A stretch of 64,000 bases of DNA from Magnolia sinica (lineage: Eukaryota; Streptophyta; Magnoliopsida; Magnoliales; Magnoliaceae), in the NCBI RefSeq assembly GCF_029962835.1, contig NC_080586.1, positions 63,744,001-63,808,000 of the forward strand, read 5' to 3'. The notes under the pieces are model-generated. The model was not told where the DNA came from, made no database searches, and saw only the letters and a list, made by a program, of their open reading frames with translations. Every line of letters starts with the position of its first letter. Within the stretch, counting starts at the first letter, position 1. Position numbers and translations under genes: made by a program. Shown piece by piece: positions 1-64,000 of the stretch.

Positions 1-28
<28 letters not shown>
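1..28. repeat. (AG)n microsatellite
   Basis: Uninterrupted AG dinucleotides run from the window edge and are followed by a GGGTTTG-rich and GAGA-rich stretch up to about 100. The repeat may continue outside the window. Confidence 0.95.
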
Positions 29-31
<3 letters not shown>

Positions 32-125
32 TTGGGTTTGGGTTTTGGGAGAGGGGCGGGCGCGCGAGAGAGATTTGAGAGGGATTTGGGGATTGTGTTT
101 TGGGGGCGGTGACGGACGACACTTT

Positions 126-421
126 TAAGTGCTTAGTTTTAGCTCATGTGGGGCCCATCGTGATGTATGTTATTTATCTAATCCGTCCATTCATTTTTAA
201 AAATCATTTTAAGGGTTGATCCAAAAAATGAGTTATATCGAAGCTGTAAGCGGACCACATAAAATATTAGCAGTAGAAATTTATTTATTTTTTATTTCTT
301 ATGATGTGGTCCAATTAGACCTTCATTCTACCTACTTTTTGGGCTCATCCACTGAAATTATATATTAAAATTTATGAGCGGCTTAGATAAAACACATATA
401 TTCCAATGAGCCCCTTAAGCA
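126..421. mobile_element. MITE, GGGCCC/ATGATGTATG family (short member)
   Basis: The left end reads GTGGGGCCCATCGTGATGTATG and then a TCCGTCCATTCATTTTT block, allowing breaks. The right end is the inverted counterpart, with AAAACACATATATTCC and GAGCCCCTTAAGCACC. Inner inverted pairs (GGACCACAT near 254 and ATGTGGTCC near 304) show that the element is nearly palindromic. No coding capacity is seen. I found no clear target duplication. Confidence 0.65.
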
Positions 422-454
422 CCATCCATCTCTAATAATATCCCGGTGGTAGCT

Positions 455-565
455 AGGCTTTAGCTACAAAATAAGGAGGTTTTAGCTACGGATTAAATCC
501 ATAGCATTTTAGCTAAGGTTTTTATCTGTAGCTAAAAACTTCCAAAGTCCATAGCCGTTACTCGA
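455..565. repeat. TAGCTACGG-type inverted repeat, small copy
   Basis: Several TAGCTAC and GTAGCTA motifs lie in both orientations around TTTTAGCTACGGATTAAATCC. The motif is the end motif of the larger elements near 3105, 22746, 32600 and 48190. Confidence 0.45.
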
Positions 566-994
566 TTTTTTGGTAGTGGTAATGACACCATTTTTCAGGG
601 ACATAAGAATTGAATTAACTTAATTACTAAATTTATTTTCAAGTTATAATAAAACTAAGCATCTACATTAGTGGTAGACATACCCTTGGTGAAAGGATAA
701 GTTAAGGGATTGACTTTTAACATTATAGTATTTTCTTCTTTTTCTTCTTTTGTGCCAAAATTTATTAAACCCTAGTTGAATCTTCTAGACCCAAACCTCT
801 CTCTCTATTTAAAGAAGGGAGACAGGAAATTTCCTAAAAAATCTTAAAATTATGAAGAGCATCCGAAAGAGAGAGAGGCATGAGGAAGAGAAGTCTCTGC
901 TAGTAAGATTTCAACTGCTTTTCCTTCGAAAATCCTATAAATTATTTTTGAACCATATATCTAAATAATAAACAGGTTGGATCATCATATACAA
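566..994. other. No gene seen
   Basis: AT-rich DNA with a TTC-rich run near 730-750 and a CTCTCTCTATTTAAAG stretch near 800. That stretch could be a TATA-like site, but no open frame with gene character follows before the satellite. Confidence 0.5.
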
Positions 995-2810
995 GACCAT
1001 GAAATGCGCGGATATGACCATGAAATGAAGGGGCATGACCGTGAAATGCGCCGAAATGACCGTGAATCAACACGGAATAGGCGGAAATGACCGTGGTATG
1101 CATGGAAATGACCATGAAGTGAGGCGATTGGACCGTGAAATGCGTGGAAATGTCTGTGAAGTGAAGGGGCATGACCATGAAATGCGCCGAAATGACCGTG
1201 AATCAACACGGAATAGGCGGGAATAACCGTGGTATGCATGAAAATGACCGTGAAGTGAGACGATTGGACCGCGAAATGCGCGAAAATATTCGTGAAGTGA
1301 AGGGGCATGACTGTGAAATGCGCTGAAATGACCGTGAATCAACACGGAATAGGCGGGAATGACCGTGGGATGCATGGAAATGACCGTGAAGTAAGGCGAT
1401 TGGACCGTGAAATGCGCGGAAATGACCGTGAAGTGAAGGGGGCATGACTGTGAAATGCACCGAAATGACTGCGAATCAACACGGAATAGGCGGGAATGAC
1501 CGTGATATGCATTGAAATGACCATGAAGTGAGGCGATTGTACCACGAAATGCGTGGAAATGACCATGAAGTGAAGGGGCATGACCGTGAAATGTGTCGAA
1601 AAGACCGTGAATCAACACGGAATAGGCGGGAATGACCGTGATATGCATGGAAATGACGATGAAGTGAGGCGATTGTACCGTGAAATGCGCGGAAATGACC
1701 GTGAAGTGAAGAGGCGTGACCGTGAAATGCATCGAAAGGACCGTAAATCAACACAGAATAGGCGGGATGACCGTGTTATGCATGGAAATGACCGTGAAGT
1801 GAAGCGATTGGACCGTGAAATGCACGGAATGACCGTGAAGTGAAGGGGCATGACCGTGAAATGCACCGAAATGACCGTGAATCAACACGAAATAGGCGGG
1901 AATGACCGTGATATGCATGGAAATGACCGTGAAGTGAAGCGATTGGACCGTGAAATGCGCGGAAATGACCGTGAAGTGAAGGGGCATGACCGTGAAATGC
2001 GCCGAAATGACCGTGAATCAACACAGAATAGGTGGGAATGACCGTGATATGCATGAAAATGACCGTGAAGTGAGGCGATTGTACCGCGAAATGCGCGGAA
2101 ATGACCGTGAAGTGAAGGGGCATGACCGTGAAATGCACCGAAATGACCGTGAATCAACACGAAATAAGCGGGAATGACCGTGATATGCATGGAAATGACC
2201 GTGAAGTGAGGCGATTGTACCACGAAATGCGCGAAAATGACCATGAAGTGAAGGGGCATGACCGTGAAATGCGCCGAAAGGACCGTGAATCAACATAGAA
2301 TAGGCGGGAATGACCGTGATATGCATGGAAATGACCGTGAAGTGAAGCAATTGGACCGTGAAATGCGCGAAAATGACCATGAAGTGAAGGGGCATGACCG
2401 TGAAATGCCTTGAAATGACCGTGAATCAACACGGAATAGGCGGGAATGACTGTGATATGAATGAAAATGACCATAAAGTAAGGCGATTGGACTGTGAAAT
2501 GCGCGGAAATGACTGTGAAGTGAAGGGGCATGACCGTGAAATGCTCCGAATTGACCGTGAATCAACACGGAACAGGCAGGAATGACCGTGGTATGCATGA
2601 AAATAACCGTGAAGTGAAGCGATTGACCGTGAAATGCATGGAAATGACCGTGAAGATAAGGGAATTGACCGTGAAATGCGTTAGAATGACCATGAATCAA
2701 AACGGAATCGCTGGGATTGACTGTGAAATGCATGGAATTGATCGCGAAGTAAATGAAATGAATGAATTGACCGCGAACTGATTGAAATTGACCGCGAAGT
2801 GAATGAAATA
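995..2810. repeat. 136-bp satellite array, about 13 units
   Basis: The landmark GAATCAACACGG recurs at 1064, 1200, 1336, 1473, 1609, 1745, 1879, 2015, 2151, 2287, 2423, 2559 and 2694, so the period is 136 bp with rare 1-2 bp slips. Each unit is built from six sub-units that begin GACCGTGA: five of 21 bp and one of 31 bp (5 x 21 + 31 = 136). The last copy (after about 2620) is irregular. Many overlapping open frames exist, but the frame rotates because 136 is not a multiple of three, and they look like low-complexity shadows. Related pieces lie inverted at 21853-22200 and 23681-23743. Confidence 0.95.
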
Positions 2811-2859
2811 GATTTTCGACCATAGATCTGATGGAATCTTGAAAAATAACCAGGTTGGT

Positions 2860-3100
2860 TTGCTAAAGTAGCTTCTCCTACCCCAAAGTCATATAGGGTA
2901 TGTCAAGTAACTAATTTTGGTTTAGAAGATATTCTTGTTAAATGAATAAAGAAATAAATGAAAAAAAGTGAGATTTTTTTTTATATGCTTATATATACAT
3001 ATTTATATAAATATGTATTAGAGAAAATTGTAGGTAGAATAAATTTATCCATGTAAAAAAAATTAAAAAAATTAAAAAAATTTAAATTTTTTTTTCATAA
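2860..3100. repeat. AT-rich arm of a composite repeat (copy A)
   Basis: The stretch contains AACTAATTTTGGTTTAGAAG, a TATATGCTTATATATACAT segment and GTAGGTAGAATAAA. The same order of motifs occurs at about 22560-22730 and, inverted, at about 32820-32960 and 48400-48560. It lies between the satellite and the TAGCTACGG element. Confidence 0.7.
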
Positions 3101-3104
3101 ACTG

Positions 3105-3410
3105 GCAGAGACTACAGTTATGGCTACGGTTATAATCCGTAGCTATTGGTCATATCACCTTCGATACACATCGAATACTATTCGATACAATCGAATACTC
3201 TTCGATATATATCGAAAATTGCAGGATTTTTGAGGGAAACTCGCTGGATAGTTCCGGACCTTTTTTGATTAATCGAAAGACCTTCAATGCATATCGAAAG
3301 ACATATCGAAAGACCTTCGATACATATAAAATGACATAGTGAAACGGCGAGGGGCTACGGATATGGCTAGGGTTATAATCCGCAGCAATAGAAAACACCG
3401 TAGCCATAAG
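3105..3410. mobile_element. TAGCTACGG-end inverted-repeat element (copy A)
   Basis: The left end has ATGGCTACGGTTATAATCCG near 3120. The right part has GGGCTACGGATATGG, GGTTATAATCCGCAGC and CCGTAGCCATAAG near 3351-3405. The interior is filled with TCGATA / ATCGAA words (3155-3330), unlike the interiors of copies B, C and D. It is non-coding. Confidence 0.6.
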
Positions 3411-3459
3411 TTCCTGACGTATTTATTTATTATTATTTTAATTTTTACTGTTGTAATCC

Positions 3460-3920
3460 CCACCGCTTTTTGTGAGTCCTATTATGAGGTATGTGTTATA
3501 TTCAAACCGTCCATACATTCGACGAACTTGTATTAAGGCTTGAAACAAAAAATAAGATAGATCTAGCTATCAAGTGGACCACACTGTAAAAGGCTGTGGA
3601 GGATTAAACGTCTACCATTAAAACCCTTCTAGGGGTCACAGAAGTTTTGGATTATTATGAAATTTGTATTTCCTCTTTATCCGGGTCTCTGTAACCTTAC
3701 GAGACCTTATGAATAGATTGGATGGAAAATAAATGTTATGGTGGGCCCTATAAAATTTTTAACGGTGAAAATCAATTTTCCCGTTGCTCTTTGTGGTGTG
3801 GTCCAGTTGATCTTTGGATATAAATTTTTTTTTTTTTTATATAATGCTCCCAAATGATCTCGAAATATGGATGAACGTTGTGGATATAATAAATACGTAA
3901 CTGTGGGGCCATGTAACTTT
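3460..3920. mobile_element. MITE, GGGCCC/ATGATGTATG family (diverged)
   Basis: It starts GTGAGTCCTATTATGAGG, followed by ATGTGTTATATTCAAACCG. Inner landmarks are AGTGGACCACACTGTAAAAG (left) and TGTGGTGTGGTCCAGTTG (right), an inverted pair. It ends near TAAATACGTAACTGTGGGGCC. A partial sister copy lies at 22966-23262. Confidence 0.65.
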
Positions 3921-4151
3921 GATATCTTTTGAACCGTTCGTACAACTCGGAGTTCGAGGGGTGTCAGCGCTCGTCTTCGAGCATGAACCGCGTGAAGGAA
4001 AAAGTAAGGGCATTTTCGACCTTTGTAAGCCTTCCGTACTGCTGGGGCTTAATTTTGCACGGTAAAATAAGGTGGGCACGGTCTCGCAAATGGGCCATAA
4101 ATGAGTCGTACAGTCGCAAATTTCTCGCTAGGTCAGGACGCGACAGTTGGA

Positions 4152-4630
4152 GGCGGATTGGGTACTGAGTAACTCAGTACGAATAAACTCTATGGGTCTA
4201 TTATAATTTATGTATTTTATCCAATCCGTCCGTACATTTTACCATATTATTTTAGGGCCTTATTCAAAATGAAACATATAAAAAACTAAAATAGGCCACA
4301 CCACAGGAAACACCATGAATTGAAATTTTACCGTTGAAAATTTCTCGGGTTCATAGAAGTTTTGGATCAAGCTTATATTTGCATTTTCCAGTCATCCATG
4401 TTTGCGTAACATTATTATAAGGTTGTATGACAAATAAACATCACTGTAGGGCCTATTCCTGTGGTATGGTCCACTTGAGCTTTGGCTAAGCTTCAATTTT
4501 GGGCTCAACTCCTTAAACGAGCCGAAAAAATGGATGGACGGTGTGTATAAACCACGTACATTCACTGTGGGCGTAACAGAGTTTACTCGGTGCGATAAGA
4601 GCGCACGGAGTAATTCAGTACGCAATCCGA
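4152..4630. mobile_element. MITE, CGGATTGNGTACTGAGTAACTC ends
   Basis: The left terminus has GCGGATTGGGTACTGAG. The right terminus, read inverted, has CGGATTGCGTACTGAATTAC, so the terminal inverted repeat is long. Internally it carries the family landmarks CACACCACAGGAAAC and GTGGTATGGTCCACTTGAG. The flanking bases did not give a convincing target duplication by eye. Confidence 0.65.
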
Positions 4631-4639
4631 TTTCCTTAC

Positions 4640-5090
4640 CGTTAGGTCAGGTCGTGATCATGGGACCCACCTTGATTTATGTGTTAAATATCCAGGCTGT
4701 TTATCTGTTTTTCCAACTCGTTTTAGACTCGAATCCAAAACAGAAGCTGATCCAAATCTCAGTGGACCACACATGAAGAAACAGTGGAGATAATGGTGTC
4801 CATGTTGAAACCTTCTTAGGGATCACCGTAACTTTTATTTTCCATCCAACCCATTGGTAAAGTCAAACAAACCTAGATGAAGTGAAAATAAAATATCAGC
4901 TTGATCTAAAACTATTATGGCCCACACACAGTTTTAATGGTCAATCACCGCTCTTTCCTGTGGTGTGGTCCACCTGAGATTTAGATCTGCTTCAGTTTTA
5001 AGCCACGTCCCAAATTGATATGGAAAAACAGATGGACGGCGTAAAAGATACAACACATACACCAAGGCCGCGACCTGACCGAACTTGGTC
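4640..5090. mobile_element. MITE, GGTCAGGTCG ends
   Basis: The left end is GTTAGGTCAGGTCGTGATC and the right end is GCGACCTGACCGAAC, which is its inverse. The interior has the usual GTGGACCACAC and CCTGTGGTGTGGTCCACC pair. It sits directly beside the preceding element. Confidence 0.7.
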
Positions 5091-6261
5091 AGGTCCCAAC
5101 GTGACTGAATACGCCACCGCAAGTCACCTAACCCTAACCCTAGCCCTAACCTTAACCAACCCCGGTATTTGAACATCGTGAATACGCGGAGAATATTGAA
5201 AGCGTAGGTTTTCTAATTCTACACGCGCGTGTGAGAGCCCTTCGCATTCTCACGCTGTCGCATTTGTCACGATATAACACGTACGTTAGATCTGAACTTT
5301 CAGTCAGATGGAAAACACTTCTTAGATAAAATCAGTCCTTTTATCATCCTATGTGGACCACATCTTATCAAAAAAAGGACAGAAAAATATCTTAACTGTT
5401 AATGTACTGAGTATGTTGTGGCCCACCTAAATAGTTCTAATTTCTGATTTTTTTTAGTAAAAATATCAAAGAATTATTTTGAATCTTATGAAAATCTCAG
5501 ATCTCACACATGTTTTCATATTACCACGTGTCCCTGCGTGTGAATGCGTACGTATCCACATGCGCGTGAATCAGCAAACGTCTCAAAGCGTACATTTATA
5601 ACGCGGTTGCCGTACGTTGGACGCTAATATAAAAGAGGAAATACTCTGATACTCTGGTAGACTGCAACGGAAGATACGCAAAGATACGCAGGAATTTAGA
5701 AAGTACCAAGAATTTTCATACCTGGCATACAATTAATTTTATTTTATTTTTAAAATCCAAATAATGGTCACAGATTGATATCTATTATGAAAAAAATATT
5801 ACTCTTATATGAAAATCTACCTATTAATATATAAAAACTTATTGGACGGTTAAAATTAAAATCCAACGGTCTTGTTTCAAAAAATAAATGTCTACAAATC
5901 AGAGGTTTTTATTTTTCGACAAATCTAATTTTTAGAATATAAATTAAGGAAGCTGTCTTCCACAATTTAGTCGGTTTAATTTGAGTTAATATATGTTATT
6001 TGTAGTATCTGTATGTGCCCGTGTATCAAGCTTCATAGACAGGCAGATTCAAATTAAATTCCCAATATAAAAATCAGAGAGGTATACTTACGAAACCTAC
6101 CCACTAGTTTCGATTATTGAAAATAGCTCCCCTTCGGTTTACCCATACCGTCTAATTTGTATTATTGTAAATACCTCCCTTTTTGTCATATATTAGTTGT
6201 AGATCCCCACGTGGTCATTTACAACCGTTTCCTTTGAGAAACTGACAGTGCTGACCGAGGT
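5091..6261. other. Intergenic; short telomere-like tract and CG-rich patches
   Basis: AACCCTAACCCTAGCCC at about 5130-5160 resembles degenerate plant telomere repeats. ACGCGCGTGTGAG near 5222 and TGCGCGTGAATC near 5561 are loosely inverted and could be the ends of another old inverted-repeat element. The remainder is AT-rich and without a supported gene. Confidence 0.4.
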
Positions 6262-6715
6262 GGGTGGGATCCTGACCGTTGGCCCCCACCATGATGTATT
6301 TCCTTCATATTCATGATTCACGTTATTTTCTAAACTCATTTTAAGGCATGAAACTAAAAATGAAGCAACCCAAATCGCAAGTGGGCTATAATACAAGAAA
6401 AAATGGTAATTAACTATTAAAAATCCTTCTTAGGCCACAAAAAGTTTCGAATCAAGCTGATATTTGTGTAGTCTTTTCATTCATCTCTTTGTGACCTTAT
6501 CAATGGGTTGGATAGTAGATAAGTTTTCCAGTGGCCCCATGAAATTTTTAATACACGATTCACTCATGGTTGTTTCCTGTGTTATGGTTCACCTAAGATT
6601 TTGATTTGTTTCAATTTTTTTTATTATCATATCCTATAACCAGCTGGCAAAATAGATGGATGATGTGAATATAAGGTACATGCATATCACACTCGCCCCA
6701 CAATTAGGAATCCAC
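6262..6715. mobile_element. MITE, GGGCCC/ATGATGTATG family
   Basis: The left side has TTGGCCCCCACCATGATGTA and the right side ATAAGGTACATGCATATC...GCCCCACAATTAGG. The middle landmark TTGGATAGTAGATAAG is shared with other members. The ends are worn. Confidence 0.55.
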
Positions 6716-7640
6716 CTACATTGGTGAACCTAGGGATCCACCTAAACTGCACCAAAAACTTAGGCCCGCCGCACACATGCATGTCATATCCAACTTGCTC
6801 AATGTGGATGAGTCTACCATGAAAATGAGAAACTCTAGAAATCAGGCCACTTCAATAGTATGGTAACCCCCATGTTTGATAAGTATGGCTCACTTGATGA
6901 TTGGATTATCTTAATTATTTTTACCATGATAGCCTAACTTAAGCAAGCAAATGAATTTTTGTGATTTGTGCTTATTAAACACTTAAAAAGTTGACAATGG
7001 ACCGTCTTGAGCTCAACAAAATCAAATTTTTGAGCATGCTCAAAATTTCCCTACCCACCTTTTCTTTTAGTGAGGCCCACTTGAGTATTGTATCCCTCTC
7101 ATTTTTGGCCTCGTGTCCTAAAATGAGCTCACAAAATTGATAAATAAAGTGGATATCTCACAAACATCACGGTCGGGCCCCACCTAGGTTTCCAGCTTAG
7201 AAACTTCTTATGAAAGGCTTTAGCATAAAATCTGTTTTCTGTTCAAACTTACTCGTTAAAAATCCACACCTGATCAAACCTTTGCTAGGTTTAATTAGCA
7301 CCATGTGGGACAAATATATAAGACTCACCTATCCTTTAGGTACGACACTATAATTTCACCATAGGTCCTAAACATCATTTCGATCCAAGGCTCATTAGCC
7401 ACCTACCCATGAAATGGTGTAAAATCACAGCTAAAACCTTTAAATTAACATGTGGTCTGCATAAGTCTTGAAATGCCCTGATTTTTCTGGAATCCATTCA
7501 TCCTAGCGTAACATTTCATATGAATGGACTGGATGGTATATACACACCACAATAAAACCTGCAACAATTTCAATAGTTTTAATAGTGGGACTTTCCATCT
7601 CAACTATTTAGAGCAGTACTAAATTTCTCTAATTTTAGCT
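6716..7640. other. Intergenic with a family II element end at about 7151-7243
   Basis: GGATATCTCACAAACATCAC followed by GGGCCCCACCTAGGTTTCC and AAACTTCTTATGAAAGGC matches the right end of the family II elements at 9397-9826 and 61824-62341. A matching left end is not clear, so this copy may be truncated. The rest has no supported gene. Confidence 0.45.
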
Positions 7641-8006
7641 TAGTCCAAGCACAAGATTCCTCACCTCATTGATGGGGTGGATCTCAATAACATAAGTTCA
7701 TTCATTCTATCCACCAATGAAAATTACACTCCTCATTTAGCCAGACAAGTCATGCTGACCTTGCTGGACGAGTTGGATATCATTTACACCTCATTCTTCC
7801 TGGCTAACAATAGGGTATTTTGGTCGTTAGTGTTAATTCACCAAAGTGAAGTTAACTCTAATAATCCGAAACCAGGGGTGTTTTTGAAATTTTCAGAAAC
7901 CAAGGAGATATTTGTAACTATCCCAGGAAAGAGAAGGAAAAAGAAAAAAACGAGGAAAAGTAGGAAGAAAGAGAAAGGAAAGAAGCCAGAGCGAGAGAAA
8001 GAAGGC

Positions 8007-8014
8007 TATAAATA
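8007..8014 (+). promoter_or_regulatory. TATA box of the 8200 gene
   Basis: TATAAATA occurs 193 bases before the ATG. It is followed by a long pyrimidine-rich leader (CTCCTCTC, then a T-run, then TTCTTCTCTCC) and a GAGA tract just before the ATG, a common layout for plant promoters and 5' leaders. Confidence 0.6.
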
Positions 8015-8199
8015 CTCTCGCAATTCCTTCTCTTTCTTCAACCTTCAAGTCGCCCATTTCATGGGCTCTTCTGTTTGGGACGTTTTCTGATTATTTTCTC
8101 CTCTCTTTTTTTTTTTTTTTTTTTCTTCCTTTCTTCTTCTCTCCTTATTTCAACAAGGACAGAAGCAAGAGAGCTATAGAGAGAAAGAGAGAGAGAGAG

Positions 8200-8454
8200 A
8201 TGGGAAAATACGTGGAGATATTGGATTTAGGCGTCAGAATCGTGGCTCGCTTCCACTCTCATTGCCCACAGACGGCTCGGATGTATTACAAGCCACCCGC
8301 AACTGGCGATAACGGCAGCCATAACAGTAGCAGTAACGTTAACGGCGACGGCCGTAGTGGTCATGATGCTGCTTCTGCTCTGAGAGGTTGCGGTGCTGGA
8401 AACAATGGAGGTGGCGTCGATACGAAAGAAATTATTCTTTATTCGATTGTCTAA
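8200..8454 (+). CDS. Small conserved plant protein of unknown function (84 aa)
   Basis: A single-exon frame from ATG to TAA. The N-terminal half (residues 1-32) is the recognisable part: [20 protein letters not shown], then a Cys-Pro-Gln-Thr-Ala-Arg-Met-Tyr-Tyr motif. As I recall, this signature typifies a small family of uncharacterised plant proteins of about 80-110 residues with a conserved start, a variable Ser/Asn/Gly-rich middle (here residues 35-70) and a conserved C-terminal tail of the type VDTxEIILYS (residues 73-82 here). Both conserved ends are present, so the gene looks intact. There is no signal peptide or clear membrane segment. The start is supported by a TATA box 193 bases upstream and the CT/GA-rich leader. 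A frame at 7677-8090 crosses the TATA box and is not credible as a gene. Biochemical function is unknown. Confidence 0.8.
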
Positions 8455-9396
8455 GAAAAAAAAAAAAAGAGGAGGAAAAATATCAGAATTTATTAAGAAA
8501 TAAAAATAATTTTGTTTTTAATCTTTTCTTATTTTTTCTTCTTTTAATGCATTTTTCTTACCTTTATTATGAAATTTGTTTGAACCAGTTTTGAAATTCT
8601 TTCAGTTTTTCTTTTTGGTCTGTTTGGTTGCACCAAATATCATGATTGTTATTGTTTTGGTGGGGTAGCGGGTTTCTTGTGCATGCTGTCGGTGAGGTTG
8701 GGCGTTTTCGTTGATCCTATACCACGTATCTGCCACAGTTATGTTATGATCTGAACCGTACATTCTGTGGGTTGGGCGTTGATTATCTGACCCATTTACC
8801 AAATTTTGATCTGAATGAAATATCATAAACATCTGTTAAGTTGTTTTTCTTCAATTAACGGGAGCCGTTAGTTTTATTTATTGGGTTAGAATGGTGCAAG
8901 CATTGTTATTTTTTAGCATGGCTGGAAGTATGAAATTGGCAGTTTGGATTCTTTTCATGTTTACCACGTATTCGTAATGACGCGGGGAGGTGTGAGAATG
9001 TGAGGTTCCTCGAGATGCACGGAATCAACTGACGAATTTTTCGTTTATTTTTTAACGGGTTAGATTCATCTGATAGTTTAGCACTGCTGTGGTGAGTCAT
9101 CCTGCTATCCGGACCATTTAGGTTGTGGCCATTTCATGGATGGAGCATATGCATCTTGATGAAGCAATCCTAACGGTTGAACTGATGGTTGAATTCCAAT
9201 GGAAAAATCAGACGGTTCCTGTAGCTTTTCAAGTGTGAATTTTCGTTTATGAGACATCCAGAATTGGGCCACTGATTTGGATGGTCTAGATTGCTGTACA
9301 GGTATGCCATGTGTGTTGAAAGAGTCCATGATATAGAGTAGTCGTGGACTATCAAAATAATAACAAAGAGATATGGTCCAGTAACCCCATGTACTC
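8455..9396. other. 3' flank of the 8200 gene; no further gene seen
   Basis: A-rich then T-rich DNA follows the stop codon, with AATAAA-like words near 8497 that could serve as polyadenylation signals. From 8600 to 9396 I see only unremarkable sequence. Confidence 0.45.
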
Positions 9397-9826
9397 GGAT
9401 TTCCCGTCAAAGCATTTCGCATGAAGGTCCTGAGCAAGCCTTTGGCCTTTGGCAAGGTTCTGCGTAAGGATTCTGGCCCTGTGATGTTTGTGAGAAATTC
9501 AACTAGTCTACCGTTGAAGTATTTATATGGCCACAAAATTTTTGCTTGGATATAAGCTTCCGGTGTTTTCCTTTCATTTAAGTGAAAATGACCTTATAGA
9601 CTATTTGGATTGGATAGCATGTAAAGATCAAGGTAAAGCCTAAGAAGGTTTCAGTGGTAGGCATTCCTTTCCCCACTATTTCATCTCATATGCCCTACTT
9701 GAGTTTTTGAATCCTCATCGTTTCTTATCGAAAAATGAATGATTGGGTTGAATTTCTCACAAACATCACGGTGAATCCAGAATCCCTGTGCAGGAACTTT
9801 CACAAAATGGCTTTCACAGGAAATCC
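9397..9826. mobile_element. Family II inverted-repeat element
   Basis: The left end is GGATTTCCCGTCAAAGC and the right end, inverted, is GGATTTCCTGTGAAAGCC. Inside, TGATGTTTGTGAGAAATTC near 9482 pairs with GAATTTCTCACAAACATCA near 9750. No coding frame of gene character is present. A better-preserved copy is at 61824-62341. Confidence 0.7.
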
Positions 9827-10109
9827 CCGTCCATTATTCATCCACGGGTACCATCATGATTGGACCATGGTGGGATGCATCTGTGGGCCCTGCCCACTAC
9901 GGCTTGGAGCTTTAGGTTACAGCTAAATGGTTGAACGGTTCACATTTGTACAGACCCACCTTGAATAATTAAGAAGCCAGCTATTATTAAAGAAACCAAC
10001 TTAAACCAACCACCCAAACCCAACTCATATATGAATGGGTACCTTCTGGATCTTTTTGGTCGGACGCGGTTTGGCCAGTGACCCAACACCCACCTATTAG
10101 CTGGTGTCA

Positions 10110-10668
10110 AAGCTTTGTGGGCCCCACAACGATGATGTATCTGTTTTATCCACGCCGTGCATCCATTTCTCCAGCTTATTTTAGGGCATTAGTGGTTGAA
10201 TCCCAATAACATATGGATGGACCTGTTGTTGGTCAGGGTCCAGTATAGACCCAAAGGGATTGGGTTTGGCTAGTGACCCAACACCATCCAGCTAACTGAT
10301 GTCAAAGCTCTGTTGGCCCATCATGATGTATCTGTTTTATCATGCTGTTCATTTATCTTGTCAACTCATTTCATGGCACAAGCCAAAAAATGAGACAAAT
10401 CCAAATATGAGGAAAACCACACCACAGGAAAAAGTGGGGATTGAATGCTTGCCGTTGAAAACTTTTCTGCTATCAACTGATGGAAAATAAACATTACTTT
10501 GGACCTTAGGATGCTTTTAATGGTAGACATTTAGCCAGCACTTTTTTATGTGGTGTGGTCCATTTGAGATTTGAATGTGCTTTATTTTTTTTGACTTTGT
10601 GCCCTAAAATGAGTTGAAAAAATGGATGGAGTGTAGATGAAACATATACATAATCGTGGGCCCCCATC
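10110..10668. mobile_element. Two GGGCCC-family MITE copies, the first only a left half
   Basis: A left end (TGGTGTCAAAGCTTTGTGGG at about 10101) runs for only about 100 bases. A second left end (GATGTCAAAGCTCTGTTGG at about 10297) begins a longer copy that finishes near 10668 with AAACATATACATAATCG and GGGCCCCC. The copies share TGTCAAAGCT at their start. Confidence 0.55.
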
Positions 10669-10919
10669 CATCTGATATTGGAATCCAACCACTGATGAAT
10701 ATAAACCCAACTATTAGGGGTAATTTTGTCACTCAAAGGGCATTTCTGGAATATAAAATAGTGGATGGCTCCGAGAGACTCGAAAGACAGGAATATAAAA
10801 TGGTTGATGCCTCCGAGAGACTGGCAAGGCTGGAAAGAATCGAAGTATTCGATTGTTGCGTGTATATTTATTTCTTTGAGACCCACCTGCAGCGGTGGTG
10901 GGTAAGGAACCTATGTGGG

Positions 10920-11146
10920 TCATGAATCTGTGGGGTTCAACATGATGTCGTGTAAAATCTACTCCGTTCATCAGTTTTTCTTTGTCATGCCAGGATTAAA
11001 TCTCAAAAATGAGTTAGATCTAAGACCCAAGTGGACCACACCACAGGAAATAGTGGGGATGCAAACACCCTCCATTTAAAGTAGAAGCTGACGGACGGAG
11101 TGGATTTTACAGGACATCATGGTGGACCTCACGGAACTCCAACTGT
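10920..11146. mobile_element. Short MITE, deletion derivative
   Basis: The left end contains ACATGATGTCGTGTAAAATC then TACTCCGTTCATCAG. The right end is its inverse, CGGAGTGGATTTTACAGG then ACATCATGG. The middle (GTGGACCACACCACAGGAAA) is the left-half landmark only, so the usual right half of the interior is missing. Confidence 0.6.
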
Positions 11147-11690
11147 TCTTTAAATTCCTCCGCATGATTCTCGGATTCGAGGATACAGCGTACCTAATAC
11201 CCTCAGGTCTTTTCTTGGTAGCAGTTCGTCTCGTGGTTAGGTCAGGCTGACCGTTCATCTGTCAGATCTAGATGACTTTGACTCCAGAACAAGTCGTTTG
11301 CGAATTTGATTGTTAAGATTTTATTTTATTTTCTTTCTTTCTTTTAAAAGCAATCGCACGTATATGGAAGATTAAATGGATGGTGTCTTCCAATCAAGTA
11401 GGACTCATCCGATCAACGGACTGGATCGCTGAACCATGGACCCACTTTGACAATTTGAAAACGTCCAGAGCCGAGGATCGTGGACCGTTCTTTTTCTTTT
11501 TTGTATTTTTCGGTGGAAAATAAAACGCGGACAAAAACACGTGAGCTGTTAAAAGTGACAAACGAGGTTAGTGTGAACGGGAAATATGCTTCCAAGGTTC
11601 GCTCCGATTTTTACACTTCACGTGGAGCATGTGCATCATACGGCTCATTTGGTGGGCCAGGCCGTACTTTTTAGACAGCACTAGTTTGAC
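11147..11690. other. No gene seen
   Basis: Mixed sequence with a TTTCTTTC run near 11330. Frames of about 60 codons exist on both strands without recognisable motifs, splice context or repeats. Confidence 0.4.
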
Positions 11691-12153
11691 TACACCTTAG
11701 TGGGGTGACATTCTTATCGTAGGGCCCACCTTGATGATGTGTTGCATATGTCGTCCATCCAATTTTCTAGCCCATTTTAGTATGTGGTTTCAAAAATTAA
11801 GCATATTCAAATCTCAGGCGGACCACACCATAGGAAAAGTGGTGATTGAATGCCCACCGTTAAAAACTTCTCAGGGCCCATCTTAAGTAGATCCATAATT
11901 TTTATTTGTCATCAAACCCGTTGGTGAGGTCAAACATACTTAGATTAAAGGGAATACAAAGATCAGCTTGATCCAGAACTTCGTGGCCTGTAAAAAGTTT
12001 TTAATGGTCACCTGCCATCTTGTAGTGGTGCGGTCTATTGGAGATTTGGATTTGTTTAATTTTTGTAATTACGTTCTAAAATGAGATGAGAAAACGGATG
12101 GGTGGCATGGATATATAACACATTCATTAAGGTGGGCCCCACACACTAAGGTA
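11691..12153. mobile_element. MITE, GGGCCC/ATGATGTATG family
   Basis: The left end TACACCTTAGTGGGG and the right end CCCCACACACTAAGGTA are inverted. The interior has GGACCACACCATAGG and, inverted, TAGTGGTGCGGTCTATTGG. Confidence 0.65.
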
Positions 12154-12161
12154 ACACCAGG

Positions 12162-12291
12162 TAGGGGTATCAATGGGCCGGGTTCGGGCCAGCAAAATCA
12201 GAAATTTAAATAAGACGAACTTCAAGCCCGGCCCAAAACATTTAAAACTCGGGCTAAGACTAACTTAAGGCCCGGCCCGTTGACGCCCCTA
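12162..12291. mobile_element. hAT-type MITE (130 bp)
   Basis: The left terminus is TAGGGGTATCAATGGGCCGG and the inverted right terminus is TAGGGGCGTCAACGGGCCGG. It is flanked by ACACCAGG (12154-12161) and AGACCGGG (12292-12299), which agree at six of eight positions, as expected for an old 8-bp hAT target duplication. TAGGG-type ends are typical of hAT MITEs. It lies between two Mutator-like MITEs. Confidence 0.7.
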
Positions 12292-12424
12292 AGACCGGGT
12301 GGCGACCGGAAAAAGCGGACGGAAGGCGTGTATATACAACACACTCGTCAAGGTAGCCCCACACGGTAAGGTTATGTGTTTGACGGAGTGCCATAGCGTG
12401 CGGCACGTGGGGGGAACATGCATG

Positions 12425-12928
12425 CTCGCAAATTGCCTTGCCCCTAGCCACAGGAAGTTCCACGTGGTCGGAAGCTATGTGGGCCACGGATATGCCCGTG
12501 ATAAATCCACTCCGTCCATCAGTTTCTCAAGATCACTACAGGAAAGAAGTCCAAAATCAATCAGATTCAAAACTCAGATGGGCTACACAGAAAATGAAAA
12601 TTTCCACCGTTGGAAAACTTCCTGGAGCGACCATGATGCTTATATGTCATCCAAACCGTTCGTAGGATTATTCCCACTCAGATAAACTGTAGGACCAAAT
12701 GTCCTGATACAAAACTTCTGTGGCCCCGCAGTTTTCAATGGTGGGTGTTAATCCCTGATATTTCATTTGGTATGGCCCACCATCTACCTGAATTTTGGAA
12801 TGATATCCCGTATTGATCTTGAGAAACTGATGGACGGAGTGGATTTATCATGGGAATCTCTGTGGACCCCACATAGCTTCCGACCACAGGAACTTTCTGT
12901 TGCCAGGGGGCAAAAACAGTCCCCTTCC
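12425..12928. mobile_element. Mutator-like MITE with perfect 10-bp target duplication
   Basis: AACATGCATG stands on both sides (12415-12424 and 12929-12938). Inside it, long inverted ends share TGGTCGGAAGCTATGTGG (left near 12457) and CCACATAGCTTCCGACCA (right near 12867). A second inverted pair is CCACTCCGTCCATCAGTTTC and GAAACTGATGGACGGAGTGG. The duplication length indicates Mutator-type transposition. Confidence 0.75.
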
Positions 12929-13134
12929 AACATGCATGAGAACCCCAGCAATCATGCCGTTCAAAAGCTCAGGTGGCCAAAAAAAACACCATGTTCATAA
13001 AGTTAGGTTGGCGCTCGTGAATTTAGAGGTTTTAGGCATGTATCTACGCTCTTTCCCCAGGTGAGGCCCATCTCTATTTTAGATTAGCTTGGTCTCCATC
13101 CACTTATGTAAGGCGTGGATCGAAGTCGTTCGGA

Positions 13135-13630
13135 AACCGGAAATGGATTGGCTCTCTCCCTGCCACCTGCCAATGGCTGGTGGTCGGTGCTCTGTGGGCC
13201 CCACCATGATGTATGTGCTTCATCCATCCTGTCCATCTATTTTTCCAGATCATTTTATGTTGTGAAACCAAAAATTAGATATATAAAAATCTCAAGTAGA
13301 CCACATTACAGGAAACAGCGTTGAATGAATGTCGACCATTAAAATTTTTTGGGGCCATAAAAGTTTTGGATCAAGCTTATGTTTGTTTTTTTCCCTTCAT
13401 CTCGGTATTTATTACCCAATCAACAGATTGGATGTCAAATAAACAGTACAGTGGGCCTTTAGAGGATTTTAATGGTGGATATCCAATCTCTATTGTTTTC
13501 CTGTGGTGTGGTCTACCTGAGATTTATATCCCTCTAATTTTTTAGATCAAGCCCTAAAATGATCTGTTAAAATGAATGAACGGAATGGATGAAACACATA
13601 CATCATTTTGAGGCCCACAGAGCACCAGCG
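13135..13630. mobile_element. MITE, GGTGCTCTGTGGGCCC family
   Basis: The left side is GGAAATGGATTGGCTCTC, then GGTGCTCTGTGGGCCCCACC. The right side is GAGGCCCACAGAGCACC, its inverse. It belongs to the same sub-family as the element at 15878-16500. The outer right end is missing or diverged. Confidence 0.65.
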
Positions 13631-13896
13631 ATGATGTAGGCACACCCCTGCCTAACGACGCATGGTCATGCCAGCGTTTTCCATACTTACACATGTACGC
13701 GACTCCGTATCTATCGTAATTTCGTAACCACGCAAGCCCACCCAATGACTGGACAAGCGTGATTATGGGATATTTAACCTGATCGGTGGGGTTCACATGA
13801 TGATGGATGGATCGGATCTCTCGATTACTTAGTTGGAGAAAATAGCGGCCTTCCCACTTCACGGCTCCGGAAAGTCTTGCTCGAGAAGAGAATAGC

Positions 13897-14390
13897 GGAC
13901 GCGTATTGCGGCAAGCCCCCGTCCATGCAAGGGCTCTGTGGCGCCCACCTGTGATATATGGGTTTTATCTACGCCGTCCATCCATTTTTACGGCTTCATA
14001 TTTTTTTGGCTCATGACCTAAAATGAGGCAGATCAAGGTTCAAGTGGACCACACCAGAGGAAGCTGTGTAGATAATAACAGTCACTGTTGAAGCCTTCTA
14101 GAATATACCGTGATGTTTATTTGTCATCCAACCTGTTCATAAGTTAATATGTAACTGTACGAAGGGAAGGCACAGATATCAGCTTGATCAAAACCACTAC
14201 AGCTCCCAAAGTTTTTAATGATGGCCATTCAATCCTCACTGTGTGGTCCACTTGAGTCCTGGCACTGTCTCATTTTTTGGGCCCATATGCTAAAATTATC
14301 TGTAAAAATGAATGGACCGCGTGGATAAAATCCCTACATCACGTTGGCCCCACAGAGCCCCTGCCCGGACCGCAGGACGCAATCCGCGTG
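13897..14390. mobile_element. Mutator-like MITE with perfect 10-bp target duplication
   Basis: AGAGAATAGC flanks the element on both sides (13887-13896 and 14391-14400). The termini are GGACGCGTATTGCGG and, inverted, CACGCGGATTGCGTCC. Inside, GGGCTCTGTGGCGCCC pairs with GGCCCCACAGAGCCCC. This is the clearest evidence in the window that the GGGCCC/ATGATGTATG family moves by Mutator-type transposition. Confidence 0.8.
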
Positions 14391-14534
14391 AGAGAATAGC
14401 CGCGGCAAGAATCGGATTCTTCGCGCGTAGAGGAGTGAGTTGTGCACGTCACTATGAATGTTCCAGACACCTTTCTCCACCGTACACGTGGTAGGAGTAT
14501 ATATGACTCAAGTTGTCATTTTTAGGGCGCAGTT

Positions 14535-15000
14535 TGGGTGGATCCTTAACTGTGGGGCCCGGTGTGTGATGTATGTGTCATACATCAACGCCGTCCATCC
14601 ATTTTGAGAGCTCATTTTAGGGCACGATGGGAAAAATGAAGCAGATACAATCTTGGGCGGACTATACTACAGGAAACGGTAGTGATTAGATCCCCACCAT
14701 TAAAAGAATCATGGATCTACTGGAATGTTTATAAGCCATCCAACCTGTTGACAAGGTCACAAAGACCTCTACGCAGATACCACACAAATATTAGCTTGAT
14801 ACAAAACTTTTGTAGTCTACGGGAAGTTTTTAATGATTATTACAATTGTTTCCTCTATCATAGTCAACCTGAGGTTTGGATCTAATTAATTTTTGATATC
14901 GAGTCCTAAAATCAGTTTTAAAATGGGATGAACCACTTGGATATAAGGCACATTCATCAAGCTGGGCCCACGGCCTGGGATCCCATCCACTTGGTGGATC
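14535..15000. mobile_element. MITE, GGGCCC/ATGATGTATG family
   Basis: GTTTGGGTGGATCC at the left pairs with GGATCCCATCCACTTGG at the right. The body has GATGTATGTGTCATACATC (a small palindrome) near 14568 and ATAAGGCACATTCATC near the right end. Confidence 0.6.
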
Positions 15001-15023
15001 TCAGTTTTATGCGGTGTGTAAAA

Positions 15024-15292
15024 CATCCAAGCTCTTTAGGACCCACCATGTTCTGCATGTGAAATTCCCGGATGAACAAGTTTGACGACGGATACACACC
15101 ATAGTAGCCACCCACACAAACCTATAGCTGGCATACTATCATCCCCTCTGTTCCCTGTGGTGCGGCCTACCTGAGCTGTGAATTTATCTGATTTTGGGCC
15201 ACACGTCCATAGAATGGAGGAACACACCTGATGGATGGAGTGGATTTCACATATACAACATGGTGGGGCCAAAGAGCTTGGGTTCCGGCCCT
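15024..15292. mobile_element. Short MITE of the same superfamily
   Basis: CCAAGCTCTTTAGGACCCAC near 15028 is the inverse of GTGGGGCCAAAGAGCTTGG near 15262. The inner pair CATGTGAAATTCC and GTGGATTTCACATATACAACATGG is also inverted. Confidence 0.55.
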
Positions 15293-15439
15293 GACGTCTT
15301 AATGGGTATCGTAGTGGCCTATCCATGGTGGGTATACTGAACAGTTAAATATTTGACTGCCGATCAACCATTGAATCTAGAGCCCAGATGATTTGTCTGT
15401 GCCCAGCATGTACGGTGCAAACAGGTGAGTGATACAAGT

Positions 15440-15745
15440 CAAACTAAGTAGAGAAAATGACCACAGTAGGTTTTTACGAAGGAATACAAACTTAAGTTAC
15501 CAACTTAGACTAGCACGTGCGGACAGCGACTTTGAGGACGAAACTATCGCTTCTCTTTACTGCAGTTGCTTTTCCTCTCCCTCACTTTCCTCTTTCCATT
15601 TTCAAAAAAAGAAGACGAAAACTCCTGCATTGCTGCTTTTCCTCTTCCTTTCAACTGTTTGCTTTTCCTCTCCCTTTTCACCATTGCTTCACTGCCGTTA
15701 CTTTCACCCCCCTTTCCTCACTCGTTAGAAAGACCAAAAAAAAAA
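15440..15745 (+). repeat. Dispersed repeat with A-run, inverted copy at 56040-56245
   Basis: ATACAAACTTAAGTTACCAA, then CTTAGACTAGCACGTG, is repeated inverted at about 56150-56190. Both copies continue into a fold of similar CT-rich sequence and an A-run (15735-15750 here). No gene is supported; the CT-rich frames here are low-complexity. Confidence 0.65.
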
Positions 15746-15877
15746 AAAAAACCCTGTCTATGTGCCCCTCTTATCAACATTTTGTCTTCTTCTGAAAATG
15801 ATTGATCCAATGAAGAAAGCATGCACCACAGGTATATTTTAAACTCAGTTGGGCCCACATTGAATGTATTTAGTATA

Positions 15878-16500
15878 GGAAACGGATTGGCTACTCCTCC
15901 TAACACCAGCCCCGTTGCTGGTGGTCGGTGCTCCGTTGGCCCCACCATGATGTACATGGCTAGTGGTCGGTGCTCTGTGGGCCCCACCATGATGTACGTG
16001 GCTGGTGGTCGGTGCTCTGTGGGCCCCACCATGATGTATGTGTTTCATTCATTCCGTTCATCCATTTTTAAAGTTCATTCCAGGACTTTATCCTAAAAAT
16101 AAGAGGGATATAAATCTTAGATGTACCACAATATAGGAAAACAATAGTGATTGGATATCCATTATTTAAATCCTCCTGAGGCCCACTATACTGTTTATCT
16201 GAAATCCAATCTGTTTATTACGTCATAAAGACCCAGATGAAGGGTAAAAACAAAGATCATCTTGATCCAATACTTTTATGGCCACCAAAAAGTTTTTAAT
16301 GGTCGATGTTCATTAAACACTGTTTCCTGTAATGTGGTTCAATTGAGATCAGGATATACCTCATTTTTTGTATAATATCATAAAATGATATATAAAAATA
16401 GATGGACGGTATGGTTGAAACACATACATCATGATGGGGCCCACAGAGCACCGAACACCAACCATTGGCTGGTGGCAAGGGGAGTAGCCAATCCGTTTCA
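15878..16500. mobile_element. Mutator-like MITE with 19-bp terminal inverted repeats
   Basis: GAAACGGATTGGCTACTCC (15879-15897) is the exact inverse of 16481-16499. TTTAGTATA (15869-15877) and TGTAGTATA (16501-16509) flank it, eight of nine identical, a Mutator-size duplication. The second, inner inverted repeat starts GGTGCTCTGTGGGCCCC. The left inner repeat is present three times (next entry). Confidence 0.75.
15921..16043. repeat. 42-bp tandem triplication inside a MITE end
   Basis: GTGGTCGGTGCTC starts at 15921, 15963 and 16005, an exact 42-bp step. Each unit spans the CGGTGCTC, GGCCCCACCATGATGTA and TGGCTG parts of the inner inverted repeat. The right inner repeat is present only once. 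Confidence 0.9.
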
Positions 16501-16505
16501 TGTAG

Positions 16506-17130
16506 TATATCCATGCTATCCATCCGTTTCTCTATCTAATTTAAGGGGTTGAGCCCCAAATTGAAGCATATGAAAATATGAAGTGGATCATACCACGGGA
16601 AACAGTGAGCATAATGAGTTTTTAGTTTGCCCTGCTGATTTTCTAGTTTGTTCCACTCAATTTCATATTTGCTGAAAGTGCATGGGTGGATATATAACAT
16701 GCTTTGTAATTTTGGTGGATGATGAAATGAACTTTATACTTTGTCCCACTGTATTTTCAGTTTTTCTCGCTCAATTTCCAGTTTGGCCCGCTCAATTTCC
16801 AGTTTGGCCCGCTCAATTTTCAGTTTTTCTCGCTCAATTTTCAATTTGGCCCGCTCAATTTTCAGTTTCGCCCACTCAATTTTCAGTTTGTCCCGCTCAA
16901 TTTCCAGTTTGGCCCGCTCAATTTCCAGTTTGCTCCACTCAATTTCCAGTTTGGCCCGCAGTACATCCACGCCATCCATCAATTCTTTCATCTAGTTTAA
17001 GTGATTTAGCCCCAAATTGAAGCATATCAAAAGATCAAGTGGATCATACCACCGGAAACAGTGGGCATAATGATTTCCACCATTGAAACCATAGTGGGCC
17101 CAACAGTGATGTTTGTTTGTTATCACATCT
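16506..17130. mobile_element. MITE half repeated on both sides of a minisatellite
   Basis: CCCCAAATTGAAGCATAT followed by AAGTGGATCATACCAC and GGAAACAGTG occurs at about 16553-16606 and again at about 17012-17066. The 21-bp array (16741-16960) lies between these two direct copies. Only the left-type half of a MITE interior is recognisable. Confidence 0.6.
16741..16960. repeat. 21-bp minisatellite, class 1 (about 10 units)
   Basis: The unit is CTCAATTTCCAGTTTG plus a variable five-base segment such as GCCCG. On the minus strand the array is one open frame of heptads of the type AKLEIER / DKLKIER. The leader GGTGGATGATGAAATGAACT just before it is shared with the array at 21378, so the two arrays are paralogous. 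Confidence 0.95.
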
Positions 17131-17913
17131 TACTTTTTTAAGAATTATGTGAATGAACTGCTTCGAACATAGAATAAGTAGCCTAACGTACTTTTTTATT
17201 GTCTATATAAATTGGCTTATGTAATCACTATTTGTGAAGAAAAAAGAGTCTATATTCTTTAGCACACATATAAATACCATGATCAAGTATACCTTTCAAA
17301 TGATGCAAAATCTTTTTCTCTACTTGTAAATGAATCTAACTTAGAAATTTCATGTGGTAATTAAGTAATTCCACAATAACAAGATGTGTAGGTTAGTATA
17401 AGTTAAGTATTTAAAACTTCTAATCAACAACTTGAAACCCTTTAGGATCTATTAGATTGTTTTTCTTGTCGTTGCTCAATTTCAATGTAATTTCCATGAG
17501 TATGCACACTAATTTAGAATTTTTCATCTCAACGATTTTTAGAGTTTCATGAATATACGTGTTCTCGAATGTAAAAATTACATCATCTATTTAATTTATC
17601 CTGATTCAAGATAATATGCCATAAGACCCACATTTATCATTTCAAATTTACGAAGTAGCCTTTATAAACTTATCAACCATAACACTATCATTGTCTATGA
17701 ATATTAGATCACCAATGCATAAGGATGTCAATAATACATCACCATGGTCATTGTGTTAACATGGATAACATGCTTATTGGGATAACTTGTTTGTTTGTTA
17801 TCAAACCTATTCATAAGATCATAGATACATTGTTTTCAATTATGTCTGATTTTGTCCACTATGTTTATCTTGTGAATTTTATGTTTGATATGTTTTTCAA
17901 TTCATCTCTGCAG
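17131..17913. other. AT-rich DNA upstream of the DUF1985-Ulp1 gene
   Basis: No recognisable exon. TTCATCTCTGCAG at the right edge is a good splice acceptor for the first recognisable exon of the next gene, so an unseen 5' exon or promoter may lie here. Confidence 0.45.
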
Positions 17914-20802
17914 GCGACGAATATTTTGTCGTAATCTCCAACCCAACATCTAGGTGTACACTGACATGGTGGTTTGACAAGGTGAAAGGTGGAGTAGAGA
18001 AGCACAATAGTCGACTAAATTTGTTTAGGCAATCCCCTTTCTCGTTTCTATTGCATATTACATCCTTTAAATTTATAGGGGCTCTATTTCACCTTCTTCT
18101 TGTAAGATACAAAGGTGATCTAGTATTTGAGATCAGGGGGAGGCGATTGCAGTTTACCAAGATACACTTCGCCCTCATTATCGGTCTTAAGACTAGAGAT
18201 CTTACTGTACCAAATATTTCTTGCACTACGAGTACATTAAGAGACAAATACTTTAAAGAATATCCAGTATTAAAGAAGCACCTAAGAATGTGTTTGAGAG
18301 ATTAGTTGACATCAATGAGCATGAGGATGTCGTGAGGGTTGCCCTACTTCTAGTTGTGGAGTACTTTCTTAGGGGAAACAAACCGAAAACCAAGTGCAAC
18401 ATGGATTATATTTACCTGGTGGACTCGCTAGATGATTTCTATAGGTATCCCTGGGGTAGTTTGGGATACAATACAATGTTGCAAGGAATCAAATCTACCG
18501 TTGCCGCATCAAGTTCCCCTCGGTACACTGTGTATGGTTGCGTCCTTCCTCTACAAGTAAGAACACCTTTTATTTTCTATATGTTTTCCCTCTATAGTCA
18601 ATTTTAGATTTTTAACCGGGTGCAATTTCATTCTAACAGGTATGGGCAGTAGAGATATTACCGGCCCTTCAAGAGTGTGTTGTTTCATATGTTCCCCATC
18701 AAATTCCACGCTTCATTCAATATCGAGGCTGGAAGGGTTGGAGGTACAAGAGAATACATGTTATTTTCGAGAGTAGAGCTGTAAGTTTATATATATCTCT
18801 TCCATTTACTTTGCTTAACTTGACGTATACGCTTTTATATTTAACATTACTCTTTGTTCTTTTACAGACATCAGTAGTAATGAAATTAAAACTAACGCTA
18901 CGAGAATGGGAAACGGATGCCGTTCGCTTAGTGCGTGACAGTTTCCAGGTGAGATGTTATGAAAAATGAACAATATTTTATCTACCATTGTTAAGTTATC
19001 CTTACTCTGACATATCCATGTATACATTTTGCAGCTCACTGGGACCCAGGAAGATGATGAGGAGGATGAGGAGGGTAATGAGATTGATCATGAGGAAGAT
19101 GATGAGTCAAATGATAACGATGAGAAAGACGTGGAGGGAGAGGGGTCGAAGGTGGGTATTATGAAGAATGTTCTTTTGATGGAGGAATGTCGGATTGAGA
19201 GGGAAGAGTTGAAGAAGGAGAAGAGGAATTGAAGAAGGAGAGGGACGAGTTGAGAAAAGAGAGGGAAGAGATAAGGAGGAAAGAAGCAATGTTTGATGAA
19301 AGGGAGACCTTAAAGAGAGAGGAATTGAAGAAGGAGAGGGACGAATTGAGAAAAGAGAGGGAAGAAATAAGGAGGAAAGAAGCAATGTTTGATGAGAGGG
19401 ATACCTTACTGAAAGAGAAACAACAATTGAAGAGGGAGAAGGATTTATTTTTTGAGGAGAAGGAAAAGTTAGTGAGTGAGAGGGAGGAGTTTAACGAGAA
19501 GGAAGGTAGTCGTACACAACAGGGACATTTTGTGATGGAGGAAGAGGGTGAGGAGTTTCGAAAGGGAGGGGAAGTAAATGATATTGACGATAAAGAACTT
19601 GGATATGGGGATCTGGATGTGCAATCGTATAGTAATGCCAAAGGTAATGTATTGAATGCATCCACTTCTCATCCCGTTTATGAAAGAAGAACCAAAAGGA
19701 TACCGAAGCCGTCATATTATAAGATGTCTCCGTACTTGTCCCTGTCTACATTCGACACAACCCATGGGGCGGTTCCTGAACCCAACCAAGTAACTGCTTT
19801 TACTACGTCTCCAATACCATTTCCTCTACATATGGATCCTTTCAGAGCATTATTCGCACATGAGGTAAAATAGGTAGAGGACTGGTATGAAGCAAACAAG
19901 GACATGCCAGCATGGAAATGGTTCAGTACAATATGGATGAAGGATGCATGGGTTGATAGCGAGGTAAGCATTACTAATTTATTTTCTATATGCATTGATT
20001 GACATATAATTAATTGTTATATTAATCTATGACTAAATTGTACTATCCTATAAATTAAGCTATCGACTCATACATCGAGTTCCTTGAGAAAAGGCATAAT
20101 GACCTTTTAATAGCATATTGTCAGGATTGTAAGTTCTGTCCTACGTATTTTACGGCAACTGTTTATTTTGCCAATCCTTAATCTATTTGAAGATTTTATT
20201 TTCTTAAATGTATTGAACTTTGATCATGTTTGTAATAGCAAAGCCTTGAGGGGTGTTTGCCAGTTTTGATCGTATATCGGGCCTCGAAATCGATATCAGA
20301 ACGGGTCTCGCAAATAGGCCAGCTAACCACGGCTTATGCAATTGCCAAGCAACGAGATAAACCATACACCAAAGCGATTTGGTGTTATGAACGGATAATT
20401 CACTTGTCACAGAACATCATCTCTTACTGTTATGTGTTCTATTATGTTTTGACTAATATATTATTTTATGAATCATGGACAGGTCTATGCGCCCATAAAT
20501 CATGAAAATTCACATTGGTTTTTGTTGGTCATCTATCCTAGAGTAAGAGAAATTGTTGTTGTGGATAGCTTATGCACAAATGTAATACGAAGTATAAGCA
20601 GCAGATGAAGAACATAACTGATGCACTCCTTATTCTCTTCCATGCCACTGGAGACAGCACCGCACTTGAAGGGAAGAATTGGTCCATCAGAGTGGATGAA
20701 TTTGCGCTGAAGCAGCACAATGGTTTTAACTACGGCATATTCGTAATGAAATTCATCGACATTTTATGTAGTGGTCTCACCTTGGCGGGAACAGACATGT
20801 AA
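17914..20802 (+). pseudogene. DUF1985-Ulp1 (C48 peptidase-like) transposon gene, decayed
   Basis: The first recognisable exon follows a CAG acceptor at 17911-17913 and gives a DUF1985 domain, with motifs FIGALFHLLLVRYKGDL, FALIIGLKTRDL and, after a frameshift near 18280-18292, VALLLVVEYFLRGN and DDFYRYPWGSLGYNTM. Donor/acceptor pairs follow at about 18556/18639, 18780/18868 and 18947/19034. The next exon is acidic, then a charged coiled coil (19170-19500, tandem ELKKERDELRKEREEIRRKE repeats) with a second frameshift near 19228. A TAG interrupts the frame near 19871. The C-terminal part is a C48/Ulp1 fold: His in NSHWFLLVIY, Asp in IVVVDSL (exon from 20483), frameshift near 20572, then KQHNGFNYGIFV. 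The usual motif there is DCG, so the catalytic Cys reads Tyr. Such genes are plant transposon passengers, often in Mutator-like elements. Several lesions make a working protein very unlikely. Confidence 0.8.
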
Positions 20803-21018
20803 AAATTCACCGCCGATTGGAGGAAGTCAATAGCATATGATTGCTTGTCTCTAGTCCATAAATGATATTTGTCTAGGGCATGGGAGGATTTTTGGAAAGA
20901 TGTTTTATTATATGGAGTATTAATTTCATTGTTGAATATATTTTATACATTGTTGTCCCGCTCATGTACCATTTCATGTTATATACATTGTATGAGGTTT
21001 ACAGTAATCTTGGAGTGA

Positions 21019-21300
21019 CAGCAAATTTCCATGTATGTGCATTTCAGTCCAAGTTCCTTCTCTAATCACGATGGCCTTGGCAGGGTTGATTCGAGGGATT
21101 GGTTAGCTGTAAAAGGGTCGATTAAAACTATATTGGGTTATCTTGCTGGTTCTGAAATCATTATGCTAGCCAGCAAGATAACCCAATATAGTTTTAATCG
21201 GCCCTTTTGCAATCAACCCATCCCTCGGATCAACCCTCTCAAGGCTATCATGATTAGAGAAAGAACTCGGACTGAAATGCACATACTTGGAAATTTGCTG
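21019..21300. repeat. Long hairpin: 131-nt arms, 20-nt loop
   Basis: Positions 21019-21149 are the inverse of 21170-21300 without a gap (every pair sums to 42319). I count about 14 mismatches in 131 positions, several of which would be G-U pairs in RNA. The inner 26 bp (ATTAAAACTATATTGGGTTA..., ending CTTGCTGG) is perfect. It lies between the Ulp1 pseudogene and the 21-bp array and ends exactly where the array's leader (CATATTTGC..., then CATGGGTGG) begins. Confidence 0.9.
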
Positions 21301-21377
21301 CATATTTGCCAGAAGTACATGGGTGGAAGTATATCATACTATGTAATTTTGGTGGATGATGAAATGAACTTTGTACT

Positions 21378-21852
21378 TTGTCCCACTGTATTTTCAGTTT
21401 GTCCTGCTCAATTTCTAGTTTGTCCAGCTCAATTTCTAGTTTCGCTCGCTCAATTTCCAGTTTGCAAAGCTCAATTTCCAGTTTGGCCTGCTCAATTTTT
21501 AGTTTGTCCCGCTCAATTTCCAGTTTCGCCTGCTCAATTTTCAGTTTGCAAAGCTCAATTTTCAGTTTGTCCCGCTCAATTTCCAGTTTGGCCGGCACAA
21601 TTTCCGGTTTGGCCCGCTCAATTTCCAATTTAGCCCGCTCAATGTCCAGTTTGCAAATCTCAATTTCCAGTTTGTCTCGCTCAATTTTCAGTTTGGTCCG
21701 CTCAATTCCCAGTTTGTCATGTTCAATTTCCAGTTTGGCCCACTCAATTTCCAGTTTGGTCCGCTCAATTCCCAGTTTGGCTCGCTCAATTTCCAGTTTG
21801 GCCCGCTCAATTTTCAGTTGTCCCGCTCAATTTCTAGTTTGGCCCGCTCAAT
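21378..21852. repeat. 21-bp minisatellite, class 1 (about 22 units)
   Basis: Units of CTCAATTTCCAGTTTG plus a five-base variable part. One unit near 21820 is 20 bp. A TTTGCAAA variant recurs at units 3, 7 and 12. On the minus strand an open heptad frame (KLEIERDKLKIEL) runs to the leader. The array passes directly into the next repeat without a spacer. Confidence 0.95.
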
Positions 21853-22200
21853 TTACGGTCAATTCACTTCACTTCACAGTCATTTCCATGCATTTCACAG
21901 TCATTCCCGGCGATTCTGTGTTGATTCACGGTCACTTCCATGCATTTCATGGTCAACTCCCTTCACTTCACGGTCATTTCCACACATTTCATGGTCAATT
22001 CGCTCCACTTCATGGTCATTTCGATGCATTTCATGGTCAATCCCGACGATTCCCTTCACTTCATGGTCATTTCCATGCATTTCACGATCAATTCCCTTCA
22101 CTTCATGGTCATTTCCATGCATTTCACGTTCAATTTTGGTGATTTCGTTTCATTTCACGGTCAATTCCCTTCACTTCACGATCATTTCCATGCATTTTTT
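21853..22200. repeat. Inverted copies of the 136-bp satellite sub-units (class 2)
   Basis: TTCACGGTCATTTCCATGCA-type sub-units on the plus strand are the inverse of the GACCGTGA sub-units at 995-2810. The 31-bp landmark (CCCGGCGATTCTGTGTTGAT) appears once near 21906. The 136-bp order is irregular here. Confidence 0.9.
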
Positions 22201-22329
22201 TCTAAACAAACAAGCTAAAATATAAGACAACTACTCCATTACAAGTCGTATTTTGTATCAAGCAATTTATTTGGGAGAGGGAAATCCGACATATCTTGTT
22301 AGCTTGAGGGGAGGCATTGGAATTTCCTT

Positions 22330-22925
22330 TGCCTTCAACACAAATGATCTGCACTCAAATATAATTAATTTATAAGGAACATATATATAATCGGGTTCGT
22401 GTTGGGTCAGGCAACTCGAGACCTCAACCCAAGCCCAACCCAAGTTTTATCGGGTTGGTGTTTGTATGGCCCAACCCTAAGACCAAACTCAATACATCCT
22501 GCCCAAGCCCAACCCAACGTCGGGTCGGTCGGCCTGCCCAAATTTTAGCCCTAAAATCATATATGGTACGTCAAGTAACTAATTTTGGTTTAGAAGATAT
22601 TCTTATTATATAAATAAAGAAAGAAATGAAAAAAAAGATATAATTTTTTTTATATGCTTATATATACATATTTATATAAATATGTGTTAGAGAAAAATGT
22701 AGGTAGAATAAAATTCTCCATGTAAAAAAAGAAAAAAGAAAAAGGATACGGATACAGTTATAGCTACGGTTATAATCCGTAGCCATAGATCGGGGGGTGG
22801 AATCGCAAAATCCGCAATTGATAGCCGATTGGGACAGCGACTTGCGGTGGAATCGCGGGAGCTGCGATGGATCGCCGAGCTATGGGTATGGCTACCGTTA
22901 TAATCCGTAGCCATAGGTTCTTTCC
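22330..22925. repeat. Composite repeat copy B (GGGTTG-rich, AT-rich, TAGCTACGG parts)
   Basis: In order: a pyrimidine-rich AACCCAAGCCCAACCC segment (22390-22550), the AT-rich arm with TTTTGGTTTAGAAGATATTC (22560-22730), and the TAGCTACGG element (22746-22920; CTACGGTTATAATCCGTAGC at left, inverted type at right). The interior has GGGACAGCGACTTGCGGTGG. The same parts occur in reverse order at 32518-33200 and 48091-48770. Confidence 0.75.
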
Positions 22926-22965
22926 TCTTTCATTTTTTTTCCTTTTTTTTTATTATTGTAATTCC

Positions 22966-23262
22966 CACCGCCTTTTGTGGGTCCTATCATGAGGTTTGTG
23001 TTATATCCAACCGTCCATCTATTTGACGAGCTCATATTAAGGCTTGAGACGAAAAATAAGATAGATCTAACTATCAAGTAGACCACACTGTAAAAGGCAA
23101 TGGGGAATTGAACGTCTACCATTGAAACCCTTTTAGGGGTTATAGAAGATTTGGATCATTATGAAATTTGTTTTTCTTCTTCATCCAGGTCTTTGTGACC
23201 CTATGAATGAACTTAGATGGGGAGGATTTCTCACAAACATCACAGTGGGCCCCCGAAAATTT
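22966..23262. mobile_element. Truncated MITE, sister of 3460-3920
   Basis: GGGTCCTATCATGAGG and AATAAGATAGATCTAACTATC match the 3460 element. The right part switches to GGATTTCTCACAAACATCAC, the family II end, so this copy is a junction of two families or a deletion product. Confidence 0.55.
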
Positions 23263-23287
23263 TTTAATGGTCGAAGCTCATTCAACA

Positions 23288-23400
23288 TTATTTCTAGTTT
23301 GTCTCGCTCAATTTCCAGTTTAGCCCGCTCAATTTCCAATTTCGCCCGATCAATTTCCAGTTTGTCCCGCTCAATTTCCAATTCATGTCCCCCTCAATTT
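23288..23400. repeat. 21-bp minisatellite, class 1 (about 5 units), with class 2 remnant at 23681-23743
   Basis: CTCAATTTCCAGTTT units abut the truncated MITE directly. A separate 60-bp remnant at 23681-23743 has ATGCATTTCTCGGTCATTTCC and CTTCACGGTCAATCCCGCCG of the 136-bp satellite. Confidence 0.85.
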
Positions 23401-23743
23401 CTACTTTTCGAAATTCCTACATTCTACAAGTTCTCCAGATGCAAATAACTGAAAAATCATGAAAACATGTCATTTGACATAAATCACTATGCATGCTTCA
23501 AAAAATCAGTACAGTGCAAGGCTTATCGATGGGATTAAAGGGTAGAAAATGTACTTTTGTGAGATTTGCTAGTCCCTATAGGAAAAACAGTTGCTTATAG
23601 TTTTTCTCTGAGTTATTGAATGAATGATTGTAATAAGATTAGTAGTGAAAGTAAAGTCTTATTTAGGTACATTTGCCATGCATTTCTCGGTCATTTCCCT
23701 TCCCTTCACGGTCAATCCCGCCGATTCCATGCATTTCTAGTGA

Positions 23744-24520
23744 CCTTACTGACCAAAAATGACCCATATAGGGTTAGTATGGGAGTATAAGTGCCACTAG
23801 GGTCATTTACATCAAAACTGGAGTTATATATAACCCCATTTTCTTACACCTCTCTACCTTGCACAAATTTTCTATGTTTTCCTAAGGCATTTCAAAAGGG
23901 GAAATAAGGAGAAGAGAAGAGGAAGCTCGGAGAAGTGGGATCCAACTAAGGAACATTGATCTCCTTTTCCTTGAGAAGACTTCGTGCTGTGACCAGGACC
24001 ATAAACTGGTGAGATCTAACCATCGACCCAAAATCCTAGACTATTGAAGCCCTTTTTTTCACAATTGCAAATAGAATACGTCTATTGTAGAGATCCTTAC
24101 GCCATGTGTCGAACTCTTACTTCGAAACCGTCAACAAGTTTGAACCCTATGTTACCGTTTTATCAACCCCTGAGGGCCCAGATAATGATCATGGGTTGCG
24201 ATCTATGCTTAAGAACTTGTTGTGTTATTTATTTGAAATGATTTGCAAATGATATGTTTTATGAAATACATTGTAGTTCATGTGTTCGATGAAATGCCTG
24301 ATTCATTCCTGCTCATTTCAGCTCATTTCTGTTCACTAATGCCTACAGTTCCTATTTTCCATGCTATGTGTTCACTCAATCATTTATGCAATCCAAGTTG
24401 CTCAATCTAGAAGCTGGTATTTGAAATTGCACAACTATTGTCATACTGTACTAGAAAATAAATTTCCAGATATTTGTTCCTCCTTGTGATTTCATTCCAC
24501 TCTATAAACCACGCTACCTC
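23744..24520. other. Unassigned; no gene seen
   Basis: A GTTATATATAACCC palindrome near 23823 could be a TATA site. The region then has a purine-rich leader-like stretch (GGAGAAGAGAAGAGG). No protein or repeat is recognised. Confidence 0.35.
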
Positions 24521-24533
24521 TTCCAGTGGTTTC

Positions 24534-24665
24534 TAGGTCCCTACTCATGGCTTAGTGGTAGACTCACAGGAGTTTCAACACTAAGGTCATGGGTTCAAGT
24601 ACCCATTGTGGTGTGTGTGAGTGTGAGGGTGTGTGCATAAAATATATATATATATATATAAAACC
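24534..24665 (+). mobile_element. tRNA-derived SINE, copy 1
   Basis: An A-box-like CTTAGTGGTAGACTC and a B-box-like GGGTTCAAGTACCC mark an RNA polymerase III promoter, followed by a GTGTGTG-rich body and a TA-rich tail. A perfect 12-bp duplication, TCCAGTGGTTTC, flanks it (24522-24533 and 24666-24677). Further copies are at 56931-57087 and 59522-59652. Confidence 0.85.
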
Positions 24666-24677
24666 TCCAGTGGTTTC

Positions 24678-25107
24678 CCATCCACTCCCAACTATTTAAA
24701 ACACAGTACCAAAGTTGTTTTATTTGCTGAATCCAATCCATCAAGGTTGGGGCCCCATTGACTGGTTAATTTACAATGGGGCTCAAGTAATTGATAAGAT
24801 ATCATGATCTGAACCATCCACTTGATGTGCCTGAGAATGGATGGACAATTGGATAAGTAAGCATCACATGGATTCAGTTTTATCCTTCTTCCATCAAATA
24901 TATGCTTATAAACAATTTGAAGATGTTAACTATACAGTTGTCCATCTGCGCTGACTTTCTATACTGGCCCTTAACAATTGAGCCCACATAATGGACAGTA
25001 CAGATTATCTGACATTACAGCCATGTGGTCTCCATCCCTGATGGCCTAGCAACATACTCCCAATTGCAGCTGAAACACATCTTCTTCTTTCTTTTTTTTT
25101 TCATTTT
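24678..25107. other. No gene seen; possible intron side of the next exon
   Basis: If the minus-strand glycosyltransferase exon were part of a complete gene, its next exon should begin here on the minus strand. I searched by eye for its expected DxD-type motif and did not find it. Confidence 0.4.
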
Positions 25108-25119
25108 TCATTGACTCAC

Positions 25120-25491
25120 TGTGAAGATGAAGTTATAACCACATCTAAGAACATCAGCAAGGAAGATAGTTCTCCTCCACATCATTTTAATAAAATCACC
25201 CGACATGTATAATTTCTCTCCAGTGAAATCTACATCGTCCGTAACAAGTTTGTAGCAATGCAGGTGTAGGAGATTGCACTGATCAAAGGATGTCTGGTCG
25301 ACAGCGACGAGGAGGAGGTGACTAAGCAAGAACTCAGTATTTTCGCCTAACCGAAAGCTTTCAATGAAAATATATAGCATGCCCTTCTCTTCAGCGTATG
25401 CTCTGTTTATGATAACAATTATCAGAGTCCTGTTGCTCATAGAAACCCCGTCTAAAGCTGTTTCCAGTTCATCTTTTGAGATAATTGTTGT
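25120..25491 (-). pseudogene. Orphan exon of a nucleotide-diphospho-sugar transferase family gene
   Basis: An internal exon of 124 codons with good borders: acceptor TTTTCAG just before 25491 and donor ACA|GTGAGT at 25119. The protein matches the family of plant type-II membrane sugar transferases (DUF273 / GT77-like). Recognisable parts are ISKDELETAL near the start, LYIFIESFRLGE, LLSHLLLVAVDQTSF, LHCYKLVTDDVDFTGEK and MMWRRTIFLADVLRCGYNF at the end. In the family the next exon begins with the DxD metal-binding motif that holds UDP-sugar, and the upstream exon encodes the membrane anchor. Neither was found nearby, so this is a single exon, either captured by a transposon or left from a broken gene. 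No stop or frameshift lies within it, so it may be young or part of a gene with large introns. Confidence 0.7.
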
Positions 25492-25584
25492 CTGAAAATC
25501 CATGAAAGAATAACTTCAATATGTAAATTGGATAAAAATAATTGAGATTTTGCGGGCACCCCCGTGGTCACCAAAGTGGGGCCC

Positions 25585-25715
25585 ATCGCCATTGATCACT
25601 GATCGGGACAGTGAGTTGGGGCAGAATCGTGGGATCCACGTTTGATCCCCGAATGGGACAGATAGTTGCGGCAGAATCGCGGGATCCGTGATTAATCGCC
25701 GATCGGGCCTCTCCC
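25585..25715. repeat. Two-unit repeat, TGATCGGGACAG type
   Basis: ACTGATCGGGACAGTGAGTT...AGAATCGTGGGATCC is followed by CCCGAATGGGACAGATAGTT...AGAATCGCGGGATCC. The same words fill the interior of the TAGCTACGG elements at 22797, 32650 and 48240. Confidence 0.6.
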
Positions 25716-25939
25716 TTTTAAGCTGGTATGTGAGTGGGGTGTTGCAAAACCTCACTCCCTCACTCAAATCTCTCCTTTCCCTCACTACTCTCACCCTCTT
25801 TGCCTCCCTCAACCCTCTCAAATTGAAATCCCCAAGCCTTCCTCCATTTCACCTTTCATCTCATTCTCCCTTACATCATTCCCACTTCGACATCCATCCT
25901 GTCTTCTTCTTTCACCCTCTTTTCATTTCAAAATCTTCG

Positions 25940-26095
25940 AATCCCTAAACCCTATAAATTTTGAAATCCTCAAATCCCCAACTCCTACAAAATTTTGAAA
26001 TCTTCAAATCCCCAAATCCTACAAATTTTGAAATCTTCAAATCCCCAAATCCTACCAACTTCGAAATCCTCAAGTCCCCAAATCGTCAAATCTTC
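25940..26095 (+). repeat. Tandem repeat in the leader of the next gene
   Basis: TTTTGAAATCTTCAAATCCC recurs about four times with a step near 30 bases, before the ATG at 26158. The sequence looks like an untranslated leader. Confidence 0.7.
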
Positions 26096-26157
26096 TACAA
26101 GAATACCTCTATCCAAGCTTCAACCCTTACATCATTCACCCTTGAGTTTGTAAGAAA

Positions 26158-27399
26158 ATGGCCCTTCTTGGAGCTATCGCCTCGTTCTTCTCCTTTTCAT
26201 TGATCCTTTCCCTCATGGGAAAGAGGAGGGTGACTCCCGAGGAGGCAGGGCCGAGCTGGGCTAGGTGCGCGCGAATGGAGAGTGAGCTGAAGCTAGCAAT
26301 AGCTCCTAGTGCCGCGGAGCCAAGCCATGAGAGGCGATCGAAGAGGAATCACAATGAAAATGAAAAGATGGCTCCTCCCACGCACCCCAAGGTGAACCTA
26401 GGGAAATTTCGAAATCGAAAAGTCGTGTTTGAGGTCTCCGTCGAAGACAAGTTCTTTGGCGAGTTCGAGTTACTCGACTGTCTCTTGCACAACGATTGGG
26501 CACACATGTTTGTGGGTAATTATCACTTTGATGCGGGCTTGGTAAGGTCCTTCTACTCTGTAATTCGTAGGGCAAGTATGAACCCGTTAGGGTTCGATAT
26601 CCCTTTTGACGGGTAGACGGTCCGTGTTAACATACAAGTCATCTCCAAGATCCTCGGCGCCCCTCTAGGGAAAGTGCATATTAATGTGAAAAATATGAAG
26701 AAGAAACAAGATAGGGATGAGCGAATTATGCACCTGTGTGGGAAGCTGGTCAAGTGGAAGCATGGCAGCAGCGTGGCTGCTTCCAAGCTGCTCTTCCCGT
26801 ATCGACTACTCCACCACATTTGTACGTACAACCTATATCCAAGGACTAGCAACTGGACTGAGTGCAACCGTTTCATGATTAAGCTCCTCTACCAAGTGGG
26901 CCAGGAAGCACAAGTATGTCTCCCCACCATTGTGCTTACCCATATCATAAAGGCAGCGACATCGACTCGGAAAAATGCAGCACTTCCATTTGGTCGCTTA
27001 ATCTGTAGGCTTGCCCGCAAGTACGGGATCAAGGGATCCAATAGGGACCCCGAGCCTGTGAAATTCATCGATGAAACTACGATCAACCATATGAATATTG
27101 GCTCAAAACTCAAGATGCCGAGGCTCGAAAAAAATGGGGATGAGATCGAAGAGGAAGAAGAAGAGGAGAGCGATGAAGAAGAAGAAGAAAGTGATGAGGA
27201 AGAGGAATCCGAAAAGGAAAGGGAAAACGAGACACCTCTTGCCTTACAAGAAATATGAGAGCTCTACCAATCGCTTGATGCAAGGATGGAGAGACAAGAG
27301 AAGCTGGGTAAGAAGCTCTACCGCACAGTAAAAGCAGTCTCGTGCTGTGTACAGAAAGAGGGAGCACCCCCTCTTTTGCCTGACTCTGAGGACCAGTAG
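26158..27399 (+). pseudogene. Plant transposon protein (PF20167-type), two premature stops
   Basis: A single frame from ATG 26158 to TAG 27397-27399 (413 codons) is broken only by TAG at 26614-26616 and TGA at 27256-27258. It begins MALLGAIASFFSFSLILSLM, then a basic stretch, then the globular part: KVNLGKFRNRKVVFEVSVED, LLHNDWAHMFVGNYHFDAGL, VRSFYSV, KILGAPLGKVHI, YRLLHHICTYNLYPRTSNWT and FGRLICRLARKYGIKG. An Asp/Glu-rich tract (27145-27230) and a short helical tail follow. This matches the putative plant transposon protein family; its biochemical role is not known. A homologue with the same start, core, acidic tract and tail lies at 40805-42077 inside the LTR retrotransposon, so this copy probably came from a related element whose LTRs I could not place. 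Confidence 0.75.
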
Positions 27400-28019
27400 G
27401 CCCTCATGCCGCCCCTTTTTGTGGCCCCATCCCTAGCATGGTGTCATCTTCTCCCTACGGGGAGTTCACGATATGTATTGCCTAAGTTTAGATTCCCATT
27501 ATGCAATGAAAATGAAATCTCCTTTTCTTCATGTTATTAATGGTGTGGGCTAACAGTACTCCTAGATAAATTTTGCTTTCCATTGAGCACTGCATTATTT
27601 CAGCCATATGCAAGCCGCTCATCTAGTGGGCCATTGCTTGAAAAGCAGCTGCAACACTACCATTAACCTATTAAGTTCGTAAATTCTTTCATTGAAGAGG
27701 AGAAATGTTCTAGCTATGAGTAAGAGAAATTTGGTCCATTCATCATGCCAATCCAATCGTATCAGCTTCTTTCCTGAAAAATGCCCCCTTTTAGTTTCCT
27801 TGCCTAGACTGGCAACAAATTTTCCATGAATATAGATTTGTAAATGATGAAATTTTTTCAAGCAAATCTTGCTGAAAGATAATCATGGGAAACAAAATTT
27901 CATTTCTTACTGTTTTCTAGATATGGGGTTTCCCAAAAAACTCCATTTTCTTCAAAAATAAAAAATAAAAAATCCACAAATCCAAACAGTCCTTAAAGTA
28001 GGCTTGAGGAGATTGCTCG
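27400..28019. other. No gene seen
   Basis: The downstream flank of the transposon gene. A minus-strand frame at 27619-27861 has no motif I recognise. Confidence 0.35.
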
Positions 28020-28195
28020 ATTCATTGATAGCCAGTCAAATCAGATTAAAGAGTTTGAAGCAGAGAGAGAGAGAGAGAGAAGCTGATACGATTGCATGAA
28101 GATAAGAAGACTGAGCTGAATTGGAGGTATTTGGAAGAAGAAGTTGAACTGGAGAAGGAATTTAATGCTAAGCTGACCCAACTAATGGACAAGTG
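28020..28195 (+). pseudogene. Possible last exon of a coiled-coil protein, broken by a GA microsatellite
   Basis: Read across two frames, the sequence gives EEIARFIDSQSNQIKEFEAE, then a Glu/Arg run from (GA)n (28062-28080), then KLIRLHEDKKTEL and LEEEVELEKEFNAKLTQLMD and a TGA. The composition is that of a C-terminal coiled coil. The frame changes at the microsatellite. I cannot name the family. Confidence 0.3.
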
Positions 28196-29537
28196 ACTAT
28201 TGTAAATAGGTCCAATCTTTGTCTTTTTTCTATCAAATTTTTCTTAATCGTCTGTTTGCAAACCATCAGTTAAGAAAACAGTTGGTCAGTAAAAAGATGC
28301 AAAAGCAGTCCATGGTTTGGTGAGCTAGGTTGTTGATATGAGCCAGCTACAAATGTGCTAGCTGTAAACAGATCATTAAGAAAATGCTGCAAGAATATTA
28401 AATCTCCCATTTATTAAAGAAAGATTGAGTGATCTTTTTTTTTTCCTATTAGTTTTTTCCAGAAATTGATCGATTTCACTTTTAGCACAATATTGAATTT
28501 GATATGTACTTGTGGGCCTTGGTTCTTGGATGCTCTCTAGGTTAAATGAGTTCAAGTCATGAGACAAATTCATTCATGTTTGTGGGCTTGTATTCTTTGT
28601 TCAGGCTAGTATATATCAGGAGGAGAAGAATCTCATAGACTTGTATATTATCCTTCTCAGATTTTTAAGGTAAATAAAGTGTCATTATGGGAGTTCTGCT
28701 TGCCTTTTCCTTGTTTTTATTGTCACTTTCTCATTGTTACGGAGTATTGCTTTTTGAGACTATCATCACATGTTTCATTTGTGATTTTAAAGATTGTGAG
28801 AGTATTTGAATTTCCTTAAAAATTCGGTTCTTTACTATCTGTTTAGCTGGGTTTAATAATTCCATATTTGCATTTGGAGAGGTATTCAATCTTCCCACTT
28901 TAAAATCTTCCCAATTCAATCTTCCCAATTTACTATCCACAATCTCCTTCATTCAATTGCTCTCTAGATTGAATCAGTTTCATAATGCACTAACCTTTGC
29001 TCTATCATTTGGTAGTGCTTATTTCCTTTGCTTCTATTATAAATTTTGTTTATTCTTTTTGTCATTACACTGATTGTTTCAAAGATTTTATTTGGAATGG
29101 AGCTTCGATATTAGGAACATTATGTGATCTAGGTTGTAGGAATGAAACTACAATAGTTATCAGTTGCATCTGGTTTATCTAAACTGCTGGTTGCATCGTG
29201 GTCATATAATCTTGGTGAGGTTTGGTAGTTTTCAAAGGCAGTTCTTAGTTTTGAAGGAATGGTCATGCAAATCAGCGGGCAATCTGGGAGTTGGTTGTAC
29301 ATGTATCTATCTCCTGGTGGAACTACCAAGCCATTTCAAAATGCAAACTTTCAGAAATGATTGATCACAAATCTCTCTTTATAATGACTACTTTACCATT
29401 TCACTCTGATTTGGGCTCTGAAATCATCTTTATTAATGTTGTGGGATCCCGTTCAATCTGACAGGATTACAGAAAGTTAAATAAACTGGATCTTGTATGT
29501 TTTAAGTTGTAACAACGAGTTCCACTTTCATTGAAGT

Positions 29538-29539
<2 letters not shown>
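28196..29539. other. No gene seen
   Basis: AT-rich DNA between the coiled-coil piece and the actin exon. It may include the untranslated leader exon and leader intron usual in plant actin genes, but I see no mark that proves it. Confidence 0.35.

Positions 29540-29621
<82 letters not shown>
29540..29621. repeat. (TA)n microsatellite
   Basis: About 80 bases of uninterrupted TA, 190 bases before the actin ATG. Confidence 0.95.
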
Positions 29622-29623
<2 letters not shown>

Positions 29624-29810
29624 TTTTATATTTTTAGAAAGTATGCTTCATCTTAGCCTTATATCAGTAGAGTTTTAAGCCAATCCTTACAAAGTTTTGT
29701 TTCTTGCATTCGGTACACAACCGTCTGATTGTTCATATTTGAAACCCATCTAACATGCTCATCTATAACTGTTTTGATGCATGGTTGCTTGTACAGGCTC
29801 CATATAAAAG

Positions 29811-29870
29811 ATGGCTGATATTGAGGACATTCAGCCCCTTGTCTGTGACAATGGAACAGGAATGGTTAAG
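29811..29870 (+). pseudogene. ACT: Actin first coding exon (orphan)
   Basis: The ATG at 29811 starts [20 protein letters not shown], the exact N-terminus type of plant actins, and the exon ends at AAG|GTGAGT (donor at 29871), the conserved position of intron 1 in plant actin genes. A leader-intron acceptor (TTGTACAG) stands at 29789-29796, 14 bases before the ATG. The next exon should begin with the codons for AGFAGDDAP. I looked through the sequence up to the LTR element and did not find it; CCCAGGCTGGA at 30709 resembles its first bases but the match stops there. Either the rest of the gene has been lost or displaced by insertions, or this is a captured fragment. The exon itself is undamaged. 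Confidence 0.8.
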
Positions 29871-30751
29871 GTGAGTTTGTTTGGTATCAATTTCGTAGCC
29901 ATACGTATTTCATTATCAGCCACATAAGTATTGCATTTCAATCTATCCATACCATGCCATATCTATGTATGCTCATCACCTATATGTTGAGTCAGATTGT
30001 TGTGGGTGGCCGGCCTAATTAGTGTCAGGTTATCTTAGCGGTGAGCTTAGCACACCAGTTTGAATGGAACTTATGTCCAACTTTTAGGCGGCATGAGGCA
30101 AGAAAGACCTGGATATTGATTTCCTTGGTCTTATCAATTATCTAAAGACTAGATTTGTGTGATCATCGACACTTATTCTAGGTTAATGGTGGCTGCCCAA
30201 CCACCATGCACGAATCCAATCTATGAAGGGAGACAAATAATTCAACAGTTGTGATTTTCTGCCTATCCTTTAACATGAGTCCATTTCTGAAAAGGGGCTT
30301 GCTTAATGTGCCCTTGGAGATCCAGAAAAGAATATATATCTTACTAGAGATTCTCAACGTTGATGTTAGGTCATTTGAGAGGTGCTTAAGGGATCTTTTT
30401 GTTAAATGGGCCACACATGGCTGGGCTCCATTTTTGTATTAAAAGAATTAAAAAAAAAAAAATCCCTAAGTGACTTCTTATTAAAAAGCAAACAACCAAA
30501 TTGTAATTTTCTCAGTCTGCTTTTGGGTACCCGTGTGACTTGAATTGCAAATGCTCTGTCTAAATCATGAGGAAATGGAAAAAGTTAGCAATGTTTGCTA
30601 ATATTCATGAGGAAGTAGTCTTCAAAATTCAGTTATATGCTTTTCAAAATTTAGTTATATGCATTTCATATGTTGCTTGCTGAAGTCATATCATCTTTGC
30701 TGAAATCTCCCAGGCTGGAAGATCCTAGCCTTTTTTTGCTGTTGTGGCCTG
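29871..30751. other. Flank of the actin exon; no gene seen
   Basis: Intron-like AT-rich sequence. A TTTCTCAGTCTGC run near 30510 is acceptor-like but is not followed by a recognisable exon. Confidence 0.4.
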
Positions 30752-31613
30752 AAAATATCTTTGGAGGCTTCCTATCTCTTCATGGCACCCAATAATGGAA
30801 TAATGACATTAAGTACACATGGCAATTAGAAAACACTGGTTTGATGAGAGTAATTCAGCCTCCAGACAAATTGAATGTTTTTTTTTAAAGACAAATTCAT
30901 TACCAAAATGTTCCTAGATCTTTATTTTTATTGAACAATCGCTGCGCCTTTCTTGATGTCTTTCGATTATTATGAATAAACGTGCCATTAAAAGAAGGGA
31001 AAGTTTTTCCAAAGAATCGGACTGAAGTTGATGGTGAGATCTTGTTAATTTGTATTATCATTATGTAGGGAGAAGTTTGCTTCAGTGCCTAATGGTTCAG
31101 TGGTGGTGACTTTGCTATGGCTGCAAGTGCCGGTGGTGAAGCTACTGAGGCCAAGAAAGAAGAGAAAGTGGAGGAGATGGAGAGATGCTCCATTGCTTTC
31201 AGAGTAATGTAAGTTATAGTGCACGTAGTTGCTTTGGGACACCTAGTCCAATCCATTGATGTAGACTGTTCATCTTTAACCCTTACATATGATTCCAACG
31301 GATCACTCTTATTAGGCAATCATGACCATGCCATCCATCTTTAACAAATGCCAACTAAAGATGCCACTTTTGAATCCTGGGACAGTTTCCCCTTTTGTAA
31401 TATATTGATTTCTCTATTTCTCCTGTGATTATGTAAATAGAGCTATTGTTACCAAACGGAAATAGTGTTGTGGCTCTATGGTAAAGTATTAGCTCTACTC
31501 CATGAAACTAGAAAGTAGCTAGCTGATCTGCTTTGCAACTTAAGAAAATGGTAAGTTGCTCTTTAGCTTTTGCTAGTTAGTGATGATTTGTTCACTTCAA
31601 ACAAGCAAATTAA
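30752..31613. repeat. Segmental duplication, copy 1 (partner 46967-47831)
   Basis: From AAAATATCTTTGGAGGCTTC to ACAAGCAAATTAA, the 862 bases match 46967-47831 with scattered substitutions. The block holds the P2 exon. A second shared block follows at 32518-34092 / 48091-49655. Confidence 0.9.
31069..31212 (+). pseudogene. RPP2: 60S acidic ribosomal protein P2, last exon, copy 1 (frameshifted)
   Basis: After the acceptor TATGTAG the frame reads EKFASVP as in P2, then a one-base loss relative to copy 2 (in the Gly-rich hinge, near 31092-31105) puts the rest out of frame. The bases that encode the Ala/Gly hinge and KKEEKVEE remain visible. P2 sits in the ribosomal stalk and needs an acidic C-terminal tail ending GFSLFD to recruit elongation factors; that tail is absent from both copies. 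The first exons are not in the window. Confidence 0.75.
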
Positions 31614-32098
31614 TGCATACCTCCTGCTGTTGTAAATTTCCACGGGTCAAAGAGCTTTAGAAGGCAATAAGAACCATACAAACCCTCTATTCTGAGGCCA
31701 AGGTTAGCTCTGTCAATCAAATCTTGCTCCCTTAATTAAAATTTCCTTTTCTTTAATGCAAAACACTACTTGGTTTTCTCAAGGGGTCGAAGCGGACAAT
31801 GATCACCTAGAAGATCTCGGCAACAAAAAGGTCTTCGCATTCAAATACGCACATCCATTTGTTGCCTGCTGGTCACATGTAGGACTGTCAATGAGCGAGG
31901 CCCAGGCCAAGGGAAAATAAATTTTTAGTCTGAAAATTTATTTCATAGCATGTTTGGATGAATGTCGTTTCAAAAAATTTGTTTGTGGGAACGTTGTTAG
32001 GAGCATTAATTCAATTTACATAAGAGGAATTCTATGTTTTCTTTATATTTAGTTTTCATCCTTTTTCAATTGACTGATTCTTTGTTTTTATGTTGCAG

Positions 32099-32243
32099 AG
32101 TCTTCTAGCGGTGGTTCGCCCTCGAATAATTACAAAAGACGCACAAGAGAAGTTATTGGTATAGCTGTCGGATGTGCAAGTGGACTACTGATACTCGCAT
32201 CCATTTTCTATCTATGTTGGATGAAGGATGCACCTAGCCATAT
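32099..32243 (+). pseudogene. Possible receptor-like kinase membrane-spanning exon
   Basis: After the acceptor TTGCAG at 32093-32098 the frame gives a Ser/Gly/Asn-rich linker, KRRTREVIGIAVGC, a hydrophobic run (ASGLLILASIFYLCW) and then MKDAPSHM before a donor-like GTGAGT at 32244. A Ser-rich stem, basic residues and one membrane helix are what the transmembrane exon of plant receptor-like kinases looks like. No kinase exon follows. The call is by composition only; another single-pass protein is possible. Confidence 0.35.
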
Positions 32244-32283
32244 GTGAGTGCACATAGACTCACCAAGATTTGTATTTTCAGTA

Positions 32284-32470
32284 GTATTGTAATTGTAATT
32301 GTAATTGATTGAATGAAGGATTGTAATTGATTCATTATTGAATGAATGATTATAATTGTAATTTTTAGTCTGAATGAAGGATTGTAATTGATTCATTATT
32401 GAATGAATGGTTGTGATTGAATGAATGAATGAATGAATGATTATGGAGGTGGTAATTGAATGAATAAATG
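32284..32470. repeat. AT-rich tandem repeat (GAATGAATGATTGTAATT type)
   Basis: GTAATTGATTCATTATTGAA occurs twice about 60 bases apart (near 32321 and 32383), within runs of GTAATT and GAATGAATG. Confidence 0.85.
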
Positions 32471-32517
32471 ATTATAATTTTTTTAAATGTAGGAAATTGT
32501 CTGCTAGTCACATGTGG

Positions 32518-33545
32518 GATTTACTTTTTATAGTTATGTGTTAAGAGAAAAATGTAGGTAGAATAAAATTCTCCATCTAAAAGAAATGAAAAAAATTTAC
32601 GGTACGGTTATAGCTACGGTTATAAACCATAGCCATAGATTGGTGAACCTCACAGCGAGTTGGGATGGAATCGCGGAATCTGCGATTGATGGCCAATCGG
32701 GACAGCGATTGGCGGTGGAATCGCAAGATCCACGAATGATCACCGATTTGCGAATTATCTATGGCTACGGATTAAAATCGTAGCAATATCCGTATCCATT
32801 TTTTTTGACATGGAGAATTTTATTCCACCTACACATAGTTATAATCAATATGTATATATAAGCATATAAATAAAATTTTTATCTCTTTTTTCTTCATTTC
32901 TTTCTTTAATCATATAACAAGAATATCTTCTAAACCAAAATTAGTTACTTGACATATCATATATGATTTTATGGTTGAAAGTTGGGCGGGTTCAACCCGA
33001 CCAAAATGTGATCGACCTGACATTAGGTTGGGCTTGGACAAGATGTTATGAGAGTTGGTCTTGCGATTGGGCCATATAAATGCCAACCCGATAAAACTTG
33101 GGTTGGGCTCGGGTTGAGGTCTCGGGTTGCCTGACCCAACACGAACCCGACTAATATATAAGTTCCTTATAAAGCAATTTATAATTGAGTGCAGATCATT
33201 TGTGTTAAAGGGAAAGGAAATTTCAATGCCGACTGCTTTTAATGGTCCACATCATTTTCGGTGACTCATCTCACATGTAGACTCCTACATGTCAATATCA
33301 CATTTGGGGACAATATATACATTGACTTCCCATTCTAGAGTGAAATGAGAAACGGAATCGCCGGGGTTGATTGTGAAATGCATAGAAATGACTTTGAAAA
33401 TCTTTGAACTGGGGGTTATTTTAAAAATCCAAACATGATGGGACCTTGAAAATCTTGAAATTTTGGATAAGAAACAAAAAATCAGAACATGATGGGACCC
33501 ACGACAAGAACACATCATTATGGGTTATTGTGTAAAGCTCATAAT
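32518..33545. repeat. Composite repeat copy C
   Basis: Order: an outer inverted repeat (AATGTAGGTAGAATAAAATT near 32552, inverse near 32815), the TAGCTACGG element (32598-32800), the AT-rich arm, a GGTTGGGCTCGGGTTG segment (33000-33150), and then a 200-base unit with a class 2 remnant (GAAACGGAATCGCC near 33350). It is nearly the same as 48091-49130 and is inverted relative to copy B. Confidence 0.8.
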
Positions 33546-34092
33546 GGACAGTACAAACTGGAAATTAAGCGAGCAAACATGGAAATTAGCGGGACAAACT
33601 GGAAATTGAGCGGGCCAAACTGAAAATTGAGCGGGACAAACTGGAAATTGAGCAGGCCAAACTGGAAAATGAGCGGAACAAACTAGAAATTGAGCAGGCC
33701 AAATTGAAATTTAAGTGGGCCAAATTGGAAATTGAGCAGGACAAACTAGAATTTGAGTGGGCCAAACTAGAAATTGAGCGGGAGAAACTAGAAATTGAGC
33801 AGGACAAACTGAAAATTGAGCAGGACAAACTGGAAAATGAGCGAGCCAAGCTAGAAAATGAGCGGGACAAACTGGAAATTGAGCGGGATAAACTAAAAAT
33901 TGAGCGGGCCAAACTGGAAATTGAGCAGGCAAACATGGAAATGAGCGGGACAAACTAGAATTTTAGAGGGCCAAAAAGTTGAGCGGGCAAACATGGAAAT
34001 GAGCGGGACAAACTGAAAATTGAGCGGGATAAACTAGAAATTGAGTGGGCCAAACTGGAAATTGAGCGGGACAAATTGGAAAATGAACGAGC
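33546..34092. repeat. 21-bp minisatellite, class 1 (about 25 units)
   Basis: Units GAGCGGGCCAAACTGG plus AAATT or variants on the plus strand. An 84-codon open heptad frame lies within (33704-33958: KLEIERDKLKIERAKLEIEQ). Two units begin GCAAACATGGAAATGAGC, a variant shared with the array at 49128. Confidence 0.95.
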
Positions 34093-35505
34093 CATCCACC
34101 TCCAGAGCCATGAACAGACCTGAACAAGGAGACAAGGGCTAGCTTTGCCAACTTCAACTGCTCTTGGGAGTAGTTAATAAACTCTAAAAGATTGAAAATC
34201 CATTGTCCTTACACAAATGTGCAAGTCCTGAAACATGGCAAATATCAAACTGGTCATAGCATTTTTTTTAGGTACGTTAGAACTGTGCTTTGACATAATG
34301 AATACCCTAGGAAATAAGCCACTTTCAAAATACCCACCAATATAGCTTCTCCAATTTTGCCAATTATAAAGGTAAGTCTTTAGAATTTTAAGAAACAAAA
34401 CTATGTGAGATTACTTCAGGATCATTTGAATTGGGGGCATCTAGATGCATTGGATATTTCAATTACCGGGCATTGCAATGCCTGGATGGTGTAACTGCTG
34501 GCAATTGAACATAAAACAATGAAAAGTTGAAAAGCTACAAACATAATATAAAACAATGGCTCTTTGATATAAACACATAAAACTTGTAGTAGAAGACATA
34601 GAACATTATGGGGATGTTCTATGCATAATGAAGCCAAAATATGAACTATTTAGACCATCTAAGGTGGATCCCACATTTATAGGGCCATGGTATATCCAAG
34701 ATTCTTCATCAGTCATAGGCGATGCGCCTAATATAAGTTTCCAACAACACAGGGTATATCTACCAGATTACTCAATTTTTATGAAAATGTTCCTCAAATG
34801 AACATCCTAGCTTATCCTCTTGGGGCTGCCTGCCTCCAGAACGCCAAGAATATCTCCTAATTGTTGAGAAACTAGTTTTGAATGGTCTCTCAGTTTAGTG
34901 CTGGATGTCTTGGAGGGACCAAACATCTAACCTTTTCTAATTCAAATCCTTTCAGATGGAAAATCGGAATAATATTAGGATACTCCATTATGAACCAACT
35001 CTATTGGTTCATCGATAAATCCGTGACCACTTCTTTGTTAATTGTGTAGTGAATTGGTTGTAGCATCACCCGTGGAGGATTATTTTATATACATTAATGA
35101 TCTCCCATGTCCTAATAAGACTCCTTAGCTCATTTGTCAGTGTTGTTTCCGCCCTTTTCTTAGGATTATACATCATATGTTGTAGGAAGAATTTCAATCC
35201 TTCTATAAATAAATTCTATCCTTGTTGGGAGTATTTGAAATTTTATTAAGGTGAGAAGTTGGGGTTCTCCATCTTCAAATTGGTTGTGTGAATAATAGTA
35301 CAATACCTTGTTTGCTTTTAGTGCTTGTATGTAACGGTTATGGGTTATCTACAAATGTGATGTGAAGAGTTGATCCATATTACATGTCTTCCTTTTTTAG
35401 CAACCAGCCAAGGAAAACATACCTAAATAAGACTTTAATTTCACTACTAAACTATGGAGGTGTCCTAAAAGAATACTTTATGGATCTTCTGAAGAATGCT
35501 TTGAA
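34093..35505. other. No gene seen
   Basis: AT-rich DNA without recognisable domains or repeats. A minus-strand 74-codon frame and a 71-codon frame have no known motif. Confidence 0.35.
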
Positions 35506-35510
35506 TGATG

Positions 35511-35912
35511 CTCAATTTCCAGTTTGTCTAGCTCAATTTCCCAATTTCCAGTTTGACCCGCTCAATTTCCAGTTTGTCCCGCTCAATTTCTAGTTAGGCC
35601 CGCTCAATTTCCAGTTAGGCCTGCTCAATTTCCAGTTTGTCCCACTAAATTTCTAGTTTGGCCCGCTTAATTTCTAGTTTGGCCCGCTCAATTTCCAGTT
35701 AGGTCCGTTCAATTTCCAATTTGGCCCGCTCAATTTCCAGTTAGGCCCGCTCAATTTCCAGTTTGGCATGCTCAATTTCTAATTTGTCCCACTCAATTTC
35801 CAGTTTGGCTTGCTAAAATTAGTTTGGCCAGCTCAATTTCCAGTTTAGCCTGCTCAATTTCCAGTTTGTCCCGCTTAATTTCTAGTTTGGCCCGCTCAAT
35901 TTCTACTTTTTG
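35511..35912. repeat. 21-bp minisatellite, class 1 (about 19 units)
   Basis: CTCAATTTCCAGTTTG plus variable GCCCG/TCCCG. Many units read CAGTTAGGCC, which introduces stops, so the heptad frame is more broken than in the other arrays. The 3' flank (CTACAAGTTCTCCAGATGCA, then AATAATTGAAAAATCATG) is shared with the flank of the 23288 array, so these two arrays are paralogous. Confidence 0.95.
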
Positions 35913-36801
35913 TAATTCCTCCATGCTACAAGTTCTCCAGATGCAAATAATTGAAAAATCATGAAAACATGTCCCTCATAATGTTGTTCTGTTTTCTTTG
36001 CCGCCCCACCCAACAATTACACGTCTGCCACAAAAGCCCTGCCAACCGTGAATTTGGGAGTGCACTCAAGCACACCCAAAATAACCTTTTGATTCTATGT
36101 ATGGTATATATGATAATCAATGTTCAGTATTTTGATTGTGTTGTGGTTTTTTAGGTCGTATTGTTCAAAGGTTGGATGCTCGGTTTCAAACCTCTACCAA
36201 ACAAAGTCGTCAAAGCAGTTAACCCACAAGTTAGCCCTTGAAAAAGGGATCTAGCGCTCACATCTGTTTTATATTGCATGTGCTTGGTTAGTGTATTTTT
36301 GTCAAATGCATGTTTATTGTTAATTAATCAATTTGGCTTTTATGCATGTTTATTGTTCATTAATCAGTTTGGTTTTTACTCATATCATAATTCATATTTC
36401 AGCTAGAGATCATAAACAAAAAACTTAAAGCTTATTATGATGCATGGGATAAGTTCGTACAGTCCTGGATAATTATCAAGATCAATAACCCACACTGCGT
36501 CTTTCGGTGGCGGTTGTAGGTTTGTAACATTTTCATGAATGGAAGTTCTGACAGGGGGAAAAAATAAATCTAAATTCTTCTATTTTTCCATCCTGCATTA
36601 AGACAACCATCATTCTCATGGCTGCATTTTTTTGAAACTTTGTCGCTTGTATGACATCGTAGGCCGAGCTTGCTATGAGGGTGGAGGGCAAACCTGGTAT
36701 GTCTGATGAAGAGGTATGTTTCTTCATCCGACATTTTCTTCTATCTTCTTTTAATCTTGCCTTGTATCCCCTAATTATCTGTACTTGGGCTCATGTAATT
36801 A
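35913..36801. other. Unassigned; three exon-like stretches
   Basis: TTTTTTAG then GTCGTATTGTTCAAAGG (from about 36157), TTTCAG then CTAGAGATC (about 36405-36519) and GTAGGCCGAGCTTGCTATG (about 36660-36714, donor-like GAG|GTATG) look like short exons between acceptors and donors. The short proteins they give are not recognised. They could belong to a transposon gene cut by the LTR insertion at 36802. Confidence 0.3.
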
Positions 36802-36806
36802 CCATT

Positions 36807-39800
36807 TGTAACGCCTTGAAAATCGGGGGTCGAGCAAGTACCCAACTGCCGAGTTCCAACACATCACTTATGTAACAAATATAATGATGATTTGATGTTG
36901 TCCATGTTAGTGCATAAAACATGAATGAGATTAATCTAAATCAGCGAATCATACTCCAGGGACAGTTAAATTTACGTAAGCGGAAGACTGTGATAAGGGG
37001 ATACCATATATATACCAATACTGGTCCCCAAAGTATGAATACATTGCCAGGTTAAATAATTACAAGTACTGTTTCAAAATACAAAATGTCCATAAGAAAT
37101 GATGGTCCACTACAAGTATAAGCCCTGAAGCCCCGTTGATTCAGAACGGTCTATGTAAACCCGCCTGAATACTGCATGTAAGAGAATACCTCCTCATCAT
37201 CCTCGAAGTTCGGCTTCGCCTCACAGGCTACGCTATCATCTGAACCTACAACAGGGTCTGGTTGGTGTTTAAAACACCATCCCGTAACGTGGAAGTGAGT
37301 GATCAACTCAGTGGAACAATAAAGTAAAGGTTAACATGTTATCAATTCAGTCAAGCAGTAATGATAAAACAGCACAATCAAACATCCCTAAATACTCTGA
37401 TTAATGCAAGAATGATATGAAATAATGATGCATGCCCTTGCCTACTCTCCCTCAGCGACTTTATCTCACGATCGCGACATGTAACCCTTCCTCAGTGCTT
37501 GACCTGCTACGCCAAACACACATGTAATGCGGTGCATGAACATGATTACCGAATTTCTTATTAGACCCTTTTCATACAACAGGATTGGGAAGCTAATGTA
37601 CCTCCCTTATATCAATTCCCAAACGATGATCTATTCTAGGGTCGCCAGTCCTAGAAAATCTCATACGATATTATGGTTCTAAGTCACTGCAAAGGGCTCA
37701 TCACCTTATCAGTGCAGGCCTAGTATGTACTCTTCTTGCTACGTAAAGGCTCGTCACCTCTATGCGGTCTTAGAGTACGCTCGAGGTTACTACAAAAGGC
37801 TTGTCACCTTATTAGTGTAAGCCGACAGCTCGAATACAGTGTCTCATACTATCGTATTCGGTTCACAAGGTGTGTTGCTCACTGGACACTACGGGGAGGC
37901 TTGTCAGCCCAGCGTAGGCCGACAGCTCCACCACAGTGTCCCATACCACCATGCCCAACTCATGAGTCTTAGCGGATCGAGGTACCAGGGTTAAAGGGGT
38001 TTTCACTGGTGAGTTTGGTACCTTAATTCAAGCAGTAGCATCCATATATGGTGAACATACATTGGGTCAATCGAGTTACTTGACGAACTCAACTAGTATG
38101 AGCGCATGTAAACTTAATCGACATGGAGTGCATAAGAATTCTGCGTGGCCTAACCACTGTCTTCAAGTGACGTACGACTCGGATTCATCGAACGCATCTG
38201 TCGTAGCTAAAATAGTTCAGTCACCGGTCGTAAATCATTACCGATTGCCTGGACTACTACGTAGCCCCAAACACACTACAGATCAATAACATTCAAATGT
38301 AATAGCCAAGACAACATGTAACAACACAACTAAATATAGATCACATATCAGCATTTCAATGAACACATAGAATACATGTTAACATACACGAGCATTTAAT
38401 TCACAAATCACATAGTACTAAAATAGACTACATGAAGGAAATTGTAACCCTAGATAAGGGGATTGAGAATCCTTTCTCAACACCCTCATTAAGCACATTA
38501 CATTAAGCATTTTCTCACTCAGGCATTTTATCAAACACTTAGACTACACATATTACATACATGTAATAAGTTAGTTAAAACGCACATCGTAGTAAATCCT
38601 TCCACATAGGAGTTGCCACACATACAACCATCATATATCCTCACACATAAATCATGGCAAGCACAAATCATGAATCCATATTCATTCAGTCATTTCAACA
38701 AACACTTAGAATGCATTAAAATCAACATAGTTTTCACCTATGTGTAATATATGGGAAACATAGTGTCTAAGCATATGAGATAGTAATCAAGTCAGTCATA
38801 AATCATTACTGACATTGAAAGTTTTGAAAACCATAACCTAAACATTTATAGTCCGCACCTTACACCGGTAAACGCGTATTGAACTCAGTTTGTATACCGA
38901 GTCTATGTCTACTGCACCACAATAACCTATATCAGGGAATACGTCAGCTATTTCATTTATTACAATAGTTGGAAACCCTAAAGCAGGTTAGGGTTAGGAT
39001 TCATTACCCAAGTATGGAATCGAAATCACCCGTATAGCGATACAGATAGGGTGGCCAAGTACGTGGAGCAACGGGATCAAATCCCAGGATGAATCTCCGA
39101 CTCTCTCTCTCTCTCTTTCTCTCTCTTTCCTTTCCTTTTTCTTTTCCTCTCCTTCTTAGGGTTTAAAATTCGTATGAAATATAAGAGAGAGGGTTTAAGG
39201 CCCTTATATAGGCCTAGGTCTGATGGAAATGGCCCTAGGGCCAAGGTATGCTTAAGTTATATCCAAAGGGCGTCTGTTTCAGCCCAACGGAGCACTTCTG
39301 GTGGCCCCTTTTCCACGTACGATCCGACTTAAGCTCCCTTACCATGGATCTAGGTCAGACTGAGTTTTCGCTCCGATCAGGTTTACAGATCGACCGTGGC
39401 GGACCAATTTCAGTTCAACAGTCACCGTCATTCGATCAGGACCACAAGTACATTGCCATGTATGAAAAATTTTCCCTGATCCAAGGGTGTATTTGGGGCA
39501 GATTCTGACGGTTTGAAACCTTATATTTGGCCCGCAAGCGACACGGCTCAGTTTACTTAAATTCGAATTTTATTTCTAAAGATATTCACGTTTCTCACAC
39601 CCTTTACTCCGGACTCAAGTTGTGCATTTATAGACACAATTAAGATTTGATTTCCAAGGGGGTTTTCAAGTCCAGTAATGCGGTCATAGTTGTTTAGTTT
39701 TGCGTTTATCAGATTTTGACGTGCGGTCCAGGTCCTATACAGAGTTTCAGTGTGCTCTCAAGAGCAATCGGGTTTAGGGATGAATTTTAAATTTCAGGAT

Positions 39801-39989
39801 AATGTAGCGTCAATGACTCTGCATGGTTTGGGTCCTGCAGATTATATTTAAAGGGATTAATGCTAACTTCATAAGTACTCTAGTTTAGCACTTGCTAATA
39901 TTAACCTAATTTCTAAAGGTTTCGGTCCTGGGTGATTTCTGTCTGAGGTGGTACTCGGGTCCTTGTACGGATTTTTCCGAGATGTTACA
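36807..39989 (-). repeat. 3' LTR (3.18 kb)
   Basis: It begins TGTAACGCCTTGAAAATCGG in plus orientation and ends GGATTTTTCCGAGATGTTAC, then A. It contains a CT microsatellite (39101-39124) next to CCTTCTTAGGGTTTAAAATTC and ATATAAGAGAGAGGG, which may be the LTR promoter zone (ATATAAG on the opposite strand to be tested). Confidence 0.93.
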
Positions 39990-40487
39990 ATACTCGGCCT
40001 CCTCAGGTCTATGAGTACCCACAAAGATAGGGGGACGCAAGTGCTGAAATCGCTCGAAAAGGCCGCTAGCACCCACATTCCCAGCAGGGGGCACGGGTGA
40101 TGCCAGGGGAGCTACGCCCATGCCCTGGGCAAAAATTCCTATTATGGTGGTAAAAAACTACTGCTGCTGTTGTTGCTGCTGCTGCTTTTGCTTCTGCTGT
40201 ACCTTTTGCTGCTATATCAACAACATCATCTACTCCAACCTATCAGTAGGGGGAGCTGACTGAGGTCTAGATGGCGTCAAAGAGGACGCATAGTTCTACT
40301 TTAGAATCGGTGGTACAACAGGTGTAGGCCCATTGGTGGGACCAGTGGCCGGCTGAGAATCCGGCATGGTGTCAGAGGGAAACGGGCCCGAACTGGGGTC
40401 CGTATGGCTATCGCTCAGGGGAGGTGCCTCGTCAAACGACTTGCCAATAGTGAGACGTGTCGTACTCCGTGCGGCCTTAGGTGGCAT
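39990..40487 (-). pseudogene. gag N-terminal fragment cut at the 3' LTR
   Basis: It starts MPPKAARSTTRLTIGKSFDE at 40487. In the same frame, after some stops, there are a Gln-rich run (QQKQQQQQQQ, near 40160-40190) and then FQHLRPPIFVGTHRPEEAEY, the start of a Ty3/Gypsy-type gag domain (usual form FxxxxPPxFxGxxDPxEAExW). The gag frame reaches the LTR boundary at 39989 just after EEAEY, so the rest of gag and all of pol are missing exactly up to the LTR. Confidence 0.7.
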
Positions 40488-40804
40488 TCCCTATATATAA
40501 CATAGGGTGCAACCCAAGTCAGATTCAGCATGCCGACTAACTCAACCACACAGTATTCACACATACTTTAAAGAAACTTCATGCATTTCATTTACCAAAA
40601 TTGTCACAATTACATGAAATACGACATTACATGAATCATGACAGGAAATGCATATGAGCTATTACAAGCAAGGCTGCAAACACTAAAACATACTAACAAA
40701 CATAAACACACTTTCTACCTACAATACTACTAGGCCCATAAACATTGAAACACAAACATCCCTAAACAACAACAAAACAAGCTACAGTGCAACGACATGG
40801 ATGA

Positions 40805-42077
40805 CTAGACATCCGAGTCTAGTGACGGAGGAGAGGCGCCCTTATCCTGCAGGTAGCACACGATAGCTTTCAAGGTGTGAGTCACCTTCTTAAACTTGTG
40901 CTTCATGAGGGCCTGGGTATTAATGATCTCCTGTCACAGGGCAGCCTGGCTCTCCTCAAGTCGAACTAAATGGGCTTCCTTAGCAGCCCGATCTTGGTCA
41001 TGCTCCGTTGCCGTAGGAGGGGAGCTCTCATCCGTGTCTTGAGCCTCCACTTCTTCTTCCTGTTCTTCCTCTATCTCTTCTCTGCTTTCCTCCTTGCTTC
41101 CATACTCCTCACTAGCCGTCTCGTCCTCACTCTCATCGAGTGGCCCAATTTTCATCTGATTGAGAGTAGTTTCAATGATGTAATGGGTCGGCACCAGCAT
41201 TTTTGCCCCGAGTCTATAGCCAAACTCACGTGCAATCTTGCATATGAGTTGGCCGAATGAGAGCGAATCAGACGCTCTAGTGGAGCATGCGGTAAGAACT
41301 ATCTGTCGCAGAACATACGTAGGCACACACAACTTCTCTCCTTGCCCCACTTGGTACAAGAAATCGACCATCAGACGGGTGCACTCGCTGTGGTTGCTCC
41401 ACCTGGGGTACACGTTGTACGTGAAGATGTGGTGGAGCAAGCGGAAGTCATCAGTCATATTGGTTGCTAGGAGGCTATTGTTTGGATTTCAGTGGGCCAG
41501 TTGTCCACAAAGGAATCACCTGCGGCGATCCCTTTCACATGCACTCGTCAAATTCTTCTCGTTTGCATGGGCCTCACCAAGTGGCATTCTCATGAGTCGG
41601 GCTATCAAGCCAGCATTAATTGTGGCCTCCCGATCTCTACCCACTGGGATCTTGAATTGCAAGGGCTTCAGTGTAGGCTCTCGAATGTGGGCGTAGAAAG
41701 CTCGGACTATACCCACATTTACACGGTACTCACCCTCGAATACAGGACCCCACCCGGCCTCGACCAGGCGGTCCATCACCAGATATTGCCCAAAGAGCTT
41801 CTCATCCACATGAGCTTCAAGAAAGGATCCTACGACCATGAAATCTCCCATGAGACAGATCCGCCAGTAGGATCCTTTCGAGGGGAGCCCTGAGATCAAG
41901 CTCCCGCTTGGTCCTTATCTCTCGATCGACGCTTGCACTTGCGGTGGCACCTCTCGACCTCCTTGAATGAGTAGGACGACTAGGCCCGACTTCATCCACA
42001 GGAGCCCTTTTCTTTCCCATGATAGAGAGAATGGTGGAAATTGAGAAAAGGGCTGTCACAAGCTCGAATAGAGCCAT
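40805..42077 (-). pseudogene. Plant transposon protein (PF20167-type) ahead of gag, decayed
   Basis: The homologue of 26158-27399. It starts MALFELVTALFSISTILSIM at 42077, followed by a basic segment; a frameshift near 41820-41900 moves into the frame with LEAHVDEKLFGQYLVMDRLV and YRVNVGIVRAFYAHIREP. TGA codons stand at 41516-41518 and just after in LCGQLAH (about 41486). The core resumes with FRLLHHIFTYNVYPRWSN, CTRLMVDFLYQVGQGEKLCV and FGQLICKIAREFGYRLG, then an acidic tract, a further TGA near 40934, and a tail ending at TAG 40805-40807. It lies between the primer site and the gag start, so it is an extra first gene of the element. Role unknown. Confidence 0.75.
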
Positions 42078-42882
42078 TGGAGTGGAATGATATGTGAGGA
42101 ATAGGATGGGTTGTTGAACTTGGAGGTATTTGAGACACAAATGAGAGATTTATGCACTCAAATCAAAGGAAAAGAGAGAGGTAGGAGAGGCTTTTGATGG
42201 AAAATAATGGAGGGGTGTGTGTATTGAAGGAAAATGGGGAAATAGGTGGATAAAGGGAAGATTTGAGAGAGAAATAAGAATTTTTGAAGAAAAAGGAGAG
42301 CTTGGAGGGGTAGGTTATGAAGGAGGTGAGCATTGGGAGGGGTTTAAACCATCCCAATGTGTGTCAATGGGCCACACAACACCCAAGAGGCGTCGGCCCG
42401 AACCGGCCCGCCAGGCGGCGAGGCCTCGCGGAATCGGCGAGGCCCTCACCGACCTCTGGACAAACCAGCGATGGCTCATTGGTGGGGCGAGGTGCTCCTA
42501 TCCGTGGACCCTAAAAATGTGTGGGTCCCATCTTGGGTCTCCCTGGAAGTGTCCCATTTGGTCCCCGACTCCCTCTTGAGTTGTTTCGAGTCACTTCGAG
42601 TACTTTCTGATGTACATTCGCATTTATCGATCATTGAAGGCTGGGATGGGATAAATCGTGGTCTAAACCCATCGATTGATGGTCTAGAAGTGATCCGGGA
42701 TCATTTCACGTGATCACGGGCATGTACGGGCCCGATCTCAGCGGTCGATTTCGGTAAATTTCACCGATTAGCGAAACTGGGAACCCTATGCCTGTTTCTA
42801 CATTTTCTCGCACCCTCCTATGTCAAAGTACATCAGTGTGTGTCATGTGACCATAACTCAGGTCCATTTTAATCCAAATCAT

Positions 42883-42894
42883 GCTTTGATACCA
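42883..42894 (-). promoter_or_regulatory. Primer-binding site, initiator tRNA-Met type
   Basis: On the minus strand TGGTATCAAAGC starts three bases inside the 5' LTR. The usual site is TGGTATCAGAGC, so there is one mismatch. It fixes the orientation of the element. Confidence 0.85.
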
Positions 42895-42897
42895 ACT

Positions 42898-45189
42898 TAT
42901 AACGCCCTGAAAATTGGGGGTCGAGCAGGTACCCAACTCCCGAGTTCCAACACATCACTTATGCAACAAATATAATGATGATTTGATGTTGTCCATGTTA
43001 GTTCATAAAACATGAATGAGATTAATCTAAATCAGCGAATCATACTCCTGGGACAGTTGAATTTGGCAAGTGGAAGACTGTGATAAGGGGATACCATATA
43101 TATACCATTATAGGTCCCCAAAGTATGAACACATTGCCAGGTTAAATAGTTATAAGTACTGTTTCAAAATACAAAATGTCCATAAGAAATGATGGTCCAC
43201 TACAAGTATAAGCCCTGAAGCCCCGTCGATTCAGAACGGTCTATGTAAACCCGCCTGAATACTACATGTAAGAGAATACCTCCTCATCATCCTCGAAGTC
43301 CGGCTCCGCCTCACAGGCACGCCATCATCTGAACCTACAACATGGTCTAGTTGGTATTTAAAACACCATCCCGTAACGTGGGAGTGAGTGATTAACTCAG
43401 TGGAACAATAAAGCAAAGGTTAACATGTTATCAATTCAGTCAAGCAGTAATGATGAAGCAGCACAATCAAACATCCCTAAATACTCTGATTAATGCAAGA
43501 ATAATATGAAATAATGATGCATGCCCTCGCCTACTTTCCCTCAGCGACTTCATCTCATGATCGCGGCATGCAACCCTTCCTCAGTGCTTGACCTGCTACG
43601 CCAAACGCACACGTAATGCGGTGCATGGACATGATTACCGAATTTCTTATTAGACTTTTTTCATATAGCAGGATTGGGAAGCTAAGGTACCTCCCTTATA
43701 TCAATTCTCAAACGATGATCCATTCTAGGGTTATCACTCCTAGAAAATTTCATACGATGTTACGGTTCTATGTCACTGCAAAGGGCTCGTCACCTTATTA
43801 GTGCAGGCCTAGTATGTACTCTTATTGCTACGTAAAGGCTCGTCGCCTCTACGCGGTCTTAGAGTACGCTCGAGGTCACTACAAAGGACTCGTTACCTTA
43901 TCAATGTAGGCTGACAACTTGAATACAGTGTCCCATACCACCGTATTCGGTTCACGAGGCTGTGTTACTCACTGAACACTATGAGGAGGCTCATCACCCC
44001 AGCGTAGGTCGACAACTTGACCACGGTGTCCCATACCACCATGCCCGGCTTATGAGTCTTAGCGGATCAAGATACTACGGTTAAAGGGGTTTTCACTGGT
44101 GAGTTTGGTACCTTAGATTCAAGTAGTAACGTCCATACATGGTGAACATACATTGGGTCAATCGGGTTACTTGACGAGCTCGACTAGTACAAGCGCACAT
44201 AAACTTAATTGACATGGAGTGCATAAGCATTCCACGTGGCCTAGCCACTGTCGTCAAGTGACGTATGACTCGGATTCGTCGAACGCATCTGTCATGGCTA
44301 AAACAGTTCAGTCACCGGTCTTAAATCATTACCGATTGCCTGGACTACTACGTAATCCCAAACACACTCTAGATCAATAGCATTCAAATGTAATAGCCAA
44401 GACAGCATGTAATAATATAATTAAATATAGATCCCATATTAACATTTCAATGAACACATAGAATACATGTTAACATACATGAGCATTTAATTCACAAATC
44501 ACATAGTAGTAAAATAGACTACATGAAGGAAACTGTAACCCTAGATAAGGGGATTGAGAATCCTATCTCAACACCCTCATTAATCACATTACATTAAGCA
44601 TTTTCTCACTCAAGCATTTTATCAAACACTTAGACTACACATATTACGTACATGTAATAAGTTAGTTAAAATGCACATCGTAGTAAATCCTTCCACATAG
44701 GAGTTGCCACACGTACAACCATCATATATCCTCACACATAAATCATGGCAATCACAAATCATGAATCCATATTCATTTAGTCATTTCAACAAACACTGAG
44801 AATGCATTAAAATCAACATAGTTTACACCTATGTATAATATACGGGAAACATCGTGTCTAAGTATATGAGATAGCAATCAAGTGAGTCATAAATCATTAC
44901 TGACATTGAAAGCCTTGAAAACCATAACCTAAACATTTATAGTCCGCACCTTATGCTGGTAAACGCGTATCGAACTTAGTTTGTATAACGAGTCTATGTC
45001 TACGGTACCACAACAACCTATATCAGGGAATAGGTCAGCTATTTCATCTATTACAATAGTTGAAAACCCTAAAACAAGTTAGGGTTAGGATTCCTTACCC
45101 AAGTACGGAATTAGAATTGCCCGTATAGCAATACAGATAGGGTGGTTAAGTACGTGGAGCAACGAGATCAAATCCCAGGATGAATCTCC

Positions 45190-45225
<36 letters not shown>

Positions 45226-46083
45226 TTTCCTTTTCCTTTTCCTCTCCTTCTTAGGGTTTAAAATTCGTATGGAATATAAGAGAGAGGGTTTAAGGCCCTT
45301 ATATAGGCCCAGGTCTGATGGACATGGCCCCAGGGCCAAGGTATACTTAGGTTATATTCAAAGGGCGTCTGTTTCAGCCCAACGGAGCACTTCTGGTAGC
45401 TCCTTTTTCACGTGTAGTTTAACTTAAGCTCCCTGACCATGGATCTAGGTTGGCTGAGTTTTCACTTCGATCAGGTTTATAGATCGAGCGTGGCGGACCA
45501 GTTTCAATTCAACGGTCACCGTCACTCGATCAGGGCCACAAGTATATTGCCATGTATGAGAAATTTCTCCTGATCTGATGGTATATTTGGGTCAGATTCT
45601 GACGGTCTAAATCCATATATTTGGCCCACAAGCGACACGGCTCAGTTTACTTAAATTTAAAATTTATTTCTAAAGATATTCATGTTTCTCACACACTTTG
45701 CTCCGGGCTCAAGTTGTGCATTTTTAAACACAATTAAGACTTAATTTTCGAGGGGGTTGTCAAGTCCAGTAATGCGGTCATAGCTGTATAGTTTTACGAT
45801 TATCAGACTTTCGACGTGCGGTCCAGGTCTGATACGGAGTTTCAGTGTGCTCCCGAGAGCAACCGAGTTTAGGAATGGATTCTAGATTTCAGGGTAATAT
45901 AGCATCAATGACCTGCACGGTTTGGATCCTGCAGATCATATTTAAAGGGATTAGTGCTAATTTCATAAGTACTCTAGTTTAGCACTTGCTAATATTAACC
46001 TAATTTCTAAAGGTTTCGGTCCTGGGTGATTTCTGTCTGAGGTGGTACTCGGGTCCTTGTACGGATTTTTCTAAGATGTTACA
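42898..46083 (-). repeat. 5' LTR (3.19 kb)
   Basis: It matches 36807-39989 along its whole length. In about 180 bases compared at the left end I see roughly a dozen differences, so the insertion is not recent. The first bases read TATAAC where the other LTR has TGTAAC, a change in the terminal dinucleotide. Its CT microsatellite (45193-45222) is longer than in the other LTR. Confidence 0.93.
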
Positions 46084-46966
46084 CCATTCTTCCTACAAAT
46101 GGCTGATTTTAACTTAGACCTCTTTATTTAAATAACAATGTTTGAAAACTTGAAACTTGATTCTTGACTTGACAAGTCCAGTCAACTCAAAACCTGATTG
46201 AGTCCTCAATCGAGATTTTCTGGGCGAATTGAGTTGACCGGGTGATATTTTTGAACAAGTGTCCAAGGACATGCCATATACTATAAAAAGTGAGAACAGT
46301 GATATCTTGGCCGAATTTTTGCCAAGTGACCCAACTATCATTTCCCTAACAATTTGTGCCATATACCTTTTACTTCTGCTCCTATTATTTTCACATTGCC
46401 CCTGTTGGTACTAAAAGAAGTTATTTTGGCACTCCATTTTGCATATCATACATCTTTTCCTTTATGAGAACCATGGAAGGCAATTGGCTTTTCAGTTTCT
46501 GAGCAGTGTATGTTTGTGGTGCTTTAAGCATTCCCCATGTGTTTTATTAGTTTTTGTGTTGGTTTTTACTTTTGTGTTGTGCTGGTCCATGAACACTAAA
46601 ATGAAGAAAAGGAAGGGTGTAAATTAGCAGAAATGTACTACACCAACCGAAAGAACTCATCCTGAAGAGGTAGTTTGATTTTGTTCTCTGATAATCCAAG
46701 CAAGACTAAGAATGGTTATAATTTTTACTACTAATTAGTTTTTGATTTTTGTAGTTATTAAAAGACTAGAAATTTGTAGTTTTCTCAGTCTTCCATCAGA
46801 CTCTTCTTAGAAATTTGTAAAAAGTTAGCTTTTATGATAAATACTGAAAGGTCAGCAATTAATGCTATTTAGAAGATTATTTCCCCTTACCTTGCTGATG
46901 TGGTTTTTAAACCACAGCGCACTCTGCCAAATGATGTGTTTGTTTTTCCTCCATTAGTTGCCAAAT
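46084..46966. other. No gene seen
   Basis: AT-rich DNA right of the LTR element. The first bases CCATT are the target duplication. No domain is recognised. Confidence 0.4.
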
Positions 46967-47831
46967 AAAATATCTTTGGAGGCTTCCTATCTCTTCATGA
47001 CACCTAACAATGGAATAATGACATTAAGTAAACATGGCAATTAGAAAACACTGGTTTGATGAGAGTAATTCAGCCTCCAGACAAATTGAATGTTTTTTTT
47101 TAAAAAGACAAATTCATTATCAAAATGTTCGTAGATCTTTATGTTTATTGAACAATCGCTGCCCCTTTCTTGATGTATTTCGATTATTATGAATAAACGT
47201 GCCATTAAAAGAAGGGAAAGTTTTTCCAAAGAATTGGACTGAAGTTGGTGGTGAGATCTTGTTAATTTGTATTATCATTATGTAGGGAGAAGTTTGCTTC
47301 AGTGCCTTCTGGTGGTAGTGGTGGTGGCTTTGCTGTGGCTGCAAGTGCCGGTGGTGGAGCTGCTAAGGCCAAGAAAGAAGAGAAAGTGGAGGAGATGGAG
47401 AGATGCTCCATTGCTTTCAGAGTAATGTAAGTTATAGTGCACGTAGTTGCTATGGGACACCTAGTCTAATCCATCGATCTAGACTGTTCATCTTTAACCC
47501 TTACATATGATTCCAACGGATCACTCTTATTGGGCAATCATGACCATGCCATCCATCTTTAACAAATGCCAACTAAAGATGCCACTTTTGACTCTTGGGA
47601 CAGTTTCCCCTTTTGTAATATGTTGATTTCTCTGTTTCTCCTGTGATTATGTAAATAGAGCTATTGTTACCAAACGGAAATAGTGTTGTGGCTCTATGGT
47701 AAAGTATTATCTCTACTCCATGAAACTAGAAAGTAGCTGGCTGATCTTCTTTGCAACTTAAGAAAATGGTAAGATGCTCTTTAGCTTTTGTTGGTTAGTG
47801 ATGATTTGTTCGCTTCAAACAAGCAAATTAA
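46967..47831. repeat. Segmental duplication, copy 2 (partner 30752-31613)
   Basis: 865 bases collinear with 30752-31613. The copies end at the same words (ACAAGCAAATTAA / CAAGCAAATTAA) and then differ for 0.26 kb here and 0.9 kb there before the second shared block. Confidence 0.9.
47286..47430 (+). pseudogene. RPP2: 60S acidic ribosomal protein P2, last exon, copy 2
   Basis: After the acceptor TATGTAG the frame is open: EKFASVPSGGSGGGFAVAAS, then AGGGAAKAKKEEKVEEMER and a new ending CSIAFRVM before TAA. The Gly/Ala hinge and the KKEEKVEE start of the charged tail are typical of P2. The family's invariant ending (acidic residues, then GFSLFD) is replaced, so even a spliced product could not act as a normal stalk protein. 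Upstream P2 exons are not in the window. It lies inside the duplicated block, so the exon was captured before the duplication. Confidence 0.8.
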
Positions 47832-48090
47832 GGTCTAATTTGAGGCCCACGTATCCAATCAAATTTCATTGACTGGACTTGGTCCCACATATCCAATTGA
47901 CAGCCTTATTGTTGGGTTTATGCAAACAACCATAGAGTATGGGAGGGTTTCATACAGCCGTACACATATCCAAGCCCATGCGGTCGTACATAGAGGAAGT
48001 AGCTGAGTGGGTTTTTGGAGTCAGGAAGTTGGTTTCTCTTGTTAAATTTTCTTTCCTTCATGATGGATGGATTAGTTTGAGGGCCGATAG

Positions 48091-49130
48091 GATTTACTTT
48101 TTATAGATATGTGTTAGAGAAAAATTGCATTCAAATTGATATGTGTTAGAGAATAAAATTCTCCATGTAAAAGGAAAAAAATTGGAATACGCTTATAGCT
48201 ACGGTTATAATCTGTAGCCATAGATCGTTGAACCTGACAGCGAGTTTGGGTGGAATCATGGAATCCGCGATTGATCGCCGATCGTCACAGTGACTTGCGG
48301 TGGAATCGTAGGATCCGCGAATGATCGCCAAGGTGCGGATTGTCTATAGCTACGGATTAAAACCGTAGTGATATCCGTATCCATTTTTTTTTATATGGAG
48401 AATTTTATTCCACCTACACATATTTATATAAATATGTATATATAAGCATATAAATAAAAATTTTAACTCTTTTATCTTCATTTATTTCTTTAATCATATA
48501 ACAAGAATATCTTCTAAACCAAAATTAGTTACTTGACGTATCATATATGATTTTATGGCTGAAAGTTGGGCGAGTTCAACCTGACCAAAATGTGATCGAC
48601 CCAACATTAGGTTGGGCTTGGACAGGATGTTATGGGAGTTGGTCTTGCGGTTGGGCCGTACAAACTCCAACCCAATAAAACTTAGGTTGGGCTCGGGTTA
48701 AGGTCTCGGGTTGCCTGACCCAACACGAACCCAACTAATATATAAGTTCCTTATAAAGCAATTTATAATTGAGTGCAGATCATTTGTGTTGAAGGCAAAG
48801 GAAATTTCAATGCCGACTGCTTTTAATGGTCCACATCATTTTCGGTGACTCATCTCACATGTAGACTCCTACATGTCAATATCACATCTGGGGACAACAT
48901 ATACATTGACTTCCCATTCCAAAGTGAAATGAGAAACGGAATCGCCAGGATTGATCGTGACATGCATAGAAATGACCTTGAAAATCTTTGAACTGGGAGT
49001 TATTTTAAAAATCCAAACATGATGGGACCTTGAAAATCTTGGAATTTTGGATAAGAAACAAAAAATCAAAACATAATGGGACCCACGACAAGAACACATC
49101 ATTATGGGCTATTGTGCTAAGCTCATAATG
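48091..49130. repeat. Composite repeat copy D
   Basis: Same order as copy C: GTGTTAGAGAAAAATTGC, TAGCTACGG element (48188-48385), AT-rich arm, GGTTGGGCTCGGGTT segment (48600-48730) and the 200-base unit with GAAACGGAATCGCC near 48935. Copy D has a 25-base insertion near 48125 that repeats GATATGTGTTAGAGA. Confidence 0.8.
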
Positions 49131-49655
49131 AGCGGGCCAAACTGGAAATTGAGCGGGCAAACATGGAAATGAGCGAGACAAACTGGAAATTGAGCGGGCC
49201 AAATTGAAAATTGAGTGGGACAAACTAGAAATTGAGCGGGCCAAATTGGAAATTGAGCGGGCCAAACTGAAAATTGAGCGGGCAAACATGGAAATGAGCA
49301 GGACAAACTAGAATTTCAGCGGGCCAAATTGAAAATTGAGTGGGCCAAACTAGAAATTGAGCGAGACAAACTGGAAGTTGAGTGTGCCAAACTGAAAATT
49401 GAGCGAACCAAACTGGAAATTGAGCTGGCCAAACTAGAAATTGAGCAGGTAAACATGGAGATGAGCGGGACAAACTAGAATTTCAGCAGGCCAAACTGGA
49501 AATTGAGTGGGATAAACTGGAAATTGAGTGGGCCAAACTGGAAATTGAGCAGCCAAACATGAAATTGAGAGGGACAAACTAGAATTTCAATGTTCCAAAT
49601 TGGAAATTGAGCAGAACAAACTGGAAATTGAGCGGGCCAAACTAAAATTGTGGAA
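49128..49655. repeat. 21-bp minisatellite, class 1 (about 24 units)
   Basis: GAGCGGGCCAAACTGG plus AAATT units on the plus strand. It sits at the same place as the 33546 array after the duplicated block, but the order of unit variants differs, so the array has changed since the duplication. Confidence 0.95.
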
Positions 49656-50270
49656 GTTGCAACTCAAATTGCCCTGGGTATACTTCTAAATTCAAATCAG
49701 CCATTTGAAACTAGTGAGGTACTAACAACAACTAAGTTACAGTGCTGAGTTGTAGTCAATGGGTAACAGGCAGTGTAGTAATGTGATTGTTCTGGTATGC
49801 TTCCCATATCCACCAATTCGTCCTTTTTCTCGTTACACTTTTCTTTTTTCTTTTATAGGTACAGATTCTACCAAAGAAAGCAGCTGTTGTACAGGCCATT
49901 TATATCTCAAATTATCATGACTGAATCTTTTGTAACTTTTCCTTAGTTCTGTCACATGGTTTATTGGAATGTTCTTTTGCCATTTTTCCACATATGTTGG
50001 CTTCACTTAGTTGACTTTCTTAACCAAATGTACCTTTTCTTTTGTGTTTCTTTTCTTTTCTGCTCATTTTTTTTTGTTTTTTAACATTACTCTTAATTTC
50101 CTTTATTCCATTGTCATCTTTGTATCATCGTGTAATTGTCCAGCCTTAGTTTTATGCTTAGGTGCTCTTGGCAACTTGGTTTTACACAGTAGATTTTGAA
50201 CAGGGCTCCTTATGCTTATGTCGAAGACTTAGACTATCATATCAGTGTCAATATATTACAACATAAGAAA
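49656..50270. other. No gene seen
   Basis: Mixed DNA with T-rich runs. TTTTATAGGTACAGATTCTA near 49853 is acceptor-like, but no exon is recognised. Confidence 0.35.
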
Positions 50271-50273
50271 TTA

Positions 50274-50350
50274 AGTGAGGCAGCATAAGAAATTCAGTAC
50301 GACAAACTAAAAATGAGCTCGACAACTTAAAAATTGAGCGAGACAACCAA
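50274..50350. repeat. Degenerate 21-bp minisatellite, class 3 (about 4 units)
   Basis: AGTACGACAAACTAAAAATG, GAGCTCGACAACTTAAAAATT and GAGCGAGACAACC follow at about 21-base steps, allowing gaps. It stands just past the 3' end of the transposase on the minus strand. Confidence 0.65.
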
Positions 50351-50421
50351 AAGATTATTGCATAAGAGGAAATATATTACAACATATATCATACAAAACA
50401 CTAAATAAATTACAAAGTATA

Positions 50422-52824
50422 CTACACATCAGGTATGGGAAACTTGCACGTCTAGCGATTATGCCCGGATTGTTTGCATCGACCGCACTTTAATGTTTTC
50501 GATTCTTCTCCACGCGAGGGAATTCTTAACTTTTTTGGTCTTCCAGATGGCCTCTTCTATCCTGGGGGTTTAATTTTCGCACAATACTCCTTGAAGCCAT
50601 CTGTAATCTCCCATTCGCTCATGTCACGTACTGGGTACACCGATTCATTATATGTGCTTAAGTAATTTTGTGTTGTATAGAATGGGGAGTAGTATGAGTA
50701 ATGAGGAAGATTGTAGTTTATACACGCAGACAGGACATGCATACAAGGGTACCCCTTCATGTCAAACACATGACATGTACATGAAAGCGAGCTGAGCTTG
50801 ACTGTATCATTATAATCTCCCACGACATAGTACTCATCTCAAGAAATCAGATGACAGCGAACATCTCGCACCTTCTGTATAAGATCCTTCAACTATTGCT
50901 CCGCTCATGGTGTCAACGGACTTACAAATGAGGCTGCAGATTCTCTTCTCTTATAAAATAATTCTTGTATCTTACATCTTACGGCCTCTATCAATTTAGT
51001 AAGAGGGTATTCCCGTGCTTCTTTGAAGAGGGTGTTAACACACTCGGATATGTTTGTGGTGACCAAGTTGAATCTTTTACCTGGAAAGTGCGAAGATGCC
51101 CATTTTTCGTAGCCAATTTCTGTCAGCCATGCATGTACTGGGGGGTTGGCCATTTCAATATCATACATTAATTTTTCAAATTTAGCCCTCCTGCAAGTCT
51201 TAACTGCCTACCAGTAGTATATCCCCAATGACTTGTCTTTAAAGGTGTCCACCAAGTTTCTATAAATATGGTATGCACAATACCCATGAATTGCATGTGG
51301 GAATACTTAGGGAACCTCTTTCATTAAACCTTTATGTTGATCGAAAATAATCACAATACTCTCCAGATACCCTAACGCATCATTAAGGTAGGTAAGGAAC
51401 CAATTCCAACTCAGGCTGTTCTCTGATTCCTTGATGCCAAACGCAATTGGAAATATATGATTGTCCCCATCTAAGGCTGTGGCGATGAATAGAATACCCT
51501 TGTATTTACCCTTTACGTGTGTCCCGTCAATGGCTAATACGCTCCGTATAGAATTCTGAAAACTTCGAACACATCATCCAAGTGCTACAAAACACCTCTC
51601 AAACCTCCAAGTCTCTTGGTTAACAAGCACGATAGTCACCGTCCCCGGGTTGACCATCCTCAACTCATGCAAATATAAGGGGAGTTGATTGTAAGAGTCT
51701 TTGTAAGAACCCATCATCTGATTAATTGTAAGCTCCTTAGCTTTCCATGCCTTCCTATAACTGATAAAAATATTATATTTCTCTTGCATAGTGAAGATAA
51801 TATCACGTGGCCTCAAACCTAACCATTGCTCAATGCGGCTAACAACCAAATCACACGCTAACTTACTGATTCCTTGCTGGTGATCACTCTTCATCCACGA
51901 CATGCCGCATGTGTGTTCTGACATATAACTCTATATCTTGAATATCCCAGTATCATTCACCCGAGTTGAGTCAACCCTCCAGTCGCATTTATCTTCAAAG
52001 CACACCACGCTAAATCTGTTAGAATTTAAGTACAATACCTTATACTGGAATTTATTGCAAATTGCAAATTGGCTTAGAACATACTGGCATCAACTCTTGT
52101 CCTTAAATGTTTCTCTAACAGCTATATCAATCGGTTCACCCAACGAATCTGTATATTCCAGCAGTGCTGCATTGGTGAATGCTGCATCATCAAATGGCAC
52201 GGGAACTTGACGAGTGATGAAGTTTCCGCTTTCAGCAAGATCTGGAAGCGAAATGTCACTTACATGTACAGCTCGGGTGGTGGATGATGATGGCAGATCT
52301 GCTGTTGTTGCTGAAGGCGGTTCCATGTACTCATAAGTGAGGTTAAGGTCATGTGCCTAGCTGACTTGGCTACTCACAAAGTTTGATGTTTGAGGCGGCT
52401 CGGGCAGTTGATCGTTGCTCACTACCACTTGTAATAGAGATGCCCTGTATTCAAATTCCACACCATGCTCCTTAAGCAAGCTATCTATGTGTGTTGTCCT
52501 ATTAATGTGTTGCATTGTCTCAATGACTAAGGGAATGAATTTATCCGAATGCTCTAACTGTGTTGCCAGGAACTCTCGCACATCATCGTCATCTGCGATT
52601 ACAGTTGGAGGGATTGATTCATTTATGCAAGGATACATTACTTTCATCCTAATATCACAATCTATTGGTTGACTCTTAATAATCCTGTAAATTCTAGATA
52701 GAAGCTCCTCATACGTAGTCTTGACATGTAGCGAAAAAGTTTTCGAATCCCCACCAATGTACGAGTATCGCTTGTTCTCATATTCAATCTTCCCGCCATA
52801 ACAACAGATGATTCTCGTAGACAT
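50422..52824 (-). pseudogene. MuDR-like (MULE) transposase, 11 nonsense codons, no frameshift
   Basis: One frame of 801 codons from ATG 52824 to TAG 50422-50424. Domains in order: the plant MuDR N-terminal part (MSTRIICCYGGKIEYENKRY), a Ser/Pro-rich linker, a MuDR DNA-binding region (FAICNKFQYKV, CFEDKCDWRV, SYMSEHTCG), the RPRDIIFTM and ISYRKAWKAKE stretch, the MULE catalytic domain (AIDGTHVKGKYKGILFIATA, then IVIIFDQHKGL with the second Asp), NISECVNTLFKEAREYPLT, a SWIM zinc finger (CTCHVFDMKGYPCMHVLSAC) and a CCHC knuckle (CGRCKQSGHN...TC). Premature stops: 52357, 52090, 51931, 51574, 51307, 51208, 50905, 50893, 50839, 50557 and 50452 (lowest base of each codon). A splice acceptor (TTTTCAG) precedes the ATG. 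The protein would bind element ends and cut and join DNA, but this copy cannot make it. Confidence 0.88.
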
Positions 52825-54635
52825 TATCTGAAAACCAATACAATGACATTATATTAGTGAATCATTAAGCAATGGAAGCTTGCCATAAGATAAAGCTCGA
52901 TTAAATAATAGAGAAGCGAGTACTCACGTTCCATAATAAATGACGATGATACATACTTAAGGAACTAAAATGTAAGCAATGCGTTAAATTTTTTTAAATA
53001 AACAAGAAGAGCTTATATAGATTACAAATTCAGAGATAGAAATGATTTCATGTGGTGCTTGTTAAATTCAGCGATGCTATCTATCATGGAATATTCATAT
53101 AGTCTTCTATTTTAATAAGGGACAATTCTATGATGGCCTAGTACACTTTAAAAAAATATATACAAACCTAACATTTCTACATGAGGATTTGGGTTTAAAA
53201 TATGTTAAACTTACATATATTTTCAAAGATAGTCTCAACAAGCAAAGTCTAGGGTTGAAATTTCACCTAAAATTTCACTATTAATTATTTTTAATTGTTA
53301 GAACATACGAGAGATGTTGTTTCTGATCAACGAGATGTATTTGGGGATTCGAAATACAAAATCCTAGTCTCAATATGCTCCATTTAGAGCTGGAATTTTT
53401 TTCTCAAACCTTTATACATTCGCTCCTAGTTAGTGCTAATTGCTAAAAGTTATGAGAAATATCATCTCTAACTAATGAGATTTCTTAGTGAATTTTCATT
53501 TTTAACTCCTAGTGTGGGTTTTAAGTGTAGGGAGTGCTTAAATTTGATCTAATGTACAATGTAATGGGTAAGGAACTGCTTACAATGTATAAACTCATTT
53601 CACCTACTGTCTACTAAGTGTCTTCGCAATGTCATTTCAATTAAGGAAAATTATGGTAAAATTCATATCCTAAGTTGCTAAAAAGTTCATTGGAGGTCAA
53701 GTTCAAGGAACATTCTTGTTTAGTCTAATATACATCATAGCAGTTTGTTTGTTCTCCCATAATTCCTAAGTTTAGTTCTAAGTTCAAACAATCATTCTAA
53801 AAGTTTTTAATGGGGACCAAGGTTTTGTTCCTAGGTTTCATGGTTATGCAGGTAATCTCCTAGAGAACTTAAAATATTGAGTCCCTATCTTCTCAAATGT
53901 CATAATTTCAAAGTGATTCCAACCAAGTTTGAATGGCTATTCTAATGATTTCAAGGGAACCTAAGTTTCATTTCTACATTGAAACAACTAAATCTGAAAT
54001 TTCCTAAGGGTCCTAAACTTTTACGTCTCTAGGTTCGCAATTTTTCTTCTTCTGAGGGAATTCTATATAGGTTCAATTAGCTATTCTAGTAACTGGAGCA
54101 GCATGTGGCTTACATTAAGCACCCGGTAAAGCTCATATGTCATGGGTGGATGTTATGCATCATGGCATCATGGTACCCACGTACATCCCTTAAATTTTGG
54201 TCAGATTGCTCTTTAAATTGTACATATTATCAAATCATGATATTAAACATCAACACATGAATTTAACATGGATTCTTATAATTCCTCTAAGCTCAAATGA
54301 CGGCCCACAAACGTGTCATATCAATCTAAAGTATGGTTAAGCAATTTGGAATATTTAAAAGTTCATTCAACATTCAACAAATATTCCACATTGTATGCTT
54401 TATAAGACAAAATAAAATTTAATTTAACGGTTCATGTCATATCTACTAGAAATATACCTATATTTAAGTAATCACAAATGTACCATAAGGGGATACAAGG
54501 CTAAATTCTCTACACATGGTTAATTACAATTAGAGTAATAAGAATTTAAGCATTACATCATATATGTTAATACTAAATATCAAGCACTTGATAAATTTGA
54601 GCAAGCTTCGGATAAAATGGAATAAACCTCAACTA
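52825..54635. other. AT-rich DNA upstream of the transposase; no gene seen
   Basis: This would be the 5' region of the transposase gene on the minus strand. I looked for long terminal inverted repeats that pair with the other side of the gene and did not find them by eye. Confidence 0.4.
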
Positions 54636-55560
54636 AAATTAAGCGCGACAAAAATGGAAATCATTAAGGCAAACATGAAAATTCAGCGACGCAACCTATA
54701 AATTAAACGAGGCAAACTAGAAATTCAGTGACGTAGCCTATAAATTGAATGAGGCAAACTAGATATTCAATGAGGGAAAAGCGAAAGTTCAGCGAGACAG
54801 GCTAGAAATTGGGCAAGGCAAACTAAAAATTGAACGAGGGAAAAATGAAATCGATCGAGGGAAGTCCAAGTTTGAGCGACGCAAAAGAAATAATTGAGCA
54901 AGGGAAGCCTAGAAATTTAGCGACGTAATCTAGATTTTGAACGAGGCAAACTAGAAATTCAGCGAGGGAAGAGGGAAAATTGAGCGAGGTAAAGTATATA
55001 TTAAGTGAGGCAAACTGACATTTGAGTGAGGAAAGCTGAAATTGAGCATGGCAAACTGAAAATTAAGCGTGGCAAACTAGAAATTAAGCAATGCAAACAT
55101 GAAATTGAGTGAGACAAGAATGAAATTCATTGAGGCAAACATGAAATTTATCAATGCAAACATTAAATTGAGAGAGCCTAATATGAGATTGAGCTGGGCA
55201 AACATTAAATTGAGCAATTCTACCATGAAATTGAGTTGGGCGAACATTGAATTGAGCGAGCCTAGCATGAAATTGAGTTAGGCAAACATTGAATTGAGTG
55301 AGCCGACCATGAAATTGAGCTGGGCAAACATTGAATTGAGCAAGCCTAGCATTAAGTTGAGCTGGGCAAACATGAAATTAAGCGACTCTAAAATCAAATT
55401 GAGTGAGCCCTAAAATGAAATTGAGTGAGCTTCAAACGGAGTTAAACAAGTTTCACATGAATTTGAACGATCAACTCATAAAATTGACTAAGCCTAACAA
55501 ATGAAATTGTAAGAGCCTGACATGAAATTCACCGAACTTCACATAAAATTTGACGAGTAG
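54636..55560. repeat. 21-bp minisatellite, class 3 (about 43 units)
   Basis: Units such as AAATTGAGCGAGGCAAAC plus TAG or ATG/ATT. Between about 55060 and 55400 successive units are exactly 21 bp and give a heptad frame (MKLSETR MKFIEAN MKFINAN IKLREPN). Left of 55060 spacing is looser. The unit differs from class 1 at about 3 of 21 positions. Confidence 0.9.
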
Positions 55561-55620
55561 TCGATCAATTGTCGTTAAATTCGACGAGTAGTTGATCAAT
55601 TGTCGTTAACTTCCACTCAT
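55540..55620. repeat. Direct repeat pair
   Basis: GACGAGTAGTCGATCAATTG then TCGTTAA is followed by a second copy (GACGAGTAGTTGATCAATTG), about 31 bases on. Confidence 0.85.
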
Positions 55621-56039
55621 CTCAATTTCCGTGAGTTCTTTCTTCAAATTAAAGTGTGGAATGGCTAAGTTTGACCAAGCACCTTTGCTGAATTACAAGC
55701 TGAATTTCCACAGGTACTTAGTTAATCGTTGTTCAATACTACAAAGGAAAGTATCTATAAACCACACTAGGGTTTTTTTTTTTTTTAATATCTGTACCTC
55801 CAGCAACCATAGCCTTGCTCAATGCAAGTTAAGGATGAATGCTTTCAAGTGAATGATTAATTTGAACCTTTTCAAAGATTGGAGGTGCAACCACTTTGAA
55901 AGATTCCACGTAACCCTCACCAAGATGGAAAATGCCCAATGTAGAATGATAATATGGAGATGATAAGGTTCGAATTTTAGTAAGGAAAATGATAAGTAAA
56001 ACGGCCATGCGTCGGTTTTTCGTTGTAATGGAACGTAGG

Positions 56040-56245
56040 GATGTGTTCTTAAAAAAAAAAAAAAAAGCGCATGTGTTTTCTGTTAAAGGGAGTGGAAAAG
56101 CAATGACAGTAAAAAGTATGGGTAGTTTCATCCTCAAATTCATTGTCCACACGTGCTAGTCTAAGTTGGTAACTTAAGTTTGTATTCCTTCATAAAAACC
56201 ACTGGGTAAAAGGTTTCATCTATAGTGGTCATTTTCTCAACTAAG
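56040..56245 (-). repeat. Dispersed repeat, inverted partner of 15440-15745
   Basis: GCACGTG-side words CACACGTGCTAGTCTAAG and TTGGTAACTTAAGTTTGTAT are the inverse of the 15490-15510 stretch. An A-run stands at 56049-56066. Confidence 0.65.
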
Positions 56246-56772
56246 TACGGATTAGTACAACTCGCCTCAGTCCAGCCAATAGCCCACCCCACTTTGAACG
56301 CGACTCCAATTAGCCCCCATGTGTGATTGGCTAGCTCCGCTTAGTTTGATCAGACGAGTTTCAAGTTTTTTAACGGACAATGAGAAATGAGAACTAGTGT
56401 TTTCGGGGCGGACAAAGAGACAAGGATAATCTGGATGGATGGGTGCGCATATAGAGAGGGGCTCCAACGGTGTGGATATTGGAGGGAGATTTCCCAAGGA
56501 ACGGGAGATCGACTTGCTTTTCCATGGTTTGCCTTGTTTGAGTGCTTTCATTTTGGGGTAAGAGGATGTTATATGTGACGAGAGTCATCACTAACTAATT
56601 ATTTCGATCTTATAGTCAGTTAAACCCTATAGAAGCACTTATGAGTGAGAATTTGAATATTCTTAACCCTAAGATTTCTCTTAAGTTTATGTTCTAGAGA
56701 TTCCGAGTAAGGGACTGTGGTAATAGATAAGGAAGGTATTAAACACCTTATCTGCCGGTACATATGCATGGT
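56246..56772. other. No gene seen
   Basis: Short open frames on both strands (up to 94 codons) without motifs. Confidence 0.35.
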
Positions 56773-59497
56773 TGTAACACTCCAGATTTTGAGGGTCGAG
56801 CAAAGCTCTACTCCCGAGATCTAGCACATCACTTATGCAACATGGATAATGATGTTCGGATTTCATCCATATTAATGAGTTAAACATGAGCGGAATTATA
56901 CTAAAACAGCATATCATACTCCAGATATAAAAAAAAATTAGTTTTTTACACATGCACACACACTCATGCCACATGCACACACACCCCACACCCGCACGCT
57001 GTGGGATTTCACCACCATGGGTACTCGAACCCTTCACCCGATGTTGAAACTCCAAGGAGTCTACCACCTGGGTAAGAGTAAGGACCTTACTCCAGATATA
57101 ATTTAATTAAGCAAACGGAAGACTGAAACATATATATTTGAACAAGTAAGTGTTTCACAACCTCCAGAGTATGATTATATAACCGGGCTGAATATATACA
57201 TGTATTGTTTCAAAATAGACAAAATATCAAAATGTAAAGTGTCCAACTAATCCATATGTCCTGTAATCCCGTTGAATCAGCACGAGGTCTACATAGACCC
57301 GCCTGAGAGCTGAACGTCGGAGAATTCTTCCTCCTTGTCTATGAAGTCCAACTCCGCTGCATAGACATCATCAATACCTGTATCTAAACCAGAGTCTGGC
57401 TGGTGTTTTAAAACACCGTCCCAGGGTGGGAGTGAGTGATCAATTCAGTGGTACTATAAGGCAAAGGTTAACATGTTATCAAGTCAATCAAGCATTAATG
57501 ATAAAGTAATACAACAATCATTTCCTAACTACTCTTATTAATGTAGGGATGATATACAGTAATGATGCATGCCATTACACAAAGCTCCCTCACAAGTGAC
57601 TCCGACAACCAAATTCGCGCATGACAACCTCCCTAAAGTGCACCTTCCTCGTCAAAGCACATGTAATGTGGTGCATGGTTGTATTAGCCAAGTAATTTAT
57701 TTGGTTCATTCATATAGCATATTTAGGAAGCAAGGTACCTCCCTTTATATCATTAACCTAAACGAAGGATCCATCTAGGGTCATCAATCCTAGTTAATCA
57801 CATACGATAGGCAAGTTATAAGGCATAACCCCTAATGAAAAGTAGTCGATAGACAAATTCTTGATTTATACTCACGGTCACTATGGAAGGGTCGTCACCT
57901 TAGCATAGGCCGACAGCTCGAACACGGTGTCCCATACCACCATAAATCGCATAGTGGCAATTATGGTTACGAGAAAGAAACTATGCACACGATTAAGGTA
58001 ATTAAGGATCTTATCTTAATACACTTAATAAATACAATTCATCAACATTTTCTCATTCAGACATTTCATCAAACACCTAAGTTACACTTTACCAAATACA
58101 TAGACTAGATTAGTTACGACATATATTATAGCAATTCCTAACATGAATCTTAGATTAACAGTCATGGCAAGCACAAATCACAATTTCATGTTCATTCAAA
58201 CATTTCAACAAACACATAGGATGCATCTTGTATTCAACATAGTTCACACATGTATAATATATTGAAAACGTCATATCTAAGGTAATATGGCAGCAATCAA
58301 GTTAGACATAAATCATTATTTGACATTGAAAGCATTGAAAACCATAACTTAAATGTTTATAGTCCGTACTTTTCGTCAGAATACACGATTCGGACACAGT
58401 TCGAATTCTACGTTCCCGAAAACAAAATGTCAAGCACCTAAACAACGAAATAGGTTAACTAGTTCATCGATTATGCTATCTGGATTTCTAAATCAAGATT
58501 AAGGTTAGGTTTTCTTACCCAAATCGTAGTCGAGAATGATTATGTAGCAAAAAGGGAAGGTGATTCAGTGTGTGGAGTTGTGGGGAAGAATCACAACAAT
58601 GATCTCCCAAACTTTCTCTTTTCTCCTCATTCTTTTCTCTTCTTTTCTCTCTTCTCTCTCCTAGGGTTAGAGAAATTCGTATGGAATAGAAATGGGGTAG
58701 TTTAAGGGCTATATATAAGCCCAAAAGTGATGCAAATGGCCCCAGGGCCATGGTATACTTAGTTCATAACCAAAGGGTGCCTGTTTCAGGTAAACAGGGA
58801 TCATATGAAGGCCCATTATTCACTTACGGAGTAGGGTAAGTTCCCTGACAATGGATCTATGCCAGGATGTGTTTTCGGTGCGATTGGATAAGCAGATCGA
58901 CCGTGGAGAACTGTGTCAAATCAACGGTCGTTCTTAATCGATCGAGGCCACAAGTATACGGATATGTGCATGGAAATTTTCTTTTTCCATGGGTGAAGTT
59001 TGGTAAGAGACTGACAGTCTGAAATCTTCAATTTCACCTGTGAGTGAATATCCCAATTCACTTAAGTTTCAATACCTTTTCTAAGGATATTTGTGTTTCT
59101 CACACACTTCACTCAGCATTTAAATTGAACATTTCTGGACATCATTTGGGCTCGATTCCTGCAGTGGTTGTCAAGCCTAGCAAGGTAGACATAATTATAT
59201 AGTTTCGCGGTCATCAGACTTTCGACGTGCTGTCCAGGTCTGATATGGAGTTTCAATGTACTCCCAAGAGCGACGGGCTCACGGGATTTCTCCTAGGTTT
59301 TTAAGTAGTGTTGAGTTAACGATATTGATGGTTTTGGGTCTTGCCATTTGTGTAAATGGTGGTTCGAGCTAAATCCACCGATTAATTCAGTTTAACATTT
59401 AATTAATTTTCGTTTAAATTACTACAGAATACGGTCCTTAGGTCTTTCTACCTGAGGTGGTACTTAGCCTCTATACGGATTTTTTCAAGATGTTACA
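56773..59497 (-). mobile_element. Solo LTR related to the 36807-46083 element
   Basis: It starts TGTAACACTCCAGATTTTGA and ends TTTTCAAGATGTTACA. Internal parts such as GACGTGCTGTCCAGGTCTGA then ATATGGAGTTTCAATG match the LTRs at about 39718 and 45813, but with more difference than those two show between them. ATGGT (56768-56772) and ATAGT (59498-59502) flank it, four of five identical. No internal region is present, as expected after recombination between two LTRs. Confidence 0.85.
56931..57087 (-). mobile_element. tRNA-derived SINE, copy 2, inside the solo LTR
   Basis: On the minus strand the element has GGTGGTAGACTCC (A-box type) and GGGTTCGAGTACCC (B-box), then a GTGTGTG-rich body and an A/T-rich tail. 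TACTCCAGATATAA flanks it on both sides (56917-56930 and 57088-57101), a perfect 14-bp duplication. It entered after the LTR itself. Confidence 0.9.
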
Positions 59498-59521
59498 ATA
59501 GTCTTTACTTAACAAGATCTT

Positions 59522-59652
59522 ACTGGATCCTTACTCTAGCTCTGGTGGTAGACTCTTAGGAGTTTCAACACCCAGTCAAGGGTTTGAGTGTAGGTGGTGA
59601 AATCCCACTACGACGTGCATGTGTTTAAAAAAACAAAAAAGACAAAGCAAAA
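59522..59652 (+). mobile_element. tRNA-derived SINE, copy 3
   Basis: CTGGTGGTAGACTC (A-box type), GGGTTTGAGTGTAGG (worn B-box), GGTGAAATCCCACTACG and an A-rich tail. AAGATCTT stands on both sides (59514-59521 and 59653-59660). Confidence 0.8.
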
Positions 59653-59660
59653 AAGATCTT

Positions 59661-61823
59661 CCTAATTTTTTTAGGAATATAATTATTTCTCACGTGCAAA
59701 AAACATAATGCGATGCAATGGCATTAATGATTGATTGATCTAAATTTCTAATGAGCAGGATCCATTATATTAACAAGCTACAGAGTATACATTTGAAACA
59801 ATCGAGTGTATAGTGCAAAGTGTATAGAAATGAGATATATAAGATGATTGATGTTGTATTAATGCTTATGATAAAACAACAGCCAACTTGCTAAGGTTTA
59901 TAATGGGCCGATTCTGATTATATCAGCAAGTTATAGAGCATACGTCCACCGGTTCGATACAACAAAACGATGGAACGCAATGTATATCACAAAACGATGG
60001 CTAACTGGTTGAGGTTTTTGGTAGACCTGCTCCAATTATATCGACAAGTCACAGAGCATTCGCCTTTTAGTTAGATAAGAGAAAATAATGAAATGCAATG
60101 TAATGATGATGTGTTTGAAGAGCAAGGAAATTAAGAAGGGAATGAATGTTGTATGATGCTAATGCTTTAATTTGAAAAAATTGGTTAAAGCTTGAACGGT
60201 AGTCTTGCAATGCTAGATCAAGTGCCTCAGATTTGAACTTATGTAGCTAAGGAGACTCATGTTTTGGCTAGGTCAGGCTAAACCAAGGTTGAACTCTCTC
60301 TCTCTCTCTCTCTCTCTCACCCTCCTTGGTGGAGGGATGACTAGATGGTTACAACCCTAAGAGATGAGGAGGGATATCTTTCCTGAATTGCTGATGATGC
60401 TGCATGTAGTGGGTGCTTGAAATGAGGAGGTGAGAGGCTATTTATAGTCTCCAAACTTGGTTTTCTGATAATTGTTGGTGATCCTAGAGGCAAAAGGTGA
60501 TTGAAGGGTTAGGATTAATGATCGTCACATGGTATCATCTCATGGGTTAGATGAAGTGGTAAAATATAATTTTGGGTAAAGAGATGGGCATCAAAGTAAA
60601 TATACATCAATTGCACACTTAGGGTCTTAAAAAGGGAGATTCCAGATGCTTGAAGGACGCCAACTCGAAGAGGGGGAGCGCCACACGGCCGGCAGCAAGC
60701 CAGCTGCTATCGATCCCCACTTGGACTCCCTGCTTTGGCAAGCAACCTTCACGTGTGTGAAGGCTCTGCTGTGAAGGTTGTTGTTTTGTAGTTTTGCATA
60801 TTTTTTCGATTGGGCTTGCTTTTGGGCTTTAATTCAAGTTTAACTAGGTGAGTTGACTGGATTGTTGGATTGGGTAGGCTGACCGGGTGAGTTCAGTTAG
60901 CGAGTTGACTCGTCAAGCTGACTCAAGGCTTTAGGGTGTTAGGTTCCTAGGGTTTAGGGTTTAGGATTAGGGCTCTTAGAGTCTAGGCTTCTAGGGTTAG
61001 GGTTTAGGATTGGGGTTTTGATTGACCATCTATTTGTTCAAACTTAATCAACTTATTAGCCCGATGTGAGTTATCTACAAACAAAGGCAGGGATGGAAAG
61101 ATGAGCGCGCAGGGTAGTGACTTGCTCAGCCGGAGGCAGGGACAAGCTTGAGGGTTCGAGCTCACTGGCTTGAACGGAGAGAAGAGAAATGGGAAAGGGG
61201 AAAGGGGGTAGGGCTTGGGGTGCTCGACCACTCGCTTGGGCAGAAAGAGAGGGAAAGTGGGCTGGGCCCCAGGACGCTCGCTCGAGCAGAGAGAGAGGGG
61301 GGGAAAGAGGAAGTGGGCTAGGGGCCAAGGTAATAGTGCTCAGGAATTCCTGTTTGAACTTGGCCCAAAAAAAAATTCAAGCTCCAAAAGCCAGCTCGAA
61401 TTAGCCCAAACTTAGTTTCGAGTCGAGCCAAGGTTTTTTGAGCCAAGTCGAGTGAGCTGACCGAGCTAACTTGGTTCGTGTCTAGCTCTAATAGTGGGCC
61501 CCGATTTTGAGCATCCTCACTAAGTAACACCAACGTTCTTAGTAGACAACCAAAACTCATTTATGGCCTAAGTCAACAAACCCATATTGTTTGCCAACTT
61601 CATTTTTTTTAATCTAACGTAACGAAGTCCAAGAAGGCTTCATTAGTTGGCTCATAAACTCCATCCTAACAACATAGATAAATTCCCTTGTGCTAATTGC
61701 ATGCCCTGTTGGTGGGAGCCATGGTGGCCATCACAATTCTACAAGAAAATCCACTCCATCCATTGGCTTCACTACCTTACAATAAAACCCATACATCAAG
61801 GTGGTCTCTCAAAGTATGGCATG
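59661..61823. other. Unassigned, with a CT microsatellite and telomere-like tract
   Basis: (CT)n lies at about 60293-60319. ACGATGG-type words recur in 59960-60060 (a loosely repeated CAAAACGATGG motif). GGGTTTAGGGTTTAGG at 60940-61020 is like plant telomere repeats. From 61080 to 61450 the DNA is GA-rich with overlapping low-complexity frames on both strands. No gene is supported. Confidence 0.45.
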
Positions 61824-62341
61824 TATTTCCTGTGAAAGGCTTTGGCAGGAAGTTCTTGTGCTGAGAACCTAGGTGGGGTTCACTGTGATGTTTGTGAGAA
61901 ATCCACACCATCCATTTGTTTTGTGAGCTCATTTCAGAACATGAGGCCAAAACTAAGTTGGATCAAATACTCAAGTGGGCCAAAAACGTAAAGATTGAAT
62001 GTCCATTGTTAGAATATTCACGAGGCCAAAGAGGTTTTGAATCAGGCTAACATTTGTGTTTTCAGTTCATCCCAATAGCAACGACGTTATTAACTGTTTG
62101 GATGGCATGTAAGCATCACTGTCGACCCAGGAAGGTTTCAAGGTAGGAATTTCCATGCCCACCTTTTCCTTGAGTGCGGGCCACTTGAGTGTTGAATCCT
62201 GCGCACTTTTGTTCTCATATCCTAAAATTATTTCACAAAATGGATGAGCAGGGTGGATTTCTCACAAACAACCCGTTATGCCCCACCTGAGTTTCTAGCA
62301 GCGCAGAAACTTCCTCCGAAAGGCTTTTACCGGAAATCCAC
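61824..62341. mobile_element. Family II inverted-repeat element, best copy
   Basis: The left end (TTTCCTGTGAAAGGCTTTGG, AGGTGGGG, TGTGATGTTTGTGAGAAATC) and right end (GGATTTCTCACAAACAAC, CCCCACCTGAG, CGAAAGGCTTTTACCGGAAA) are inverted over about 85 bases. The interior carries AAGTGGGCCAAAAACG and, inverted, CGGGCCACTTGAGTG. No coding frame. Confidence 0.75.
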
Positions 62342-64000
62342 GTCCCTCAAAGTCAATGTTTTCAGTTTATCCCAGCTGGAATAACCTTATGAACAGTTTG
62401 GAAGGTATACGGGATTTTCCATCCTTATTATTTCTAATGATGTGGTCCACTTTAATTTTGAATTTGCCTCATTTTTTTACCACAACATATATAGAGTGGA
62501 TTTCTATAGGAGGTTGTCCCATATTTTGTACTGATAGGATATTCTTTATATTGGGCCCATTAGTATAAAAATAATGGATGTACAGTAACTCATGAGACAA
62601 CCGCAGTATCTAATTAATTCTCATATTAAAATGAGTGTGCGGGTCCCACAAGGAATCCGTGTACGGTGACATTGAGAATTTCCCATATAAAAAGTTGTGG
62701 AACACGAGCATACAAAGAACGTGGAGCTGGAAAGGTAAATCTCACCTAACACACAAATTACCCTGAGATTTTGTAAAGCTCGTAATATTATCGTATAAAT
62801 TCGCCAACATTGATTTTTCATTTACAAAAATCTTTATTAATTTATAATAATATTTTAATTATTCTATTTTCCAGGAGATTTTTCCAATTATGGCGGTAGA
62901 AAAACGTTACATTTTGAAAATCCCCATAAATTCCTGGGCGGAGAAATTGCGAAGGGCGAGATTTGTCCCATGCACCTAATACATGGAATTTACAGGTCTA
63001 ATAAGATACGCACCAGAGGCTTTGCACAATAATACGCGGGTTTTCAAGTCCGACAAGTGGACCCCAAGCTTTGGCAATCCAGACCGTTGATTTGCTACAT
63101 CCCATTGCAGATTGACTTTTTTCCAAAAAATATCAGATTAGAAGATCGTAGCCATTAATATTTTACATTATTTCAGGTTGTGCTTCCCATCTTAACCCTC
63201 TATTTGTATGCCGCAAATAGATGGTTATAATTGTCCAATGAAGGAGACCTTTTGCTAATGCTCCTTTGACTCTGGCGTGCAATTGGCCAACGGTGTGGAT
63301 TGCGAAAGCATGGGCACACTTGGAAGAATTAAAGCGTAACATGTAGATGGCGATCCAAGAATCCGCATCTAAGTAAACTCGAGTGTCTGTCACGTACAAT
63401 GCATGTAGAGAGAAGAGGAGAGATGTCGGAAGAGGGAAAGTCGGAAACGTTTGGGCACCTCGGTGAGTTACATATAAGGTTTCTTTCACTAGGTAGGAAT
63501 GCATGCCCATCAAGTAAATCACAACTTCTCTAGCCTGCACCCTAAAAATTAGACTAATTTGATTAATCCTATTATCAAGTTGGTTGCCCTACCATGTGAA
63601 ATTATACCTAAATTTTTTCAATTTATGAGTATGGTTCACCTAAAGTTTATGAATACTGTATGTTTTGGATAATCCTTTCACCATGATGGGGCACATTAGT
63701 GTATTAATTGGACAACATATAAGCATGATGCATAGAAGAGCATGAAATAATAGGAGAGAGATCATTGTTTATCTTACGTGATTAAAACATTGAATATGTA
63801 GAAGAGCTCTTGAATTCACAAGAAAATAAGGGAGAAATTTAAATATTTCATTGAAAAATGTTCGTATGAATTATTAAATACACCACTAATAAAAAAATAT
63901 TCAAATTATAATTTGACATTACTCGAAATAGTAAAATTCTTAATTACCCGAAATAGCAAAACTTTTCTAAAGCCCAATTTGCCAAAAATAAAAATTCTAT
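62342..64000. other. No gene seen
   Basis: A MITE-like patch (GATGTGGTCCACTTTAATT near 62440) and AT-rich DNA to the window edge. The 125-codon minus-strand frame at 63163-63540 has no motif I recognise. Confidence 0.4.

Follow-up and report, generated by a model that had tools for sequence, protein, structure and literature searches.

Arrays of 21-bp repeats as subterminal and intergenic parts of a Mutator-like transposon family in Magnolia sinica

The 21-bp repeat arrays found in a 64,000-bp stretch of Magnolia sinica DNA (the whole stretch analysed, hereafter the window) are not free-standing minisatellites but parts of one mobile-element family. There is very little doubt that they are subterminal and intergenic parts of a Mutator-like transposon family whose members have long inverted ends and 9-bp target duplications, and puzzling minisatellites thereby become parts of one mobile family with ~2,900 ends genome-wide. 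The arrays resemble the landing sites by which related jumping genes switch off host silencing. By this analogy, we regard them as putative platforms recognised by the DUF1985-ULP1 protein of the element itself, with a probability of roughly one half for the whole chain including the mechanism.

The element, its ends and its arrays

A Mutator-like element (MULE) of 40,788 bp that has inverted ends and is flanked by a perfect 9-bp target duplication lies in the window, together with further terminal-repeat stretches:

15442-15450, no strand: left target-site duplication, 9 bp, AACTAAGTA
15451-56238, no strand: complete Mutator-like element, 40,788 bp, termini GAGAAAATGACC...GGTCATTTTCTC
15451-15582, plus: left terminal inverted repeat, of which 15464-15582 shares 86.6% identity with the right repeat
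56087-56238, minus: right terminal inverted repeat
56239-56247, no strand: right target-site duplication, 9 bp, AACTAAGTA
22200-23264, minus: right-hand terminal inverted repeat, inner stretches, terminal part missing
32903-33230, plus: left-hand terminal-repeat inner stretch, copy 1
48487-48814, plus: left-hand terminal-repeat inner stretch, copy 2
36807-46083, no strand: nested LTR retrotransposon, LTRs ~3.2 kb and 91.4% identical, 5-bp target duplication CCATT
21019-21300, no strand: fold-back, a 131-bp inverted repeat between the ULP1 gene and an array
2800-3702, minus: inner terminal-repeat stretches adjoining the array at 992, a second, partial family copy

The traits of the Mutator superfamily are present: mudrA-type transposase domains, target duplications of ~9 bp and terminal inverted repeats, the last being usual, not universal. 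Comparison of six two-ended elements revealed target duplications matching at 9 of 9 positions in the window, L047 and L049, at 8 of 9 in L041 and L051, and at 7 of 9 in L034, while 30 mismatched end pairings gave a mean of 2.5 and a maximum of 5 of 9. The terminal repeats of L051 are 86.7% identical over the outermost 127 bp and 86.8% over a further 634 bp; those of L034 are 88% identical over the outermost 128 bp, with 492 bp at 84.8%.

Arrays were detected with Tandem Repeats Finder (TRF) and a unit scan:

992-2807, plus: class-2 array lying beyond the 40.8-kb element, 58 units, with a 136-bp higher-order unit, TRF extent 995-2750
16629-16952, minus: class-1 array, 12 units, 1,178 bp inward of the left end, TRF extent 16753-16959
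21380-21861, minus: class-1 array, 23 units, 584 bp past the last matched ULP1 piece, TRF extent 21377-21854
21864-22186, minus: class-2 array, 13 units, contiguous with the class-1 array
23301-23407, minus: class-1 array, 5 units, TRF extent 23290-23401
23675-23716, minus: class-2 fragment, 2 units
33555-34093, plus: class-1 array, 25 units, TRF extent 33553-34094
35505-35909, minus: class-1 array, 18 units, TRF extent 35513-35903
49139-49638, plus: class-1 array, 23 units, TRF extent 49129-49650
50261-50344, plus: class-3 fragment, 2 units
54693-55388, plus: class-3 array, for which the widest scan gives 22 units, TRF extent 54667-55430

The initial annotation had named eleven array places. 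Arrays were found near all of these positions, but those at 23681 and 50274 are fragments of about two units only. Every named array except the one at 995 sits within the 40,788-bp element. The estimate that arrays take up about 5 kb agrees with the 5,192 bp of 64,000 covered by arrays of at least three units.

Both outermost arrays of the window element are oriented outward. At 24 measured ends, the first array starts at a median of 1,178 bp inward (range 640-4,896) and points outward at six. Arrays occur in inverted pairs adjoining the inner edge of the long terminal repeats: at 37 separate inner-repeat places (39 rows, of which two recur in overlapping loci), the nearest array within 1.5 kb points inward in 33 cases and the opposite way in two, and two places have none. 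On contig 1, for which 81 zero-mismatch ends were listed, 17 of 28 class-1 clusters are found inward of one of these ends at a distance of no more than 10 kb, the expectation being 0.006 per random point; on the outer side there is none within 10 kb and one at 20 kb. For the other 11 clusters, whose outer side lacks a listed end up to a distance of 10 kb, mismatched or lost ends may be the reason.

Unit length, sequence classes and core

A strong preference for 21 bp over 20 or 22 bp, put up for testing in the initial annotation, was borne out. Across the window and 20 sampled loci of 10 kb, 916 of 1,301 core-to-core spacings are 21 bp, 67 are 20 bp and 16 are 22 bp. TRF reports a fundamental period of 21 for 100 of 132 family arrays, compared with 11 of 60 other arrays of the same loci, which served as the background. 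Several of these 11 are visibly family-like and were missed by the unit scan. The exact class-1 21-mer pattern occurs 818 + 854 times in the genome and the reversed pattern not once, so that the class-1 repeats are not due to chance. Off-register spacings of 24-39 bp gather at 29-34 bp (93/96 in class 2, 29/41 in class 1). Helical phasing is kept as a hint only, because the 31-bp step, seen in 14 sources, recurs within higher-order units that resemble one another, and internal near-repeats 8 and 10 bp long would suffice to yield the 29-34-bp steps.

By consensus comparison, classes 1 and 3 are related: they agree at 18 of 21 positions, as had been noted, and none of 200 shuffles was as good. 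The same holds for two further classes, c4 and c5, found in element L051 outside the window (0/200 shuffles for each). The single superfamily of the initial annotation can thus be kept for classes 1, 3, c4 and c5, but class 2 drops out of it by sequence. Its suggested kinship with class 1 (~15 of 21 positions with an offset) is unsupported, as shuffles were as good in 10/200 (c1-c2) and 143/200 (c1-c2b) cases; the figure for c3-c2 was 91/200. What links class 2 to class 1 is position, not sequence: many copies have it, oriented as class 1 is, in the interval that separates class 1 from the inner border of the terminal inverted repeat.

On contig 1 the array class goes with the subtype of the end, though the link is not clean. 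Class-1 sites were listed within 20 kb inward of 15/15 ATGA-type ends and 2/43 TTTA-type ends (Fisher 5e-12), and c5 sites at 0/15 and 24/43, respectively (Fisher 1e-4), both tests treating ends that belong to one element as independent observations. No c5 site was listed at 19/43 TTTA-type ends; TTxAGG-type ends have class 1 at 8/15 and c5 at 3/15, and eight further ends have neither.

Each unit consists of a conserved core and a loose linker. Core variability relative to the linker is 0.41x in class 1 and 0.22x in class 2 (bootstrap over sources 0.35-0.51 and 0.17-0.29), with core positions picked by eye and the contrast first noticed and then measured on the same units. Unit numbers differ widely between arrays, and frame-breaking steps occur within them.

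The convergent gene pair

Remnants of two genes were found in the window element:

17889-20796, plus: DUF1985-coil (tandem peptide repeats)-ULP1 (peptidase C48) gene remnants, VANC/KIU-like, stop-interrupted
50560-52848, minus: mudrA-type transposase remnants in several frames, with DBD_Tnp_Mut, MULE and SWIM domains

As both genes are broken, the window copy makes neither protein. The transposase domains lie above the Pfam cut-off (PF03108, E 3.8e-8; PF10551, E 1.6e-12; PF04434, E 7.5e-8), and the pieces 50908-51207, 51577-51930 and 52360-52848 had no match in the domain search. On the opposite strand to mudrA, the other gene matched PF09331 (DUF1985) at 18257-18604 (E 1.4e-6, 28.8 bits) and PF02902 (ULP1) at 20453-20602 (E 1.5e-6); its pieces 17889-18302, 19199-19870, 20239-20502 and 20569-20796 had no match in the same search. 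All three DUF1985 matches obtained are half-domains (28.8, 21.6 and 29.5 bits; E 1.4e-6, 8.6e-7 and 2.2e-4) under Pfam's curated cut-off of 35.1, and PF02902 exceeds its cut-off in the window and L039. The gene extends into the coil and ULP1 domain in the window, L039 and L043. The window coil has a 96-bp (32-codon) unit in 1.9-2.3 copies in addition to 21-bp repeats, and 21-bp repeats were also found in the coil region of L039, L043 and L045. A derivation of class 1 from these coil repeats, suggested by an eye match, was rejected: the best match in the window gene was 14/21, equalled by 32/60 shuffles.

Many members of the family have a mudrA-type transposase gene convergent with a DUF1985 gene. 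Of the 150 DUF1985 places scored, 72 are no more than 50 kb from one of 150 scored transposase places, and 71 of the 72 pairs are convergent, as scored on DUF1985, not ULP1; shifted positions gave a mean of 1.0 and a maximum of 5. An array on the opposite strand lies beyond the final matched portion of the DUF1985 gene, at a distance of 584 bp in the window, 235 bp in L039, 225 bp in L043 and 1 bp in L045. In L047 the arrays share the strand of the DUF1985 gene, the ULP1 piece was not matched, and an array at 5460-6428 lies between DUF1985 and the transposase.

Possible role of the arrays and related systems

In the proposed mechanism, each unit's conserved core would be a binding site for the DUF1985-ULP1 protein, so that an array is bound repeatedly, in the manner of VANC proteins on Arabidopsis VANDALs. 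The bound protein would strip DNA methylation, perhaps aided by deSUMOylation via its ULP1 domain, and the loss of methylation would allow the element to transpose, along with its non-autonomous relatives. The 21-bp length would be the spacing between bound proteins, two helix turns. Slippage and unequal exchange would homogenise units within an array while whole arrays drift apart, and each subfamily would therefore end with its own motif class. Counted in favour of recognition are the end association, the link between class and subtype, the convergent gene pair, the array beyond the DUF1985 gene and the core conservation. Counted against it are the DUF1985 half-domains below cut-off, the long ends, the outward first arrays, the arrangement in L047, the clusters without ends, the unclean subtype link, the choice of core positions by eye on the units that were then measured, and the broken state of both genes in the window.

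The initial annotation had spoken of a seven-codon unit, and a heptad frame KLEIER(A/D) does exist, but it bears little sign of coding constraint. If the unit encoded a heptad coiled coil, KLEIER-A/D, seven codons would fix its length. Open stretches in this frame are indeed long (e.g., 190 codons at 21254-21826, minus strand), and stop-making deviations are fewer than expected (52 versus 72). Nevertheless, in 924 units synonymous deviations are 1.08 and non-synonymous ones 0.96 of expectation, only 29/233 class-1 and 4/113 class-2 off-register spacings are multiples of three, and the arrays are no closer to the gene's own coil repeats than shuffles are. With these substitution ratios and frame-breaking spacings the coding heptad was rejected, and we consider it most improbable. 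The same variable unit numbers and frame-breaking steps would fit functionless minisatellites, which arose by an early 21-bp duplication in the element, grew by slippage and were spread by transposition; common descent would suffice for the shared length of classes 1, 3, c4 and c5. Against this stand the several-fold variability gap between core and linker positions and the 21-bp length of class 2, which is not detectably related to class 1 and adjoins it. These two observations do not exclude neutrality, because concerted evolution can mimic constraint, and we hold it to be improbable, far less so than coding.

Slightly ahead of neutrality, though still unlikely, we place foldback-type ends, in which the arrays would bind the element's transposase at multiple places and have a part in synapsis or specificity. 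The inverted array pairs at the inner edge of the long terminal repeats argue for it, and so do Tm1 and Muta1, Mutator-type elements described as having repeat-filled ends (PMC3169594, PMC5225508), and Galileo, whose end repeats are reported to be bound by its transposase domain (PMC3688188). The foldback trait of long inverted ends holding tandem repeats is present. The trait of repeats starting beside the terminus is absent at the 24 measured ends, where the distance is never below 640 bp, and further arrays are present in the stretch separating the DUF1985 gene from the transposase gene, as in L047.

Returning to recognition by the DUF1985-ULP1 protein, we suggest tentatively, and as less likely than not, that sequence-specific anti-silencing of the VANC type may occur outside Arabidopsis. 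It would employ a ULP1-fused protein and 21-bp arrays two helical turns apart, with subfamily-owned array sequences, two unrelated cores side by side in one end, and arrays and protein co-diversified across the ~2,900-end family. Were the mechanism true, the family would offer naturally occurring motif classes paired with their proteins for studying the joint change of transposon protein and target repeats, a question that published work addresses in Arabidopsis VANDALs. Among the matches listed, judged by title or the start of the abstract, there was no VANC/DUF1985-type tandem-repeat family outside Arabidopsis. The literature search returned no work on Mutator-like elements with tandem repeats in Magnolia, and none uniting Mutator-like elements, ULP1, terminal inverted repeats and tandem repeats.

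The VANDALs (VANDAL21/Hi, VANDAL6) and the ULP1-fused KIU genes of Arabidopsis are alike in belonging to the Mutator superfamily, in a second gene, here of probable DUF1985 type, with tandem peptide repeats, and in non-coding tandem-repeat arrays whose motif varies by subfamily. KIU genes are described as ULP1-fused (PMC13317346), and the terminal repeats of VANC-bearing VANDALs as degenerate. In contrast, the ends here are long and inverted (86.6% over ~120 bp in the window), the units are 21 bp with two classes not detectably related, arrays occupy regular subterminal positions in addition to those between genes, and the anti-silencing is putative.

Galileo of Drosophila is not known to carry a DUF1985-ULP1 gene. 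It is described as alike in long inverted ends whose tandem repeats hold transposase-domain binding sites and as a member of the P superfamily, unlike the Mutator-type family here (PMC3688188). Tm1 of root-knot nematodes and Muta1 of mosquito share target duplications of 8-10 bp, tandem repeats inside long inverted ends and numerous non-autonomous copies. Their repeats of 13-15 bp (PMC3169594) and 12 bp (PMC5225508), respectively, lie near the terminus, whereas here they are 21 bp and begin ~1.2 kb inside, and a second gene of DUF1985-ULP1 type is added. One element can house both repeat-filled ends and an anti-silencing-type gene. The ULP1-bearing MULEs of grapevine, melon, rice and Arabidopsis also have ULP1 sequence downstream of mudrA; the word "tandem" is absent from the text on the grapevine elements (PMC2528002), as against the repeat arrays here. 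ULP1 is reported to be reversed relative to mudrA in KI-MULEs and in either orientation in grapevine (PMC2528002), and in the present family the DUF1985-transposase pairs are convergent in 71/72 cases.

Repeat units and their classes

Arrays of one superfamily of 21-bp units had been reported in the initial annotation at eleven named places. Arrays are present there, although 23675-23716 and 50261-50344 are no more than fragments with roughly two units each, and the array total agrees with the earlier estimate, amounting to 5,192 bp when arrays of at least three units are counted. The strong preference for 21 bp is borne out: core-to-core spacings of classes 1 and 3 (n = 1,301) comprise 916 at 21 bp, 67 at 20 bp and 16 at 22 bp, and TRF assigned a fundamental period of 21 to 100 of 132 family arrays versus 11 of 60 non-family arrays of that sequence, whose periods range from 10 to 96 bp. 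The single superfamily stands for class 3, whose match with class 1 beats all 200 shuffles, and is not supported by sequence for class 2. The class 1 and class 2 consensus units do not agree detectably better than chance, being equalled by 10 of 200 shuffles for one class-2 consensus and by 143 of 200 for another, and the class 3 versus class 2 comparison was equalled by 91 of 200. Consensus units of c4 and c5, further classes from the sampled element L051, also matched class 1 better than all 200 shuffles. In a search of 1.84 billion bases (127 contigs), the exact class-1 pattern occurred 1,672 times and the reversed pattern, a control for chance, 0 times. The class-2 array at 992-2807 has a 136-bp higher-order unit built from 21-bp and 31-bp steps, and the 31-bp step was found again in 14 sources.

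A Mutator-like family with arrays inside its ends

Twenty 10-kb loci around class-1 pattern matches on contig 1 were sampled. Their arrays often form inverted pairs with class 1 inside and class 2 outside, and inverted repeats were present in all nine loci searched for them. Homology traced outward from the arrays ends at the terminus GAGAAAATGACCACTGTAGACAAAACC or a variant. In the window, ends at 15451 and 56238, flanked on both sides by AACTAAGTA, delimit one 40,788-bp element, which holds all named arrays but the class-2 array at 992-2807; the latter adjoins another, partial family copy. The element contains:

17889-20796, plus strand, remnants of a DUF1985-coil-ULP1 gene
50560-52848, minus strand, remnants of a mudrA-type transposase
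36807-46083, a nested LTR retrotransposon with CCATT duplications

Stop codons and frame changes disrupt both genes, and 8 of 18 window protein pieces scanned matched a Pfam family (E 0.01 or better). Inner pieces of the terminal repeat recur inside the element, each with an array. PF20167 (putative plant transposon protein) was matched by one of two ORF pieces scanned in the retrotransposon, at 21.8 bits where the cut-off is 45; further ORFs of this type lie at 26617-27255 and in the sampled locus L047, and sequence related to the retrotransposon recurs outside the element at 57164-59503. A fold-back segment with 131-bp arms (21019-21300) separates the end of the ULP1 gene from an array, and a shortened relative was seen by eye between the two arrays of locus L034 (5145-5345). 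Telomere-like plant-type repeats (AGGGTTT, 11.4 copies, 68% matches) occupy 60926-61018.

For six elements both ends were located, and their 9-bp target duplications match at 9 positions in the window, L047 and L049, 8 in L041 and L051, and 7 in L034, whereas none of 30 wrong pairings exceeded 5. The array-bearing elements are Mutator-like, and the family clearly belongs to the Mutator superfamily. Genome-wide, the end pattern gave 1,463 and 1,465 matches with at most two mismatches, and the reversed pattern gave none in the same search.

On contig 1, with 81 zero-mismatch ends listed, 17 of the 28 class-1 clusters are found inward of such an end by at most 10 kb and 0 outward of one (17 and 1 at 20 kb), the chance expectation being 0.006 per random point within 10 kb; the remaining 11 have no listed zero-mismatch end within 10 kb. 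The first array begins at a median of 1,178 bp inside the end (640 to 4,896; 24 measured ends) and is directed inward at 18 of 24 ends, the window's two outermost arrays not being so directed. At 37 distinct places matching the inner part of the terminal repeat (39 rows minus two repeats from overlapping loci), the closest array up to 1.5 kb away is directed inward at 33, the other way at 2 and is absent at 2; with a different inner segment it was inward at 6 of 8.

Array class follows the subtype of the end. Listed class-1 sites occur within 20 kb inward of 15/15 ATGA-type, 8/15 TTxAGG-type, 2/43 other TTTA-type and 0/8 remaining ends on contig 1, while the corresponding values for c5 are 0/15, 3/15, 24/43 and 0/8. 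Therefore, array class and element subtype diverged together, with some exceptions. Fisher values for this link are too strong, since each element contributes a dependent pair of ends. None of the eight ATTA/TTGACC-type ends on contig 1 has a listed site of class 1 or c5 in the 20 kb on its inward side, and these ends may bear another array class, so far unseen.

The DUF1985-transposase gene pair

Scoring covered 150 of 955 first-look DUF1985 candidates and 150 of 920 transposase candidates. A scored transposase place lies within 50 kb of 72 of the 150 DUF1985 places, with none among those listed for the other 78; 71 of these pairs converge and one has both genes on one strand, and when positions were shifted the mean was 1.0 pair and the maximum 5. 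The 8.6-kb element L047, whose target duplication is exact, combines DUF1985, the N-terminal transposase half and class-1 arrays; a ULP1 piece was not matched in it, and the arrays share a strand with the DUF1985 gene. Elsewhere an array on the opposite strand lies beyond the last matched part of this gene, by 584 bp in the window, 235 in L039, 225 in L043 and 1 in L045, where the matched part ends before ULP1.

The window also carries a fragment of a PF03407 nucleotide-diphospho-sugar transferase gene (25111-25515, minus strand, E 1.9e-16). The 40 genome matches include 13 places outside the window with 82-90% identity, and 11 of these have a listed MULE transposase or DUF1985 place no more than 50 kb away. 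For two copies at 43-47% no neighbour of this sort is listed, and they may be genes of the host itself; the fragment looks like a captured host gene piece that spread along with the family.

Possible function of the arrays

Arabidopsis VANC proteins, according to PMC5735166 and PMC10398659, have DUF1985 and tandem peptide motifs, bind short tandemly arrayed motifs in the non-coding parts of the VANDAL family they belong to, and strip its methylation; VANDAL arrays change rapidly from one family to the next. ULP1-fused versions are named KIU in PMC13317346. The Magnolia sinica family shares with this system the same parts and the link between subfamily and motif, and for that reason we hold it most likely, at a probability of about one half, that the 21-bp arrays serve as recognition platforms of VANC type, where binding and demethylation would take place. 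The degenerate ends of VANDALs are not shared, and DUF1985 half-domain matches score below the curated cut-off; therefore the family may work like a VANDAL and is not claimed to be one. This kind of system is already known. The accessible portions of the open-licence literature gave no example in which long repeat-filled ends go together with a DUF1985-ULP1 gene and with two 21-bp motif classes that lack a detectable relationship.

Array-filled ends could possibly be bound by the transposase itself, with Tm1, Muta1 and Galileo as comparable elements; however, the arrays sit ~1.2 kb inward from the ends, and also in the space separating genes. A coding role for the arrays is all but excluded. 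The seven-codon unit proposed earlier can be read in the frame KLEIER(A/D), but constraint on it is little: among 924 units, deviations reach 1.08 of expectation where synonymous, 0.96 where non-synonymous and 0.73 (52 versus 72) where they make stops, and the frame is preserved by no more than 29 of 233 off-register spacings. Neutral expansion is possible too, because concerted evolution can imitate constraint. The conserved core of the units, chosen after inspection of the data, covers positions 8-15 of AAACTGGAAATTGAGCGGGCC and in class 2 most of TGACCGTGAAATG; its variability is 0.41 times that of the linker, and 0.22 times in class 2.
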